Below the pieces are notes generated by a model, which saw only the letters and a list, made by a program, of their open reading frames with translations, did no database searches and was not told the DNA's origin. Positions 1 to 45,981 of a DNA stretch of 45,981 bases are shown in pieces (within the stretch, counting starts at the first letter, position 1; the number at the start of each line of letters is the position of its first letter). A program made the translations under genes and the position numbers. This stretch comes from Lachnospiraceae bacterium. GTDB taxonomy: Bacteria > Bacillota > Clostridia > Lachnospirales > Lachnospiraceae. Location: contig JAUNGI010000018.1 of assembly GCA_030524525.1 (NCBI GenBank), positions 1 through 45,981 on the forward strand, read 5' to 3'.

Positions 1-1
1 A

Positions 2-85
2 CCTGCACCGTATTACAATGACGATGGGGTGCTGGTTATGAGTGTCTATGATTTCTTGCTGAATGAGAGCAGTTTGGATAATTGA
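2..85 (+). CDS. 3' end of an unidentified gene (partial)
   Basis: An open frame runs in from the window edge and ends at a TGA at 83-85. It gives a 27-residue tail (ends in YDFLLNESSLDN) that reads like ordinary protein. The family cannot be named from so short a piece. It is followed after 56 bases by the next gene on the same strand, so the two may be co-transcribed. The other two plus-strand frames close quickly, which is the main support. Confidence 0.4.
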   Translation, partial: PAPYYNDDGVLVMSVYDFLLNESSLDN

Positions 86-141
86 TTGGTTACTGAAAGG
101 TGTTCTCATATGACAAAAAGTACAATAAAAAGGGGAATATA

Positions 142-1329
142 ATGGATAAATGGCCAAATCATGTTAAACAAATTGTTGAGGGGGTTTTGCAAGCGACTAA
201 TCCGATATCATACCTTAAACAATATATAAATGATCCATGCGCACGAGATATAACTTTTCTTTTGTTTGATGGAAAACAAGCAATTGGATTTAAGGAAATT
301 TCACATGAATTTTGCGAGCATAAATATAACATAATAAATTTAGGTTGTTATGAAAAGACAGCTGTGATTAATACTTCGATTCTTTCAGAAAAACAGGAAA
401 TGTGTCTCATTAGAACGGAATATCTAATTAATTTAGATTCCAATATAGCCTCTTTCTTGCCGCAGCTATTAAAGAAAACAAAAATTGAAGACGGATTTCT
501 TAACTTTCTAAAATATTTAAAGAGGAACAATTTGAAGCTCGACTTAATTCCTTATGCACTGGAAGACAGTTTAAACTCGACAGGTATGCGAAATAATGCT
601 CGGGCATATGAATGTTTACTTGGCTTCTTTGTATTTGAAAGAATGTCAATTTCGGAATTAGATACACTGCCGTGTATTCCGAATGTGGACGATTATTGCT
701 GTGCGGATAATGCGTGGTCTAAAATGAGACATACACATTTTTCAGAACGAGAAAATGAAAAAAGGGCACGCGCGATCTATTGTTTTTTCATGATGATATA
801 TATTATTCAATTCGAAAACAAACAGAGTCCGCGAAATAAGACTGCGGAGCTGATTGAGTTTATGAATGATAAATTGGGGATCTATTTTGAATTCGGGACA
901 GTTCTTGCATATTGGTATTTTAATAAATCCTATCAATGCATTGAACAATTCTTTCAAAAAGTGCAGCCAAAGTCAAAAAATAAGTTAAAAAACATAGAGG
1001 GAATGGCTTGGGATTTATACCATTTATGGGATGTTCCGACAGAAATGGTGATTTTGACACAGAATGATAATGCAGTTGTGTTACAAGGATTAGCTACACA
1101 TGATGATGCACTTGCCAAAATTGCGAAATTAAATCCGCTTACAAGGGTTGCTTTTTATGCAGATGAGGCACAGGTTAAATACGCTTTCTCGATCAGTGAT
1201 ATATTGGCTAATGATTCTATACTAGAACCATTAGCCAATATGAAAGCAAAAAGAGAACACCTGCGTGCTACAGTGGATTTGATTCAATTATCAAGAGATT
1301 TAGAAGCAAAACTGCTGGGAATGTTTTAA
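142..1329 (+). CDS. Unrecognised AT-rich 395-aa protein
   Basis: The frame is open from 100, but the ATG at 142 is the better start because AAGGGG lies just upstream; this gives 395 residues beginning MDKWPNHVKQ. No signal peptide or convincing membrane segment is visible, so it is probably cytosolic. I do not recognise the family. The C-terminal third, from about residue 285 (IEGMAWDLYHLWD) through a stretch with several acidic residues (TQNDNA, THDDALAK, YADEAQ), resembles an alternating strand/helix nuclease-like fold, but this is only an impression. Base composition and codon use are far more AT-rich than the genes from 1600 onward, which suggests acquisition by transfer and possibly an island or defence locus cut by the window edge. 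No function is assigned. Confidence 0.7.
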   Translation: MDKWPNHVKQIVEGVLQATNPISYLKQYINDPCARDITFLLFDGKQAIGFKEISHEFCEHKYNIINLGCYEKTAVINTSILSEKQEMCLIRTEYLINLDSNIASFLPQLLKKTKIEDGFLNFLKYLKRNNLKLDLIPYALEDSLNSTGMRNNARAYECLLGFFVFERMSISELDTLPCIPNVDDYCCADNAWSKMRHTHFSERENEKRARAIYCFFMMIYIIQFENKQSPRNKTAELIEFMNDKLGIYFEFGTVLAYWYFNKSYQCIEQFFQKVQPKSKNKLKNIEGMAWDLYHLWDVPTEMVILTQNDNAVVLQGLATHDDALAKIAKLNPLTRVAFYADEAQVKYAFSISDILANDSILEPLANMKAKREHLRATVDLIQLSRDLEAKLLGMF

Positions 1330-1599
1330 AGGCATTGTTGACAAATCGGGGTGATAGATTCTCAAGCCAACAGGTTGTTTTTGCATCTATTTCTCACAAG
1401 ATATATGAAGCATGCAATAATGAGCGCAGTGGTAAAACACTCCCTGCTTTTACAACCATTTGATTACGTTTTATATCCCGAGCTTACAATATATTATTTG
1501 GTTTGCTGATTGCAACATGGATTAAGCAACGTAAAAATGCATAATTAGAAGATTGAAAAAAACGGTACAAATATAAGCATTTTAGGAGGATTTTCGTTT
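1330..1599 (+). other. AT-rich intergenic stretch
   Basis: No gene can be supported here. A frame open from about 1338 to 1463 reads like degraded protein (DRFSSQQVVFASISHKIYE) and may be the remains of a gene, but it lacks a good start and ribosome site. The composition changes from AT-rich to GC-rich close to the next gene. A good ribosome site (TAGGAGGA) for the phosphatase lies at about 1581-1590. Confidence 0.3.
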
Positions 1600-2073
1600 A
1601 TGATAAAAGTATTATTCGTCTGCCACGGCAACATCTGCCGCAGCCCTATGGCGGAATTTATTATGAAATCCCTCGTTGTCCGCGAGGGGCTTTCTTCTGA
1701 CTTTTTTATCGCCTCTGCCGCCACTTCCACCGAGGAGATCGGGAATCCGGTTTATCCGCCTGCCAGACGGCGGCTGGCACAGGCAGGGATATCCTGTGAA
1801 GGAAAGCGGGCGGTGCAGATGACGCGGCGGGATTACGAGCGTTACGACTATCTGGTCGGGATGGATCACTGGAATATTTCCAACATGACCCGCATCGCCG
1901 GAGGCGATCCAGCGGGAAAGATCGTGCGGCTGCTGGATCTGACCGAGCGCCCCGGGGATGTGGCGGATCCGTGGTATACCGGGGATTTTGAGGCGACCTT
2001 TCGGGATGTGTCGGAAGGCTCCGAAGCGTTGTTGCGTCTATGCATGAAGAAGTTGGGAAGGAAAAGAGACTAG
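1600..2073 (+). CDS. Low-molecular-weight protein tyrosine phosphatase
   Basis: The protein has 157 residues, normal for the family. It should hydrolyse phosphotyrosine (or arginine phosphate in some Firmicute members) through a cysteinyl-phosphate intermediate in the cytosol. The CX5R phosphate loop is at the N-terminus (Cys8 to Arg14, in VCHGNICRSPMAE), and the conserved aspartate that acts as general acid is in DPWYTG (Asp123). The start is supported by a strong AGGAGG upstream. It stands alone: the upstream gene differs in composition and decayed sequence follows, so no tyrosine kinase or capsule partner is visible. The family assignment is firm; the physiological substrate is not known. 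Confidence 0.95.
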   Translation: MIKVLFVCHGNICRSPMAEFIMKSLVVREGLSSDFFIASAATSTEEIGNPVYPPARRRLAQAGISCEGKRAVQMTRRDYERYDYLVGMDHWNISNMTRIAGGDPAGKIVRLLDLTERPGDVADPWYTGDFEATFRDVSEGSEALLRLCMKKLGRKRD

Positions 2074-2695
2074 CGCGTCTTGGAATCGTTTCCTGATGCG
2101 GAGAACGTGACCTGTGCAACAAAAGCATGAGGCGGTGCGGGAAAGCAAGATTCTAAAGAGGCAAACTCGGCGCTCTGGTAGAAGTATAAGGAACTGTCGG
2201 ATAGCGGTATCGAGGCAGGGAAAATACTGGCGAAGGCTGCGATAAGGACATGGAAAGAAAAATGTGGGATCCCAAAGCTTACGAGGCAATCGCAGGCACC
2301 GATTTCGAAATGCGTGAGAAATTGCGGAACCCGATCCGGAAAGGCATAAGAGATAAGCGCGATCCATGCAAGGGGGATGTTGAAAGAAACGGAAGTCTTT
2401 TACCAATTTATGTTAAGCAACGGAGATGCAATCAGTTATCCGTCGGAGTAAGCCGCCTGAAAAAAATCGAGCGTTCCGATCTTGAAGGAAAATAAATCAG
2501 AAGACTACATGAGTAGAAAAAGGGAAGCGCTTGAGTAGAAAAAATTTGCTTAAAAGGTAAAGCTTGCGTAGAAAGAAAAGCTTGAACCTGTCGCCTTATG
2601 GTAACCAAGGTTCACGGCATAAAAGCATATCGCAAAGATACATAGATAGAAAAAAACATGGAATGAATAAAAAATAAACAAAGGAGAGCTTACTA
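2074..2695 (+). other. Long intergenic region with gene remnants
   Basis: No intact gene is supported in these 620 bases. Fragments in different frames read like protein: a stretch near 2250-2350 (MWDPKAYEAIAGTDFEMREKL) and, in another frame, 2378-2452 (MLKETEVFYQFMLSNGDAI then TAA). This suggests a decayed gene with frameshifts. From about 2510 to 2590 there are three imperfect copies of a unit like GCTTGAGTAGAAAAA. A clear ribosome site (AAAGGAGA) precedes the lipoprotein gene at about 2681-2688. Confidence 0.35.
2250..2452 (+). pseudogene. Possible frameshifted remnant of an unknown gene
   Basis: Two protein-like segments in adjacent frames, MERKMWDPKAYEAIAGTDFE and MLKETEVFYQFMLSNGDAI, together look like one short gene broken by a frameshift near 2350-2378. 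Neither has a convincing ribosome site. The family is not recognised, and chance open frames are a real alternative. Confidence 0.2.
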
Positions 2696-4483
2696 ATGAA
2701 ACATTCCCTCATCATTACCCTACTGATCCTGAGTCTTCTTGTTTCCGCCTGCGGAAAGGGAGACAACGAAGAAAAAAACGGCGATCCGCAGACGACGCCC
2801 GGAAGCGGGCAGGAAGTCGGCTTATCACCCTCGCCGGATGCTTCGGCGACGCCGTTTGTTCCGGAAAATCCGGACGTTATGCCAAGCACCGAGGAGGAGC
2901 TGACGCTTGATCTGGCGGCTCGATGCTCGGTGTACGGGCAGGAAACCGGAACGGAGAATGCCGACGGCTCGGTCTTTTTTGCGGGCGGAACGATCAGCAA
3001 ATGCATGTTCCCGATGGGCGCGTCGCTGGAGCGCGGAAAGACCGTTACGGTGACCGTGCGGGGAACGCTGGCGAACGGCTCGGGGGAAGACGTCTGCTTC
3101 TACCTGACGAACGAAAGCATGGGAAAGTGCTCGGCAAAAAATTATGTGCTGGAGGCGCAGAGCGGAGCTTTCGAGGAAACCTTCACGCTGGAAGCGTCGG
3201 CAACGGCGACTGGGATCATGCTTTCGGGACCGAGCATGGAAGATCGGCTGCCGGAGCTTACAATCTCCGAGCTTCGTGTCCGCGGGGAAGTGGAGCTTGC
3301 GAGCAGCGGCCCCATCAGCTACGAACAGGCGGTTTCCGAGCCTTGGTATCAGAATCTGCTTGCGCGTGCGCAGATGAATCTGGGCAATAACAAGCGTCTG
3401 AAAGCGGTGATCGAAAAGGCGCAGGCAGGCGAGGAGATTACGATCGCCGCGATCGGCGGCTCCATCACGGAGGGCGCGGGCGCGCAGAAGTATAAGGAGT
3501 GCTATGCGTATCAGATCTATGAGGGCTTCCGTGCCGCTTATGGAGCCGAGGACGGGGAGAATATCTCGTTTCTGAATGCGGGCGTCGGCGGAACGCCTTC
3601 GACCTTTGGCTATATGCGCTATGAGCGCGATGTCGTTTCGCGCGTCACGGATCAGGACGGGCTGCCGGATATTGTTATTGTGGAATATGCGGTAAACGAC
3701 GGCGGCGAGCCGACCAACCATCAATGCTACGAGTCTATGGTAAAACAGATATTGCAGCAGCCGAACGAGCCGGTCGTCATTCTGCTGTTTTCGGTTTTTC
3801 CGAGCGGCTATAATTTGCAGAGCGAATTGAAAAAAATCGGGGAAACCTACGATCTGATGATGGTCAGCATTAAGGACGGCGCGTTTCCCTATGTGGGCGA
3901 CAAGTGGAGCGAGGAAGAATTTTTCTATGATATTTACCATCCCACAACCTTGGGACACAAGGTGATGGCGGACTGCGTGCTTGGCGCGATCGCCGCCGCA
4001 TGGGAGGCGCCGGAGGACGAGCAGGACGTCGACCTCAGCGTCGGCGCAGCGTACGGAACAAGCTATCTGGGACTGGAAAGCATCTTCCGCGACAGCTATG
4101 ACGCGGAGCTGCGGTTGGAGCTGGGCGGCTTTTCCTCGGATGACGCGGCGGCCTATTCCAACACGCCGATCGGCAGGGTGTGCGGAGAGAATTTCCATCA
4201 TGCCGCCAACGGCGGCAGCGAGCCGCTGACGTTTGAAGCTTCCTGCAAAAATCTGCTGCTTGCCTATCGTGCGGTAAACGACGCGTCGTTCGGCAGCATT
4301 GACGTCTATGTGGACGGGAAGAAGGTCAAAACGATCGCGGGCAATACCGGAAGTTGGGGGCAGTCGGTGGTGGAGCTGGTCTTCGCCGAGGAGAGCGCGT
4401 CGCCGCACCGGATCGAGATCCGAATGGCGGAGGGAGACGAAAACAAGAAGTTTACGATCACCTGCCTTGCCTATACGCCCTGA
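2696..4483 (+). CDS. SGNH/GDSL-hydrolase lipoprotein
   Basis: A 595-residue secreted lipoprotein. The N-terminus is a type II signal peptide with lipobox LVSAC (lipidated Cys19), followed by a Pro/Ser/Thr-rich linker to about residue 60. A beta-rich, carbohydrate-binding-like region follows (about 65-205), then an SGNH hydrolase domain (about 225-440): GGSITEG carries the catalytic serine near residue 255, GVGG supplies the oxyanion glycine, EYAVND the block III asparagine, and YDIYHPTTLGH the Asp/His pair. A second beta-sandwich domain (about 450-595) completes it. SGNH enzymes of this layout usually deacylate polysaccharides such as xylan, glucomannan or wall polymers. The beta-mannosidase operon 3.8 kb downstream would fit a mannan deacetylase, but that is inference. 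The start is supported by AAAGGAGA. Confidence 0.88.
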   Translation: MKHSLIITLLILSLLVSACGKGDNEEKNGDPQTTPGSGQEVGLSPSPDASATPFVPENPDVMPSTEEELTLDLAARCSVYGQETGTENADGSVFFAGGTISKCMFPMGASLERGKTVTVTVRGTLANGSGEDVCFYLTNESMGKCSAKNYVLEAQSGAFEETFTLEASATATGIMLSGPSMEDRLPELTISELRVRGEVELASSGPISYEQAVSEPWYQNLLARAQMNLGNNKRLKAVIEKAQAGEEITIAAIGGSITEGAGAQKYKECYAYQIYEGFRAAYGAEDGENISFLNAGVGGTPSTFGYMRYERDVVSRVTDQDGLPDIVIVEYAVNDGGEPTNHQCYESMVKQILQQPNEPVVILLFSVFPSGYNLQSELKKIGETYDLMMVSIKDGAFPYVGDKWSEEEFFYDIYHPTTLGHKVMADCVLGAIAAAWEAPEDEQDVDLSVGAAYGTSYLGLESIFRDSYDAELRLELGGFSSDDAAAYSNTPIGRVCGENFHHAANGGSEPLTFEASCKNLLLAYRAVNDASFGSIDVYVDGKKVKTIAGNTGSWGQSVVELVFAEESASPHRIEIRMAEGDENKKFTITCLAYTP

Positions 4484-5113
4484 GCGCTTCGTGCTTCGCC
4501 CGCCGCACTCGCACCCATTCGCGATCCGCGCTATGGCGCGTCTTGCTCATGAGGTGGCAGCCCGTCCGTTCGCCCATGGCTCCGCGTGTGCGGGCACACT
4601 CCGTCCATGTCTGACCGGACGGGAGCAAGCGGATAGAAAAGTCGAGCGCTTCGAGCTTCGCCCGCAGCGCTCACCCCCCTTCGCAATCCGCGCTATGGCG
4701 CGTCTTGCTCATGAGGGGGCAGCCCGTCCGTTCGCCCATGGCGCTGCGTGTGCAGGCACACTCTGCCCCATGGCTGACCGGACGGGAGAAAGCGGATAGA
4801 AAAGTCGAGCGCTTCGTGCTTCGCCCGCAGCGCTCACCCCCCCTTCGCAATCCGCGCGTAGGCGCGTCTTGCTCATGAGGGGGCAGTCCGTCCGTTCGTC
4901 CATGGCTCTGCGTGTGCTTGCACACTCTGCTCCATGGCAGACCGGACGGGAGAAAGCGAATAGAAAAGTCGAGCGCTTCGTGCTTCGCCGCAGCGCTCAC
5001 CCCCCTTCGCAATCCGCGCGTAGGCGCGTCTTGCTCATGAGGGGGCAGCCCGTCCGTTCGCCCATGGCTCCGCGTGTGCGGGCACACTCTGCCCCATGGC
5101 AGCCCGGACGGGA
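4484..5113 (+). repeat. Four tandem copies of a ~163-bp hairpin-rich repeat
   Basis: Copies begin at 4484, 4646, 4809 and 4973 (spacings 162, 163 and 164) and end at about 5113, directly after the lipoprotein stop and just before the spoIIID promoter. Each copy carries a hairpin GAGCGCT...AGCGCTC (degenerate in copy 1), a short GCGCG..CGCG palindrome, and a large nested dyad: CCCGTCCG ... CCATGG ... GTGTGC, then GCACAC ... CCATGG ... CGGACGGG. Copies 2-4 are nearly identical and copy 1 has diverged. Long frames on both strands through the array are by-products of repeat periodicity and GC content. There is no sign of a gene, nor of CRISPR-like short repeats and spacers. Confidence 0.9.
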
Positions 5114-5123
5114 CTTTTCTGGT

Positions 5124-5152
5124 ACATATTCCCACCTGACCCTGCATACACT
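5124..5152 (+). promoter_or_regulatory. Sigma-E-type promoter of spoIIID
   Basis: The -10 CATACACT at 5145-5152 matches the sigma-E consensus CATACAHT completely. The -35 ACATATT at 5124-5130 matches KMATATT except in its first base. The spacer is 14 bases and the predicted start of transcription is about 20 bases before the spoIIID ATG. Sigma-E control of spoIIID is established in Bacillus, so site and gene support each other. Confidence 0.75.
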
Positions 5153-5179
5153 GTACAAAGCACAGCGTTTGGTGGGAAG

Positions 5180-5455
5180 ATGGCGAATTACAGTGTATTT
5201 AAGAATCAGCAGATAGAGGAACGGGTCGTGGAGATTGCCAGCTACATTGTACAGAACCAAGCAACGGTTCGGAGCGCGGCAAAGCAGTTCGGCCTCAGCA
5301 AGTCTACGGTACACAAGGACGTCTCGGAACGGATTCTGCATATAAATCCCAGTCTTGCGGAGCAGGTCCGCAAGGTGTTGGATGTAAATAAGTCGGAACG
5401 GCATATCCGCGGCGGGATGGCAACGAAGGAGAAGTATCTGCACCAGCATACATGA
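5180..5455 (+). CDS. spoIIID: Sporulation transcription factor SpoIIID
   Basis: A 91-residue DNA-binding protein, the normal length. The frame is open from 5096 inside the repeat array, but the ATG at 5180 gives the family N-terminus and sits below a sigma-E promoter. The helix-turn-helix is FGLSKSTVHKDVSERI (about residues 38-53), nearly identical to Bacillus SpoIIID, and the C-terminal basic segment SERHIRGGMATKEKY is also characteristic. In spore formers it acts in the mother cell, activating or repressing sigma-E genes and helping sigK expression. The M23 peptidase about 1 kb downstream recalls the common spoIIQ-spoIIID neighbourhood. The ribosome site (GGTGGG) is close to the ATG and only moderate. 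Confidence 0.95.
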   Translation: MANYSVFKNQQIEERVVEIASYIVQNQATVRSAAKQFGLSKSTVHKDVSERILHINPSLAEQVRKVLDVNKSERHIRGGMATKEKYLHQHT

Positions 5456-5526
5456 TCGGAAACGGGGGATGCATTGAACGCCTAAGCCAATGTGTCCCTT
5501 CTTTGTTATACCGAAAAAATCAAAGC

Positions 5527-5554
5527 TTGCACTGCGGATTTTTTGTGATATACT
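5527..5554 (+). promoter_or_regulatory. Sigma-A-type promoter for the zinc-ribbon gene
   Basis: TTGCAC at 5527-5532 and TATACT at 5549-5554 are separated by 16 bases, and a TG lies just before the -10 (extended type). The transcript would have a leader of about 60 bases containing a hairpin (GTATCGC...GCGATAC). Confidence 0.6.
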
Positions 5555-5622
5555 GGGAGTATCGCAGACGGGCGGCAACCCCGGGAAAGCGATACCGATG
5601 CTTTTGAGAAACGAGGAAAACA

Positions 5623-6120
5623 ATGGATACCTGTAAGATTTGCGGACGAAAAAATCCGGTGGAGGACGCGAATTTCTGCTATTACTGCGGAGCGTCGCTT
5701 CGGGAGGGAGAAGAAGGACTGGCGATCAACGCAAGCCTTATAAAAGAACTTCAGGAACCCGTGCTGGAAAATCCGGTGCCTCAGGGGGATGCGCCGGCGA
5801 ACGGAGCCTTTGTACCGCGCAGCGACGAGGAACGTATGCTGGCGGAGGGAAAACCGTTTAGTAAGTGGAAGTGGTTCGGGACATTTCTGCTTTTGCTGAT
5901 TCCGGTCTACGGCTGGGTCGCTTTTCTGGTGATCCTGTGCATCAGCGCTTTCGGAACGGCAGCCACGGGCGAACGGAAGGAAATGGCGAAGGGTCTGCTG
6001 CTGTTTGTGGTTGTATTCGCCGTATTTATGATTATCGGGATGGTGCAGATGTTCAGCAACCCGGAATTTATGGAATATTATAATCAGCTTATGGAGGAAG
6101 CGACGGCTTCGATGAAGTAG
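5623..6120 (+). CDS. Zinc-ribbon membrane protein
   Basis: A 165-residue protein beginning with a double-Cys zinc ribbon (CKICGRKNP...FCYYCG, residues 4-24), followed by a polar linker and two hydrophobic segments (about 86-110 and 125-146). The C-terminus is short and amphipathic. Such zinc_ribbon_2-type proteins are common, poorly characterised membrane proteins in Clostridia; the ribbon is presumably cytosolic. It lies between spoIIID and the M23 peptidase but has its own promoter and terminator, so operon membership is doubtful. The start has an ACGAGGA ribosome site. I assign no function beyond the architecture. Confidence 0.8.
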   Translation: MDTCKICGRKNPVEDANFCYYCGASLREGEEGLAINASLIKELQEPVLENPVPQGDAPANGAFVPRSDEERMLAEGKPFSKWKWFGTFLLLLIPVYGWVAFLVILCISAFGTAATGERKEMAKGLLLFVVVFAVFMIIGMVQMFSNPEFMEYYNQLMEEATASMK

Positions 6121-6163
6121 CGTCGGCGGTTCTTTCTCCGGAGCAGAGCTTTGGGAACATGAG

Positions 6164-6203
6164 ACAGGCGGTTCGTGCATAACATGAATCAGCCTGTTTT
6201 TTT
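6164..6203 (+). terminator. Rho-independent terminator after zinc-ribbon gene
   Basis: ACAGGC pairs with GCCTGT with further pairing inside (GGTTC/GAATC), followed by seven T. The T-run merges into the first copy of the dispersed hairpin element. Confidence 0.65.
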
Positions 6204-6317
6204 ATAGGAAACCATGTTTCCTATAAAAAAACGCTCCGCAGGGATCGCACTGCGGCGGAGAGAAAGATGCCGCTGATGCAGCCCGCCGCAGGCGAGGAAT
6301 CCCGCAAAGCGGGATTC
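6197..6317 (+). repeat. Dispersed hairpin element, copy 1
   Basis: The first of five copies in this window. The order of parts is an AT-rich hairpin (TATAGGAAAC..GTTTCCTATA type), then AAAAAACGCTCCGC, then GGGATCGCACTGCGGCGGAG (pairs back with CTCCGC), a GC hairpin CCGCCGCAGGCG, and a terminal hairpin GAATCCCGC..GCGGGATTC. Copy 2 follows directly. It lies between genes in the same orientation as the flanking genes. Confidence 0.85.
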
Positions 6318-6320
6318 TAT

Positions 6321-6442
6321 GTTATTATAGGAAACTGCGTTTCCTATAACAAAAAACGCTCCGCGGGGATCGCACTGCGGCGGAGAGGAAGATGCTGCTG
6401 ACGCAGCCCGCCGCAGGCGGGGAATCCTGCCTTGCGGGATTC
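6321..6442 (+). repeat. Dispersed hairpin element, copy 2
   Basis: Tandem with copy 1 and of the same length and order of parts: hairpin GTTAT(T)ATAGGAAAC..GTTTCCTATAAC, the CGCTCCGC/GCGGAG stem, CCGCCGCAGGCGG, and a last hairpin GGAATCCTGC..GCGGGATTCC. Stem bases differ from copy 1 but the pairing is kept. Confidence 0.85.
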
Positions 6443-6526
6443 CTTGTTCTGCTAAGGAAAATTTGGTTCCCGGCGCGAGACACATTCCGGGTTCTGTCGG
6501 AAAATTCTGGTTTGGGAGGTAGCCGC

Positions 6527-7669
6527 ATGCTGCTTGCGAAAATATCGCCGCCTCGGAGCTTTCGTCAAAAAGGCAATCTGGGGCTGCTGCTTTTATGTAC
6601 GGCGCTTATGCTTCTGACATGGCAGGTAGAAAATATGGTCTGGTCGCAGACAAAGCTGGCGCTTTTGGCGGTTTCGGGAGAGACCGGGGAGGCGGCAGCC
6701 GAAACGGAAGAAAAGAAATTCATAACCTATGTGGATTTTACGGTTCCCCTGTGGGCGCTGGAGCTGGCGTATCAGTACGATATCAGCTCCTACGGAGAGG
6801 AGGCTCATTATTCATGGGTCGAACTGCTGGCGTATGTCTCCGCCCATACCGGCGGGAAATATAACGATTCCGGCAAAGTGCGCGAGCTGATGAAAAAAGC
6901 CTGCGCGCAGATCGGGGAACAGAAGGGCAGCTGTCGGGAGCGGTGGCGGGAGGAATTAAAATACTATTCCTATTATGAAGAGGTCTACGACAGTATATTG
7001 GGCGATTGGCTGGGGGAGTACGAATACGAAGAAGTGGAGGACGGCGCATCGGTCTGGAAGACGAAGTACGGCTTAAAGGCGTATTCGCCGATCGCCCGTT
7101 ATTTTCCGTACGAGGCATACGACGACTTCGGCGCGTCCCGCTCCTACGGCTACAAAAGGCGGCATCTGGGGCACGACATGCTGGGGCAGACGGGAACGCC
7201 CATTACAGCAGTAGAATCGGGGATTGTCGAGGCTTTGGGCTGGAACCAGTACGGCGGCTGGCGCATCGGCATCCGGAGCATGGACGGGCAGCGCTACTAT
7301 TATTATGCGCACCTGCGCCAGAACTGGCCCTATGTGAAAACGCTTCAGGTCGGGGATCTTGTGACTGCGGGAGACGTGATCGGCTATATGGGGCGAACCG
7401 GCTACAGCACGCAGGAAAATGTCAATAATATCGAGGTGACGCATCTGCACTTCGGCATTCAGCTGATCTACGACGAATCGCAGAAGGAGAGCGACAACGA
7501 GATCTGGATCGACTGCTATGCGCTGACCGAGTTTCTGCAAAAGCACCGGCAGGAGGTCGAAAAGGACTTGGAGAGCGGCGAATGGCACCGGAAAACGCAG
7601 ATTCGCGATCCGCTGCTCGTTCCGGAGCAAAAAGAGGAACATACGGTTTTTCAAGCGGCGGTTTCTTGA
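6527..7669 (+). CDS. Membrane-anchored M23 (LytM) peptidase, SpoIIQ-like context
   Basis: The frame is open from 6392 through a repeat, but the ATG at 6527 has GGGAGG upstream and gives 380 residues. One N-terminal membrane segment (about residues 17-35) places the rest outside the membrane or in the forespore-mother cell space. Residues about 60-160 form a helical region and about 205-320 the LytM domain. The zinc ligands are intact: HLGHD (His213, Asp217) and HLH (His306, His308), so an active endopeptidase cutting peptidoglycan cross-bridges is expected. SpoIIQ in Bacillus lacks full catalytic residues while clostridial homologues can keep them. Proximity to spoIIID suggests a sporulation role, but a vegetative wall hydrolase cannot be excluded. 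Confidence 0.85.
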   Translation: MLLAKISPPRSFRQKGNLGLLLLCTALMLLTWQVENMVWSQTKLALLAVSGETGEAAAETEEKKFITYVDFTVPLWALELAYQYDISSYGEEAHYSWVELLAYVSAHTGGKYNDSGKVRELMKKACAQIGEQKGSCRERWREELKYYSYYEEVYDSILGDWLGEYEYEEVEDGASVWKTKYGLKAYSPIARYFPYEAYDDFGASRSYGYKRRHLGHDMLGQTGTPITAVESGIVEALGWNQYGGWRIGIRSMDGQRYYYYAHLRQNWPYVKTLQVGDLVTAGDVIGYMGRTGYSTQENVNNIEVTHLHFGIQLIYDESQKESDNEIWIDCYALTEFLQKHRQEVEKDLESGEWHRKTQIRDPLLVPEQKEEHTVFQAAVS

Positions 7670-7694
7670 CTTCGCGAAAGGGCTATTGTACAAT
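7666..7694 (+). promoter_or_regulatory. Sigma-A promoter of the mannosidase operon
   Basis: TTGACT (7666-7671), 17-base spacer, TACAAT (7689-7694). The -35 overlaps the stop codon of the M23 gene. The start of transcription would be about 30 bases before the metallophosphoesterase ATG. Confidence 0.75.
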
Positions 7695-7730
7695 CGCATC
7701 AGAGAAAAGCCACGGAAGGAGAGGAGCGCC

Positions 7731-8285
7731 ATGCCAAAGACCTTTTTCACCGCCGACTGGCACATGGGAGACCGCCGCGTCATGGAGCTGGACCGCCGCC
7801 CGTTCGCTTCGTTGGAGGAGCAGGACGAGGAGCTGATCCGCCGCTATAACGAAAAGGTCAGGGAAAACGACCGTGTTTATTTTCTGGGCGATATTTCCAT
7901 GTATGACGACAAAAAGACGGCGGCTCTGCTAAAGCGGCTGGGCGGGCAGAAGCATTTTATCCGCGGCAACCACGACCGGGTCTCGGAGGGAACGCTGAAA
8001 ACGCTGTTTCGTTCGGTCTCGGATTATGAGGAGATCCTTGTGGACGGACAGCATGTGGTGCTCTGTCATTATCCGCTGGCGCACTGGCGCGGGCAGCGCT
8101 ACGGCTATGTTCACTGCTACGGGCATACCCATCTGGGGCAGGATGCGGAGCTGTTTGAGCGGTACCGGGAGCTGTGTCAGGAAAGCGAGATCCGCTTCTA
8201 TGCCTATAACGCGGGCTGTATGCTGTACGATTACGAGCCGGTCACGATCGAAGAAATGAAGGAGCGCGCCATGCTCCTCAAATAA
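7731..8285 (+). CDS. Calcineurin-like metallophosphoesterase
   Basis: A 184-residue single-domain protein. All metal-binding blocks of the family are visible: ADWHMGD (DxH) near residue 8, GDISMYDD near 50, GNHD near 80, CHYPLAHW near 115 and GHTHLG near 133. These coordinate two metal ions to hydrolyse phosphomono- or diesters; the substrate cannot be read from sequence. The ATG at 7731 is chosen over an in-frame upstream start because GGAGAGGAG precedes it. It is the first gene of a probable four-gene transcription unit, 24 bases ahead of the beta-mannosidase, although a sugar-related role is not obvious. Confidence 0.9.
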   Translation: MPKTFFTADWHMGDRRVMELDRRPFASLEEQDEELIRRYNEKVRENDRVYFLGDISMYDDKKTAALLKRLGGQKHFIRGNHDRVSEGTLKTLFRSVSDYEEILVDGQHVVLCHYPLAHWRGQRYGYVHCYGHTHLGQDAELFERYRELCQESEIRFYAYNAGCMLYDYEPVTIEEMKERAMLLK

Positions 8286-8309
8286 ATCTGCTTTGCTGTG
8301 GAGGAAACG

Positions 8310-10805
8310 ATGAAACAAATACCCTTAAATGACGATTGGAGCTTTCGGTTGCTTGCCGCGCAGGAGGAAGGTCTGCCGGAGGAATGGCTCCCCGCGCAGC
8401 TCCCGGCAAGCATGGTCGGGACGCTGCTTGCCCACGGGCGGATCCCCGATCCGTTCGTTCGGGACAACGAGCTGAAGGTACTGCCGCTGTCGAACCACGA
8501 CTGTGAATTCGCGCGCGGCTTTTATGTGACGAAGGAAATGCTGGAGGAGGATTTCCTTACGCTGCGCTTTGAGGGGATCGACACGCTGGCGGAGATCTAT
8601 GTGAACGACCGACTGGCGCTGAAAACGGAAAATATGCACCGCGCATACGAGTGCGAGCTGCACGGGCTTGTGCAGGAGGGGGAGAACCGCCTTTTGGTGC
8701 GTATTTTTTCTCCGGTGCGCTACATCAAAGAGGAGAACGAAAAGGTATTCTGCGGGGGCTCGTGGGACGCCATGCTGGGCTTCCCGCATCTGCGCAAGGC
8801 GCACTGCATGTTCGGATGGGACTGGGGCCCGCGCATCCCGGATATGGGCATCTTCCGTCCGGTCAGCCTGATCTGCGGCTCGGTGGCGCGCTTTGCGGAC
8901 GTATATCCGACCCAGTATCATGAAAACGGGATGGTCGCCTTGGACTTTTCCGTGACGCTGGACGTATTCGATACGGGCTGCGGCTGCGGTTTGGAGGAAT
9001 GCGCGTGCGGGACCTCCGAGCCGGAGGTGGAGCTGGACGTGACCGTGACCGGGCCGGACGGAACCGTGTATTTGCAGGACGAGGAGACCGGAATGGTGGT
9101 GATCGAAGATCCGCAGCTCTGGTGGCCGAACGGCTATGGCGAGCAGCCGCTTTATACGGCGACGGTGGAGCTGACCGACGGAGAGGGAAATCTGCTCGAC
9201 GTATGGGAGAAGCGAATCGGTCTGCGCACCGTAACGATCAATCAGGACGAGACTCCTTGGGGCAAAAACTTTGCCCATGAGGTGAACGGACAGCTGATCT
9301 TCGCGATGGGAGCGGATTACATCCCGGAGGACAATCTGCTCGGCAGGGTCAGTCCGGAGCGGACGCGCCGGCTTTTGGAGGACGCGGCGGCAGCGCATCA
9401 TAACAGCATTCGCGTATGGGGCGGCGGCTATTATCCCGACGACTGGTTCTTCGATCTCTGCGATGAGCTGGGGCTTTTGGTGTGGCAGGATTTTATGTTT
9501 GCCTGCGCCAACTACGAGCTGACCGAAGCGTTTGAGGAAAACATCACCGAGGAGATCGTGCAGAACATCCGGCGCATCCGGCACCACGCATCTCTTGCGC
9601 TGTGGTGCGGAAACAACGAAATGGAGACGCAGACGCTCGACAAGGTATGGAAGCCCTCGCAGAAGCAGTACTGCGATTACCTGAAAATATTCGAATATCT
9701 GATTCCAAAGCTTGTGAAGGAACACGATCCGGCGACCTTTTACTGGCCGTCCTCTCCTTCGGCGGGCGGGAATTACGACAACCCATGGGCGGAGCATCAG
9801 GGCGATACGCACTATTGGGACGTCTGGCACGGAGGGAAGCCGTTTACGGAATTCCGCAAGTTCCGCTTTGCCTATCTTTCGGAGTTCGGCTTTCAGTCGT
9901 TTCCTTCGCTGAAAACGGTGGAAAGCTTTACCGAGCCGGAGGATCGCAATATCTTCTCGCGCGTGATGGAGATGCATCAGCGCAACGTGCAGGCAAACGG
10001 GAAGATCCTGCAATACATGGCGGCGACGTTCCGCTATCCGAAGGATTTTTCGCATCTGCTCTATGCATCCCAGCTCCTGCAGATGGAGGCGATCCGCTAC
10101 GGCGTGGAGCATTTCCGCAGAAACCGCGGATGCTGCATGGGGACGGTCGTCTGGCAGCTCAACGATATCTGGCCGGTCGCCTCGTGGTCGAGCATCGACT
10201 ATTACGGCCGCTGGAAAGCGCTGCACTACGGGGAAAAGCGGATGTTCGAGCCGGTGCATATCAGCTGCGAGGAGACCGGCGAGCTGACCGAGCGTCCGTC
10301 CTGCGTGAACGAGCCGAAGCCCATCCGCCTTGCGGCAAAGCTGCACGTTGCAAACGAAACGTGGGACGAGCGTTCCGGGACGGTGCAGTGGGAGCTGCGC
10401 GATCCGCGCGGAACGGTGCTGCTGTCGGGAGAGCAGGACGTGGCGGTTCCGGCATTTGACGGCTGCTGGCTGCCGGAGCTGGATTTTTCTTCCTATCCGG
10501 AGCTTTCGGTCTACCTGAGCTACCGCTTTGTGCAGGCGGGGGAGACGGTGTCCGAGGGCAGCGCGCTGTTTACGCCGCCGAAGCATTTTGCGTTCGTCGA
10601 TCCGGAGCTTTCCGTCGAGGTCGATGGGGACGAGGTACGGATTCGTTCGAAGGCGTACGCGCGCTCGGTGGAGATCGTGGCGGAGGACGGCGACTGCATT
10701 TTCGAGGACAATTATTTCGACATGGATCCGGGAGAAAGGCGCGTCCGCATCGTTCGGGGACAAGCCTGCCGCTTTTCCGTCCGGTCGGTTTATGATATTG
10801 GATAA
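8310..10805 (+). CDS. Beta-mannosidase, glycoside hydrolase family 2
   Basis: An 831-residue cytosolic enzyme without signal peptide, typical length for GH2 beta-mannosidases. It releases mannose from the non-reducing ends of beta-mannosides. It has the N-terminal jelly-roll (NDDWSF...FYVTKEM, DTLAEIYVND), the family segment HCMFGWDWGPRIPDMG, an immunoglobulin-like domain, and a TIM barrel with acid/base Glu437 (WCGNNE) and nucleophile Glu525 (SEFGFQ), plus C-terminal beta domains. The ATG at 8310 is preferred to a GTG at 8298 because GTGGAGG then acts as ribosome site. The downstream sugar kinase suggests imported mannooligosaccharides are cut and the mannose phosphorylated. No transporter is present in the window. 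Confidence 0.95.
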   Translation: MKQIPLNDDWSFRLLAAQEEGLPEEWLPAQLPASMVGTLLAHGRIPDPFVRDNELKVLPLSNHDCEFARGFYVTKEMLEEDFLTLRFEGIDTLAEIYVNDRLALKTENMHRAYECELHGLVQEGENRLLVRIFSPVRYIKEENEKVFCGGSWDAMLGFPHLRKAHCMFGWDWGPRIPDMGIFRPVSLICGSVARFADVYPTQYHENGMVALDFSVTLDVFDTGCGCGLEECACGTSEPEVELDVTVTGPDGTVYLQDEETGMVVIEDPQLWWPNGYGEQPLYTATVELTDGEGNLLDVWEKRIGLRTVTINQDETPWGKNFAHEVNGQLIFAMGADYIPEDNLLGRVSPERTRRLLEDAAAAHHNSIRVWGGGYYPDDWFFDLCDELGLLVWQDFMFACANYELTEAFEENITEEIVQNIRRIRHHASLALWCGNNEMETQTLDKVWKPSQKQYCDYLKIFEYLIPKLVKEHDPATFYWPSSPSAGGNYDNPWAEHQGDTHYWDVWHGGKPFTEFRKFRFAYLSEFGFQSFPSLKTVESFTEPEDRNIFSRVMEMHQRNVQANGKILQYMAATFRYPKDFSHLLYASQLLQMEAIRYGVEHFRRNRGCCMGTVVWQLNDIWPVASWSSIDYYGRWKALHYGEKRMFEPVHISCEETGELTERPSCVNEPKPIRLAAKLHVANETWDERSGTVQWELRDPRGTVLLSGEQDVAVPAFDGCWLPELDFSSYPELSVYLSYRFVQAGETVSEGSALFTPPKHFAFVDPELSVEVDGDEVRIRSKAYARSVEIVAEDGDCIFEDNYFDMDPGERRVRIVRGQACRFSVRSVYDIG

Positions 10806-10820
10806 GGAGCTTGGCAGAAG

Positions 10821-11699
10821 ATGAAGCGATATGGAGCTTTGGAGGCCGGCGGGACAAAGATGGTCTGCGCCGTGCTTCGCGAGGACGGCGCGGTGGAGGA
10901 AAGGATCAGCCTGCCCACGGAAGCGCCGCAGAAGACGATGCGCGCGGTTGCGGCATGGTTTGCCGGAAGAGAGCTTGCGGGGCTCGGCGTGGCGGCGTTT
11001 GGGCCGATCTGCCTCGATCCGGCTTCCCCGCGCTACGGTTATATTTTGGAAACGCCGAAAACGGAGTGGAAATACTACGATCTGCTTTCCGAGCTGCGTC
11101 CGCTCGGCGTTCCGATCGCGCTCGACACGGATGTGAACGGCGCCTGTCTGGGTGAGGCGGTCTACGGCTGTGCCAGAGGGCTTTCCGACGTGCTGTATCT
11201 GACGGTCGGCACCGGCATCGGCGCGGGGCTGCTGATCGGTGGGAAAACCGTGCGGGGGATGCTGCATCCGGAGGCGGGGCATGTCCGCATCCATAAGCAC
11301 GCGGACGACCCTTTGACAAGCGTCTGCGCGTACCACGAAAACTGCGTGGAGGGGCTTGCGAGCGGCAGCGCGATCAAGGCGCGCTACGGCATACCCGCGT
11401 ACGAGCTTTCGGAGCGCGACGACGTGTGGGAGCTGGAGGCGGATTATCTGGCGCAGGCGATCGCCGGGTACGTCTGCATCGTATCCCCGAAAAAGATCGT
11501 GCTGGGCGGCGGGGTCATGCATCAGCAGAAGCTGTTTCCGCTGATTCGGCGCAAGGTGGCGGAGTATCTGAACGGCTATTTGGTCGCCGACGAGCTGAAC
11601 GATATGGAGAGCTACATTTGCCCCGCGTCCTTGGGCGACGATCAGGGGATCCTCGGCTGTCTGGCACTGTGCCGGAATGCACAAAAGGAGCGGGAGTAA
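10821..11699 (+). CDS. ROK-family sugar kinase (fructokinase/mannokinase type)
   Basis: A 292-residue kinase. The N-terminal ATP/phosphate motif is ALEAGGTKM (residues 4-12), the second phosphate motif is LTVGTGIGAG (about 131-140), and the ROK signature with zinc site is HPEAGHVRIH...CAYHENCVEGLASG (about 150-180), which has the His and Cys residues of the fructokinase (ScrK/GmuE-like) branch. The catalytic aspartate is in ALDTDVNGA. It probably phosphorylates mannose or fructose at C6. It starts 15 bases after the beta-mannosidase and abuts the next gene, so they form one operon. Mannokinase is inferred from context; the sequence alone only says hexokinase-like ROK kinase. Confidence 0.9.
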   Translation: MKRYGALEAGGTKMVCAVLREDGAVEERISLPTEAPQKTMRAVAAWFAGRELAGLGVAAFGPICLDPASPRYGYILETPKTEWKYYDLLSELRPLGVPIALDTDVNGACLGEAVYGCARGLSDVLYLTVGTGIGAGLLIGGKTVRGMLHPEAGHVRIHKHADDPLTSVCAYHENCVEGLASGSAIKARYGIPAYELSERDDVWELEADYLAQAIAGYVCIVSPKKIVLGGGVMHQQKLFPLIRRKVAEYLNGYLVADELNDMESYICPASLGDDQGILGCLALCRNAQKERE

Positions 11700-12479
11700 A
11701 TGAGATACGATTTTCATGCGCATATTTATCCGGAGAAGATCGCCGCGCGGGCCGTGGAGGGCGTCGGCAATTTTTATCAGCTGCCGATGGCGGCGGACGG
11801 CACGGCGGAGACGCTTTTGAAGCTCGGAAACCCCGCGGGCATTACCAACTATATCGTCCATTCGGTCGCTACCGGCGCGAAGCAGGTGGAGAGCGTCAAT
11901 GATTTTATTGCCTGTGAGATGCGGAAATATCCGAAGGAGCTGATCGGCTTCGGCACGCTGCATCCGGACTACCCCGATCTGCTCGGAGAGCTGGAGCGGA
12001 TCGAGCGCCTCGGTCTTCGGGGTTTGAAGCTTCATCCCGATTCGCAGCGGTTCTATGTGGACGACGAGCGGATGTACCCGGTATACGACTATTTGCAGGG
12101 ACGGCTGCCGCTTTTGCTGCACTGCGGGGATTACCGCTTTGACTACGACCATCCGCGGCGCGTGCGGAAGCTTCTGGAGGATTTCCCGAAGCTGACCGTG
12201 ATCGCCGCACACTTCGGCGGCTGGTCGGTCTTTGATCTGGCGGTGGAGTATCTTTTGGATATGAATTGTTATCTGGACTGCAGCAGCTCGATCATGTTTC
12301 TCGGCCGTCGGCGGGCGCTGGAGCTGATCCGGCTGTACGGCGCGGAGCGGATGCTGTTTGGCTCCGATTACCCGATGTGGAATCCGGCGGAGGAGCTTTC
12401 GGTTCTGCAAAGTCTTGGGTTGAGCGAGACGGAGCTGGATTGTATGCTGTATAAAAATGCAGAGGCTATTTTGGAATAA
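11700..12479 (+). CDS. Amidohydrolase-family (PF04909-type) TIM-barrel protein
   Basis: A 259-residue protein of the amidohydrolase-2 type. The metal/active-site positions are visible: FHAHIYP at residue 4 (HxH), GLKLHPD near 110, LLLHCGD near 138, AAHFGGW near 165 and FGSDYPMW near 220. Members hydrolyse or decarboxylate diverse cyclic and aromatic substrates or lactones. Its start codon directly follows the stop of the ROK kinase (no gap), a sign of translational coupling. In a mannoside operon it might open a sugar lactone, but this is a guess. It is the last gene of the operon, ending before a repeat element and a bidirectional terminator. Confidence 0.85.
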   Translation: MRYDFHAHIYPEKIAARAVEGVGNFYQLPMAADGTAETLLKLGNPAGITNYIVHSVATGAKQVESVNDFIACEMRKYPKELIGFGTLHPDYPDLLGELERIERLGLRGLKLHPDSQRFYVDDERMYPVYDYLQGRLPLLLHCGDYRFDYDHPRRVRKLLEDFPKLTVIAAHFGGWSVFDLAVEYLLDMNCYLDCSSSIMFLGRRRALELIRLYGAERMLFGSDYPMWNPAEELSVLQSLGLSETELDCMLYKNAEAILE

Positions 12480-12490
12480 AGAAGAACAAA

Positions 12491-12619
12491 GAATCTCGCT
12501 TGCGAGATTCTCCGCCTGCGGCGGGTCGCTCCAGCGACACGGTTCCTCTCCGCCGCAGTGCGATCCCTGCGGAGCGTTTTTTGATTCTATAGGAACGCAG
12601 TTTCCTATAGAATCAAAAA
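12491..12619 (-). repeat. Dispersed hairpin element, copy 3 (reverse orientation)
   Basis: Read on the minus strand it has the same order as copies 1 and 2: hairpin GATTCTATAGGAAAC..GTTCCTATAGAATC, AAAAAACGCTCCGC..GCGGCGGAG, a variable hairpin GTCGCTGGAGCGAC, CCGCCGCAGGCGG, and the last hairpin GAATCTCGC..GCGAGATTC. It sits between the convergent amidohydrolase and topoisomerase genes. The stem differs from other copies at paired positions. Confidence 0.85.
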
Positions 12620-12662
12620 GGCGGGAAGCGGGAGCGGAGGCTCCTTCTTCCCGTCCTTTTTG
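12616..12662 (-). terminator. Bidirectional terminator between convergent operons
   Basis: A long stem, GGCGGGAAG..GGAGC with GCTCC..CTTCCCGTCC, is flanked by A5 on the left and T5 on the right. It can stop the topoisomerase operon (minus) and the amidohydrolase transcript (plus). Confidence 0.75.
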
Positions 12663-12684
12663 TTCTCTGGGAAACTGTGTTCTG

Positions 12685-14931
12685 CTACAGCGCCGCGTTC
12701 TGGCCCTTGGCAGCCCGCTTCCGGTTGCGCACCCTCCGGGCGTTGTACTCCTTGCCGTCAAAGGTGAACGTTTCGGTCTTGTCGCTGACGGCGGTGCCGT
12801 AAACCACCGTGTCCTTCTTTTCCAGAGCAATGGCCTTAACGCCCTTGCTCGTTTTTTTCAGCTCCGGAACTTCCTCCAGCGGGAAGCCCAGCGAAAGCTT
12901 CTTCTCGGTCAGGATAATGACCTTCATATGACCGGAGAGCACCTCGGCGGCGCTCATGGCGGTCACGCCGCAGAGCCGGTCGTCCGGCTCCAGCTTTGTC
13001 GTGGAAACAACGGCTCTGCTTGTGTCGAATTCCACGCCGGAGACCTGCTTGATCAGCCCGTTTTTCGTGACGAACAGAAGCTGGGAATCAAACATCTGCT
13101 CAAACGGAATGTACAGAAGCACCGTCTCCTGTCCGATCTTTGTAAGCGTCTGCAAAAGCGTTCCCTTTTCCTTGACGCGCGTGCGGGGGATGGCGGCGGC
13201 TTTGAGCTGGTGCATATTGCCCTCCGCCGTAAAGAGGCAGAGACGGTCATTGGATTTCATGCGGACAATGTGCGTGAATTCGCGCAGCGTTTCCTCCTGC
13301 GTCTTTTGGTAGGTCGTCGCGTCGATCGCCTTGGTGTAGCCGAAACGGTCGATCAGGACATACAGGTCTTCGATTTTTTCCTCGACGACATATTCTTTGG
13401 CGTTCAGATCGGCAATGACCGTCTTGCGCGGCTGCGCAAAGCGTTCGCGGAAGACAAGAAGCTGCTGCTCGATAACCTTGTAAAGCTCGTTCTTTTTGCC
13501 GAGGATCTTCTGGTAGCGCTTGATCTCCTTCAGAAGCTCGTCGTTTTCCTCGTGGAGCTTGAGGATCTCCAGACCGATCAGCTTGCTGAGCTGCATCGCG
13601 AGGATGGCGTCCGCCTGACGCTCCGTAAAGTCGAACGAGGCGGCGATCGCAGGCGCTTCGGCGGTTTTGAATTTGACGTCGGTAATGTCGCCGGTCATCA
13701 GACAGGTTCTTGCCTGCTTGACGGAAGCCGAGCCGCGCAGAACCTCAATGATAACGTCGATAACGTCCACGGCGCGGATCAGGCCGCCGACGATTTCCAA
13801 CCGCTTTTCCGCCTTGTCCAGCAGGTGCTTGTACTCCTTTGTGTAAAGCTCCTCCTGAAAGTCGATGAATTCCTGCAGCATCGTTTTCAGGTTGAACAGC
13901 ATCGGCTGCTTGTCCTTGACCGCAAGGAAATTGGCGCTGTAGGTGTCCTCCATCGCGGTCTTTTTGTACAGACCGTTCAGCAGGTTTTCCGGATCGCGGT
14001 CCTTTTTGACCTCGATAACGATGCGGATGCCCTCCTTCGAGGATTCGTCCCGGATGTCGCTGATTTCCTCGAACACCTTGTCCCGCATGACGTTTACGAG
14101 CGATTCCACGAGCCGGGACTTGCTTCCGGCAACGGTGAAGGGAATCTCGGTAATGACGATGTTTTTCCGCCCGTAGTCGCCGCTTTCGATCTCCGCCTTG
14201 GCGCGGATGCGGATGCGTCCCTCGCCGGTATCGTAAAGCGCCCGCAGGTCACTTGCGTTGACGATCGTGCCGCCGGTGGGGAAATCCGGCCCCGGAATCA
14301 GCGCCATCAGATCGTCGGTGCTAAGAAACGGGTCGTGCATCAGCGCGATCGCGCCGTCGATGACCTCCACCGGATTATGCGGCGGAATGTTTGTCGCCAT
14401 GCCGACGGCGATACCCGTCGTTCCGTTGATCAGCAGATTCGGCAGCATGGCGGGCAGCACGGCGGGCTCCTTCTCGCTGTCGTCAAAGTTGGGGAGAAAT
14501 TCGACGAGGCCCTCGTCGAGATGCTCCAAAAGCGTCATGGCTCCTTCGGAGAGGCGCGCCTCGGTGTATCGCATGGCGGCGGCGCCGTCGCCGTCGATCG
14601 AGCCGAAATTGCCGTGACCGTCCACGAGCGGGATCGACAGCGAATAGTCCTCCGTCATATGGACGAGAGCGTCGTAGATGGACGAATCGCCGTGGGGATG
14701 AAATTTACCCATCGTATCGCCGACGATACGCGCGCTTTTCCGGTGCGGCTTTTTCGGGTCGAGGTTCAGCTCGCTCATGGCGTAGAGGATGCGCCGCTGC
14801 ACGGGCTTTAAGCCGTCGCGCACGTCCGGAAGGGCGCGGGCAATGATGACGCTGACGGAATAATCCCGGTACGAGGTGCGCATTTCCTCGGAAAAATCTA
14901 ATTGAATGATATCGTTTCGTTCCTGTTTCAA
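12685..14931 (-). CDS. Type IIA DNA topoisomerase subunit A (GyrA/ParC-like)
   Basis: A 748-residue subunit that cuts and rejoins DNA for strand passage. It has the quinolone-region motif [13 protein letters not shown] near residue 80 and the active-site tyrosine in [10 protein letters not shown] (about residue 121), then a coiled-coil and DNA-gate region and a C-terminal beta-pinwheel. I see no GyrA box (QRRGGKG-type) in the pinwheel and the length is short for GyrA (usually over 800), which favours topoisomerase IV-like decatenation over supercoiling. The start is TTG at the complement of 14929-14931, supported by AAGGAGA 8 bases upstream. It lies 15 bases after the B subunit. GyrA proper is expected elsewhere. 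Confidence 0.93.
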
Positions 14932-14946
14932 GACCGTTCTCCTTGC

Positions 14947-16890
14947 TTATACAATATCCAGATTCGCATACTGGGCTTCTTCCATAATAAACGCTCTGCG
15001 CGGCGGCACGTTCGTACCCATCAGAAGGGACGTGACCTCGTCCGCCTCCACGGTGTCGGAGATCTGCACCTGCGCAAGAACGCGGGATTCCGGGTCAAGC
15101 GTCGTTTCCCAAAGCTGGTTTGCGTCCATCTCGCCGAGACCCTTGTAGCGCTGGAGACTGACGATCCGGTCCTTGCCCTCGTGTTCGCGGCGGAACTTTT
15201 CCAGCTCGTAATCGTTCATCAGGTAAACGTTTTCTTTCTTTTTGGATTTTTTCCCGATCGGCTCGTATTCGACCTTGTAAAGCGGCGGAAGTCCGCGGTA
15301 CACCTTGCCCTCCATGATCAGCTCCGGCATGAAGCGGTAGAAGAAGGTGAGCAGCAGCGTGCTGATGTGCGCTCCGTCCACATCCGCATCGGTTAGGATG
15401 ATGATCTTGTCGTAGCGCAGCTTTTTGATGTCGAACTCGTCGCCGATGCCGCAGCCGAACGCGGCGATCATCGACTTGATCTCGTTGTTTTGCAGGATCT
15501 TTTCCAGCGTCGCTTTTTCCACGTTCAAAATTTTGCCGCGGAGCGGAAGCACCGCCTGCGTCTTGCGGTTCCGGGCAGTCTTAACGGTGCCGCCTGCGGA
15601 GTCGCCCTCCACAATGTAAACCTCGCATTCGGACGCTTTTTTGGAAGAGCAGGCGGCGAGCTTGCTTTTGGTATCCACGTCGTTGAGCTGCTTCAAAACC
15701 GCGGTGCGCGCCTTGTCGCTCGCTTTCCGCGCATGATAGGAGCGGAGCGAGTTGTCGAGAATTTTCTTGAGGATCTCCACGTTTTTATCGAAATACCGGG
15801 TCACCTCGGCGGCGAAGATCTCGTCCACCGCAACCTTGGCGTCGGTATTGCCGAGCTTGGTCTTGGTCTGTCCCTCAAACTGCGGGTCGGGATGCTTGAT
15901 CGAAATAATTGCCAAAATGCCGTTCCGGATGTCCTTGCCGTCAAAATTTTCGTCCTTGTCCTTCAGCACGCCCAGCTCTCTGGCGTACGAGTTCATAACG
16001 CGGGTCAGCGCCGTTTTGAAGCCCGTGACGAGCGTACCGCCGTCCACCACGTTGATGCGGTTGCAGTAGGCGTTGATCTGTTCGGTATAGGAATTGGTGT
16101 ACTGGAAGGCGACCTCCACCTCGATATCGCCTTTTTCGCCCTCAATGTAAATGGGCTCCTCGTGCAGCGGCGTTTCCTCGCGGTTCAGATAGGAGACAAA
16201 GCTTTTGATCCCGTGCTCCTCGCAATACGTCCGCTCCTCGCCCGTATGCTCGTCCAGAAACGTAACGGTCAGCCCCTTGTTCAGATAGGCGATCTCCTGC
16301 AAGCGCTTGCAGATGGTCTCCGCCTTGAATTCGACGGTCTCAAAAATGGCGGGATCGGGATAGAACGTGACCTTGGTTCCGGTATCCGACTTTTTGCAGG
16401 AGCCGATCACCGGGAGCATACCGTCCACAAGCTTTGTGACCGGCTTGCCGCCGTCCTTGTATTCGTCCCGATAGATCGCGCCGCCCTTGCGGATCTCCAC
16501 GATCATTTTGCGCGAGAGCGCGTTGACGACCGAAGCGCCCACGCCGTGCAGACCGCCGGAGACCTTATAAGCGGTGTTGCCGAACTTGCCGCCGGCGTGT
16601 AGGATCGTATAGACGACCCGTTCCGTGGGGATTTTTTTTGTGGGGTGAATGTCCACCGGAACGCCGCGGCCGTGGTCCACGATCGTAATGCCGCCGTCCT
16701 TTTGCAGGGTAATATTGATTTCATTGCAGTAGCCGGCAAGATGCTCGTCGATTCCGTTGTCCAGAATTTCCCAGACCAGATGATGCAGTCCGCGCGTCCC
16801 CGTGGAACCGATATACATACCGGGACGCTTCCGCACGGCCTCCAGCCCCTCCAGCACTACGATTTGACTGCCGTTATATTCTGCTGCCAT
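14947..16890 (-). CDS. Type IIA DNA topoisomerase subunit B (GyrB/ParE-like)
   Basis: A 647-residue ATPase subunit. It has the GHKL ATP site (EILDNGIDEHLAGY, DHGRGVPVDIH, GGLHGVGASVVNALS), the QTK loop (EGQTKTKLG) and a TOPRIM domain with EGDSAGG and TDADVDGAHI metal ligands, then PLRGKILNVEKA. The ACSSK..ECEVYIVEGDSAGG region resembles GyrB more than ParE, while the partner A subunit looks ParC-like, so the exact enzyme is left open. The ATG at 16890 is chosen because GGAGGG precedes it and the family N-terminus starts there, although the frame extends further upstream. It is the first gene of a two-gene minus-strand operon. Confidence 0.93.
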   Translation of the reverse strand: MAAEYNGSQIVVLEGLEAVRKRPGMYIGSTGTRGLHHLVWEILDNGIDEHLAGYCNEINITLQKDGGITIVDHGRGVPVDIHPTKKIPTERVVYTILHAGGKFGNTAYKVSGGLHGVGASVVNALSRKMIVEIRKGGAIYRDEYKDGGKPVTKLVDGMLPVIGSCKKSDTGTKVTFYPDPAIFETVEFKAETICKRLQEIAYLNKGLTVTFLDEHTGEERTYCEEHGIKSFVSYLNREETPLHEEPIYIEGEKGDIEVEVAFQYTNSYTEQINAYCNRINVVDGGTLVTGFKTALTRVMNSYARELGVLKDKDENFDGKDIRNGILAIISIKHPDPQFEGQTKTKLGNTDAKVAVDEIFAAEVTRYFDKNVEILKKILDNSLRSYHARKASDKARTAVLKQLNDVDTKSKLAACSSKKASECEVYIVEGDSAGGTVKTARNRKTQAVLPLRGKILNVEKATLEKILQNNEIKSMIAAFGCGIGDEFDIKKLRYDKIIILTDADVDGAHISTLLLTFFYRFMPELIMEGKVYRGLPPLYKVEYEPIGKKSKKKENVYLMNDYELEKFRREHEGKDRIVSLQRYKGLGEMDANQLWETTLDPESRVLAQVQISDTVEADEVTSLLMGTNVPPRRAFIMEEAQYANLDIV

Positions 16891-16972
16891 AGTTTCCCTC
16901 CACTGCGAAGCTTCGCTGATTCTGCCCGTTTCCCGCGTTGAGAACACAGGATATGGTAGGCACAATACAGAA

Positions 16973-17001
16973 ATTTTACCAGATTTTGCGGAAAGAGGCA
17001 A
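16973..17001 (-). promoter_or_regulatory. Sigma-A promoter of the topoisomerase operon
   Basis: On the minus strand: TTGCCT (17001-16996), 17-base spacer, TGG then TAAAAT (16978-16973), an extended -10. It lies about 80 bases upstream of the B-subunit ATG. Confidence 0.65.
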
Positions 17002-17369
17002 GAGCTTTCCGAAGCGCCTTGGTAAAAATCGCCGAAAACCTCGGTGCGTTTTGGTGCAGTATTTTTCGAACGCCCGCTTTTCTCGAAAAAATTTTCGCCG
17101 CGCCCTGCACAAACGGCAGGGCGGATCTTGTCGGTTTGGCGAATCGCGCGGCGCGGCGAAAGCTGCTATAATTTATGTCGTAGGGGAGCTTTGAACGAAC
17201 CCTGTTTTTCTCTTTATTCTATTTTTTCTACACTCATTTCCGTGTGCGGCTGCTTCGGCAGCCGCATATCCTGTTCTGTGGAAACCCTTTACGCCGACAT
17301 TGGAGGCGTCGCTTGTTTTCTGTGGGAGCCTCGGGGGGGAGGTTCAAGGAAGAAAAATAGGAAGGTACC
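17002..17369 (+). other. Non-coding stretch upstream of toxin locus
   Basis: No gene is supported. The main visible structure is a strong hairpin with a UUCG-type loop (TGCGGCTG CTTCGG CAGCCGCA, about 17243-17265), without a following T-run. A TATAAT at about 17166 has no matching -35 at usable distance. Confidence 0.4.
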
Positions 17370-17510
17370 TTGAAATTTTGTATCGTGCAAAAAGAAGTTC
17401 TTTTTGCTTCTGAAAGAAAACAGTTGCAGTTTGGAATCAGGTGTGATAACCTAGCAACAGGAGCAATCGTGTTGCAGGGTGGGTTGACCTCTATTCTGTT
17501 TTTTACATAG
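17370..17510 (+). CDS. Possible 46-aa leader ORF ahead of the toxin
   Basis: A TTG-initiated frame (KFCIVQKEVLFASERK...) preceded by AGGAAGG ends with TAG at 17508-17510, 15 bases before the toxin ATG and just before its ribosome site. It could be a translated leader or the tail of a decayed gene. It would need a promoter further upstream than the one proposed for the toxin, which lies inside it. A perfect palindrome (GCAAAAAGAA G TTCTTTTTGC, 17387-17407) lies within. Weak evidence only. Confidence 0.2.
   Translation: MKFCIVQKEVLFASERKQLQFGIRCDNLATGAIVLQGGLTSILFFT
17424..17452 (+). promoter_or_regulatory. Candidate promoter of the toxin mRNA
   Basis: TTGCAG (17424-17429), 17-base spacer, TAACCT (17447-17452). 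The -10 is poor. It would give an mRNA starting near 17459 with a hairpin (GCAAC..GTTGC) in its 5' leader. Confidence 0.4.
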
Positions 17511-17525
17511 GATGGAGGTGATGCT

Positions 17526-17615
17526 ATGAAAAATCGTTTCGATTTTAAGGATTTATTAACCTTCGGGATATTCCTTTTGGCATTGCTTACATTTATTTTT
17601 TCGTTTTGTAAGTAA
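17526..17615 (+). CDS. Putative holin-like type I toxin peptide (29 aa)
   Basis: The peptide has a charged N-terminus (MKNRFDFKD) and a single hydrophobic segment (LLTFGIFLLALLTFIFSF, residues 10-27). This matches the small holin-like toxins that are widespread in Firmicutes and insert in the membrane. The ribosome site GGAGGTGAT is essentially perfect, far stronger than most here, which is typical of toxin mRNAs held silent by RNA structure. An overlapping ATGCTATGA gives a two-codon frame across the start. A bidirectional terminator follows and an antisense promoter points back at it. The family assignment rests on my recognition of the LLTFGIFLLALLTFIF core; toxicity is inferred. Confidence 0.75.
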   Translation: MKNRFDFKDLLTFGIFLLALLTFIFSFCK

Positions 17616-17625
17616 AGCTGCATAG

Positions 17626-17668
17626 AAAAAACCACCCCAAAACTTTGACCGGTAGCGGAGTGGTTTTT
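17626..17668 (+). terminator. Bidirectional terminator shared by toxin mRNA and antisense RNA
   Basis: AAAAACCACCCC pairs imperfectly with GGAGTGGTTTTT across a loop of about 19 bases, with A-rich and T-rich flanks usable from both sides. Confidence 0.75.
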
Positions 17669-17718
17669 CTACATTTTCGTCGAGGTCAACCCACCTTGTG
17701 GGCGGTTGTTCCTTTATT
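17626..17718 (-). ncRNA. Candidate antisense RNA antitoxin (~93 nt)
   Basis: A minus-strand promoter with TTGTAA (17753-17748), 17-base spacer and TACAAT (17730-17725) would start an RNA near 17718 that runs toward the toxin gene and stops at the shared terminator. It overlaps the 3' end of the toxin transcript. It contains GGTGGGTTGACCTC (complement of 17682-17695), identical to the toxin 5' leader at 17478-17491, and a CCCAC..GTGGG hairpin. The convergent layout is typical of Firmicute type I toxin-antitoxin loci. Confidence 0.55.
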
Positions 17719-17724
17719 ACCCTG

Positions 17725-17753
17725 ATTGTAGCACAAAAAACGAACAATTACAA
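17725..17753 (-). promoter_or_regulatory. Sigma-A promoter of the antisense RNA
   Basis: TTGTAA, 17 bases, TACAAT on the minus strand: much closer to consensus than the toxin promoter, as expected for an antitoxin RNA made in excess. Confidence 0.65.
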
Positions 17754-17928
17754 CTGTTTTTTCCTTTGCCTTTTTGCTATTACGGATGCCTTGGCTTCTC
17801 GTGCCGAACAGGTCGGCGAGGTTGTCGTGTTACTCTTTGAATGGTGCCGTATTCCGCTTATTGCAGCCGCCTGTTCTTTACCATGTGGCAGTTTGATAAG
17901 TTTGGCGGCGTCTCCATAGAACAAGCTC
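17754..17928. other. Intergenic stretch, no supported gene
   Basis: A 73-codon plus frame and a minus-strand frame (FYGDAAKLIKLPHGKEQ) cross this interval, but neither has a start with ribosome site. It may be the remains of an older gene. Confidence 0.3.
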
Positions 17929-17957
17929 TTTACACCCTCCGGAAAAGCCCTTATAAT
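17929..17957 (+). promoter_or_regulatory. Sigma-A promoter of the response-regulator transcript
   Basis: TTTACA (17929-17934), 17-base spacer, TATAAT (17952-17957). Transcription would start near 17964, about 14 bases before the pseudoknot leader, so the whole RNA element is in the transcript. Confidence 0.8.
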
Positions 17958-17977
17958 TAATCTATTGTTTTATATCC

Positions 17978-18073
17978 GCTATTTGTGCCGGAGCATCACA
18001 AATAGCCCCGATGGCAGATGAGAACCGCCTGCGCTCGCATCTTCGCCACAAGCCGCTCGGAAATGAGGATTAG
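17978..18073 (+). promoter_or_regulatory. Pseudoknot leader element, copy A
   Basis: P1 hairpin: GCTATTTGTG (17978-17987) with CACAAATAGC (17997-18006). The loop CCGGAGC (17988-17994) can pair with GCTCGG (18055-18060) with one bulge, forming an H-type pseudoknot. Between them lie CCCCGATGGCAG and a variable hairpin (AGATG..CATCT). The element ends in GAAATGAGGAT, which contains the ribosome site for the response regulator. Confidence 0.7.
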
Positions 18074-18766
18074 ATGAAAGAAAATATGCCCACAGATATG
18101 CAGATTCTTATAATTGAAGACGATCCCGATATCAATCAAATGCTACGGCTTCTGCTCCGGCAGAACGGCTACGGAACCGTCAGCGCCTATTCCGGAACGG
18201 AGGGCGTGCTCGTTCACGGCAAAAACATCCGTCTGGTGCTTTTGGACCTGATGCTGCCGGGACGCAGCGGCGAGGAGATCGTTCGGGAGCTGAAGCAGAA
18301 GCATAACGTTCCGATCATTGTAATGAGCGCCATCCACGACGTGAATAAAAAGGTCGATCTGTTTGCGCTGGGAGCCGACGATTATGTGACAAAGCCGTTT
18401 CACAACGAGGAGCTGCTTGCGCGGATCGCGGCGCGGCTGCGAACCGGCGGGGAAGCGCCGAAGGGTGAAAAGCTTGTCTATAAGGAGTTGACGCTTGACC
18501 GGGCCGACTTTTCGGCGAGCTGCGGCGGAGCGCCCATGGAGCTGTCGCGGCACGAGTTTGCTCTGCTCGCCCTGCTGATGGAAAATCCCGGACGAACCTG
18601 TACGAAAAGCAGGATCTACGACAGCGTGTGGGACGATGAAAATTCTGCGGACGACAATACCCTGAACGTTCATATCAGCAAGCTGCGCAAAAAGCTCAGG
18701 GAGTGCAGTCCCGAAGCCGACTACATCGAAACGGTGTGGGGCGTCGGCTATCGACTGAAAAAATAA
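18074..18766 (+). CDS. OmpR/PhoB-family response regulator
   Basis: A 230-residue regulator. The receiver domain (residues about 9-125) has the acidic pocket EDD, phosphoacceptor Asp58 (LLDLMLPG), Ser85 and Lys107 (YVTKPF). The C-terminal winged helix (about 135-230) has LSRHEFALLALLMENPG and DNTLNVHISKLRKKL, ending YIETVWGVGYRLKK. It likely binds direct repeats before the ABC genes. It heads a locus of regulator, ABC ATPase, ABC permease and histidine kinase, the arrangement of peptide-antibiotic sensing/resistance systems (BcrR-, LanR- or CprR-like). Its leader carries a pseudoknot element also found before the cognate kinase. Confidence 0.95.
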   Translation: MKENMPTDMQILIIEDDPDINQMLRLLLRQNGYGTVSAYSGTEGVLVHGKNIRLVLLDLMLPGRSGEEIVRELKQKHNVPIIVMSAIHDVNKKVDLFALGADDYVTKPFHNEELLARIAARLRTGGEAPKGEKLVYKELTLDRADFSASCGGAPMELSRHEFALLALLMENPGRTCTKSRIYDSVWDDENSADDNTLNVHISKLRKKLRECSPEADYIETVWGVGYRLKK

Positions 18767-18771
18767 ATCCG

Positions 18772-18826
18772 TTCAGACTTTTTTAAGACTTCCGTTAAGT
18801 GTTTTTTCAGGTATTTCTGCGATAAT
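18772..18826 (+). promoter_or_regulatory. ABC-transporter promoter with four phased TTMAG direct repeats
   Basis: TTCAG (18772), TTAAG (18783), TTAAG (18795) and TTCAG (18806) are direct repeats spaced 11, 12 and 11 bases, i.e. on one face of the helix, as expected for two dimers of an OmpR-type regulator. The last lies about 10 bases before an extended -10 (TGC GATAAT, 18818-18826) that lacks a good -35, the usual look of an activator-dependent promoter. Confidence 0.65.
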
Positions 18827-18872
18827 GCAGATATCCGCTTGAGCAGAGAAGAAAAAACATGGGAGGATTGCA

Positions 18873-19790
18873 ATGCGCGAAATTGTACTGCAAACAAAAG
18901 GGCTTTCTAAAAAGTATAAAAGCTTTACCGCGCTCGATCATGTGGATATGACCGTGTACCGGCAGGATATATACGGTCTGATCGGGCGCAACGGCGCCGG
19001 AAAAACGACGATCATGAAGGTCGTTACCGGGCTGACGGAGGGATCGGGCGGCGAGTTTGAGATCTTTTCCAAGAAAGGCGCCGCGGCGGAAAAGGAAAAG
19101 CGGCGCATCGGCTGTCTGATCGAGAATCCGGCGTTTTTCGGCAGTCTGACGGCATGGCAGAATTTGAAGTATTATGCCCTGCAAAAGGGAATCACCGACG
19201 AAAAGCAGATCGACGAGGCGCTTGCCCTTGTCAATCTGACGGAGGTCAAAGACAAAAAGTTCAAGAAATTTTCGCTCGGAATGAAGCAGCGTCTCGGCAT
19301 CGCCTTTGCCGTGCTGGACAATCCCGACCTGATCATTCTGGACGAGCCGATCAACGGGCTGGACCCGATCGGAATCAGCGAGCTGCGCAGCACGTTTCAG
19401 AAACTTTGCAGCGAGCGCGGCATTACGTTCATCATTTCCAGCCACATTCTTTCGGAGCTTTATCTTGTGGCGAACCGCTTTCTTATCATTGAAAAGGGGC
19501 GGGTTCTGAAGGAGGTTACAAAGGAGGAGCTTGACCTTGCCTGCATGCGCTGCCTTGTTGTGAAAACCACCGACACGAAGCGGGCGGCGGTCGTTTTGGA
19601 GGAGGCGCTGGGGATCTCCGAATATAAGGTGATCGACAGCGGAGAGCTGCGTGTTTACGAGAACGGCGTGAAGCCGGAGGAGCTGAACCGGGTTCTGATC
19701 CAAAACAACGTTGCGGTATCCGGCATTTTTGAAGCCGGGATATCGCTGGAGGATTATTTCAAGTCGCTGGTCGAGGAGGGCTCGTTATGA
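18873..19790 (+). CDS. ABC transporter ATPase (BcrA/lantibiotic-immunity type)
   Basis: A 305-residue ATPase. Walker A is GRNGAGKTT (about residues 38-46), the signature FSLGMKQRLGIA (about 132-143), Walker B LIILDEPINGLDP, and the switch histidine is in ISSHIL. The C-terminal extension of about 90 residues is typical for BcrA-like ATPases of the ABC-2 class. It pairs with the next gene, whose start codon overlaps its stop. It probably energises removal of a membrane-active peptide or lipid-linked target from the membrane; the substrate is unknown. The start is supported by GGGAGGA. Expression is likely controlled by the neighbouring response regulator through the TTMAG repeats. Confidence 0.93.
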   Translation: MREIVLQTKGLSKKYKSFTALDHVDMTVYRQDIYGLIGRNGAGKTTIMKVVTGLTEGSGGEFEIFSKKGAAAEKEKRRIGCLIENPAFFGSLTAWQNLKYYALQKGITDEKQIDEALALVNLTEVKDKKFKKFSLGMKQRLGIAFAVLDNPDLIILDEPINGLDPIGISELRSTFQKLCSERGITFIISSHILSELYLVANRFLIIEKGRVLKEVTKEELDLACMRCLVVKTTDTKRAAVVLEEALGISEYKVIDSGELRVYENGVKPEELNRVLIQNNVAVSGIFEAGISLEDYFKSLVEEGSL

Positions 19791-20635
19791 TGAATATGAT
19801 AAAAGCGGATCTGTACCGCATCGTTCGGAGCTTTGGGCTCTATATCGGCATTGCGATCATGTTTCTTATGATTGCCATGAGCATTTATCTGGTGCAGCCC
19901 GGCAGTATTAGCATGGGTACCGTCGGCGACACAAGCACGACCGATTTTGACGATACGGCGGCGGACGATCTTACCGCCGGAGCGCTGGAGAATATGAGCA
20001 TGAGCGATCTGCGGGAGCTTATGCTGAAAAGCGAGGGCTATGAGCTGGACAGAGATATTTTGGGACACAACATGAATCTGTATTATGTGTTTATTTTTGT
20101 GGCGGCGCTGGCGGTAACGGTGGATTTCTCCACGGGAAGCATAAAGAACACGCTGTCCTCGGCGATCAGCAGAAGGCGGTACTTTATTTCCAAGCTTGCG
20201 CTGATCACCCTCGGCTGTCTGCTGCTGTTTTTCCTGAATACCTATGCTGCGTATTTCTCCAATTTGATTTTTAACGGAAGCAAGGTTGCGTCGAGCCTGT
20301 GGACGGTCACCAAGATCTCGCTCCTGCAGCTTCCGCCGATCTTGGCGCTTACGAGCATTCTTGCGGGGCTTGCGTTCACACTGAAAAAAAGCTCGATCTT
20401 CAACGTGGTGGCCATTCCGCTGGTTCTGGTGTTCCAGCTCTTGTTCAACTTGGCGGTGAGACTTTTTAACATTCCGCAGAAATACGTTTCTTATGAACTC
20501 CAGATCATGCTTGGCAGGTTGGCGGGCGACCCGTCTGCGGGCTATGTACGGAACTGCTATCTGCTCTGCGCGGGCGTTATTGCGGTGTTTACGCTGCTCG
20601 GATACGTCTCCTTCCGAAGGGCGGAGATCAAGTAA
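19787..20635 (+). CDS. ABC-2-type permease subunit
   Basis: A 282-residue integral membrane protein with about six hydrophobic segments: near 14-36, then, after an extracellular loop of about 60 residues rich in Asp/Thr/Ser, near 95-112, 136-160, 178-200, 205-228 and 255-275. This is the BcrB/LanE-like layout. The region STGSIKNTLSSAISRRRYFISK before the third segment is the typical coupling region. ATG at 19787 overlaps the stop of the ATPase gene (ATGA), so the two are translationally coupled. Together they form one exporter or immunity complex. Confidence 0.85.
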   Translation: MMNMIKADLYRIVRSFGLYIGIAIMFLMIAMSIYLVQPGSISMGTVGDTSTTDFDDTAADDLTAGALENMSMSDLRELMLKSEGYELDRDILGHNMNLYYVFIFVAALAVTVDFSTGSIKNTLSSAISRRRYFISKLALITLGCLLLFFLNTYAAYFSNLIFNGSKVASSLWTVTKISLLQLPPILALTSILAGLAFTLKKSSIFNVVAIPLVLVFQLLFNLAVRLFNIPQKYVSYELQIMLGRLAGDPSAGYVRNCYLLCAGVIAVFTLLGYVSFRRAEIK

Positions 20636-20640
20636 GCGCA

Positions 20641-20769
20641 GCTATTTGTCCCTGAGCGAAAGCAAATAGCTTTGATGGCAGAGGAGAGAACCGCAATGCG
20701 GTAAGTGTGCCGCATATGCGGATTTCTCGTCGCCTCCTCGCGGCAAGTCGCTCGGAAATGAGGATGGGA
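20641..20769 (+). promoter_or_regulatory. Pseudoknot leader element, copy B
   Basis: P1: GCTATTTG (20641-20648) with CAAATAGC (20663-20670). The loop CTGAGCGA (20652-20659) pairs with TCGCTCGG (20748-20755), 8 pairs with one G-T. Between lie TTTGATGGCAG and a large branched insert with two small hairpins (ACCGCAATGCGGT and CCGCATATGCGG) closed by GAGGAG/CTCCTC. It ends GAAATGAGGAT before the kinase start. It begins 5 bases after the permease stop, so it acts inside the operon mRNA. Confidence 0.75.
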
Positions 20770-21663
20770 ATGGAACTATTGGCGGGCATATTGGGAATTG
20801 CGCTGCTTCTTTTGCTGTTCCTTTTTCTGCTGCAGCGGTGGGAGCTGAAAAGCATGACGAAGCAGCTTGACGCCGTCGGCGGGCAGGAGACGAACGAGCT
20901 GGTGCATTTGCGGTTCGGCGGAACGGTCTCCGCCGAGCTGGCGAATGAGATCAACCGGCTGCTGAAGGAAACGCGCCGCACCCGGATGGAATATCAGCGG
21001 AAAAAACACGCGCTGGATCAGATGCTGACGAATCTTTCCCATGATCTTCGGACGCCGCTGACCTCGGCGATGGGCTATGTGGGCATGCTGAAAGGCTCCG
21101 AGCTGCCGCAGGAGGAAAGGATGCGTGAGCTTGCGCTCGTGGAGTGTCGCCTGCTGCGTTTGGAGGAGCTGCTCGATTCGTTCTTTGAGTTTTCGCGGAT
21201 CATTTCCGGCGACCGGCAGCCCGAAACCGAGGAGCTGAATCCCGTGGCGCTGTTGGAGGAGTCCGTCGCCCGTTATTACGACGACTACTGCGAACTGCGG
21301 CGCGAGATTGTGCTTCGCTGCGACCGGCCGAAGCGAAGGACGAGGTCGAACCGGAGCCTGCTGCTGCGGATCTTCGACAATCTGATCGCCAATGCGCTCA
21401 AGCATGGTACTGGCACGCTTTTCGTTTCGGTGGGCGGGGAGCAAAGCGTCCGCATTTGCTTTGAAAATGAGCTTACGGAGCCCGACCTTGACGTAAGGCG
21501 CGTGTTTGACGAGTTTTATACGACCGACATTTCCCGGAGCCGGGGCGGTACGGGACTTGGGCTCGCCATTGCCAAGCAGTTTACGGAGCTGCTTGGAGGA
21601 AGCATATCGGCGGCGTATGAAAACGGCGTCTTTTCCGTGACTCTGGACTTTCCGGAGCCATAA
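20770..21663 (+). CDS. Sensor histidine kinase with a single membrane segment
   Basis: A 297-residue kinase. One N-terminal hydrophobic segment (about residues 3-21), then a coiled linker, the dimerisation domain with phosphorylated His91 (NLSHDLRTPLTS), and the ATPase domain with N-box (NLIANALKHG) and G-box (GGTGLGLAIAKQF). No extracellular sensor domain is present, so it may sense through its membrane segment or through the ABC transporter, as in other peptide-resistance modules. The ATG at 20770 is preferred over upstream in-frame starts because the conserved leader places GAGG 6 bases before it. It is the partner of the response regulator at 18074, separated from it by the transporter genes. 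Confidence 0.93.
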   Translation: MELLAGILGIALLLLLFLFLLQRWELKSMTKQLDAVGGQETNELVHLRFGGTVSAELANEINRLLKETRRTRMEYQRKKHALDQMLTNLSHDLRTPLTSAMGYVGMLKGSELPQEERMRELALVECRLLRLEELLDSFFEFSRIISGDRQPETEELNPVALLEESVARYYDDYCELRREIVLRCDRPKRRTRSNRSLLLRIFDNLIANALKHGTGTLFVSVGGEQSVRICFENELTEPDLDVRRVFDEFYTTDISRSRGGTGLGLAIAKQFTELLGGSISAAYENGVFSVTLDFPEP

Positions 21664-21728
21664 ATCGCGGAAAAGCCGTTTTTTGTCAAAAAGAGAATTG
21701 CAATCCGGTTTTAGTTATGATAGAATGA

Positions 21729-21759
21729 CCCTGATTTTTTTATAAAAATCAGGGTTTTT
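21729..21759 (+). terminator. Rho-independent terminator after the histidine kinase
   Basis: CCCTGATTTTT pairs with AAAAATCAGGG around a TTATA loop, followed by five T and C. Confidence 0.85.
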
Positions 21760-21760
21760 C

Positions 21761-21789
21761 TTGACAAGCGAGCGAATGTTTGATATGGT
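21761..21789 (+). promoter_or_regulatory. Sigma-A promoter of lysA
   Basis: A perfect TTGACA (21761-21766), 17-base spacer and TATGGT (21784-21789). A repeated AATGTTYGA (21775 and 21801) flanks the predicted transcription start and may be an operator. Confidence 0.75.
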
Positions 21790-21845
21790 GGACGCAAACA
21801 AATGTTCGACTCGTGCGGGAAGGATAGAAGAAAGGAGCATTACCA

Positions 21846-23108
21846 ATGAAAATTCCCTTTGTAACACGCGAGCAGGTCGAAGAAATTGTAAAGACCTACC
21901 CCACCCCGTTCCACATCTATGACGAGAAGGCGATCCGCGAGAACGCGCGCAAGCTTCGTCAGGCGTTTGCTTGGAACCCGGGCTTCAAGGAATTTTTTGC
22001 GGTAAAGGCAACTCCCAACCCGTATTTGCTGCAGATCCTTCGGGAAGAAGGCTGCGGTACGGACTGCTCCTCCATGGCGGAGCTTTGCATGGCGGACGCG
22101 GTAGGCTTCGGAGAGGGCGAGATCATGTTCTCCTCCAACGAAACACCGGAAGGAGAATTTGCCAAAGCGAAGGAATTAGGCGCCTTCATTAACTTGGATG
22201 ATATTACGCACATTCCCTTTCTTGCAAAGGAATGCGGAGTGCCAAAGACGGTGTGTATGCGTTATAATCCGGGTGGCGTTTATGAACTGGAAAACGGGAT
22301 CATGGATTGTCCCGGAGACGCCAAGTACGGCTGTACCAAAGAGCAGATGATAGAGGGCTATCGTCAGCTTCAGGGGCTTGGCGCCGAAAACTTTGGGATC
22401 CACTCGTTCCTTGTGAGCAATACGATCGCGGAGGAATATTATCCGACCCTTGCAAGAACCTTGTTTACCCTTGCGGCTGACCTGAAGAACGCTACCGGTG
22501 CGCACATTTCGTTTGTCAATCTTTCCGGCGGGATCGGAATTCCCTACCGTCCGGAGGAGGAGCCGGTGGATATTCTGAAGGTGGGCGAAGAGGTGCGTAA
22601 GGCGTATGAGGAAATCCTTGTTCCTGCGGGAATGGGAGACGTGGCGATCTTTTTGGAGCTCGGCCGTTTCATGATGGGGCCTTACGGACATCTTGTGGTA
22701 AAAGCCATTCACGAAAAACACATTTACAAGGAGTACATTGGCGTCGATGCATGCGCGGTGAATCTGATGCGCCCGGCGATGTATGGTGCGTACCATCATA
22801 TTACCGTTTTGGGCAAGGAAGACGCGCCGAAGGATCATGTATACGACGTGGTAGGTTCTCTCTGTGAGAACAACGATAAGTTCGCGATCGACCGCGAGCT
22901 TCCGAAAATCGATATGGGGGATTATCTGGTAATTCACGACACCGGAGCGCATGGCTTTGCTATGGGCTATAATTACAACGGGAAGCTGAAATCCGCCGAG
23001 CTGCTTTTGAAAGAGGACGGTTCGGTTCAGATGATTCGACGTGCGGAAACCATAAAAGACTATTTTGCTACGCTGGATATTTGTCCGGCAATGCATAAAT
23101 ATCTATAA
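21846..23108 (+). CDS. lysA: Diaminopimelate decarboxylase
   Basis: A 420-residue PLP enzyme of the group IV (alanine racemase-fold) decarboxylases, catalysing the last step of lysine synthesis, meso-diaminopimelate to lysine. The PLP lysine is Lys54 (FFAVKATPNP), and the phosphate-binding region is around NLSGGIGIPY (family GGGxG). The C-terminal beta domain has GSLCENNDKFA, which takes the place of the usual CES/D active-site motif, and TGAHGFAMGYNYNG, where family members usually have GAY. The variant residues suggest a divergent branch; activity on a related substrate is possible. It is monocistronic, with its own promoter and terminator. The start is supported by AAAGGAG. Confidence 0.88.
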   Translation: MKIPFVTREQVEEIVKTYPTPFHIYDEKAIRENARKLRQAFAWNPGFKEFFAVKATPNPYLLQILREEGCGTDCSSMAELCMADAVGFGEGEIMFSSNETPEGEFAKAKELGAFINLDDITHIPFLAKECGVPKTVCMRYNPGGVYELENGIMDCPGDAKYGCTKEQMIEGYRQLQGLGAENFGIHSFLVSNTIAEEYYPTLARTLFTLAADLKNATGAHISFVNLSGGIGIPYRPEEEPVDILKVGEEVRKAYEEILVPAGMGDVAIFLELGRFMMGPYGHLVVKAIHEKHIYKEYIGVDACAVNLMRPAMYGAYHHITVLGKEDAPKDHVYDVVGSLCENNDKFAIDRELPKIDMGDYLVIHDTGAHGFAMGYNYNGKLKSAELLLKEDGSVQMIRRAETIKDYFATLDICPAMHKYL

Positions 23109-23434
23109 ACGACGGTATTGTTTCAGTTCGGTAAAATGGTTGAGAAAACGCCCATACGGTTGCGGAAAAAACGATTTTAAAACATATCGGGCTGTGAACA
23201 ATACGTAAGAAAACGCTCCGTCTTGGCGGAGGTCGTATATTGCGATAAGGGAAAGAGGACACAGACTCGATGGGAGTCTGTGTTTTTGTTTGCATCTTTT
23301 CCTTGAAGGCGATCAAAAGCCGAAAACGGGAAGGCGGTACGGCGCCCGCGCGAAAGGAAAGGGCGCGGTTAAGGCGGTATTGCGGCACAGCGCAAATACG
23401 TGCGTGAAATACGCAGGGAAATTGAGAGGTAAGT
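23109..23434 (+). other. Intergenic region between lysA and the exporter operon
   Basis: Besides the lysA terminator it holds a small hairpin (CTCCG..CGGAG at about 23216-23231). The remaining 140 bases before the GTG start show no clear sigma-A promoter. A frame at 23290 is not supported by a ribosome site. Confidence 0.4.
23259..23288 (+). terminator. Rho-independent terminator downstream of lysA
   Basis: ACACAGACTC pairs with GAGTCTGTGT around a short loop, followed by TTTTTGTTT. Confidence 0.8.
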
Positions 23435-25807
23435 GTGAAAAAGAAACAACGGTTAAACACCGAAAAAAAAAAGATACCCCGCCAGCTTCGTCCGCTGCTG
23501 GCGGAACAGGGGATTTCGGAGGAGGAGATCCTTCTTTCGGCCAAAGTGGATATGAACTTGGAATGTCATTTCACCAAGGGATATCTTCTGTTGACGAAAG
23601 AGCAGCTGGTCTCCGCGATCTCCGAGGCGGTTCCCGGCGAGCTTCATTACTTTAAGGGGGCGGAAAACGTTTCCCGCCTGCAAATGGAGACGGAACGGGA
23701 GTGGACGATAAACGTATATCCGGTGGCGCAGATTCGGCGGCTGCAAATTGAGCGAACCGTGGCGGGCGGCTTTCTGCTGCTGATCGCACCGAATCCGGAG
23801 GACGACGAGGCGGACGGAGAGGCGCGGACGATCGCCGCCTTTTCCAACAAGTGCATGGGAGAAACTACGCGAGTAGAGAAGCTGTTCGACGTGTTGAAAA
23901 AAGGGGACGAGATTCCGCCGGAGCTGCTTGAGGACAAGGAGCTGGAGGCGTATTGCCCGACCTGCGGCAACATGTATCCCAATCCGGAACGAAAGATCTG
24001 TCCCAAGTGTATGGATCGCAAAAATATCTTTTTCCGGACGCTCGGCTACTTGAAGCCGCATAGAAAAAAGCTGATCGTGATGTTTTTGTGCTATGTGGTC
24101 ACCGCCTGTCTGAACCTTGTCTGGCCGTATCTGAACGGAACCGTTCTGTATGACCGGGTGCTGGGGAAGAGCGAATCGTTCCTGCGGTCCGTCGGCATTC
24201 CCGGAGGCCGCTACATACTTGCTTTGGGGCTTGTGGTGCTGACCATGATCCTGACAAAGCTGACCATACAGCTGGTCGGGATCCTGCAGGGCGTTCTGAC
24301 CGCAAAGATCGTTCCGGAGCTTGTGCGGGACATGAAGACGGACGTTTTCTCCTCCATGGGAAAGCTCTCGATCAACTTCTTTACAAGCAAGCAGACCGGC
24401 TCGTTGATGACACGGGTCATGTACGATGCGGACGAGGTGACCTCGTTCTTTATCGACGGTCTTCCGTACTTTTTGATCAACGTATTTACGATCATTGCCA
24501 TGGCGGTCATCATGTTCCTGCTGAATCCGATCTTGGCGGCTGCGTCGCTAGTGTTTATTCCGGTCACGTTTCTGATCAGCTGGCTGATGCTGCCGAGGCT
24601 CTGGCACCGGTACGGCAAGCAGCACCGGGCGAACCGAAGCCTGAACTCCCGCGTTCACGACAATCTGACCGGCGCCCGCGTCGTTAAGGCGTTCGGACAG
24701 GAGGAAAGTGAGATCGAGAGATTTCAAAAAAACAATCGGCGCGTCAGAAAAGCGGATATGGAGGTTGTGGCGTACGACATCAAATTCTGGGAGCTATACA
24801 GCGCTTCGGAAAACATGGCGGCGCTTTGCGTGATCGTTGTTGCGGCGTACCTGATCATTGTGAAAAAACAGATCGACTTGGGACTGATGATCACCTTTAC
24901 GGGCTATGTTTCTCAGCTGACCGGGCCGATGGATTTCTTTTCCCACTTCTTCCGCTGGTTTACCGGCTGTATGAACTGTGCGCAGCGAATGTTTGAGATC
25001 ATTGACGCGGTGCCGGAGATTCAGGAGGTGGAGCATCCGGTTCGCCTCGATCACATCGAAGGCACGATCGAAATGAAGCATGTGACCTTTGGCTACGAGC
25101 AGCACAAGCCGGTTCTTAAGGACGTGAGCATGAAGGTGGAGGCAGGAACGATGCTCGGCATCGTCGGGCGTTCCGGCGCGGGAAAGACGACGATCGTCAA
25201 TCTGATCTCGCGGCTTTACGATCCGCAGGAGGGCAGCGTAACGCTTGACGGAGTCGATCTGCGGGAGCTTTCTTTTGAAACGCTGCGCGGCAACGTTGCG
25301 ATGGTGTCTCAGGAAACCTACATTTTCATGGGGACGGTTGCGGAAAACATTGCCTATGCGAAGAAGGACGCAAGCCGGGAGGAGATCGTCCGCGCGGCGG
25401 TGCTTGCCAGCGCGCACGACTTTATCTGCAAGATGCCGGACGGCTACGATACGCGGATCGGTTCCTCCGGACGGGAGCTTTCCGGCGGAGAGCGGCAGCG
25501 GATCAGTATTGCCCGCGCCATTCTTGCAAACCCGAAGATCCTGATTCTGGACGAGGCGACGGCTTCGGTGGATACCGAAACGGAGCAGGCGATTCAGCAG
25601 TCCATCAACCTGCTGATCCGCGGCAGAACCACGATCTCCATTGCGCACCGGCTGTCCACGTTGCGCGACGCGCATCGTCTGGTCGTGATCGACGACGGGA
25701 AGGTGACCGAGGAAGGAACGCACGAGGAGCTTGTGGCAAAGAAGGGAACCTATTATAAGTTGAAGGAATTGCAGACCAAGGCGCTTGCGCTGAAGGGTCT
25801 GGAGTAA
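23435..25807 (+). CDS. ABC exporter half-transporter with N-terminal zinc ribbon (subunit 1)
   Basis: A 790-residue protein starting at GTG (GAGAGG upstream). The first 165 residues are a soluble domain with alternating strands (YLLLTKEQL, INVYPVAQIRRLQIERT) that looks PH-like. A zinc ribbon follows (Cys174, Cys177, Cys189, Cys192), then a six-helix ABC membrane domain (about 210-510) and an ATPase with Walker A GRSGAGKTT (near 580), signature LSGGERQR and Walker B ILILDEATASVD. Walker B is followed by a serine where exporters usually have the catalytic glutamate (EATAS as read), so only the Asp-Glu pair should be taken as seen. It is paired with the subunit at 26497 and separated from it by a DUF1854 gene, so the two probably form a heterodimeric exporter. 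Substrate unknown. Confidence 0.9.
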   Translation: MKKKQRLNTEKKKIPRQLRPLLAEQGISEEEILLSAKVDMNLECHFTKGYLLLTKEQLVSAISEAVPGELHYFKGAENVSRLQMETEREWTINVYPVAQIRRLQIERTVAGGFLLLIAPNPEDDEADGEARTIAAFSNKCMGETTRVEKLFDVLKKGDEIPPELLEDKELEAYCPTCGNMYPNPERKICPKCMDRKNIFFRTLGYLKPHRKKLIVMFLCYVVTACLNLVWPYLNGTVLYDRVLGKSESFLRSVGIPGGRYILALGLVVLTMILTKLTIQLVGILQGVLTAKIVPELVRDMKTDVFSSMGKLSINFFTSKQTGSLMTRVMYDADEVTSFFIDGLPYFLINVFTIIAMAVIMFLLNPILAAASLVFIPVTFLISWLMLPRLWHRYGKQHRANRSLNSRVHDNLTGARVVKAFGQEESEIERFQKNNRRVRKADMEVVAYDIKFWELYSASENMAALCVIVVAAYLIIVKKQIDLGLMITFTGYVSQLTGPMDFFSHFFRWFTGCMNCAQRMFEIIDAVPEIQEVEHPVRLDHIEGTIEMKHVTFGYEQHKPVLKDVSMKVEAGTMLGIVGRSGAGKTTIVNLISRLYDPQEGSVTLDGVDLRELSFETLRGNVAMVSQETYIFMGTVAENIAYAKKDASREEIVRAAVLASAHDFICKMPDGYDTRIGSSGRELSGGERQRISIARAILANPKILILDEATASVDTETEQAIQQSINLLIRGRTTISIAHRLSTLRDAHRLVVIDDGKVTEEGTHEELVAKKGTYYKLKELQTKALALKGLE

Positions 25808-25825
25808 TACGGAGGTAGAGGATAT

Positions 25826-26395
25826 ATGGGCATTAAGAAATTTGAAACTGCCGACGAGGATTTCGATCTTGAGCAGATGGAAGCGGAGACCGAAGCAATG
25901 CTGCGGCTTCGTTATATAACCCGCGACAATGCGGTATTTACCCGGACAAAGGGGGGCTTTGTCGCCCTGAAAATCGAGGATGAGAGCTACGACCGCGTGC
26001 GGGTCGTTCGGAGCTTTCCGTTTTCCGATCCGGACGCCTACATCAGCATCCGCGTGGCGGACGAAAAATCCCGGGAGATCGGGATGATCAAAAATCTGAA
26101 AACGGACGTCAGCGAGGAAACCAGAGCCATGCTCTTGGAGCAGATGAATCTGCGTTATTTTACGCCGATTATCCGCAGGATCAACAACATTAAGGACGAA
26201 TACGGTCACGCTTATTTTGATGTGGAAACGGACGAGGGGCCCTGCAAGTTTGTCATTTATATGAACTCCAGCTCCGTCGTAAATCTGACGGATACCCGGC
26301 TTTTGATCACCGACTTGGACGGAAACCGGTTTGAGATCCCGGACTATACAAAGCTGAGCGCAGGGGAACTGAAAAAGCTGGATCTGTTTCTGTAG
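25826..26395 (+). CDS. DUF1854 domain protein
   Basis: A 189-residue soluble protein. The C-terminal half, LRYFTPIIRRINNIKDEYGHAYF through DLDGNRFEIPDY, is the hallmark of DUF1854 as I recall it. Members are typically found beside ABC exporters, including in beta-proteobacterial clusters linked to cyanophycin metabolism. The N-terminal half (FETADEDFDLEQMEAETEAM) is acidic and probably helical. It begins 18 bases after subunit 1 and ends 101 bases before subunit 2, where a pseudoknot leader intervenes. No membrane segment is seen, so it may be a cytosolic accessory or adaptor for the exporter. No cyanophycin enzyme lies in the window, so the substrate is left open. Confidence 0.85.
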   Translation: MGIKKFETADEDFDLEQMEAETEAMLRLRYITRDNAVFTRTKGGFVALKIEDESYDRVRVVRSFPFSDPDAYISIRVADEKSREIGMIKNLKTDVSEETRAMLLEQMNLRYFTPIIRRINNIKDEYGHAYFDVETDEGPCKFVIYMNSSSVVNLTDTRLLITDLDGNRFEIPDYTKLSAGELKKLDLFL

Positions 26396-26423
26396 CTTTG
26401 CGGGGCAGCCGAAGCAGAACAAA

Positions 26424-26496
26424 GTCATTTGTGTCGGAGCGTTACCAATGACTTTTGCCGCCGTCCCGTTACCGACGCTCCGGAATGAGGAATGTT
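26424..26496 (+). promoter_or_regulatory. Pseudoknot leader element, copy D
   Basis: P1: GTCATTTG (26424-26431) with CAATGAC (26446-26452), one T bulged. The loop CGGAGCGT (26435-26442) pairs perfectly with ACGCTCCG (26475-26482). The variable middle hairpin is missing or very small. GAATGAGGAATGTT leads to the ATG at 26497. Helix sequences differ from copies A-C but the pairing and the distance to the start are kept. It lies within the operon, before the second exporter subunit only. Confidence 0.7.
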
Positions 26497-28707
26497 ATGG
26501 AACTGAATTTTCAATTACCCATGTCTCTGCGGGCGCTGCTGAACCTTTCGGAGAAGGAGCATGTGCGTTACTGCTCCCCCTACGATATCGGTTCGGACGG
26601 CCGCCTGAAAAGAGACGGTTATTTGGCGGTCACCGAGACCCGTCTTGTGATTTTTGACGGGGAGGCGATCGCGGAGACGATTCCGTTAAAGCAGATCACC
26701 TATCTGAAATGCGAACCGCAGGTGAACAACGGAATCCTGATCGTTCGGACGACGGAGACGCCGGAGGAACGGCTGCTGCTCCGCTTTTCTATGAAGCACG
26801 TATCCCGGATGGCGTTTATCGCCAAGGGAACGCTTCTGTTGCGGGACGGGGTGAAAAAGTCCGTGGTCAGCCGCGAATACGATAAGACCTGTCCGATCTG
26901 TGGCAGAGCGCTTGGCGGAACGAGAGAATGTCCGAAGTGCAGCAACAAGCCTTCGGTGCTTCGGAAATTTTTTGCCACATGGGGGCAGTACCGCGTCTGG
27001 ATGCTGCTGATCATGCTGACGATGGGGGTTTCCGCCGTGCTCTCCCTGCTTTCGCCGAAGGTGCAGCAGATTTTTATCGACGATTATCTCCGTCCGCAGA
27101 AGGGCGGCATGACGGCGGTAGCGGCGTTTGCCGGGATCATGATCGGCATCACGCTGCTGAACATTATCTTTTCCGTCTGCAAGCACTGGATGTGCATGTC
27201 CATGGGAACCCGCGTCAGCATGGATCTGCGGGAGCGCATGTATCAGAAGATACAGGAGCTTTCCCTTTCGTTTGTGCAGGAAAGGAAGCCGGGCGTTCTG
27301 ATGAATCGGATCACCGGCGATACGAAAAACATTCGCGTCTTTATGGAGGATGCGTTTTCCAACATGTTCAACTGCCTGATCACGATGGCGGCGACCATGG
27401 TCATCATGTTTGTCATGAACTGGCGGCTGACGCTTTTGACGATCGTTTTTATGCCGATTGCATTTTTTGCAAGCATGAGCTTTCGGAAGGAGATTCACCG
27501 GCGCTTCCATATGCAGTGGCATAAGGGGGACCGGACGAATGCAAATTTGCAGGACGTGCTTTCCGGTATGCGCGTCGTGAAATCCTTTGGCACCGAGGAG
27601 CAGGAAACGCAGAAGTTCCGGAGCTTTACAAACGATTTCGCCAAGATCCAAAGGCGAAACGAGGTGTTCTGGGCGCTTTTGTTCCCGATGCTCAGCTTTT
27701 TGATGAGCATGGGCATTTATGTCGCCACCTACTTGGGCGGCAGAGAGGTGCTTGGCGGCGACATGACCGTCGGTCAGCTGACGCAGTTCATCAGCTATGC
27801 GGGGATGCTCTACGGGCCGCTGCAATGGATGACCTTCCTTCCGAGACAGATCACGATGCTTTTGACGAGCTTGGAACGGATCTACGACGTGCTGGACGAG
27901 CAGCCGCAGATCCTCGACCACGAGGAGCCGGTCGTGCAGGAGGTGAAGGGCGAGGTCGAATTCCGCAACGTGACCTTCGGCTACCGTTCGTACGAGCCGG
28001 TGCTTGAGAAGATTGATCTAAAGGTAAAGCCCGGAGAGATGATCGGTCTTGTGGGCGCGTCCGGAACCGGAAAATCCACGATGATCAATCTGATCATGCG
28101 GCTTTACGAGGTGGACGACGGTCAGCTTTTGATCGACGGCGTGGACATCAACCGGCTCAAGATCAGCAATTACCATTCGCAGATCGGCGTCGTTTTGCAG
28201 GAGAACTTCCTGTTTGCCGGAACCATCTATAACAATCTGAAATTTGCGAAGCCTGACGCCACCGAGGAGGAGATCATCCATGCCGCCAAGATGGCGAACG
28301 CGCACGATTTCATAGTGAAGACTCCGGACGGGTATAATACCTATGTCGGCGAGCACGGCTACAATCTTTCCGGCGGCGAGCGTCAGCGTTTGGCGATTGC
28401 CCGCGCCATTTTGAACCGGCCGAAGCTGCTGATTTTGGACGAGGCGACCTCCAGCTTGGATACGGAGAGCGAATATCTGATCCAGAAGGCGCTTGAGCGC
28501 TTGACGGCGGGCTGCACGACCTTCGCGATCGCGCACCGTTTGTCCACGCTGAAAGACGCCGACCGCCTTGTGGTTATCGACGGGCATCGGATCGCGGAGG
28601 TCGGAACCCATAACGAGCTGATGGAGAAGCAGGGCATTTATTACGGTCTGGTGACCGCGCAGCTGCAGATGCAGAGCCTGAAGGAAGAAGGCGCTGCCGG
28701 CGCATAG
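26497..28707 (+). CDS. ABC exporter half-transporter with N-terminal zinc ribbon (subunit 2)
   Basis: A 736-residue partner of the subunit at 23435. The frame is open from 26455, but GAGG before the ATG at 26497 and the conserved leader support that start. The N-terminus (about 1-125) is a PH-like soluble domain (DGYLAVTETRLVIFDG, IAETIPLKQITYLKC), followed by a zinc ribbon (CPICGRALGG..CPKC, near residue 132). The membrane domain runs about 155-460. The ATPase has Walker A GASGTGKST (near 520), signature LSGGERQR and Walker B LLILDEATSSLD, with the switch histidine in IAHRLSTL. The shared PH-like plus zinc-ribbon extension in both subunits is unusual for exporters and suggests a dedicated cytosolic interaction, perhaps with the DUF1854 protein. 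Confidence 0.9.
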   Translation: MELNFQLPMSLRALLNLSEKEHVRYCSPYDIGSDGRLKRDGYLAVTETRLVIFDGEAIAETIPLKQITYLKCEPQVNNGILIVRTTETPEERLLLRFSMKHVSRMAFIAKGTLLLRDGVKKSVVSREYDKTCPICGRALGGTRECPKCSNKPSVLRKFFATWGQYRVWMLLIMLTMGVSAVLSLLSPKVQQIFIDDYLRPQKGGMTAVAAFAGIMIGITLLNIIFSVCKHWMCMSMGTRVSMDLRERMYQKIQELSLSFVQERKPGVLMNRITGDTKNIRVFMEDAFSNMFNCLITMAATMVIMFVMNWRLTLLTIVFMPIAFFASMSFRKEIHRRFHMQWHKGDRTNANLQDVLSGMRVVKSFGTEEQETQKFRSFTNDFAKIQRRNEVFWALLFPMLSFLMSMGIYVATYLGGREVLGGDMTVGQLTQFISYAGMLYGPLQWMTFLPRQITMLLTSLERIYDVLDEQPQILDHEEPVVQEVKGEVEFRNVTFGYRSYEPVLEKIDLKVKPGEMIGLVGASGTGKSTMINLIMRLYEVDDGQLLIDGVDINRLKISNYHSQIGVVLQENFLFAGTIYNNLKFAKPDATEEEIIHAAKMANAHDFIVKTPDGYNTYVGEHGYNLSGGERQRLAIARAILNRPKLLILDEATSSLDTESEYLIQKALERLTAGCTTFAIAHRLSTLKDADRLVVIDGHRIAEVGTHNELMEKQGIYYGLVTAQLQMQSLKEEGAAGA

Positions 28708-28734
28708 AGCGGTAAACCGCTGTGGGAGGAAGCG

Positions 28735-29892
28735 ATGGCGGAAAAAGAAACGGAGATCTATCGGGAGCTGGTTCCCTATTTTCTTCACTGGTATGATTAT
28801 AACGCCCGCATCCTTTCGTGGCGGGAGGAACCCAGCGCGTATCATACGTGGATCTCGGAAATTATGCTGCAGCAGACCCGCGTGGAGGCGGTCCGGGGCT
28901 ATTACGACCGCTTCCTCCGGGCGCTGCCCGATGTAAAAGCACTGGCGGAAGCGCCGGAGGAGCAGCTTTTGAAGCTGTGGGAGGGACTCGGCTATTACAG
29001 CCGCGTCCGCAACCTGCAAAAAGCCGCGAAGGTGGTCTGCGCAGAATACGACGGGGTGCTTCCGGCCGATTATGAGCGGCTGAAAAGCCTTCCGGGGATC
29101 GGTGCGTACACGGCGGGAGCAATCGCTTCCATTGCCTACGGTATTCCGGTTCCGGCGGTGGACGGCAACGTGCTGCGGGTGATGAACCGCATCACGGGAA
29201 GCCGGGAGGATATTACAAAGGAGTCGGTGAAGCGGACGCTTTTTACGGAGCTGCTTGCGGTCATGCCGAAGGAACGGCCGGGCGATTTCAATCAGGCGGT
29301 CATGGACATCGGCGCGACGGTCTGCGTTCCAAACGGCGAGCCGCATTGTTCGGATTGCCCGGTGATGCATCTCTGCAAAGCCTTTCGGGAGGATAGCTGG
29401 CGGGAGATCCCCTGCAAGCCCGCGCCGAAAAAAAGAAAGGTTGAGAAACGCACCGTATTTGTGATAGAATGGCAGAGACGGTACCTGCTGCACAAAAGGC
29501 CGGACAAGGGCTTGCTTGCCGGTTTGTGGGAAATGCCGGCAGCCGAAGAAAAGCTCGGAAGCGCCGAAGCACGGGCGCGGGCGGAGGAACTGCTTGCCGG
29601 GCTGCTGCCCGGCGAGCTTCCGACCGGACGGCTGACGGCGCTGCCGCCCGCAAAACACATTTTCAGCCATGTGGAATGGCGGATGAGCGGGTATTGGGTA
29701 TCGCTTTCCGGGAACTCGGAAAGCGCGCCGCCCGAACGGCTTGGGGAGAGCTATGTATTTGTCGATGCGGAGACGATGCAGGAGCGCTATTCGCTTCCGA
29801 GCGCCTTCACCGCCTATGTAAGCGAGATTCTGCGGCACGAGAGGGAGAAGGAGCGTCCCGGCGCGACGTCGGAGGAAAATCAGAAAGGATAA
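28735..29892 (+). CDS. mutY: A/G-specific adenine glycosylase
   Basis: A 385-residue base-excision repair enzyme that removes adenine mispaired with 8-oxoguanine or guanine. Its HhH-GPD core has the catalytic Glu42 (SEIMLQQTRV) and Asp143 (PAVDGNV) and the hairpin LPGIGAYTAGAI. An iron-sulfur loop has four cysteines (C-x7-C-x2-C-x5-C around HCSDCPVMHLC), and the C-terminal NUDIX-like domain that recognises 8-oxoguanine starts near residue 240 (VFVIEWQRRYLLHKRP). It starts 27 bases after the ABC subunit with GGGAGGA, so it may be read from the same transcript. Confidence 0.96.
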   Translation: MAEKETEIYRELVPYFLHWYDYNARILSWREEPSAYHTWISEIMLQQTRVEAVRGYYDRFLRALPDVKALAEAPEEQLLKLWEGLGYYSRVRNLQKAAKVVCAEYDGVLPADYERLKSLPGIGAYTAGAIASIAYGIPVPAVDGNVLRVMNRITGSREDITKESVKRTLFTELLAVMPKERPGDFNQAVMDIGATVCVPNGEPHCSDCPVMHLCKAFREDSWREIPCKPAPKKRKVEKRTVFVIEWQRRYLLHKRPDKGLLAGLWEMPAAEEKLGSAEARARAEELLAGLLPGELPTGRLTALPPAKHIFSHVEWRMSGYWVSLSGNSESAPPERLGESYVFVDAETMQERYSLPSAFTAYVSEILRHEREKERPGATSEENQKG

Positions 29893-29899
29893 AACGCAT

Positions 29900-30259
29900 A
29901 TGAGTTTGGAACGAATGCTGAAATATGCCAGTATTACGGAATTGATTGGAATCGGAATTTATTTCCTTTGCATGGCGGGGGGCTTCTTTTTCGAGACGAG
30001 CAACCCTTTGTTTCGCGTGTGCGGCTATGTGGCGGGCTTTCTGTGGTATACGCTCGGAATTTTGTTCTGCCTGATCGCGTTTTCGGTCATGATCTGGTTC
30101 TGGCGCTATCTGCTCAGCCTGACAATGCCGCGAACACGGGAGCTGACCGCAAAGAAAAAGGAAAAAATGCCGATCTTCTGGCTGATCTTGGCAACCGCCG
30201 CCTTTTTCGCTTATATGTCCTTTACGCTTGCGCTTGCGGGAGCGGGCGGAGCCGCGTAA
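29900..30259 (+). CDS. Small membrane protein of unknown function
   Basis: 119 residues with three or four hydrophobic segments (about 9-32, 40-72 possibly as two, and 90-117) and a basic loop (KKKEKM) before the last. It begins 7 bases after the mutY stop, with AGAAAGGA as ribosome site, so it is co-transcribed with mutY. I do not recognise a family. Confidence 0.75.
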   Translation: MSLERMLKYASITELIGIGIYFLCMAGGFFFETSNPLFRVCGYVAGFLWYTLGILFCLIAFSVMIWFWRYLLSLTMPRTRELTAKKKEKMPIFWLILATAAFFAYMSFTLALAGAGGAA

Positions 30260-30303
30260 AAGGGTTTGATTCGGGTTATCTGGGGGCTGTAAAAAACTCC
30301 CCT

Positions 30304-30342
30304 AAAAAATCGCTGAGGTCGTGCGACTTTGGCGATTTTTTT
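30304..30342 (+). terminator. Rho-independent terminator
   Basis: AAAAAATCGC pairs with GCGATTTTTT around a loop of about 18 bases, ending in a T-run that merges with repeat copy 4. It closes the mutY transcript. Confidence 0.75.
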
Positions 30343-30412
30343 GTTCTATGGGAAACTGCGTTTCCCATAGAACAAAAAAGCTCCGCGGGGATCGTACTGC
30401 GGCGGAGAGAAA
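30338..30412 (+). repeat. Dispersed hairpin element, copy 4 (short)
   Basis: Hairpin GTTCTATGGGAAAC..GTTTCCCATAGAAC, then AAAAAAGCTCCGCGGGGATCG and CTGCGGCGGAGAG. The later GC hairpins are missing, so the copy is truncated on its 3' side. The stem shows compensatory changes against copies 2 and 3 (e.g. ATGGG/CCCAT for ATAGG/CCTAT). Confidence 0.85.
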
Positions 30413-30572
30413 GGTGCTGCTTGGCACAGGTGCAAGAGACTTTCACGTAGAAAAATGAGAAAAAGACGAAAAAAAACGCGTAAAAATACACGAAAATAAT
30501 GTAGAAAATGTTGAAAAACACGGGAAACTGTGCTACGCTGAAGCTCAAGGAGCAAGAAAGGAGTGGGCGTTG

Positions 30573-31868
30573 ATGTATAGAAAAATTATGAGTTTTTTGA
30601 AGGCATGGAAAGAGAGCCCGCAGCGCAAGCCCTTGATTTTGCAGGGGGCAAGGCAGGTCGGCAAGACCTATTCCATTTTGGAATTCGGACGTGAACACTA
30701 TGAGAATGTGGCGTATTTTAATTTTGAAACCAACCCGAAGCTGAATGAGACTTTTGCGGAGAACATCAGCCCGGATTATCTGCTCCCGCTCTTATCCCGA
30801 ATTGCGGGGCAGACAATCGTGAGGAAAAGCACGCTGATCGTATTTGACGAGGTACAGCTTTGCGAAAGAGCGTTGACCTCGTTGAAATATTTTTGCGAGG
30901 AGGCGCCGGACTATCACATTATTGTTGCCGGAAGTCTTCTTGGCGTAGCAGTCAACCGAGCCAAGTTTTCCTTCCCTGTGGGCAAGGTGGATATGAAAAC
31001 AATGTACCCTATGGATATGGAAGAGTTTATGCTGGCAATGGGGGAGGGCGAACTTGTGGAGCAGATAAAGAGTAGCTTTCGCACGGATACTCCGTTGCCT
31101 GCAGTGCTCCATGACGCTGCAATGCGGCTATATCGACAGTATCTTGTTGTGGGGGGAATGCCGGAGTGCGTAATGCAGTTTGCCGAAACAAAGGATCATA
31201 TCCTCGTCCGTCATACGCAGGATACGATTCTGACAAGCTATCTGAATGATATGAGCAAGTACAACAATCTGAATGAAATCAAGAAAACACGGATTGCCTA
31301 TGATAACATTACCGTGCAGCTTTCCAAAAAAAATACCCGCTTTCAGTATAAGCTAATAAAAAAAGGAGGGCGGGCTTCCGAATTTGAGAACGCGATTGAA
31401 TGGCTGTGTTTGTCCGGCATTGTGGCACAGGTTTACCGGGTGGATCAGGTGAAAAAGCCGTTGGAAAATTATCGTGATATTGACGCGTTCAAAATTTATG
31501 TGTCTGATTTGGGCTTGCTCTGCGCAAAGAAGGAGCTGGCGGCGGATGATATTCTTTATATGACGGAGGAGCTTAACGACTTTAAGGGGGGAATGACGGA
31601 AAACTATGTGAATGTGCAGCTTACCGCGAACGGCTATCGTACCTACTATTGGGAGTCCCCGCGCGGAGCAGAGATTGATTTTGTTGTTCAGCGTGACGGA
31701 AAGCTCATACCCATTGAAGTGAAATCGGCGGACAATACGAAGGCGAAGAGTTTAAGAATTTATATGGAAACCTATCACCCGGAATACGCGATCAAGCTCT
31801 CGGCAAAGAATTTTGGGTTTGAGAACGGAAACAAGACCGTGCCTCTTTATGCCGCATTTTGCATCTAA
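30573..31868 (+). CDS. AAA_14 / DUF4143 ATPase
   Basis: A 431-residue protein of the AAA_14 plus DUF4143 family, common and multi-copy in gut anaerobes. Walker A is GARQVGKT (about residues 24-31), Walker B VFDEVQLCERALTSLKYF (about 90), and sensor/arginine regions follow. The C-terminal half has YWESPRGAEIDFVVQRDGKLIPIEVKS, a restriction-endonuclease-like (E..D..ExK) pattern. Cellular role is unknown; mobile or defence-related functions have been suggested for the family. Either TTG (30570) or ATG (30573) could be the start; AAAGGAG suits both. Composition is more AT-rich than the mutY cluster. It stands alone between a repeat element and its terminator. Confidence 0.88.
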   Translation: MYRKIMSFLKAWKESPQRKPLILQGARQVGKTYSILEFGREHYENVAYFNFETNPKLNETFAENISPDYLLPLLSRIAGQTIVRKSTLIVFDEVQLCERALTSLKYFCEEAPDYHIIVAGSLLGVAVNRAKFSFPVGKVDMKTMYPMDMEEFMLAMGEGELVEQIKSSFRTDTPLPAVLHDAAMRLYRQYLVVGGMPECVMQFAETKDHILVRHTQDTILTSYLNDMSKYNNLNEIKKTRIAYDNITVQLSKKNTRFQYKLIKKGGRASEFENAIEWLCLSGIVAQVYRVDQVKKPLENYRDIDAFKIYVSDLGLLCAKKELAADDILYMTEELNDFKGGMTENYVNVQLTANGYRTYYWESPRGAEIDFVVQRDGKLIPIEVKSADNTKAKSLRIYMETYHPEYAIKLSAKNFGFENGNKTVPLYAAFCI

Positions 31869-31888
31869 AGCTCATTGGGCAACAAGAA

Positions 31889-31933
31889 GCCCGGAACCGA
31901 CTTTTTAACAAGGTCGGTTCCGGGCGATTTTTA
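31889..31933 (+). terminator. Strong rho-independent terminator after the ATPase
   Basis: GCCCGGAACCGAC pairs perfectly with GTCGGTTCCGGGC apart from the short loop, then GATTTTT. Confidence 0.9.
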
Positions 31934-32097
31934 TGTGCGTTTAGCAACGTACCTTTATAATGAGGTGGAAAGCAGTCCACTTCCTCCTGTTCGATTGTAT
32001 AGAACGAAGCCCTGATACACACTTTATTATTTACTTAACACTAAAAAGAAGGCTGAGTAGATTGAAAAATCACACGGATGTACTGATTTTTCAATCA
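31934..32097 (+). other. AT-rich intergenic DNA with a perfect 13-bp stem
   Basis: GATTGAAAAATCA (32060-32072) and TGATTTTTCAATC (32084-32096) form a perfect hairpin directly before pseudoknot leader copy C. GTGGA..TCCAC near 31962-31979 forms a smaller one. No gene is supported. Confidence 0.5.
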
Positions 32098-32178
32098 GCT
32101 ATTTGTTTCTGAGCGAAAGCAAATAGCTCTGATAGCAGTCGCATCTTTGCGACAAGTCGCTCAGAAATGGAGATGAAT
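32098..32178 (+). promoter_or_regulatory. Pseudoknot leader element, copy C
   Basis: P1: GCTATTTG (32098-32105) with CAAATAGC (32120-32127). The loop CTGAGCGA (32109-32116) pairs perfectly with TCGCTCAG (32157-32164). Between are CTCTGATAGCAG and a perfect hairpin GTCGCA..TGCGAC (32138-32153), then AAG. It ends GAAATGGAGAT before the recombinase start. This is the most compact and regular copy. Confidence 0.8.
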
Positions 32179-32808
32179 ATGGAACGATACGGTTACATTC
32201 GGGTTTCCGCAAAGGATCAGAATCCGGAAAGACAGCTTCATGCAATGGAGGAGGAAGCGATCAAGCAGAGCAATATCTATCTGGATAAAATGTCCGGAAA
32301 GAATTTCTCGCGTCCGCAGTATCTGCGGTTGTTAAAACGGTTGAAAAAGGGGGATGTGCTTATTATTAAAAGCATCGACCGTCTGGGGAGAAACTACGAG
32401 GAAATTTTGGTGCAATGGCGGAAAATCACAAAAGAGATCGGGGCGGACATACAGGTCATTGACATGCCGCTGCTCAACACCAATTCGCTGCGTGCCGACC
32501 TGACAGGAGTTTTTATTGCGGATCTTGTGCTCCAGCTCTTGGCGTATGTGGCGGAGACGGAGCGCAGCTTTATCAAACAGCGGCAGGCGGAGGGGATTGC
32601 GGCAGCAAAGAAGCGCGGGATTCATTTCGGCTGCAAAAAGCGTGAACTGCCGGAGGATTTTGACAGCGTTTATCTCCTTTGGCGCGAGCAAAAGCTTTCC
32701 TGCCGAAAAGCGGCGGAGCTGCTGGGAATGAATCACACGACTTTTTACCGAAGATGTATGGAGCGAAAGGAAGTTGAGGAAGCGGAAAGATCATCGGAGC
32801 AAGGTTGA
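32179..32808 (+). CDS. Serine recombinase (resolvase/invertase type)
   Basis: A 209-residue small serine recombinase. The catalytic serine is Ser10 in YGYIRVSAKDQNPERQ, with the conserved arginines in SIDRLGRNYEEI and the long dimer helix ETERSFIKQRQAEGIAAAKKRG. The C-terminal helix-turn-helix is LSCRKAAELLGMNHTTFYRR. This is the normal length for resolvases or DNA invertases. The frame allows starts at 32167 and 32173, but 32179 fits the leader architecture and the GGAG spacing. No transposase or obvious invertible segment adjoins it. A 17-bp imperfect inverted repeat lies just downstream. Confidence 0.9.
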   Translation: MERYGYIRVSAKDQNPERQLHAMEEEAIKQSNIYLDKMSGKNFSRPQYLRLLKRLKKGDVLIIKSIDRLGRNYEEILVQWRKITKEIGADIQVIDMPLLNTNSLRADLTGVFIADLVLQLLAYVAETERSFIKQRQAEGIAAAKKRGIHFGCKKRELPEDFDSVYLLWREQKLSCRKAAELLGMNHTTFYRRCMERKEVEEAERSSEQG

Positions 32809-32833
32809 TTTTTTGAAAAAAGTTGTCCTAAAT

Positions 32834-32936
32834 AGTAGACTTTTTGGAACAATTTCATTACATAGCCCACAAGGGTAAAATAAAAAGAACCTAGAGTCAG
32901 TTTTCATTATACACCGCCCGTTTCAAAAAGTCTGCT
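32834..32936. repeat. Imperfect 17-bp inverted repeat pair (103-bp unit)
   Basis: AGTAGACTTTTTGGAAC (32834-32850) and GTTTCAAAAAGTCTGCT (32920-32936) match at 15 of 17 positions as an inverted repeat enclosing about 70 AT-rich bases. It may be a MITE-like relic, a recombinase site, or a terminator with a long loop. Confidence 0.45.
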
Positions 32937-32986
32937 TTGGGAAACAGCAGGGACTCCGAGTCATAAAAACAGGAGGGCGGAAGGAA

Positions 32987-35890
32987 ATGAAAGAAAAAAT
33001 AGCTTTGGTTCTGGTCGTTGCTTTACTGCTTTCGTTTGGCAGCTTTGGTATGCTGCCGAAAGTAAGCGCCGAGGAGGGCACCGACTTGGCGGATTGGGAG
33101 TATGTTACTGCGGACGGTCTGAAATATGCGATCTCTTCATTGCAAAAAGTAACCATTACCGGTTATATAGGGGAAAATGAGGAGGTAGTTGTCCCGGCGG
33201 AGATTGACGGATTGCCAGTAACGAGAATCGGAGTATGGGCGTTTGAAGATTGTGAATGGATAACTTCGATAACGCTTCCGGAAAGTATCGAAAGCATTGA
33301 TTGTATGGCATTTCTGGGCTGTAGTGGACTGAGTATGATCAAGCTGCCGGAGGGTCTGGAAGGTATTACCTGTGGGGTGTTTATGAACTGTAGCAGGCTG
33401 AGTACGATCGAGTTGCCAGAGGGATTAGAGAACATTGGAGACTATGCATTTTATGGATGCAGTAATCTGAGTATGATTGCGTTGCCGGAGTGTTTGAAAA
33501 GGATTGGGTATTCCTCATTCTATGGATGCAGCAGACTTAGTATGATTGAAGCGCCGGAGGGAATGGAGAGTATCGGGGAAGATGCATTTCGCGAGTGTAG
33601 CAACTTGAGTACAATTAAACTGTCGGAAGGTTTGAAGAGCATCGGAGATAGCGCATTTTGGGGCTGTAGTAGCCTGAGTATGATTGAACTGCCGGAGGGA
33701 ATGGAGAGTATCGGGGAAAATGCATTTCGCGAGTGTAGCAACTTGAGTACAATTAAACTGTCGGAAGGTTTGAAGAGCATCGGAGATAGCGCATTTTGGG
33801 GCTGTAGTAGCCTGAGTATGATTGAACTGCCGGAGGGAATGGAGAGTATCGGGGAAAATGCATTTCGCGAGTGTAGCAACTTGAGTGCAATTAAACTGTC
33901 GGAAGGTTTGAAGAGTATCGGGTATGGAGCATTTGCAAGTTGTAGCAGCCTGAGTATGATCGAACTGCCGGAGGGGTTGGAGAGCATTGGGGGGAATGCA
34001 TTCTGGCGCTGTAGCAGCCTGTCGAAAATCAACTTGCCTAAAAGTCTGAAAACGGTTTTTTTGGATGCTTTTATGGGTACGGCATATTATGAGGATGTCT
34101 CCAATTGGGAAGATGGAATTTTGTATTTGGATGGTGTGCTTTTGGCAGTGAAAAAAGAAGCAATCACTTCTGTAATAGTAAAAGAAGGAACAAGAATCAT
34201 TTCGGCTGCTGCATTTGAAGACTGTAGTAGTCTGAGTACGGTAGAGTTGCCGGAGAGCTTGAAATGTATCGGAAATAGTGCATTTATGGATTGTAGCAGC
34301 TTGAGTACGATTAAACTGCCGGAGGGCTTGGAGAGCATCGAGACTAATGCGTTCTTTAACTGTAGCAGCTTGAGTACGATTAAACTGCCGAAGGGCTTGG
34401 AGAGTATTGCGTGGGGTGCATTTTCTGGCTGCAACAACCTGAGTACAATTGAGCTGCCGGAGAGCTTGAAGAGTATCGGGCGCTATGCATTTTATGACTG
34501 TAGAAGTTTGAGTATGATTACGTTGCCGGGGGGCTTGGAAAGTATTGGGGGGTCTTCATTTGAGGGCTGTAGCAGTTTAAGTATGATTAAACTGCCGGAG
34601 GGCTTGGAGAGCATCGAGGGTTCTGTATTTGCAGGTTGCAGTAACCTGAGTACAATCGAGCTGCCGGAGAGCTTGAAGAGTATCGAAAATTGGGCATTTG
34701 AGGACTGTAGTAGCCTGAGTACGATCGAGCTGCCAGAGGGCTTGAAAAGTATTGCGTGGGGTGCATTTGAGGGCTGTAGCAGTCTTTCAAAAATCAACCT
34801 GCCCAAAAGCTTAAAAACGGTTGAGGATGATTTTGAGGATACGGCATATTATGGGGATGCCTCCAACTGGGAAGATGGAATTTTATATTTGGATGGTGTG
34901 CTTCTGGCAGTGAAGAAGGAGCAAATCACTTCTGTAACAGTAAAAGCAGGAACAAGAATCATTTTAGCTGGTGCATTTGCAGGCTGTAGCAACCTAAGTG
35001 CGATTGAGTTGCCAGAAGGCTTGGAGAGCATCGAGGGTTCTGCATTTTCTAACTGTAGCAGCTTGAGTACGATTGAATTACCGGGGGGGTTGGAGAGCAT
35101 CGGGGGTTCTGCATTTTTTAACTGTAGCAGCTTGAGTACGATTGAATTGCCGGAGGGTTTGGAGGATATCGGCGAGTCTGCATTTCGGGGCTGCAGTAGC
35201 CTGAGTATGATCGAATTGCCGGAGAGCTTGGAGTGGATCAGAATGGGGACTTTTGCAGGCTGTAGTAGCTTGAGTAAAATCAAGTTTTCAGAGGGGTTGG
35301 TCAAAATCGGGTATGATGCATTCTCTAACTGTAGCAGCTTGAGTACGATTGAACTTCCGGAGAGTTTGGAGTGGATCGATGAATATGCATTTCGGGGCTG
35401 CAGTAGCCTGAGTAAGATCAAACTTTCGGAGGGATTGATGGGTATTGGACGTTATGCATTTAGCGATTGTGGAGCCTTAAAGGGTGTATCTTTGCCAAAC
35501 AGTTTGAGCTACCTTGGGAAGTTCTGCTTTGACTTTGAAGGTGTTTCTATGGTCGAGTACCGAGGGAGTGAGGAAGAGTGGTTGGAGCTGTTGCCAAAGA
35601 CCTCCCTTCCTGCTGATGGGTGTTGGGAAGGACCGTTTATCGCCACCTACAACGGCACGGTCGTTTTCCACCCAGACGAGCCCGCGCCTCTTTACGGCGA
35701 CATCAACGGCGACGCTGAAATCACCAGCGACGACGCAGTCTACCTGCTGAATCATACGCTTTTCCCGGAAACCTACCCGCTTTCCTGCAGCGCGGACTTT
35801 GACCGGGACAAGACGATCACCAGCGACGACGCGGTGTATCTGCTGAATTATACGCTGTTCCCGGACAGCTATCCGCTGACGGAGGAATAA
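32987..35890 (+). CDS. Secreted BspA-like leucine-rich-repeat protein with C-terminal dockerin
   Basis: A 967-residue protein with a signal peptide (residues 1-29, cleavage after VSA). About 30 leucine-rich repeats of 23 residues (pattern CSSLSTIELPEGLESIGESAF, LRR_5/BspA type) fill residues about 60-880, interrupted twice by a non-repeat module around YLDGVLLAVKKE (about 380 and 630). Residues about 902-965 form a type I dockerin: two calcium-loop repeats DINGDAEITSDDAVYLLNHT and DFDRDKTITSDDAVYLLNYT. BspA-like repeats usually mediate adhesion to host or other cells. The dockerin implies docking on a cohesin, and the next gene encodes one. No wall-anchor of its own is visible. Ribosome site AGGAGGG. 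Repeat-rich DNA may recombine. Confidence 0.92.
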   Translation: MKEKIALVLVVALLLSFGSFGMLPKVSAEEGTDLADWEYVTADGLKYAISSLQKVTITGYIGENEEVVVPAEIDGLPVTRIGVWAFEDCEWITSITLPESIESIDCMAFLGCSGLSMIKLPEGLEGITCGVFMNCSRLSTIELPEGLENIGDYAFYGCSNLSMIALPECLKRIGYSSFYGCSRLSMIEAPEGMESIGEDAFRECSNLSTIKLSEGLKSIGDSAFWGCSSLSMIELPEGMESIGENAFRECSNLSTIKLSEGLKSIGDSAFWGCSSLSMIELPEGMESIGENAFRECSNLSAIKLSEGLKSIGYGAFASCSSLSMIELPEGLESIGGNAFWRCSSLSKINLPKSLKTVFLDAFMGTAYYEDVSNWEDGILYLDGVLLAVKKEAITSVIVKEGTRIISAAAFEDCSSLSTVELPESLKCIGNSAFMDCSSLSTIKLPEGLESIETNAFFNCSSLSTIKLPKGLESIAWGAFSGCNNLSTIELPESLKSIGRYAFYDCRSLSMITLPGGLESIGGSSFEGCSSLSMIKLPEGLESIEGSVFAGCSNLSTIELPESLKSIENWAFEDCSSLSTIELPEGLKSIAWGAFEGCSSLSKINLPKSLKTVEDDFEDTAYYGDASNWEDGILYLDGVLLAVKKEQITSVTVKAGTRIILAGAFAGCSNLSAIELPEGLESIEGSAFSNCSSLSTIELPGGLESIGGSAFFNCSSLSTIELPEGLEDIGESAFRGCSSLSMIELPESLEWIRMGTFAGCSSLSKIKFSEGLVKIGYDAFSNCSSLSTIELPESLEWIDEYAFRGCSSLSKIKLSEGLMGIGRYAFSDCGALKGVSLPNSLSYLGKFCFDFEGVSMVEYRGSEEEWLELLPKTSLPADGCWEGPFIATYNGTVVFHPDEPAPLYGDINGDAEITSDDAVYLLNHTLFPETYPLSCSADFDRDKTITSDDAVYLLNYTLFPDSYPLTEE
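33583..33858 (+). repeat. Two identical 138-bp tandem repeats inside the LRR gene
   Basis: 33583-33720 and 33721-33858 appear identical base for base, and a third partial copy begins at 33859 with the first changes about 30 bases in. Each unit is two leucine-rich repeats (46 residues), so length changes by whole units keep the frame. Confidence 0.9.
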
Positions 35891-35952
35891 GTGTGAAAAA
35901 CGGTCTTTATGAGCAATAAATAGAGACAAAAAAGAAGGAAAGGACCAAGAAT

Positions 35953-37398
35953 ATGAAACGATTACTTATTTTATTGGCTGCGGCGCTGCTGCTGTTGGCA
36001 ATGCTCGTTCCGGCTTCTGCCGAGGAGGAAGCCACAACGGAATGCGTCGTGAAGGACGGTGAGCTGCATCGCGGCGATACCGTGGAGGTCACGGTCGTGC
36101 TGAAAAACTGCGCCAAACTGAAATCCATGGGGATCGCGCCGGTCTACGATCCGGAGGTGTTTGAACTGGTGGAGGGCAAATGGCTGCTGACCGGGGCTGC
36201 TATCGCCAATTTCGATGAGGAAAAGGAGCTGGCTGCGATCGCCTTTGCCTCGGAGGTGGATGCAAACGGCGAGGTGTTTGCTTTTACGTTAAAGGTAAAG
36301 GCGGACGCTCCGTTTGGAGAAAGCAAAATTGTAGCAAACCCGGTTGTGAAAAATGGCGCGGTTTCGATTGCTTGTACCGGCGTAGGGAGTACGCTTTCCG
36401 TTGTCTGCAAGCATAACTATTCCGATCAGTGGAGCAGCGACGAAAACAACCACTGGAAGGAGTGTCGGGAAACGGGCTGTGGCGAAAGGACGGAGCTTGG
36501 CGCACATGTATATGATAACGCATGCGATGCGGACTGCAACGTCTGCGGGCATATCCGCAAGGTCGAGCACAGCTACGCGGAGGCATGGTCCTCGGACGGC
36601 GAGCAGCATTGGCATGAATGCACGGTCTGCGGAGCAAAGGCAGACGTGGACGTACATACGTTTGCGGAGGTTTTGGGAGAGGAATACCTGAAATCGGAAG
36701 CCAACTGCGCGTCTGCGGCAGAGTATTATAAGAGCTGCACCGTTTGCGGCGCAAAGGGAACGGAGACCTTTACACACGGAGAAAAGAATCCGGAGAACCA
36801 CACCGGAAATACCGAGGTAAAGGGCGCGGTCGAGGCAACCTGTACGGCGGACGGTTATTCCGGCGACGTTTATTGCGCGGACTGCGGCGCGAAGCTTGCG
36901 GAGGGCGCGGTTGTGAAGGCAGGTCATACGCTTGAAAAGGTGGCGGCAAAGGAAGCGACCCACGAGGCGGACGGAAATGTTGAATATTATCGCTGTACCG
37001 TTTGCGGCAAGCTTTTTGCAGACGCTTTGTGCGAAAAGGAAATCTCCTTGGAGGAGACCGTTATCGCAAAGGGCGAGCACGTCTTTGGAGAGGAGTATGC
37101 AAGCGACGCCGAGCATCACTGGAAGGAGTGCGGCTGCGGCGCCAAGACGGAGGAGGCTGAGCATACCTTCGGCGAATGGAAGGTGACGAAGGAAGCCACG
37201 GCAACGGAGGACGGAAGCCGGGAACGTGCCTGCACGGTCTGCGGCTTCACGGAAAGGGAAGTCGTGGAGGCGATCGGCTCGGACAATCCGGATGTGCCGC
37301 AAACCGGCGATCGCACCGCGCTGACATGGCTGGTTCTGATCGCATCGGCGTGCAGCATTGCGGCGATTGCGGTTTATGCAAAGAAACAGGGAGAATAA
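35953..37398 (+). CDS. Cohesin-domain cell-wall protein with sortase-type signal
   Basis: A 481-residue surface protein. It has a signal peptide (1-23), then a cohesin-like beta-sandwich at about 28-155 (HRGDTVEVTVVLKN, LKSMGIAPVYDPEVFEL, EVFAFTLKVKADAPFGES). The middle (155-445) is made of repeats with CxxCG and HxW/HxF signatures (HWHECTVCGAKADVDVHTF), perhaps metal-binding or disulfide-free stalk modules. The C-terminus has VPQTGD, a hydrophobic segment (TWLVLIASACSIAAIAVYA) and a positive tail, a sortase sorting signal of the PQTG kind. It follows the dockerin-LRR gene by 62 bases without a terminator, so both are likely made together and may bind each other. The cohesin assignment is from pattern recognition, not a profile search. 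Confidence 0.82.
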   Translation: MKRLLILLAAALLLLAMLVPASAEEEATTECVVKDGELHRGDTVEVTVVLKNCAKLKSMGIAPVYDPEVFELVEGKWLLTGAAIANFDEEKELAAIAFASEVDANGEVFAFTLKVKADAPFGESKIVANPVVKNGAVSIACTGVGSTLSVVCKHNYSDQWSSDENNHWKECRETGCGERTELGAHVYDNACDADCNVCGHIRKVEHSYAEAWSSDGEQHWHECTVCGAKADVDVHTFAEVLGEEYLKSEANCASAAEYYKSCTVCGAKGTETFTHGEKNPENHTGNTEVKGAVEATCTADGYSGDVYCADCGAKLAEGAVVKAGHTLEKVAAKEATHEADGNVEYYRCTVCGKLFADALCEKEISLEETVIAKGEHVFGEEYASDAEHHWKECGCGAKTEEAEHTFGEWKVTKEATATEDGSRERACTVCGFTEREVVEAIGSDNPDVPQTGDRTALTWLVLIASACSIAAIAVYAKKQGE

Positions 37399-37433
37399 CC
37401 CCAAGGCAGGAACATAAATAGGAAAAGCAGAAC

Positions 37434-37474
37434 AGCGGGTTTGGGACGGAAGCGTTCAAGACCCGCTGCTTTTG
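37434..37474 (+). terminator. Terminator after the cohesin gene
   Basis: AGCGGGT pairs with ACCCGCT across a loop of about 20 bases, followed by GCTTTTGC; moderate strength. Confidence 0.55.
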
Positions 37475-37508
37475 CTCGAAAAAAATCCCAAGCGGGATTT
37501 TTAATTTA

Positions 37509-37537
37509 TTGTAAGCCCAAGAAAAATATGCTATACT
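37509..37537 (+). promoter_or_regulatory. Sigma-A promoter of the first XRE regulator
   Basis: TTGTAA (37509-37514), 17-base spacer, TATACT (37532-37537), with TGC just before the -10. The leader to the ATG is about 80 bases. Confidence 0.75.
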
Positions 37538-37623
37538 GCCTGTGGATGCCCCGGATCGTATTCGGGGTTTCCGCGCGCGTTTTGGCGCACTCACCGCCAA
37601 ACATAGAAAGGAACCACACCGTC

Positions 37624-38007
37624 ATGGCTGCACAAGATAAGAAAACGCGGAGAGAAGATATCGACTACGAGTCCGAATTTACGGAACGCATGACTCGGCT
37701 CCGTATGCTGAAAAATATATCTTCTAGGCAGATGAGCATGGAGCTTGGACAGAATGAGGGCTATATGAATAAAATCGAGAATGGGAAGACCATGCCGTCG
37801 ATGGAGGCGTTCTTTTTGATCTGCGCTTACCTGAAAATCACGCCGGAGGAATTCTTTTTGTTCTGTTCAAAAGAGGGGAGACTTTTGTGCGGCTGCGATC
37901 GTTTTCTTCGGCTGCCGGAAAAGAAGCAGGGGCATATTCTGCTGCTGATGGAGGATCTGCAGCGTCCGAATTTTTCCGAAAGCGCGGAAAACGACCCTTC
38001 GGAATAA
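37624..38007 (+). CDS. XRE-family helix-turn-helix regulator (paralogue 1)
   Basis: A 127-residue regulator. The frame is open from 37441, but AGAAAGGA upstream of the ATG at 37624 and similarity to the next gene fix the start. The Cro/C1-type DNA-binding domain spans about 18-75: RMTRLRMLKNISSRQMSMELGQNEGYMNKIENGKTMPSMEAFFLICAYLKI, with the recognition helix around GQNEGYMNKIENGK. The C-terminal 50 residues (FLRLPEKKQGHILLLMEDL) probably mediate dimerisation. Its nearest relative here is the following gene at 38205; both have the same promoter boxes. Target genes are unknown. Confidence 0.9.
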   Translation: MAAQDKKTRREDIDYESEFTERMTRLRMLKNISSRQMSMELGQNEGYMNKIENGKTMPSMEAFFLICAYLKITPEEFFLFCSKEGRLLCGCDRFLRLPEKKQGHILLLMEDLQRPNFSESAENDPSE

Positions 38008-38035
38008 TGCATATCGCAAATTAAAAGTACCTATT

Positions 38036-38069
38036 GGGGGGGAGCCGATTCGCCGGCTTCCCCCTTTTT
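38036..38069 (+). terminator. Rho-independent terminator between the XRE genes
   Basis: GGGGGAGCCG pairs with CGGCTTCCCCC, followed by TTTTTC. Confidence 0.8.
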
Positions 38070-38138
38070 CTGCCTCTGTTTTCCCAAAAAGAATCGTTCC
38101 GGGCTATGAAATAAAAATGGAATTTATTTCGATATTTG

Positions 38139-38167
38139 TTGTAAAATCAGGTCGGAAATGCTATACT
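38139..38167 (+). promoter_or_regulatory. Sigma-A promoter of the second XRE regulator
   Basis: TTGTAA (38139-38144), 17-base spacer, TATACT (38162-38167): the same -35, spacing and -10 as the first XRE gene, including AATGC before the -10 box. Confidence 0.75.
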
Positions 38168-38204
38168 TAAGAGGAAAAACAAAAGAGAAAGGAAGCATAC
38201 CGTC

Positions 38205-38561
38205 ATGGCAGAAAAAAAGAAAAAGTGGCAAGCGGGAGAATACGAGGCAGTGTTTGGGGAGCGCCTTGCGCGGCTTCGGATGCTGCGCGATGTCTCCTCC
38301 CGGCAGATGAGCTTGGATCTTGGACAAAACGAGGGCTATGTGAACAAGATCGAAAACGGGAAGATATTGCCGTCAATGGATATGTTTTTCCAAATCTGCA
38401 ATTACTTGGACGTGACACCGAAGATGTTCTTTGGCTTTTGCTCGCTGGACGAAACCACTCTGAAGTTCATCGACACCGTGATGCGTTTGCCGGAAGAGAA
38501 GCAGGAGCACGTTGCCCTGTTGATGGAAGACATGCTGGAAAAAAACGAACAAAAGAACTGA
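38205..38561 (+). CDS. XRE-family helix-turn-helix regulator (paralogue 2)
   Basis: 118 residues. The DNA-binding domain (about 16-74: RLARLRMLRDVSSRQMSLDLGQNEGYVNKIENGKILPSMDMFFQICNYLDV) is very close to that of the gene at 37624, and the C-terminal helix LPEEKQEHVALLMEDML also matches, so the two arose by duplication. The ribosome site is AAAGGAAG and the bases just before the start (ACCGTC ATG) are shared with the paralogue. It is monocistronic and faces a convergent patatin gene; a GC hairpin GGGGCATCCGC..GCGGATTGCCCC (about 38578-38603) lies between. Confidence 0.9.
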   Translation: MAEKKKKWQAGEYEAVFGERLARLRMLRDVSSRQMSLDLGQNEGYVNKIENGKILPSMDMFFQICNYLDVTPKMFFGFCSLDETTLKFIDTVMRLPEEKQEHVALLMEDMLEKNEQKN

Positions 38562-38615
38562 GAACGGGACCGGGGCGTGGGGCATCCGCAGGCGGATTGC
38601 CCCTGACGCTTGGCT

Positions 38616-39560
38616 TCACCGGTAGCGCTCCGCGATCTCCTCGAATTTGTCCTTGTTTCTGCGGACGGAGTCGGACAGCAGAGCGACGTTCGTCAGCGAG
38701 CCGACCTTTTCGTGATCGGCGGCGATCCGCTCCGCTTTTTCCTTTGGAGATACGGGAAAACCAAGGGCTCTACGTTCGTAGAATTCAATGGTTCGCAGCG
38801 TATCGTAAAAGCCGAGGTGAACTCGGTACATGACGTTCGCGCCGTCAAAGTCCAGCGTGCCGGTCACCAGCTTCCCGATGTCGGCGGAGGGACGGATCAC
38901 GAGCAGCTCCTCGGTCTGCGAAGCGAGGTGGATGTCGTATTCGGCGGTCGGGCTTAAAAGGACGAGAATCAGATTGCGAAGACCGGACTCCAGCAGAGGG
39001 CGCATTGGCAGATTGTCAAAGAGCCCGCCGTCGCGGTAAAACCTGCTGCCGATCCGAACCGGTTCGTATACGAGAGGCAGCGCGCTGGAAGCCAGCAGCA
39101 GCTTCTCGATCGTCTCCGGGGACTGACCGTTCAGGAGCCGGTACTCGCCCTCCCATTCGCGGCCGGGAACGGCACAGGCGAGCGCCGCGTCCGCCTTCAT
39201 GACGGCTTCGGTCGATTCCGGACAGCAGGCGATGCTCACATAGGCGCGCAGGGAGCTATTGGACAGCTCGGTCAGCGAGATCTGCTCGTGCAGGATCTTC
39301 TGCATGCCCTCCCGGGAGCAGACGCCGTCGGGTTCGGCGTCCAGAAATTGGATCGGACGGATGTTGCGCCAGATCTCCTCGGCGCGGTCGTAGTTGTTCC
39401 ATGCAAAAAGCGCGGCGTTGAGCGCGCCGACCGACGCGCCGGATACGGCTTTGATCCAGCCGTCCATATGCAGCAGGCGCAGCGCCTTCCAAACGCCGAT
39501 CTCGTACGCTCCTTTTCCGCCGCCGCCGGCGAATACCAATCCAAAATCCTTCCGTTCCAT
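38616..39560 (-). CDS. Patatin-like phospholipase
   Basis: 314 residues of the bacterial patatin family, lipid acyl hydrolases with a Ser-Asp dyad. It has the oxyanion loop AGGGGKGAYEIGVW (about residues 10-23), nucleophile serine in SGASVGALNA (about 43) and catalytic aspartate in YRDGGLFDNLPMRP (about 184-197). The ATG at the complement of 39558-39560 has GAGGAG upstream and gives the family N-terminus; a longer in-frame start adds only ten residues. No signal peptide is visible, so it probably acts on membrane lipids from inside. It is a single gene on the minus strand. Confidence 0.93.
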   Translation of the reverse strand: MERKDFGLVFAGGGGKGAYEIGVWKALRLLHMDGWIKAVSGASVGALNAALFAWNNYDRAEEIWRNIRPIQFLDAEPDGVCSREGMQKILHEQISLTELSNSSLRAYVSIACCPESTEAVMKADAALACAVPGREWEGEYRLLNGQSPETIEKLLLASSALPLVYEPVRIGSRFYRDGGLFDNLPMRPLLESGLRNLILVLLSPTAEYDIHLASQTEELLVIRPSADIGKLVTGTLDFDGANVMYRVHLGFYDTLRTIEFYERRALGFPVSPKEKAERIAADHEKVGSLTNVALLSDSVRRNKDKFEEIAERYR

Positions 39561-39660
39561 AAATTTCTCCTCGCATGACACAGATCTCAAAGTCGGTGCT
39601 TTCTTTCCGTCATCTTACCACGATTTCCTGAAAAAAACAATTCCGCAGTCGGCTTTCTTC

Positions 39661-39689
39661 TTGTCTAATCCGTAGGAATATGATATACT
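39661..39689 (+). promoter_or_regulatory. Sigma-A promoter of the DUF624/glgB unit
   Basis: TTGTCT (39661-39666), 17-base spacer, TGA TATACT (39684-39689), an extended -10. Confidence 0.7.
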
Positions 39690-39734
39690 TAAAGGCGACT
39701 TAAATTTTAGGAAAAGGAAAGTGTGGAGCTTCCT

Positions 39735-40385
39735 ATGAACGATTTTTTTAATGTGGACAATAAGTTTTTTTCCGCCATGGGAAAGGTCGCCGATATGCTG
39801 ATACTGAATATCGTCTTTGTGCTGACCGTATGGCTGGGCATCGGACCTGCGTGTACTGCATTGTATTATGCGACGATGAAAAATATTCGCAAAAGCCGCG
39901 GCTACACGATTCGGGTCTATTTTCATTCTTTCCGCCAAAACTTCAGACAGGGGTTTATTTGCGGCGTCATTCAGATCATTATGGCGGTAATGCTTCTCTG
40001 GTGCTACCAGACGGCAATGGCGATGGACCCGGAATCCACCTTCGGACAAGTGTATTACGCCGGTATCTGGGTCATCCTTTTCCTGTTTGTTTATTTGAGC
40101 ATTTTTTTGTATCCGATCCTTTCGCGCTTTACGCTTGGAGTCGGAACGCTGTTTAAGATGGCGTTTACGCTGTCCTTGCGCAACTTCTTTGTGACGCTGG
40201 CGCTGCTGATCCTTCTGATCGCGGCGGCTCTGGGGGTTTACCTGATCCCGCCGTTGATTTTCGCGGTGCCGTCCGTGTACAGCCTGCTGTCCACGTTCCT
40301 GATCGAGCGGGTGTTCCGGAAATATATGCCGAAGCCGAGCGAGGAGGAGGAAAGCACCATCGACGCGTGGTGGCTGGAAGATTGA
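39735..40385 (+). CDS. DUF624 (YesL-like) membrane protein
   Basis: 216 residues with about five hydrophobic segments (near 20-45, 72-96, 105-130, 145-175, 170-195). The N-terminus FFNVDNKFFSAMGKVADMLILNIVFVLT followed by GPACTALYYATMK is the DUF624/YesL signature. YesL-like proteins occur with carbohydrate ABC transporters and hydrolases in Firmicutes; their function is not established. Here it sits 32 bases ahead of glgB, consistent with a sugar-linked role. ATG 39735 with GTGGAG upstream is preferred to the GTG at 39723. Confidence 0.88.
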   Translation: MNDFFNVDNKFFSAMGKVADMLILNIVFVLTVWLGIGPACTALYYATMKNIRKSRGYTIRVYFHSFRQNFRQGFICGVIQIIMAVMLLWCYQTAMAMDPESTFGQVYYAGIWVILFLFVYLSIFLYPILSRFTLGVGTLFKMAFTLSLRNFFVTLALLILLIAAALGVYLIPPLIFAVPSVYSLLSTFLIERVFRKYMPKPSEEEESTIDAWWLED

Positions 40386-40417
40386 ATACAGACCAATAAT
40401 TTTTGGAGGAAAATGAC

Positions 40418-42775
40418 ATGAATGAGACCCTGTACCATATGATGAATTGGCCGGAGATCGAAGCGCTGATCTACTCGGAGCATGACAATCCCCATCAGGT
40501 TTTGGGAGCCAGAGAGACCAAGGACGGCATTTTGATCGCCGCGTTCGACCCGTTTGCAAAGCAGGTCGGCGTGATGCGCAGCGGAAAGCCCGAGGTTATG
40601 ATGGAATGTATGGATGAGGGCGGATATTTTGCCTGTCTGATTCCGGGGAAGACAATCCCTAAATACCGGCTTCACTTCATCTACGAGGAAGGGGAGAAGA
40701 TCGCGTACGATCCGTACCGCTTCCTTCCGCAGATCAGTCAGGAGGACTGCGAGGCGTTTCAGGCGGGGATCCATTATACGATCTACGAAAAGCTGGGCGC
40801 GCATCCGATGACCATTGACGGAATCAGCGGAACCTATTTTGCGGTCTGGGCGCCTTTCGCAATGCGGGTCAGCGTGGTCGGCGATTTCAATCACTGGGAC
40901 GGCAGAAGGCATCCGATGCGCAGACTTGGCGCGTCGGGCATTCATGAGCTGTTCATTCCGGGACTTGGCGCAGGGGAGCTTTACAAATATGAACTGAAGA
41001 CCAAGGGCGGGCTTACTTATCTGAAAGCCGATCCGTATGCCAACGCTTCGGAGCTGCGTCCGGGAACGGCTTCGATCATCGCCGATCTGAACGGCTTTGC
41101 ATGGACGGACGAGGCGTATCTGGAGGAACGGGCAAAGAAAAACCATGTGGCGAGCCCGATGTCCATCTACGAGGTGCATCTTGGCTCGTGGAAAAAGCCG
41201 AAGGAAGAGAACGGAAGCTTTTACAATTATCGCGAGCTGGCGGTCATGCTGGCGGATTATGTAAAGCTGATGGGCTATACCCATATCGAGCTGATGCCCG
41301 TTATGGAGCATCCGCTTGACGCTTCGTGGGGCTATCAGGTGACCGGCTATTACAGCGCGACGGCGCGGTACGGAACGCCCGAAGATTTTATGTATTTTAT
41401 GAATTACATGCACGAGCAGGGGATCGGCGTAATTCTCGACTGGGTTCCGGCGCATTTCCCGCGGGACACCTTCGGACTTTCCAATTTTGACGGAACCTGT
41501 TTGTACGAGCATTGGGACCCGAGAAGGGGAAGCCATCCCCACTGGGGAACGCTGATCTTTAATTACGGCCGGCCGGAGGTCAGCAACTTCCTGATCGCCA
41601 ACGCCCTGTTCTGGCTGAAACAATATCACGCCGACGGTATTCGCATGGATGCGGTAGCCTCCATGCTGTATCTGGATTACGGAAAGAACGACGGCGAGTG
41701 GGTTGCCAACATTTACGGCGGAAACGAAAATCTTGAGGCAATGGAGTTCTTGAAGCATTTGAATTCTATCGTCAAGAAGCAGGTGCCGGGCGCGATCATG
41801 ATCGCGGAGGAATCGACCGCATGGCCAAAGATCACGGGCGATCTGAACGACGACGGTCTGGGCTTTGATTTTAAGTGGAACATGGGCTGGATGAACGACT
41901 TTACCAACTACATGCGTCAGGATCCGCTGTTCCGGAAGGGCTGCCACGGAGCCCTGACCTTTAGCCTGATCTATGCCTACAGCGAAAATTTCATCTTGGT
42001 GCTTTCCCATGACGAGGTCGTGCATGGAAAGGGCTCGATGCTTGGAAAGATGCCGGGAAACCGCGAAGAAAAATTTGCAAACCTGCGGGCGGCTTACGGC
42101 TTTATGATGTGTCATCCCGGCAAGAAGCTGCTGTTTATGGGACAGGATATGGCGCCGATCTCCGAGTGGAGCGAGGAGCGGAGTCTGGAATGGAACCTGC
42201 TTACGGACAGGGAAGAGGAGCAGCCGGACGGCGTCAGCCTCAATCAAAAGATGCAGAACTATGTGCGGGATCTGAACGCGCTTTATCGGAAATATCCGGC
42301 GCTTTCGGCGCTGGATCAGGACCCGGACGGCTTTGAGTGGATGAGCTGCCTCGACGCGGATCACAGCATGATCTCCTTTGTCCGGAAGACGGAGAAGCCG
42401 GAGGACACGCTGCTTGTTGTCTGCAACTTTACGCCTGTGGTTTACGAGAAAAAGTCGATGGGCGTTCCGTTCTGCGGCAAGTACAAGGAAATCTTCAACA
42501 GCGACAGCGTCGCTTACGGCGGCGCGGGGAACGGAAATCCGCGCCTGAAACAGTCCAAGGAAGAACGTGCGGACGGCAGAGAGCATTCCATTCAGATCAC
42601 GGTGCCGCCGCTTGGCTGTGTGATCTTTTCCTGTACGCCGATCGCCGAACCGGAACGCAGAAAGAAAAAAGAGAGCGGAAAAGAAAAAAGCACGGCAAAG
42701 CCGATGCAGAAAGCCGCAAAACCGGTGCAGAAAACAACCAAACGCGCCGGAAGAACGGAGAAAAAAGCAGAATAA
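40418..42775 (+). CDS. glgB: 1,4-alpha-glucan (glycogen) branching enzyme with basic C-terminal tail
   Basis: 785 residues, GH13. It makes alpha-1,6 branches in glycogen. Residues about 1-100 are an N-terminal beta domain, 110-210 the CBM48 domain (GTYFAVWAPFAMRVSVVGDFNHWDG), and the barrel carries DWVPAHFP, the nucleophile Asp411 (GIRMDAVASMLYLDYG), acid/base Glu464 (IAEESTAWP) and LSHDEVVHGKGSM; the Asp-Glu distance (53) equals that of the E. coli enzyme. The last ~40 residues (ERRKKKESGKEKS...) form a Lys/Ala-rich tail not usual for the family, perhaps binding polyphosphate, nucleic acid or glycogen. No other glg genes are nearby. Ribosome site TGGAGGA. Confidence 0.96.
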   Translation: MNETLYHMMNWPEIEALIYSEHDNPHQVLGARETKDGILIAAFDPFAKQVGVMRSGKPEVMMECMDEGGYFACLIPGKTIPKYRLHFIYEEGEKIAYDPYRFLPQISQEDCEAFQAGIHYTIYEKLGAHPMTIDGISGTYFAVWAPFAMRVSVVGDFNHWDGRRHPMRRLGASGIHELFIPGLGAGELYKYELKTKGGLTYLKADPYANASELRPGTASIIADLNGFAWTDEAYLEERAKKNHVASPMSIYEVHLGSWKKPKEENGSFYNYRELAVMLADYVKLMGYTHIELMPVMEHPLDASWGYQVTGYYSATARYGTPEDFMYFMNYMHEQGIGVILDWVPAHFPRDTFGLSNFDGTCLYEHWDPRRGSHPHWGTLIFNYGRPEVSNFLIANALFWLKQYHADGIRMDAVASMLYLDYGKNDGEWVANIYGGNENLEAMEFLKHLNSIVKKQVPGAIMIAEESTAWPKITGDLNDDGLGFDFKWNMGWMNDFTNYMRQDPLFRKGCHGALTFSLIYAYSENFILVLSHDEVVHGKGSMLGKMPGNREEKFANLRAAYGFMMCHPGKKLLFMGQDMAPISEWSEERSLEWNLLTDREEEQPDGVSLNQKMQNYVRDLNALYRKYPALSALDQDPDGFEWMSCLDADHSMISFVRKTEKPEDTLLVVCNFTPVVYEKKSMGVPFCGKYKEIFNSDSVAYGGAGNGNPRLKQSKEERADGREHSIQITVPPLGCVIFSCTPIAEPERRKKKESGKEKSTAKPMQKAAKPVQKTTKRAGRTEKKAE

Positions 42776-42785
42776 ATAAAGCCGA

Positions 42786-42824
42786 GCAGGAGTACATTTT
42801 GGGTGACCATGAGTGTACTCCTGC
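42786..42824 (+). promoter_or_regulatory. Perfect 11-bp hairpin between glgB and the MscS gene
   Basis: GCAGGAGTACA (42786-42796) pairs perfectly with TGTACTCCTGC (42814-42824). No T-run follows, so it is not a standard terminator. It ends 18 bases before the MscS start, which has only a weak ribosome site, and may influence mRNA stability or translation. Confidence 0.5.
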
Positions 42825-42842
42825 GCGGGGTTCTGAGAAAAG

Positions 42843-43718
42843 ATGGCTGACATGAAAAAGATTTTTGATATGCTTCAGGAAATTGATTACGGCGCGGTTT
42901 TGGGAAAGCTTTCCCCGTTCCTGTTCCGTATTGTGCTGGCGCTGCTTTTGTTTTTTATCGGAAAAAAGCTGATTGCCCTTCTGCTGCGCCTGCTCGATCG
43001 GGTCTGCAAAAGACGGCTGGATCACGGCGTGTCCGGATTTCTTCATGCGGTCGCGAACGTGGCGCTGCAGGTGGTGCTGCTGATCGCGGTGGCTGATATC
43101 GTGGGACTCCCCACGACCTCGTTTATTGCCGTGCTGGGCTCGTTCGGATTGGCGATCGGGCTTTCCCTGCAGGGCAGCCTGTCCAACTTTGCGGGAGGAA
43201 TTCTCCTGCTCGTGACCAAACCCTTTGTGGTAGGGGATTATATCGTGGTCGGAAGCTACGAGGGTACGGTGACCGACATCGGCATCTGCTATACGAAGCT
43301 GCGGACGGCGGATAACCGGGCGGTCATCATGCCCAATGGAACGCTTTCAAACAGCAATCTGGTCAATGTGAATCAGGAGCCGCTGCGCCGCGTCGATATG
43401 GTCGTTCCCATCGCCTACGAGGACGACATCCGCTCGATGAAGGAGCTGCTTCGGAGCTTGGCGCAGGAAAACGAAAACGTGCTGAAAACCGAACCGGTGG
43501 ATGTGTTTGTAAAGGAATTTGGCGCGGACAGCATCAATCTGGGCTTTCGGGTCTGGGTGGAACGCGAAAAATATTGGGACACGATGTGGGAAATGCAGGA
43601 GGCGGTACGCTACGCGATGCAGGAACAGGGCTTTACGATCCCGTTCCGTCAGATGGACGTCAATCTGGTGTCGGCAGAAGCAAAAAGCGGACAAAGCGGC
43701 GAGGAATGCTCCGAATAA
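42843..43718 (+). CDS. MscS-family mechanosensitive channel
   Basis: 291 residues, the size of small MscS channels. Three membrane helices lie at about 25-50, 65-90 and 95-130; the last is the Gly/Ala-rich pore helix FIAVLGSFGLAIGLSLQGSLSNFAGGILLLVTKPF. The cytosolic beta domain starts at VGDYIVVGSYEGTVTDIGICYTKLRTADNRAVIMPNG. It releases solutes on hypo-osmotic shock. It lies between glgB and the glutamine synthetase, with no clear functional link. Confidence 0.95.
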   Translation: MADMKKIFDMLQEIDYGAVLGKLSPFLFRIVLALLLFFIGKKLIALLLRLLDRVCKRRLDHGVSGFLHAVANVALQVVLLIAVADIVGLPTTSFIAVLGSFGLAIGLSLQGSLSNFAGGILLLVTKPFVVGDYIVVGSYEGTVTDIGICYTKLRTADNRAVIMPNGTLSNSNLVNVNQEPLRRVDMVVPIAYEDDIRSMKELLRSLAQENENVLKTEPVDVFVKEFGADSINLGFRVWVEREKYWDTMWEMQEAVRYAMQEQGFTIPFRQMDVNLVSAEAKSGQSGEECSE

Positions 43719-43776
43719 AGCCCTGCTGGAGGGTTTTAGATAGATTGCTATGGGATAAGGAAGGAACCAACTTTTT

Positions 43777-45885
43777 ATGGGAGAGAAACTGACAGAAATT
43801 TTCGGAACCGATGTGTTCAACGAATCCGTGATGGAGGAACGGCTTCCGGCGGAGACCTTTCAGGCGCTGAAAGAGACGATCCACTTGGGGAAAAGCTTGG
43901 ATTCGAAGGTCGCGGAGGTCATTGCGCAGGAAATGAAAAACTGGGCGCTGGAACACGGAGCCACGCATTATACGCATTGGTTCCAGCCTCTGACGGGCAT
44001 TACGGCGGAAAAGCACGACTCGTTTATCACGCCGTCGCAGAAGGGAAAGATCCTGCTGGAGTTTTCCAGCAAGGAGCTGATCAAGGGCGAGCCGGACGCT
44101 TCGTCCTTTCCGAGCGGCGGCCTGCGGGCGACCTTTGAGGCGCGGGGCTATACGACGTGGGACTGTACCTCGCCGGCGTTTCTGCGCGAGGACGCGGCGG
44201 GCGTAACGCTCTGCATTCCCACGGCGTTCTGCTCCTACACCGGGGAGGCGCTTGACATGAAAACGCCGCTGCTGCGTTCGATGGAGGCGATCAACCGGCA
44301 GGCGCTGAGAATTGTGCATCTCTTTGGATATAAGGATGTTACTCGTGTAGACTGCTCCGTGGGGCCGGAACAGGAGTATTTTCTTGTGGATCAGAAGGAC
44401 TATCGCAAGCGCGAGGATCTGATCTTTACCGGCAGGACGCTGTTCGGGGCGAAGCCGCCCAAGGGACAGGAGATGGACGACCATTACTTCGGAAGTCTGA
44501 CCGAGCGCGTCGGCTCTTATATGAAAGAGCTGAATTTGGAGCTTTGGAAGCTGGGGATTCTCGCGAAGACGCAGCACAACGAGGCGGCGCCCGCGCAGCA
44601 TGAGCTTGCGCCCATTTATACGACCGCCAACATGGCGACCGACCACAATCAGCTGATCATGGAGTGCATGAAAAAGGTTGCGAAGCGGCACGGACTGGAG
44701 TGTCTGCTTCACGAAAAGCCCTTTGCCGGCGTCAACGGTTCCGGCAAGCACAACAACTGGTCGCTGGTGACCGATACCGGAAAAAATCTGCTGAATCCGG
44801 GGAAGACCCCGAACGAAAACATACAGTTTCTGTTGTTCCTTGCTGCGGTGATGGAGGCTGTGGACAATCATGCAGATCTGCTTCGGCTTTCGGCGGCCAA
44901 TCCCGGAAACGACCATCGGCTCGGCGCGGACGAAGCGCCGCCCGCCATTATTTCGGTCTTTCTCGGAGAGCAGCTGACGGACGTTGTCGCGCAGCTCATT
45001 GAGACCGGAGAGGCAAGGCATTTGAAAAAGGGCGGAAAGCTGCATACCGGCGTCTCCACGCTTCCGACGTTCGGACGGGACGGAACCGACCGCAACCGCA
45101 CCTCGCCGTTTGCCTTTACCGGAAATAAATTTGAATTCCGTACCGTTGCGTCCTCCATGTCGATCGCCGACGCCAATACGACGATCAATACGATCGTGGC
45201 GGAGACGCTGGAGCGCTTTGCCGACATTCTGGAAGCGGCGGAGGATTTTGATCAGGCGGTGCACGATCTGATCAAAAGCTCGCTTACGGAGCATCAGAGG
45301 ATCATATTTAACGGAAACGGTTATTCGGCGGAATGGGTCGAGGAAGCGGAAAGAAGAGGACTGCCCAATCTGCCGTCGATGGTCGATGCGATTCCGGCGC
45401 TGACGACGGAAAAGGCGATCCGGCTGTTTGGGCATCAGGGCGTATTTTCCGAAACGGAGCTTCGAAGCCGCGCGGAGATCGACTACGAGATCTACGCAAA
45501 GGCGATCAACATCGAAGCAAGAACGATGATCGACATGGCGGGCACGCTGTACATCCCGGCGATCATTCGCTACACGAAGGAGCTGGCGGCTTCGATCAAC
45601 GGCGTGAAATCGGCGTGTGAGACGGCGGACGTGAGCGTGCAGACAAAGCTTCTGATCAAGACCTCGGCGCTGCTTACCGAGGCGCAGAAGGCGCTTGACG
45701 ATCTGCGCAAGCTGGACGCCAAAGCCAATGGAAAGACTGCCGGGAAGGAAATGGCGCTGTTTTTCCGTCGGCAGGTTTGCCCGGCAATGGAAGCGCTCCG
45801 CAAGCCGATCGACGAGCTGGAGCTGATCGTTGACCGAAGGCTCTGGCCGGTGCCGACCTATGCCGAGCTGCTGTACGATATGTAA
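43777..45885 (+). CDS. glnN: Type III glutamine synthetase
   Basis: 702 residues, the size that sets GSIII apart from the 450-residue GSI. It makes glutamine from glutamate, ammonia and ATP. The GSIII N-terminal domain is seen (THYTHWFQPLTGITAEKHDSF), then metal-binding glutamates in CSVGPEQEYFLVD (about residue 200) and the HNEAAPAQHELAP segment, the ATP region NGSGKHNNWSLVTDTGKNLLNPG (about 323-345) and the arginine region in TFGRDGTDRNRTSPFAFTGNKFEFR. It is a single gene; upstream I see AGGAAGGA as ribosome site but no clear promoter or T-box. Confidence 0.96.
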   Translation: MGEKLTEIFGTDVFNESVMEERLPAETFQALKETIHLGKSLDSKVAEVIAQEMKNWALEHGATHYTHWFQPLTGITAEKHDSFITPSQKGKILLEFSSKELIKGEPDASSFPSGGLRATFEARGYTTWDCTSPAFLREDAAGVTLCIPTAFCSYTGEALDMKTPLLRSMEAINRQALRIVHLFGYKDVTRVDCSVGPEQEYFLVDQKDYRKREDLIFTGRTLFGAKPPKGQEMDDHYFGSLTERVGSYMKELNLELWKLGILAKTQHNEAAPAQHELAPIYTTANMATDHNQLIMECMKKVAKRHGLECLLHEKPFAGVNGSGKHNNWSLVTDTGKNLLNPGKTPNENIQFLLFLAAVMEAVDNHADLLRLSAANPGNDHRLGADEAPPAIISVFLGEQLTDVVAQLIETGEARHLKKGGKLHTGVSTLPTFGRDGTDRNRTSPFAFTGNKFEFRTVASSMSIADANTTINTIVAETLERFADILEAAEDFDQAVHDLIKSSLTEHQRIIFNGNGYSAEWVEEAERRGLPNLPSMVDAIPALTTEKAIRLFGHQGVFSETELRSRAEIDYEIYAKAINIEARTMIDMAGTLYIPAIIRYTKELAASINGVKSACETADVSVQTKLLIKTSALLTEAQKALDDLRKLDAKANGKTAGKEMALFFRRQVCPAMEALRKPIDELELIVDRRLWPVPTYAELLYDM

Positions 45886-45896
45886 ACGGGAACGGT

Positions 45897-45932
45897 AAAA
45901 AACTGCCGGGGCGTTGGCTCCGGCAGTTTTTT
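45897..45932 (+). terminator. Rho-independent terminator after the glutamine synthetase gene
   Basis: AAAAAACTGCCGG pairs with CCGGCAGTTTTTT around a short loop; the T-run leads straight into repeat copy 5. Confidence 0.85.
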
Positions 45933-45981
45933 GTTTCATAGGAAAATGCGTCCTATGAAACAAAAAACGCTCCGCGGGGAT
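45932..45981 (+). repeat. Dispersed hairpin element, copy 5 (cut by window end)
   Basis: Hairpin GTTTCATAGGA..TCCTATGAAAC, then AAAAAACGCTCCGCGGGGAT, identical in its second part to copy 2. The remainder lies beyond the window. Confidence 0.8.

Follow-up and report, generated by a model that had tools for sequence, protein, structure and literature searches.

Four structured leaders in the window

The analyzed stretch of DNA (45,981 nt of contig JAUNGI010000018.1 from a Lachnospiraceae bacterium, referred to as the window) contains genes for a response regulator, a histidine kinase, an ABC exporter and a serine recombinase, each preceded by a copy (A to D, respectively) of one structured leader (Table 1). 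The first-pass annotation had reported these four copies, and all of them are present, with hairpin P1 starting at the positions given there and followed in each case by a strand complementary to its loop, a Shine-Dalgarno sequence (SD) and a start codon.

Some details have to be revised. The motif GATRGCAG, ascribed to copies A, B and C, is found in A, B and D and is absent from C, and P1 of copy C has a single T-C mismatch. The pseudoknot of copy A holds only in part: CCGGAGCAT and CCGCTCGG pair by GAGC/GCTC with outer pairs around a bulge or mismatch, and two subtypes seem to be combined in this mosaic copy. Copy D was placed correctly but taken to be too short, the 5' hairpin and the TA before it having been missed; it is the only one of the four to have this hairpin, and its insertion point is presumed from empty sites at other loci (see below). 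Copy A is matched by covariance model R1 at 17972-18076 (by construction) and by model R2 at 17942-18076.

Table 1. Features of the four leader copies (positions in the window)
Copy	Feature	Position	Strand	Remarks
A	P1 hairpin GCTATTTGTG/CACAAATAGC	17978..18006	+	loop CCGGAGCAT at 17988-17996
A	GATGGCAG and P2 hairpin AGATG/CATCT	18010..18042	+	
A	pseudoknot 3' strand CCGCTCGG	18053..18060	+	imperfect with own loop
A	SD and start codon	18065..18076	+	SD GAGG 18065-18068; response regulator start codon 18074-18076
B	P1 GCTATTTG/CAAATAGC	20641..20670	+	loop CTGAGCGA at 20652-20659
B	GATGGCAG and long P2 hairpin	20674..20739	+	
B	pseudoknot 3' strand and SD	20748..20772	+	strand TCGCTCGG 20748-20755; SD GAGG 20760-20763
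B	likely start codon	20770-20772	+	histidine kinase
C	P1 GTCATTTG/CCAATGAC	26424..26452	+	loop CGGAGCGT at 26435-26442
C	pseudoknot 3' strand and SD	26475..26499	+	strand ACGCTCCG 26475-26482; SD GAGG 26487-26490
C	start codon	26497-26499	+	ABC exporter
D	presumed native SD region (GAAGG) and insertion-point TA	32046..32059	+	TA 32058-32059
D	5' hairpin GATTGAAAAATCA/TGATTTTTCAATC	32060..32096	+	TTG could start leader ORF
D	P1 GCTATTTG/CAAATAGC	32098..32127	+	loop CTGAGCGA at 32109-32116
D	P2 hairpin TCGCATCTTTGCGA	32139..32152	+	
D	pseudoknot 3' strand and SD	32157..32181	+	strand TCGCTCAG 32157-32164; SD GGAG 32169-32172
D	likely start codon	32179-32181	+	serine recombinase (resolvase N-terminal domain)

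The leaders had been regarded as undescribed, and over the whole window Rfam yields nothing at the gathering score except two Clostridiales-1 matches elsewhere, while at E<=5 region 17900-32300 gives sub-threshold matches only, all outside the four copies. A search of 20 element loci at the gathering score gave 0 matches; thus, it is not recognized as SAM-II, preQ1-II or any other curated class. The two Clostridiales-1 RNAs are unrelated to the pseudoknot element.

Family size and distribution

The four leaders are members of a larger family. Dozens of additional copies in the same genome were retrieved by R1, built from the four window copies, and R2 gives 76 matches there at E<=0.001, at least three of them being opposite-strand echoes of palindromes. 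The list of own-genome copies comprises 70 of 90 matches, with overlapping-locus repeats, opposite-strand echoes and the weakest matches omitted. A second subfamily in this genome has the same architecture and a different sequence.

The search of related genomes with the family model also found further copies, distributed patchily. Among 21 congeners, 19 have no copy and the remaining two have one apiece (covariance model). Carriers make up 16 of 295 genomes of the same order (10 candidates scored per genome, strict filters), and in the phylum sample the element occurs in one of 398 genomes, namely its own (8 candidates scored per genome, strict filters). The other carriers chosen for analysis range from 6 to 54 copies (54, 45, 19, 12, 12, 6 and 6 at E<=1e-4). 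The wider scan provided at least 80 loci, selected by a fixed P1-loop pattern, so that one subtype is over-represented among them; the element is found in two families of one order, and the loci listed suggest mainly Lachnospiraceae.

Viral or plasmid carriage was considered and dropped, as the P1-loop pattern was not found in the viral contig collection, the plasmid search with the element gave no match, and two matches in unannotated faecal 'Bacteriophage sp.' fragments are partial (73% and 45% of the query).

RNA structure and covariation

The element is about 105-190 nt long and consists of an optional 5' hairpin, hairpin P1, an optional hairpin P2 and the strand pairing with the P1 loop, followed at the 3' end by a new SD and then by the native start codon. 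The earlier claim that pairing is kept while the sequence changes is borne out by covariation in all helices, including the pseudoknot. In the alignment of 37 sequences (hand-picked from 70; 25 from other genomes), pairing is found in 94.1% of pair cells, compared to 82.7 +/- 0.5 in shuffled data, and two-sided changes are seen at 28 of 45 pairs, compared to 14.6; neither value was reached in any of 500 shuffles. Together with the dozens of copies found by R1, this upholds the view that the resemblance of the four leaders is beyond chance.

For the pseudoknot taken alone, 95.2% of cells are paired and 19 cells are two-sided (4.7 in shuffled data), two of five measures being weaker, with the observed value matched by 23 and 10 of 500 shuffles. 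Swapping pseudoknot partners in 72 combinations lowers the pairing from 7.36 to 6.92 +/- 0.06 of 8, the best of 15 registers being taken for real and swapped pairs alike. Further pseudoknot types were read by eye in genomes G077, G166 and G270; parsing of 60 loci, used as examples and as an addition to the SD-strand test only, yielded nothing in 35 of them. Individual copies decay: the pseudoknot arms contain 93 single changes, of which 57 disrupt the pair and 36 preserve it.

Insertion between the SD and the start codon

Every copy checked lies in sense, with the native SD of the recipient gene on one side and its native start codon on the other, and the genes concerned are unrelated. Among 47 non-duplicate own-genome copies scoring at least 40 bits, 38 precede an SD-bearing ORF of at least 50 aa, five run into the next element, and four show an ATG where one is expected (judged by eye), the ORF being short or unscored. 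The 21 non-duplicate copies below 40 bits include 13 before a start and four running into another element, as well as three that do neither and one cut by the contig end. The downstream proteins represent 44 Pfam families for 32 proteins in this genome and 112 families for 69 proteins in others, none of the families occurring in more than two members. Such unrelated downstream genes argue against a metabolite regulon; accordingly, the presence of two copies in one signalling locus, pointed out by the first-pass annotation, stands as regards the positions but not as a sign of a regulon.

Nine genes were queried for empty sites in congeners, and six were informative. For enolase, an empty SD-to-start site was found in three congeners, and for RimM, LeuA, AspRS, BCAT and RdgB congeners have an intact SD and start codon and no element; the other three were uninformative (GuaA orthologues unaligned at the start, PNP with a remnant-like motif only, Pyk with a decayed copy). 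Since congeners keep both signals intact at these six of nine genes, the element has been inserted between them. At the RimM locus, relative G006 has AAGGGAGCATAAATGG, compared to AAGGGAGCA-TA-(element)-TA-AATGG in the own genome, which is equally compatible with TA duplication and with a TA-ended element.

The insertion point is usually a TA two bases ahead of the start codon. TA precedes 26 of 28 hairpin-bearing copies in the own genome and 33 of 47 in others, being less regular at the 3' junction (18 of 33 and 41 of 75, respectively); at least four of the eight rows from other genomes lacking a start reflect a misplaced anchor, and a few parsed rows are false. The exact position between SD and start codon and the TA at both edges of many copies would also suit an intron-like RNA element whose removal from mRNA restores the native spacing. 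This is highly improbable, as the element has a well-spaced SD of its own at the 3' end, for which there would then be no need, matches no intron or ribozyme family of Rfam, and is very short.

Mobility and search for a mobilizer

Copies in the own genome form 31 pairs at least 95% identical (95-99%). Two of these are contig duplicates and four have a common neighbouring element, while in the other 25 both flanks are only 0.30-0.49 identical (two of the 25 being repeated via a duplicate locus). Near-identical copies amid unrelated flanks, empty sites in congeners and the patchy distribution lend good support to one of the options named initially, a mobile RNA-like cassette. The same observations bear on a translational riboswitch or protein-responsive leader inherited by ordinary descent, that is, one RNA class with one signal and one gene set. 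The strong covariation including the SD-adjacent pseudoknot, the location immediately ahead of start codons, and the recombinase gene that has the element in two species (in differing subtypes) would agree with it, but the same genes in congeners have no element, near-identical copies have unrelated surroundings and no function is common downstream, which makes this origin unlikely.

The element is short, non-autonomous, multi-copy and dispersed between unrelated flanks, as MITEs are. In direct reading, its 5' end (GATTGAAAAATC or GTGTGAAAAATAAGC) has no inverted match to the 3' end (GGAATGGAGAT). Y1 transposase (PF01797) was not found in the own genome (assembly 97.28% complete), nor DDE_3 (PF13358) in 16 genomes; the IS110 C-terminal domain (PF02371) is present in six of eight carriers and also in four of eight other genomes, and was not found in G077, a carrier with 45 copies. 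None of the three is supported as the mobilizer.

Possible control of translation

We consider it likely that these leaders are a mobile non-coding structured element that captures translation starts and may set or modulate translation of the captured genes. Upon insertion in sense between the native SD and the start codon, usually at TA, the native SD would face the 5' hairpin of the element with its possible leader start codon, and the captured gene would be read from the new SD at the 3' end. The pseudoknot joins the P1 loop to the strand immediately before this SD, and this strand (CTCC, CTCA or CTTC) may switch between the SD-like P1 loop and the SD itself, so that the SD would be free when the pseudoknot is formed and hidden when the strand pairs with it. 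We infer this switch from complementarity: of seven example sequences, six form a hairpin of the 3' strand with the SD (-2.7 to -6.4 kcal/mol) and the G270 sequence forms none; the SD-strand swap test is weak (observed value attained by 17 of 1000 shuffles). Translational control by the element is plausible given its anatomy.

A possible leader start codon (TTG, GTG or ATG) often lies in the 5' hairpin at the former start position of the gene; it is at the expected place in 26 of 28 own-genome hairpins and 28 of 47 others. The Eisenbergiella copies L114, L126 and L142 have none, and leader frames differ between the 36-nt and 37-nt hairpin types, with stops at differing places (55 rows compared; 33 without a parsable 3' end omitted). 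A universal leader peptide was rejected because of these varying frames and stops and the missing start codons.

It is also conceivable, at somewhat below even chances, that the repeat is purely selfish, with hairpins and a pseudoknot that help it move, as DNA or RNA, and a new SD that makes insertions harmless without regulating anything. The patchy, high-copy, recent spread, the mixed targets with no theme, the copies without a 5' hairpin and the accumulating pair-breaking changes are in line with this, but own-genome copies without a script-detected 5' hairpin still have 91 of 108 pseudoknot cells paired, and the SD-adjacent strand is complementary to the SD in six of the seven example sequences. 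The strongest form of the preferred reading is tentative to a similar degree: a transposable translational regulator that targets starts, lets its own leader take over the native SD and sets the gene behind a pseudoknot-controlled SD, the loop mimicking an SD, thereby rewiring dozens of unrelated genes. The insertion specificity possibly comes from the likeness of the end-to-end junction (GGAGAT-TA-NN-NTG-AAAAA) to a normal gene start.

Comparison with known systems

In SAM-II and preQ1-II, the 3' strand of an H-type pseudoknot lies at or near the SD. The element resembles them in this respect, but is mobile, has no gathering-score Rfam match and no common downstream pathway. Palindromic elements derived from IS200/IS605 (REP, PATE) have end hairpins and require no target duplication; the element similarly has a hairpin at its end, but is located at translation starts, in a genome with no Y1 transposase found. 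Correia and RUP insert at TA, and known small repeats, to our knowledge, occupy intergenic space in either orientation. Like MITEs and small repeats (Correia/CREE, ERIC, RUP, BOX, SPRITE), the element is short, non-coding, multi-copy, dispersed and RNA-foldable; unlike them, it has no terminal inverted repeats, is found in one orientation in the SD-start gap, and brings a replacement SD and a conserved pseudoknot.

Some of these repeats affect mRNA (PMC10969869, PMC2229807), and BOX, RUP and SPRITE have been argued to be parasitic (PMC3049150); the accessible parts of these three papers describe no placement in the SD-start gap. In one pneumococcal case, a composite of BOX and a T-box riboswitch, a mobile repeat lies within a regulated 5' leader (accessible part of PMC3049150), whereas the pseudoknot element is itself the leader beside the start codon. 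Titles and abstract openings of the papers listed describe no such element, though their full texts, subscription papers and preprints may differ.

If this reading is true, a seat in the SD-start gap with a spare SD would be a novel means by which mobile DNA spares genes, and tens of natural insertions per genome would be material for testing the effect of RNA structure on translation. Gene annotations of these gut bacteria may include N-terminal extensions that are false, having been translated from the element. Moreover, with dozens of copies in some gut bacteria, the element may impose new translational control on many unrelated genes.

The four window copies

The four leaders that the first-pass annotation had read as one family of pseudoknotted elements are confirmed, as are the genes behind them, with small errors in the description (see the table). 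The P1 loop does pair with a strand lying a few bases 5' of the Shine-Dalgarno (SD) sequence, which is followed by the start codon, but in copy A the pseudoknot is mismatched, because its loop comes from one subtype and its 3' strand from another. GATRGCAG, assigned to copies A-C, is found in A and B, while it is absent from C and present in D instead. Copy D begins farther 5' than described, with an additional hairpin. The counterpart of the recombinase gene in the congener G006 also has an element; reinsertion, conversion and an old common insertion are alternative explanations.

Coordinates of the features in the window and of the element in G006
Feature	Coordinates	Strand	Description
Copy A	17978 (P1 start)		before response regulator gene
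Copy B	20641 (P1 start)		before histidine kinase gene
Copy C	26424 (P1 start)		before ABC exporter gene
Copy D	32098 (P1 start)		before serine recombinase gene
Copy D, 5' hairpin	32060-32096		5' of the described start
Copy D, part compared with G006	32098-32181		
Element in G006	L040 1501-1600		at recombinase counterpart; another subtype, without 5' hairpin
Genes adjoining recombinase	32987-37395		BspA-type leucine-rich-repeat protein with dockerin; cohesin protein
Two adjacent Clostridiales-1 RNAs	4642-4787; 4962-5120	minus	exceed Rfam gathering score

Structure and covariation

The covariation proposed earlier is borne out by 37 distinct sequences. Their alignment has 1518 pair cells, 94.1% of them paired vs 82.7 ± 0.5% in shuffled data, and two-sided changes occur in 28 of 45 pairs vs 14.6, though the shuffles ignore relatedness and these figures are thus not probabilities. 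Pairing falls to 39-46% when partners are slid by one to three columns, the structure having been drawn from one alignment row, which favours the unslid register.

Taken by itself, the pseudoknot helix has 95.2% of its cells paired (89.5% shuffled), with 19 two-sided cells (4.7 shuffled); the observed number of pairs with two-sided change is reached by 23 of 500 shuffles, and that of further pair types by 10 of 500. Pairing is full (8 of 8 positions, best of 15 registers) in 102 of 126 parsed copies. When 3' strands are exchanged among 72 distinct combinations, mean pairing drops from 7.36 to 6.92 ± 0.06, none of 500 exchanges reaching the observed value. By eye, the pseudoknot is CCGAAGCGC/GCGCTTCGG in genome G077, GTCGGAGC/GCTCTGAC in G166 and GACGAGC/GCTCGTC in G270. 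Among 93 single changes in the pseudoknot arms, 36 keep pairing and 57 break it, a majority that counts against tight function of each single copy; in five further arm pairs both sides are changed and pairing is kept.

Family size and distribution

What had been annotated as a four-copy family extends further. The covariance model R1, built from the window copies, has 81 matches in this genome at E<=10 (these four by construction). It matches seven of 40 relatives at E<=0.1: G031, which belongs to a different family within the order, has ten places, G006 has four, and the other five have a single weak one each. The exact loop pattern occurs in at least 118 stretches, with record titles mostly of Lachnospiraceae or its genera, and has no match in viral contigs.

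The second model, R2 (37 sequences), has 76 matches here (E<=0.001). Among the congeners, G006 and G016 have one each and the other 19 have none. Across 295 genomes of the order, searched under strict filters, R2 matches 16, from two families (11 and 5 genomes); in a phylum sample of 398, likewise filtered, it matches one, namely this one. Eight chosen carriers have 71, 54, 45, 19, 12, 12, 6 and 6 copies (E<=1e-4). A second subfamily here, at loci L363-L366, L371 and L374, has a different sequence and the same layout (GGCGGTTTG...); by eye, several members have the pseudoknot GCGGAGC/GCTCCGC, and most lie at start codons.

At five loci (L101, L106, L143, L155, L158) an extra stretch, often another hairpin whose sequence differs, lies between the 5' hairpin and P1, and the element looks modular. 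Contigs C20 and C23 have matching stretches including both elements and their flanks (L092/L093), which would reflect either a segmental duplication or an assembly that mixes strains. In G077 copies lie at the ends of contigs C28, C29, C98, C134, C1, C32, C6 and C5, as expected if near-identical copies break assembly.

Placement at start codons

Among 47 strong non-duplicate copies in this genome (>=40 bits), 38 have an SD and then, at the expected place, an ORF of 50 aa or more; five run into the next element, and four have an ATG at the expected place (by eye), with the ORF short or unscored. The 21 weaker matches comprise 13 before a start, four running into another element, three with neither and one cut off. 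In other genomes, 75 of 83 parsed copies lead to a start codon whose ORF has 50 aa or more. Separately, most of 83 places viewed by eye run on to a start codon unless cut or masked. The commonest start codon distance is 13 bases past the AATG-type anchor (25/33 own copies, 54/75 other).

The two bases directly 5' of the hairpin are TA in 26/28 own and 33/47 other copies; upstream of the element, at a distance of about 10 to 4 bases, the 59 copies with this TA show a purine-rich SD peak. Where copies occur in tandem, the same TA seems to have received a second insertion.

The downstream proteins are unrelated to each other: the 32 own proteins carry 44 Pfam families and the 69 of other genomes carry 112, with no family in more than two members. 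They include enolase, AspRS, RimM, LeuA, RdgB, SmpB and RuvB (by Pfam and sequence).

Empty sites and movement

Nine genes were compared with those of congeners, six informatively. At RimM, G006 reads AAGGGAGCATAAATGG, and this genome AAGGGAGCA-TA-[element]-TA-AATGG. SD and start codon are likewise contiguous, without the element, at LeuA, AspRS, BCAT and RdgB in G006 (for some also in other congeners) and at enolase in three congeners. Own copies form 31 pairs with an identity of at least 95%. Two of these pairs are contig duplicates, and in four the copies have a common neighbouring element. The other 25, of which two recur via a duplicate locus, have 0.30-0.49 identity in each flank. Empty sites in congeners and near-identical copies in unlike flanks show spread by movement, not common descent of the leaders.

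No Y1 transposase was found in this genome and no DDE_3 in 16 genomes; an IS110 domain occurs in 6/8 carriers and 4/8 others; G077, with its 45 copies, lacks it. The element ends compared are not inverted repeats. When joined, they resemble a gene start (SD-TA-NN-NTG), which, as an idea only, could explain target choice.

Proposed mechanism and comparison with known systems

Once the element has inserted, the native SD would face its 5' hairpin near the old spacing; TTG, GTG or ATG stands at the old start position in 26/28 own and 28/47 other copies. The captured gene would be read from the element's own SD. The SD-adjacent strand (CTCC, CTCA, CTTC) may pair either with the SD-like P1 loop (GGAG, TGAG, GAAG) or with the SD, at -4.9, -4.2 and -6.4 kcal/mol for the three main types, -2.7, -3.3 and -2.7 kcal/mol for copies A, C and D, and 0 for G270. 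That pseudoknot formation frees the SD, as part of a switch, stays a proposal, since strand and SD are weakly associated across 116 distinct combinations (the observed value is reached in 17 of 1000 shuffles).

No Rfam class matched these leaders at gathering score. In the text available of PMC10969869, PMC2229807 and PMC3049150 no repeat is described as confined to the SD-start gap, nor do titles and abstract openings in the literature searched mention one. In the way it works the element is like small interspersed repeats that have a role at the RNA level, but it fails the inverted-repeat test of a MITE. Translational pseudoknot switches are similar to it, but the element serves no common pathway.
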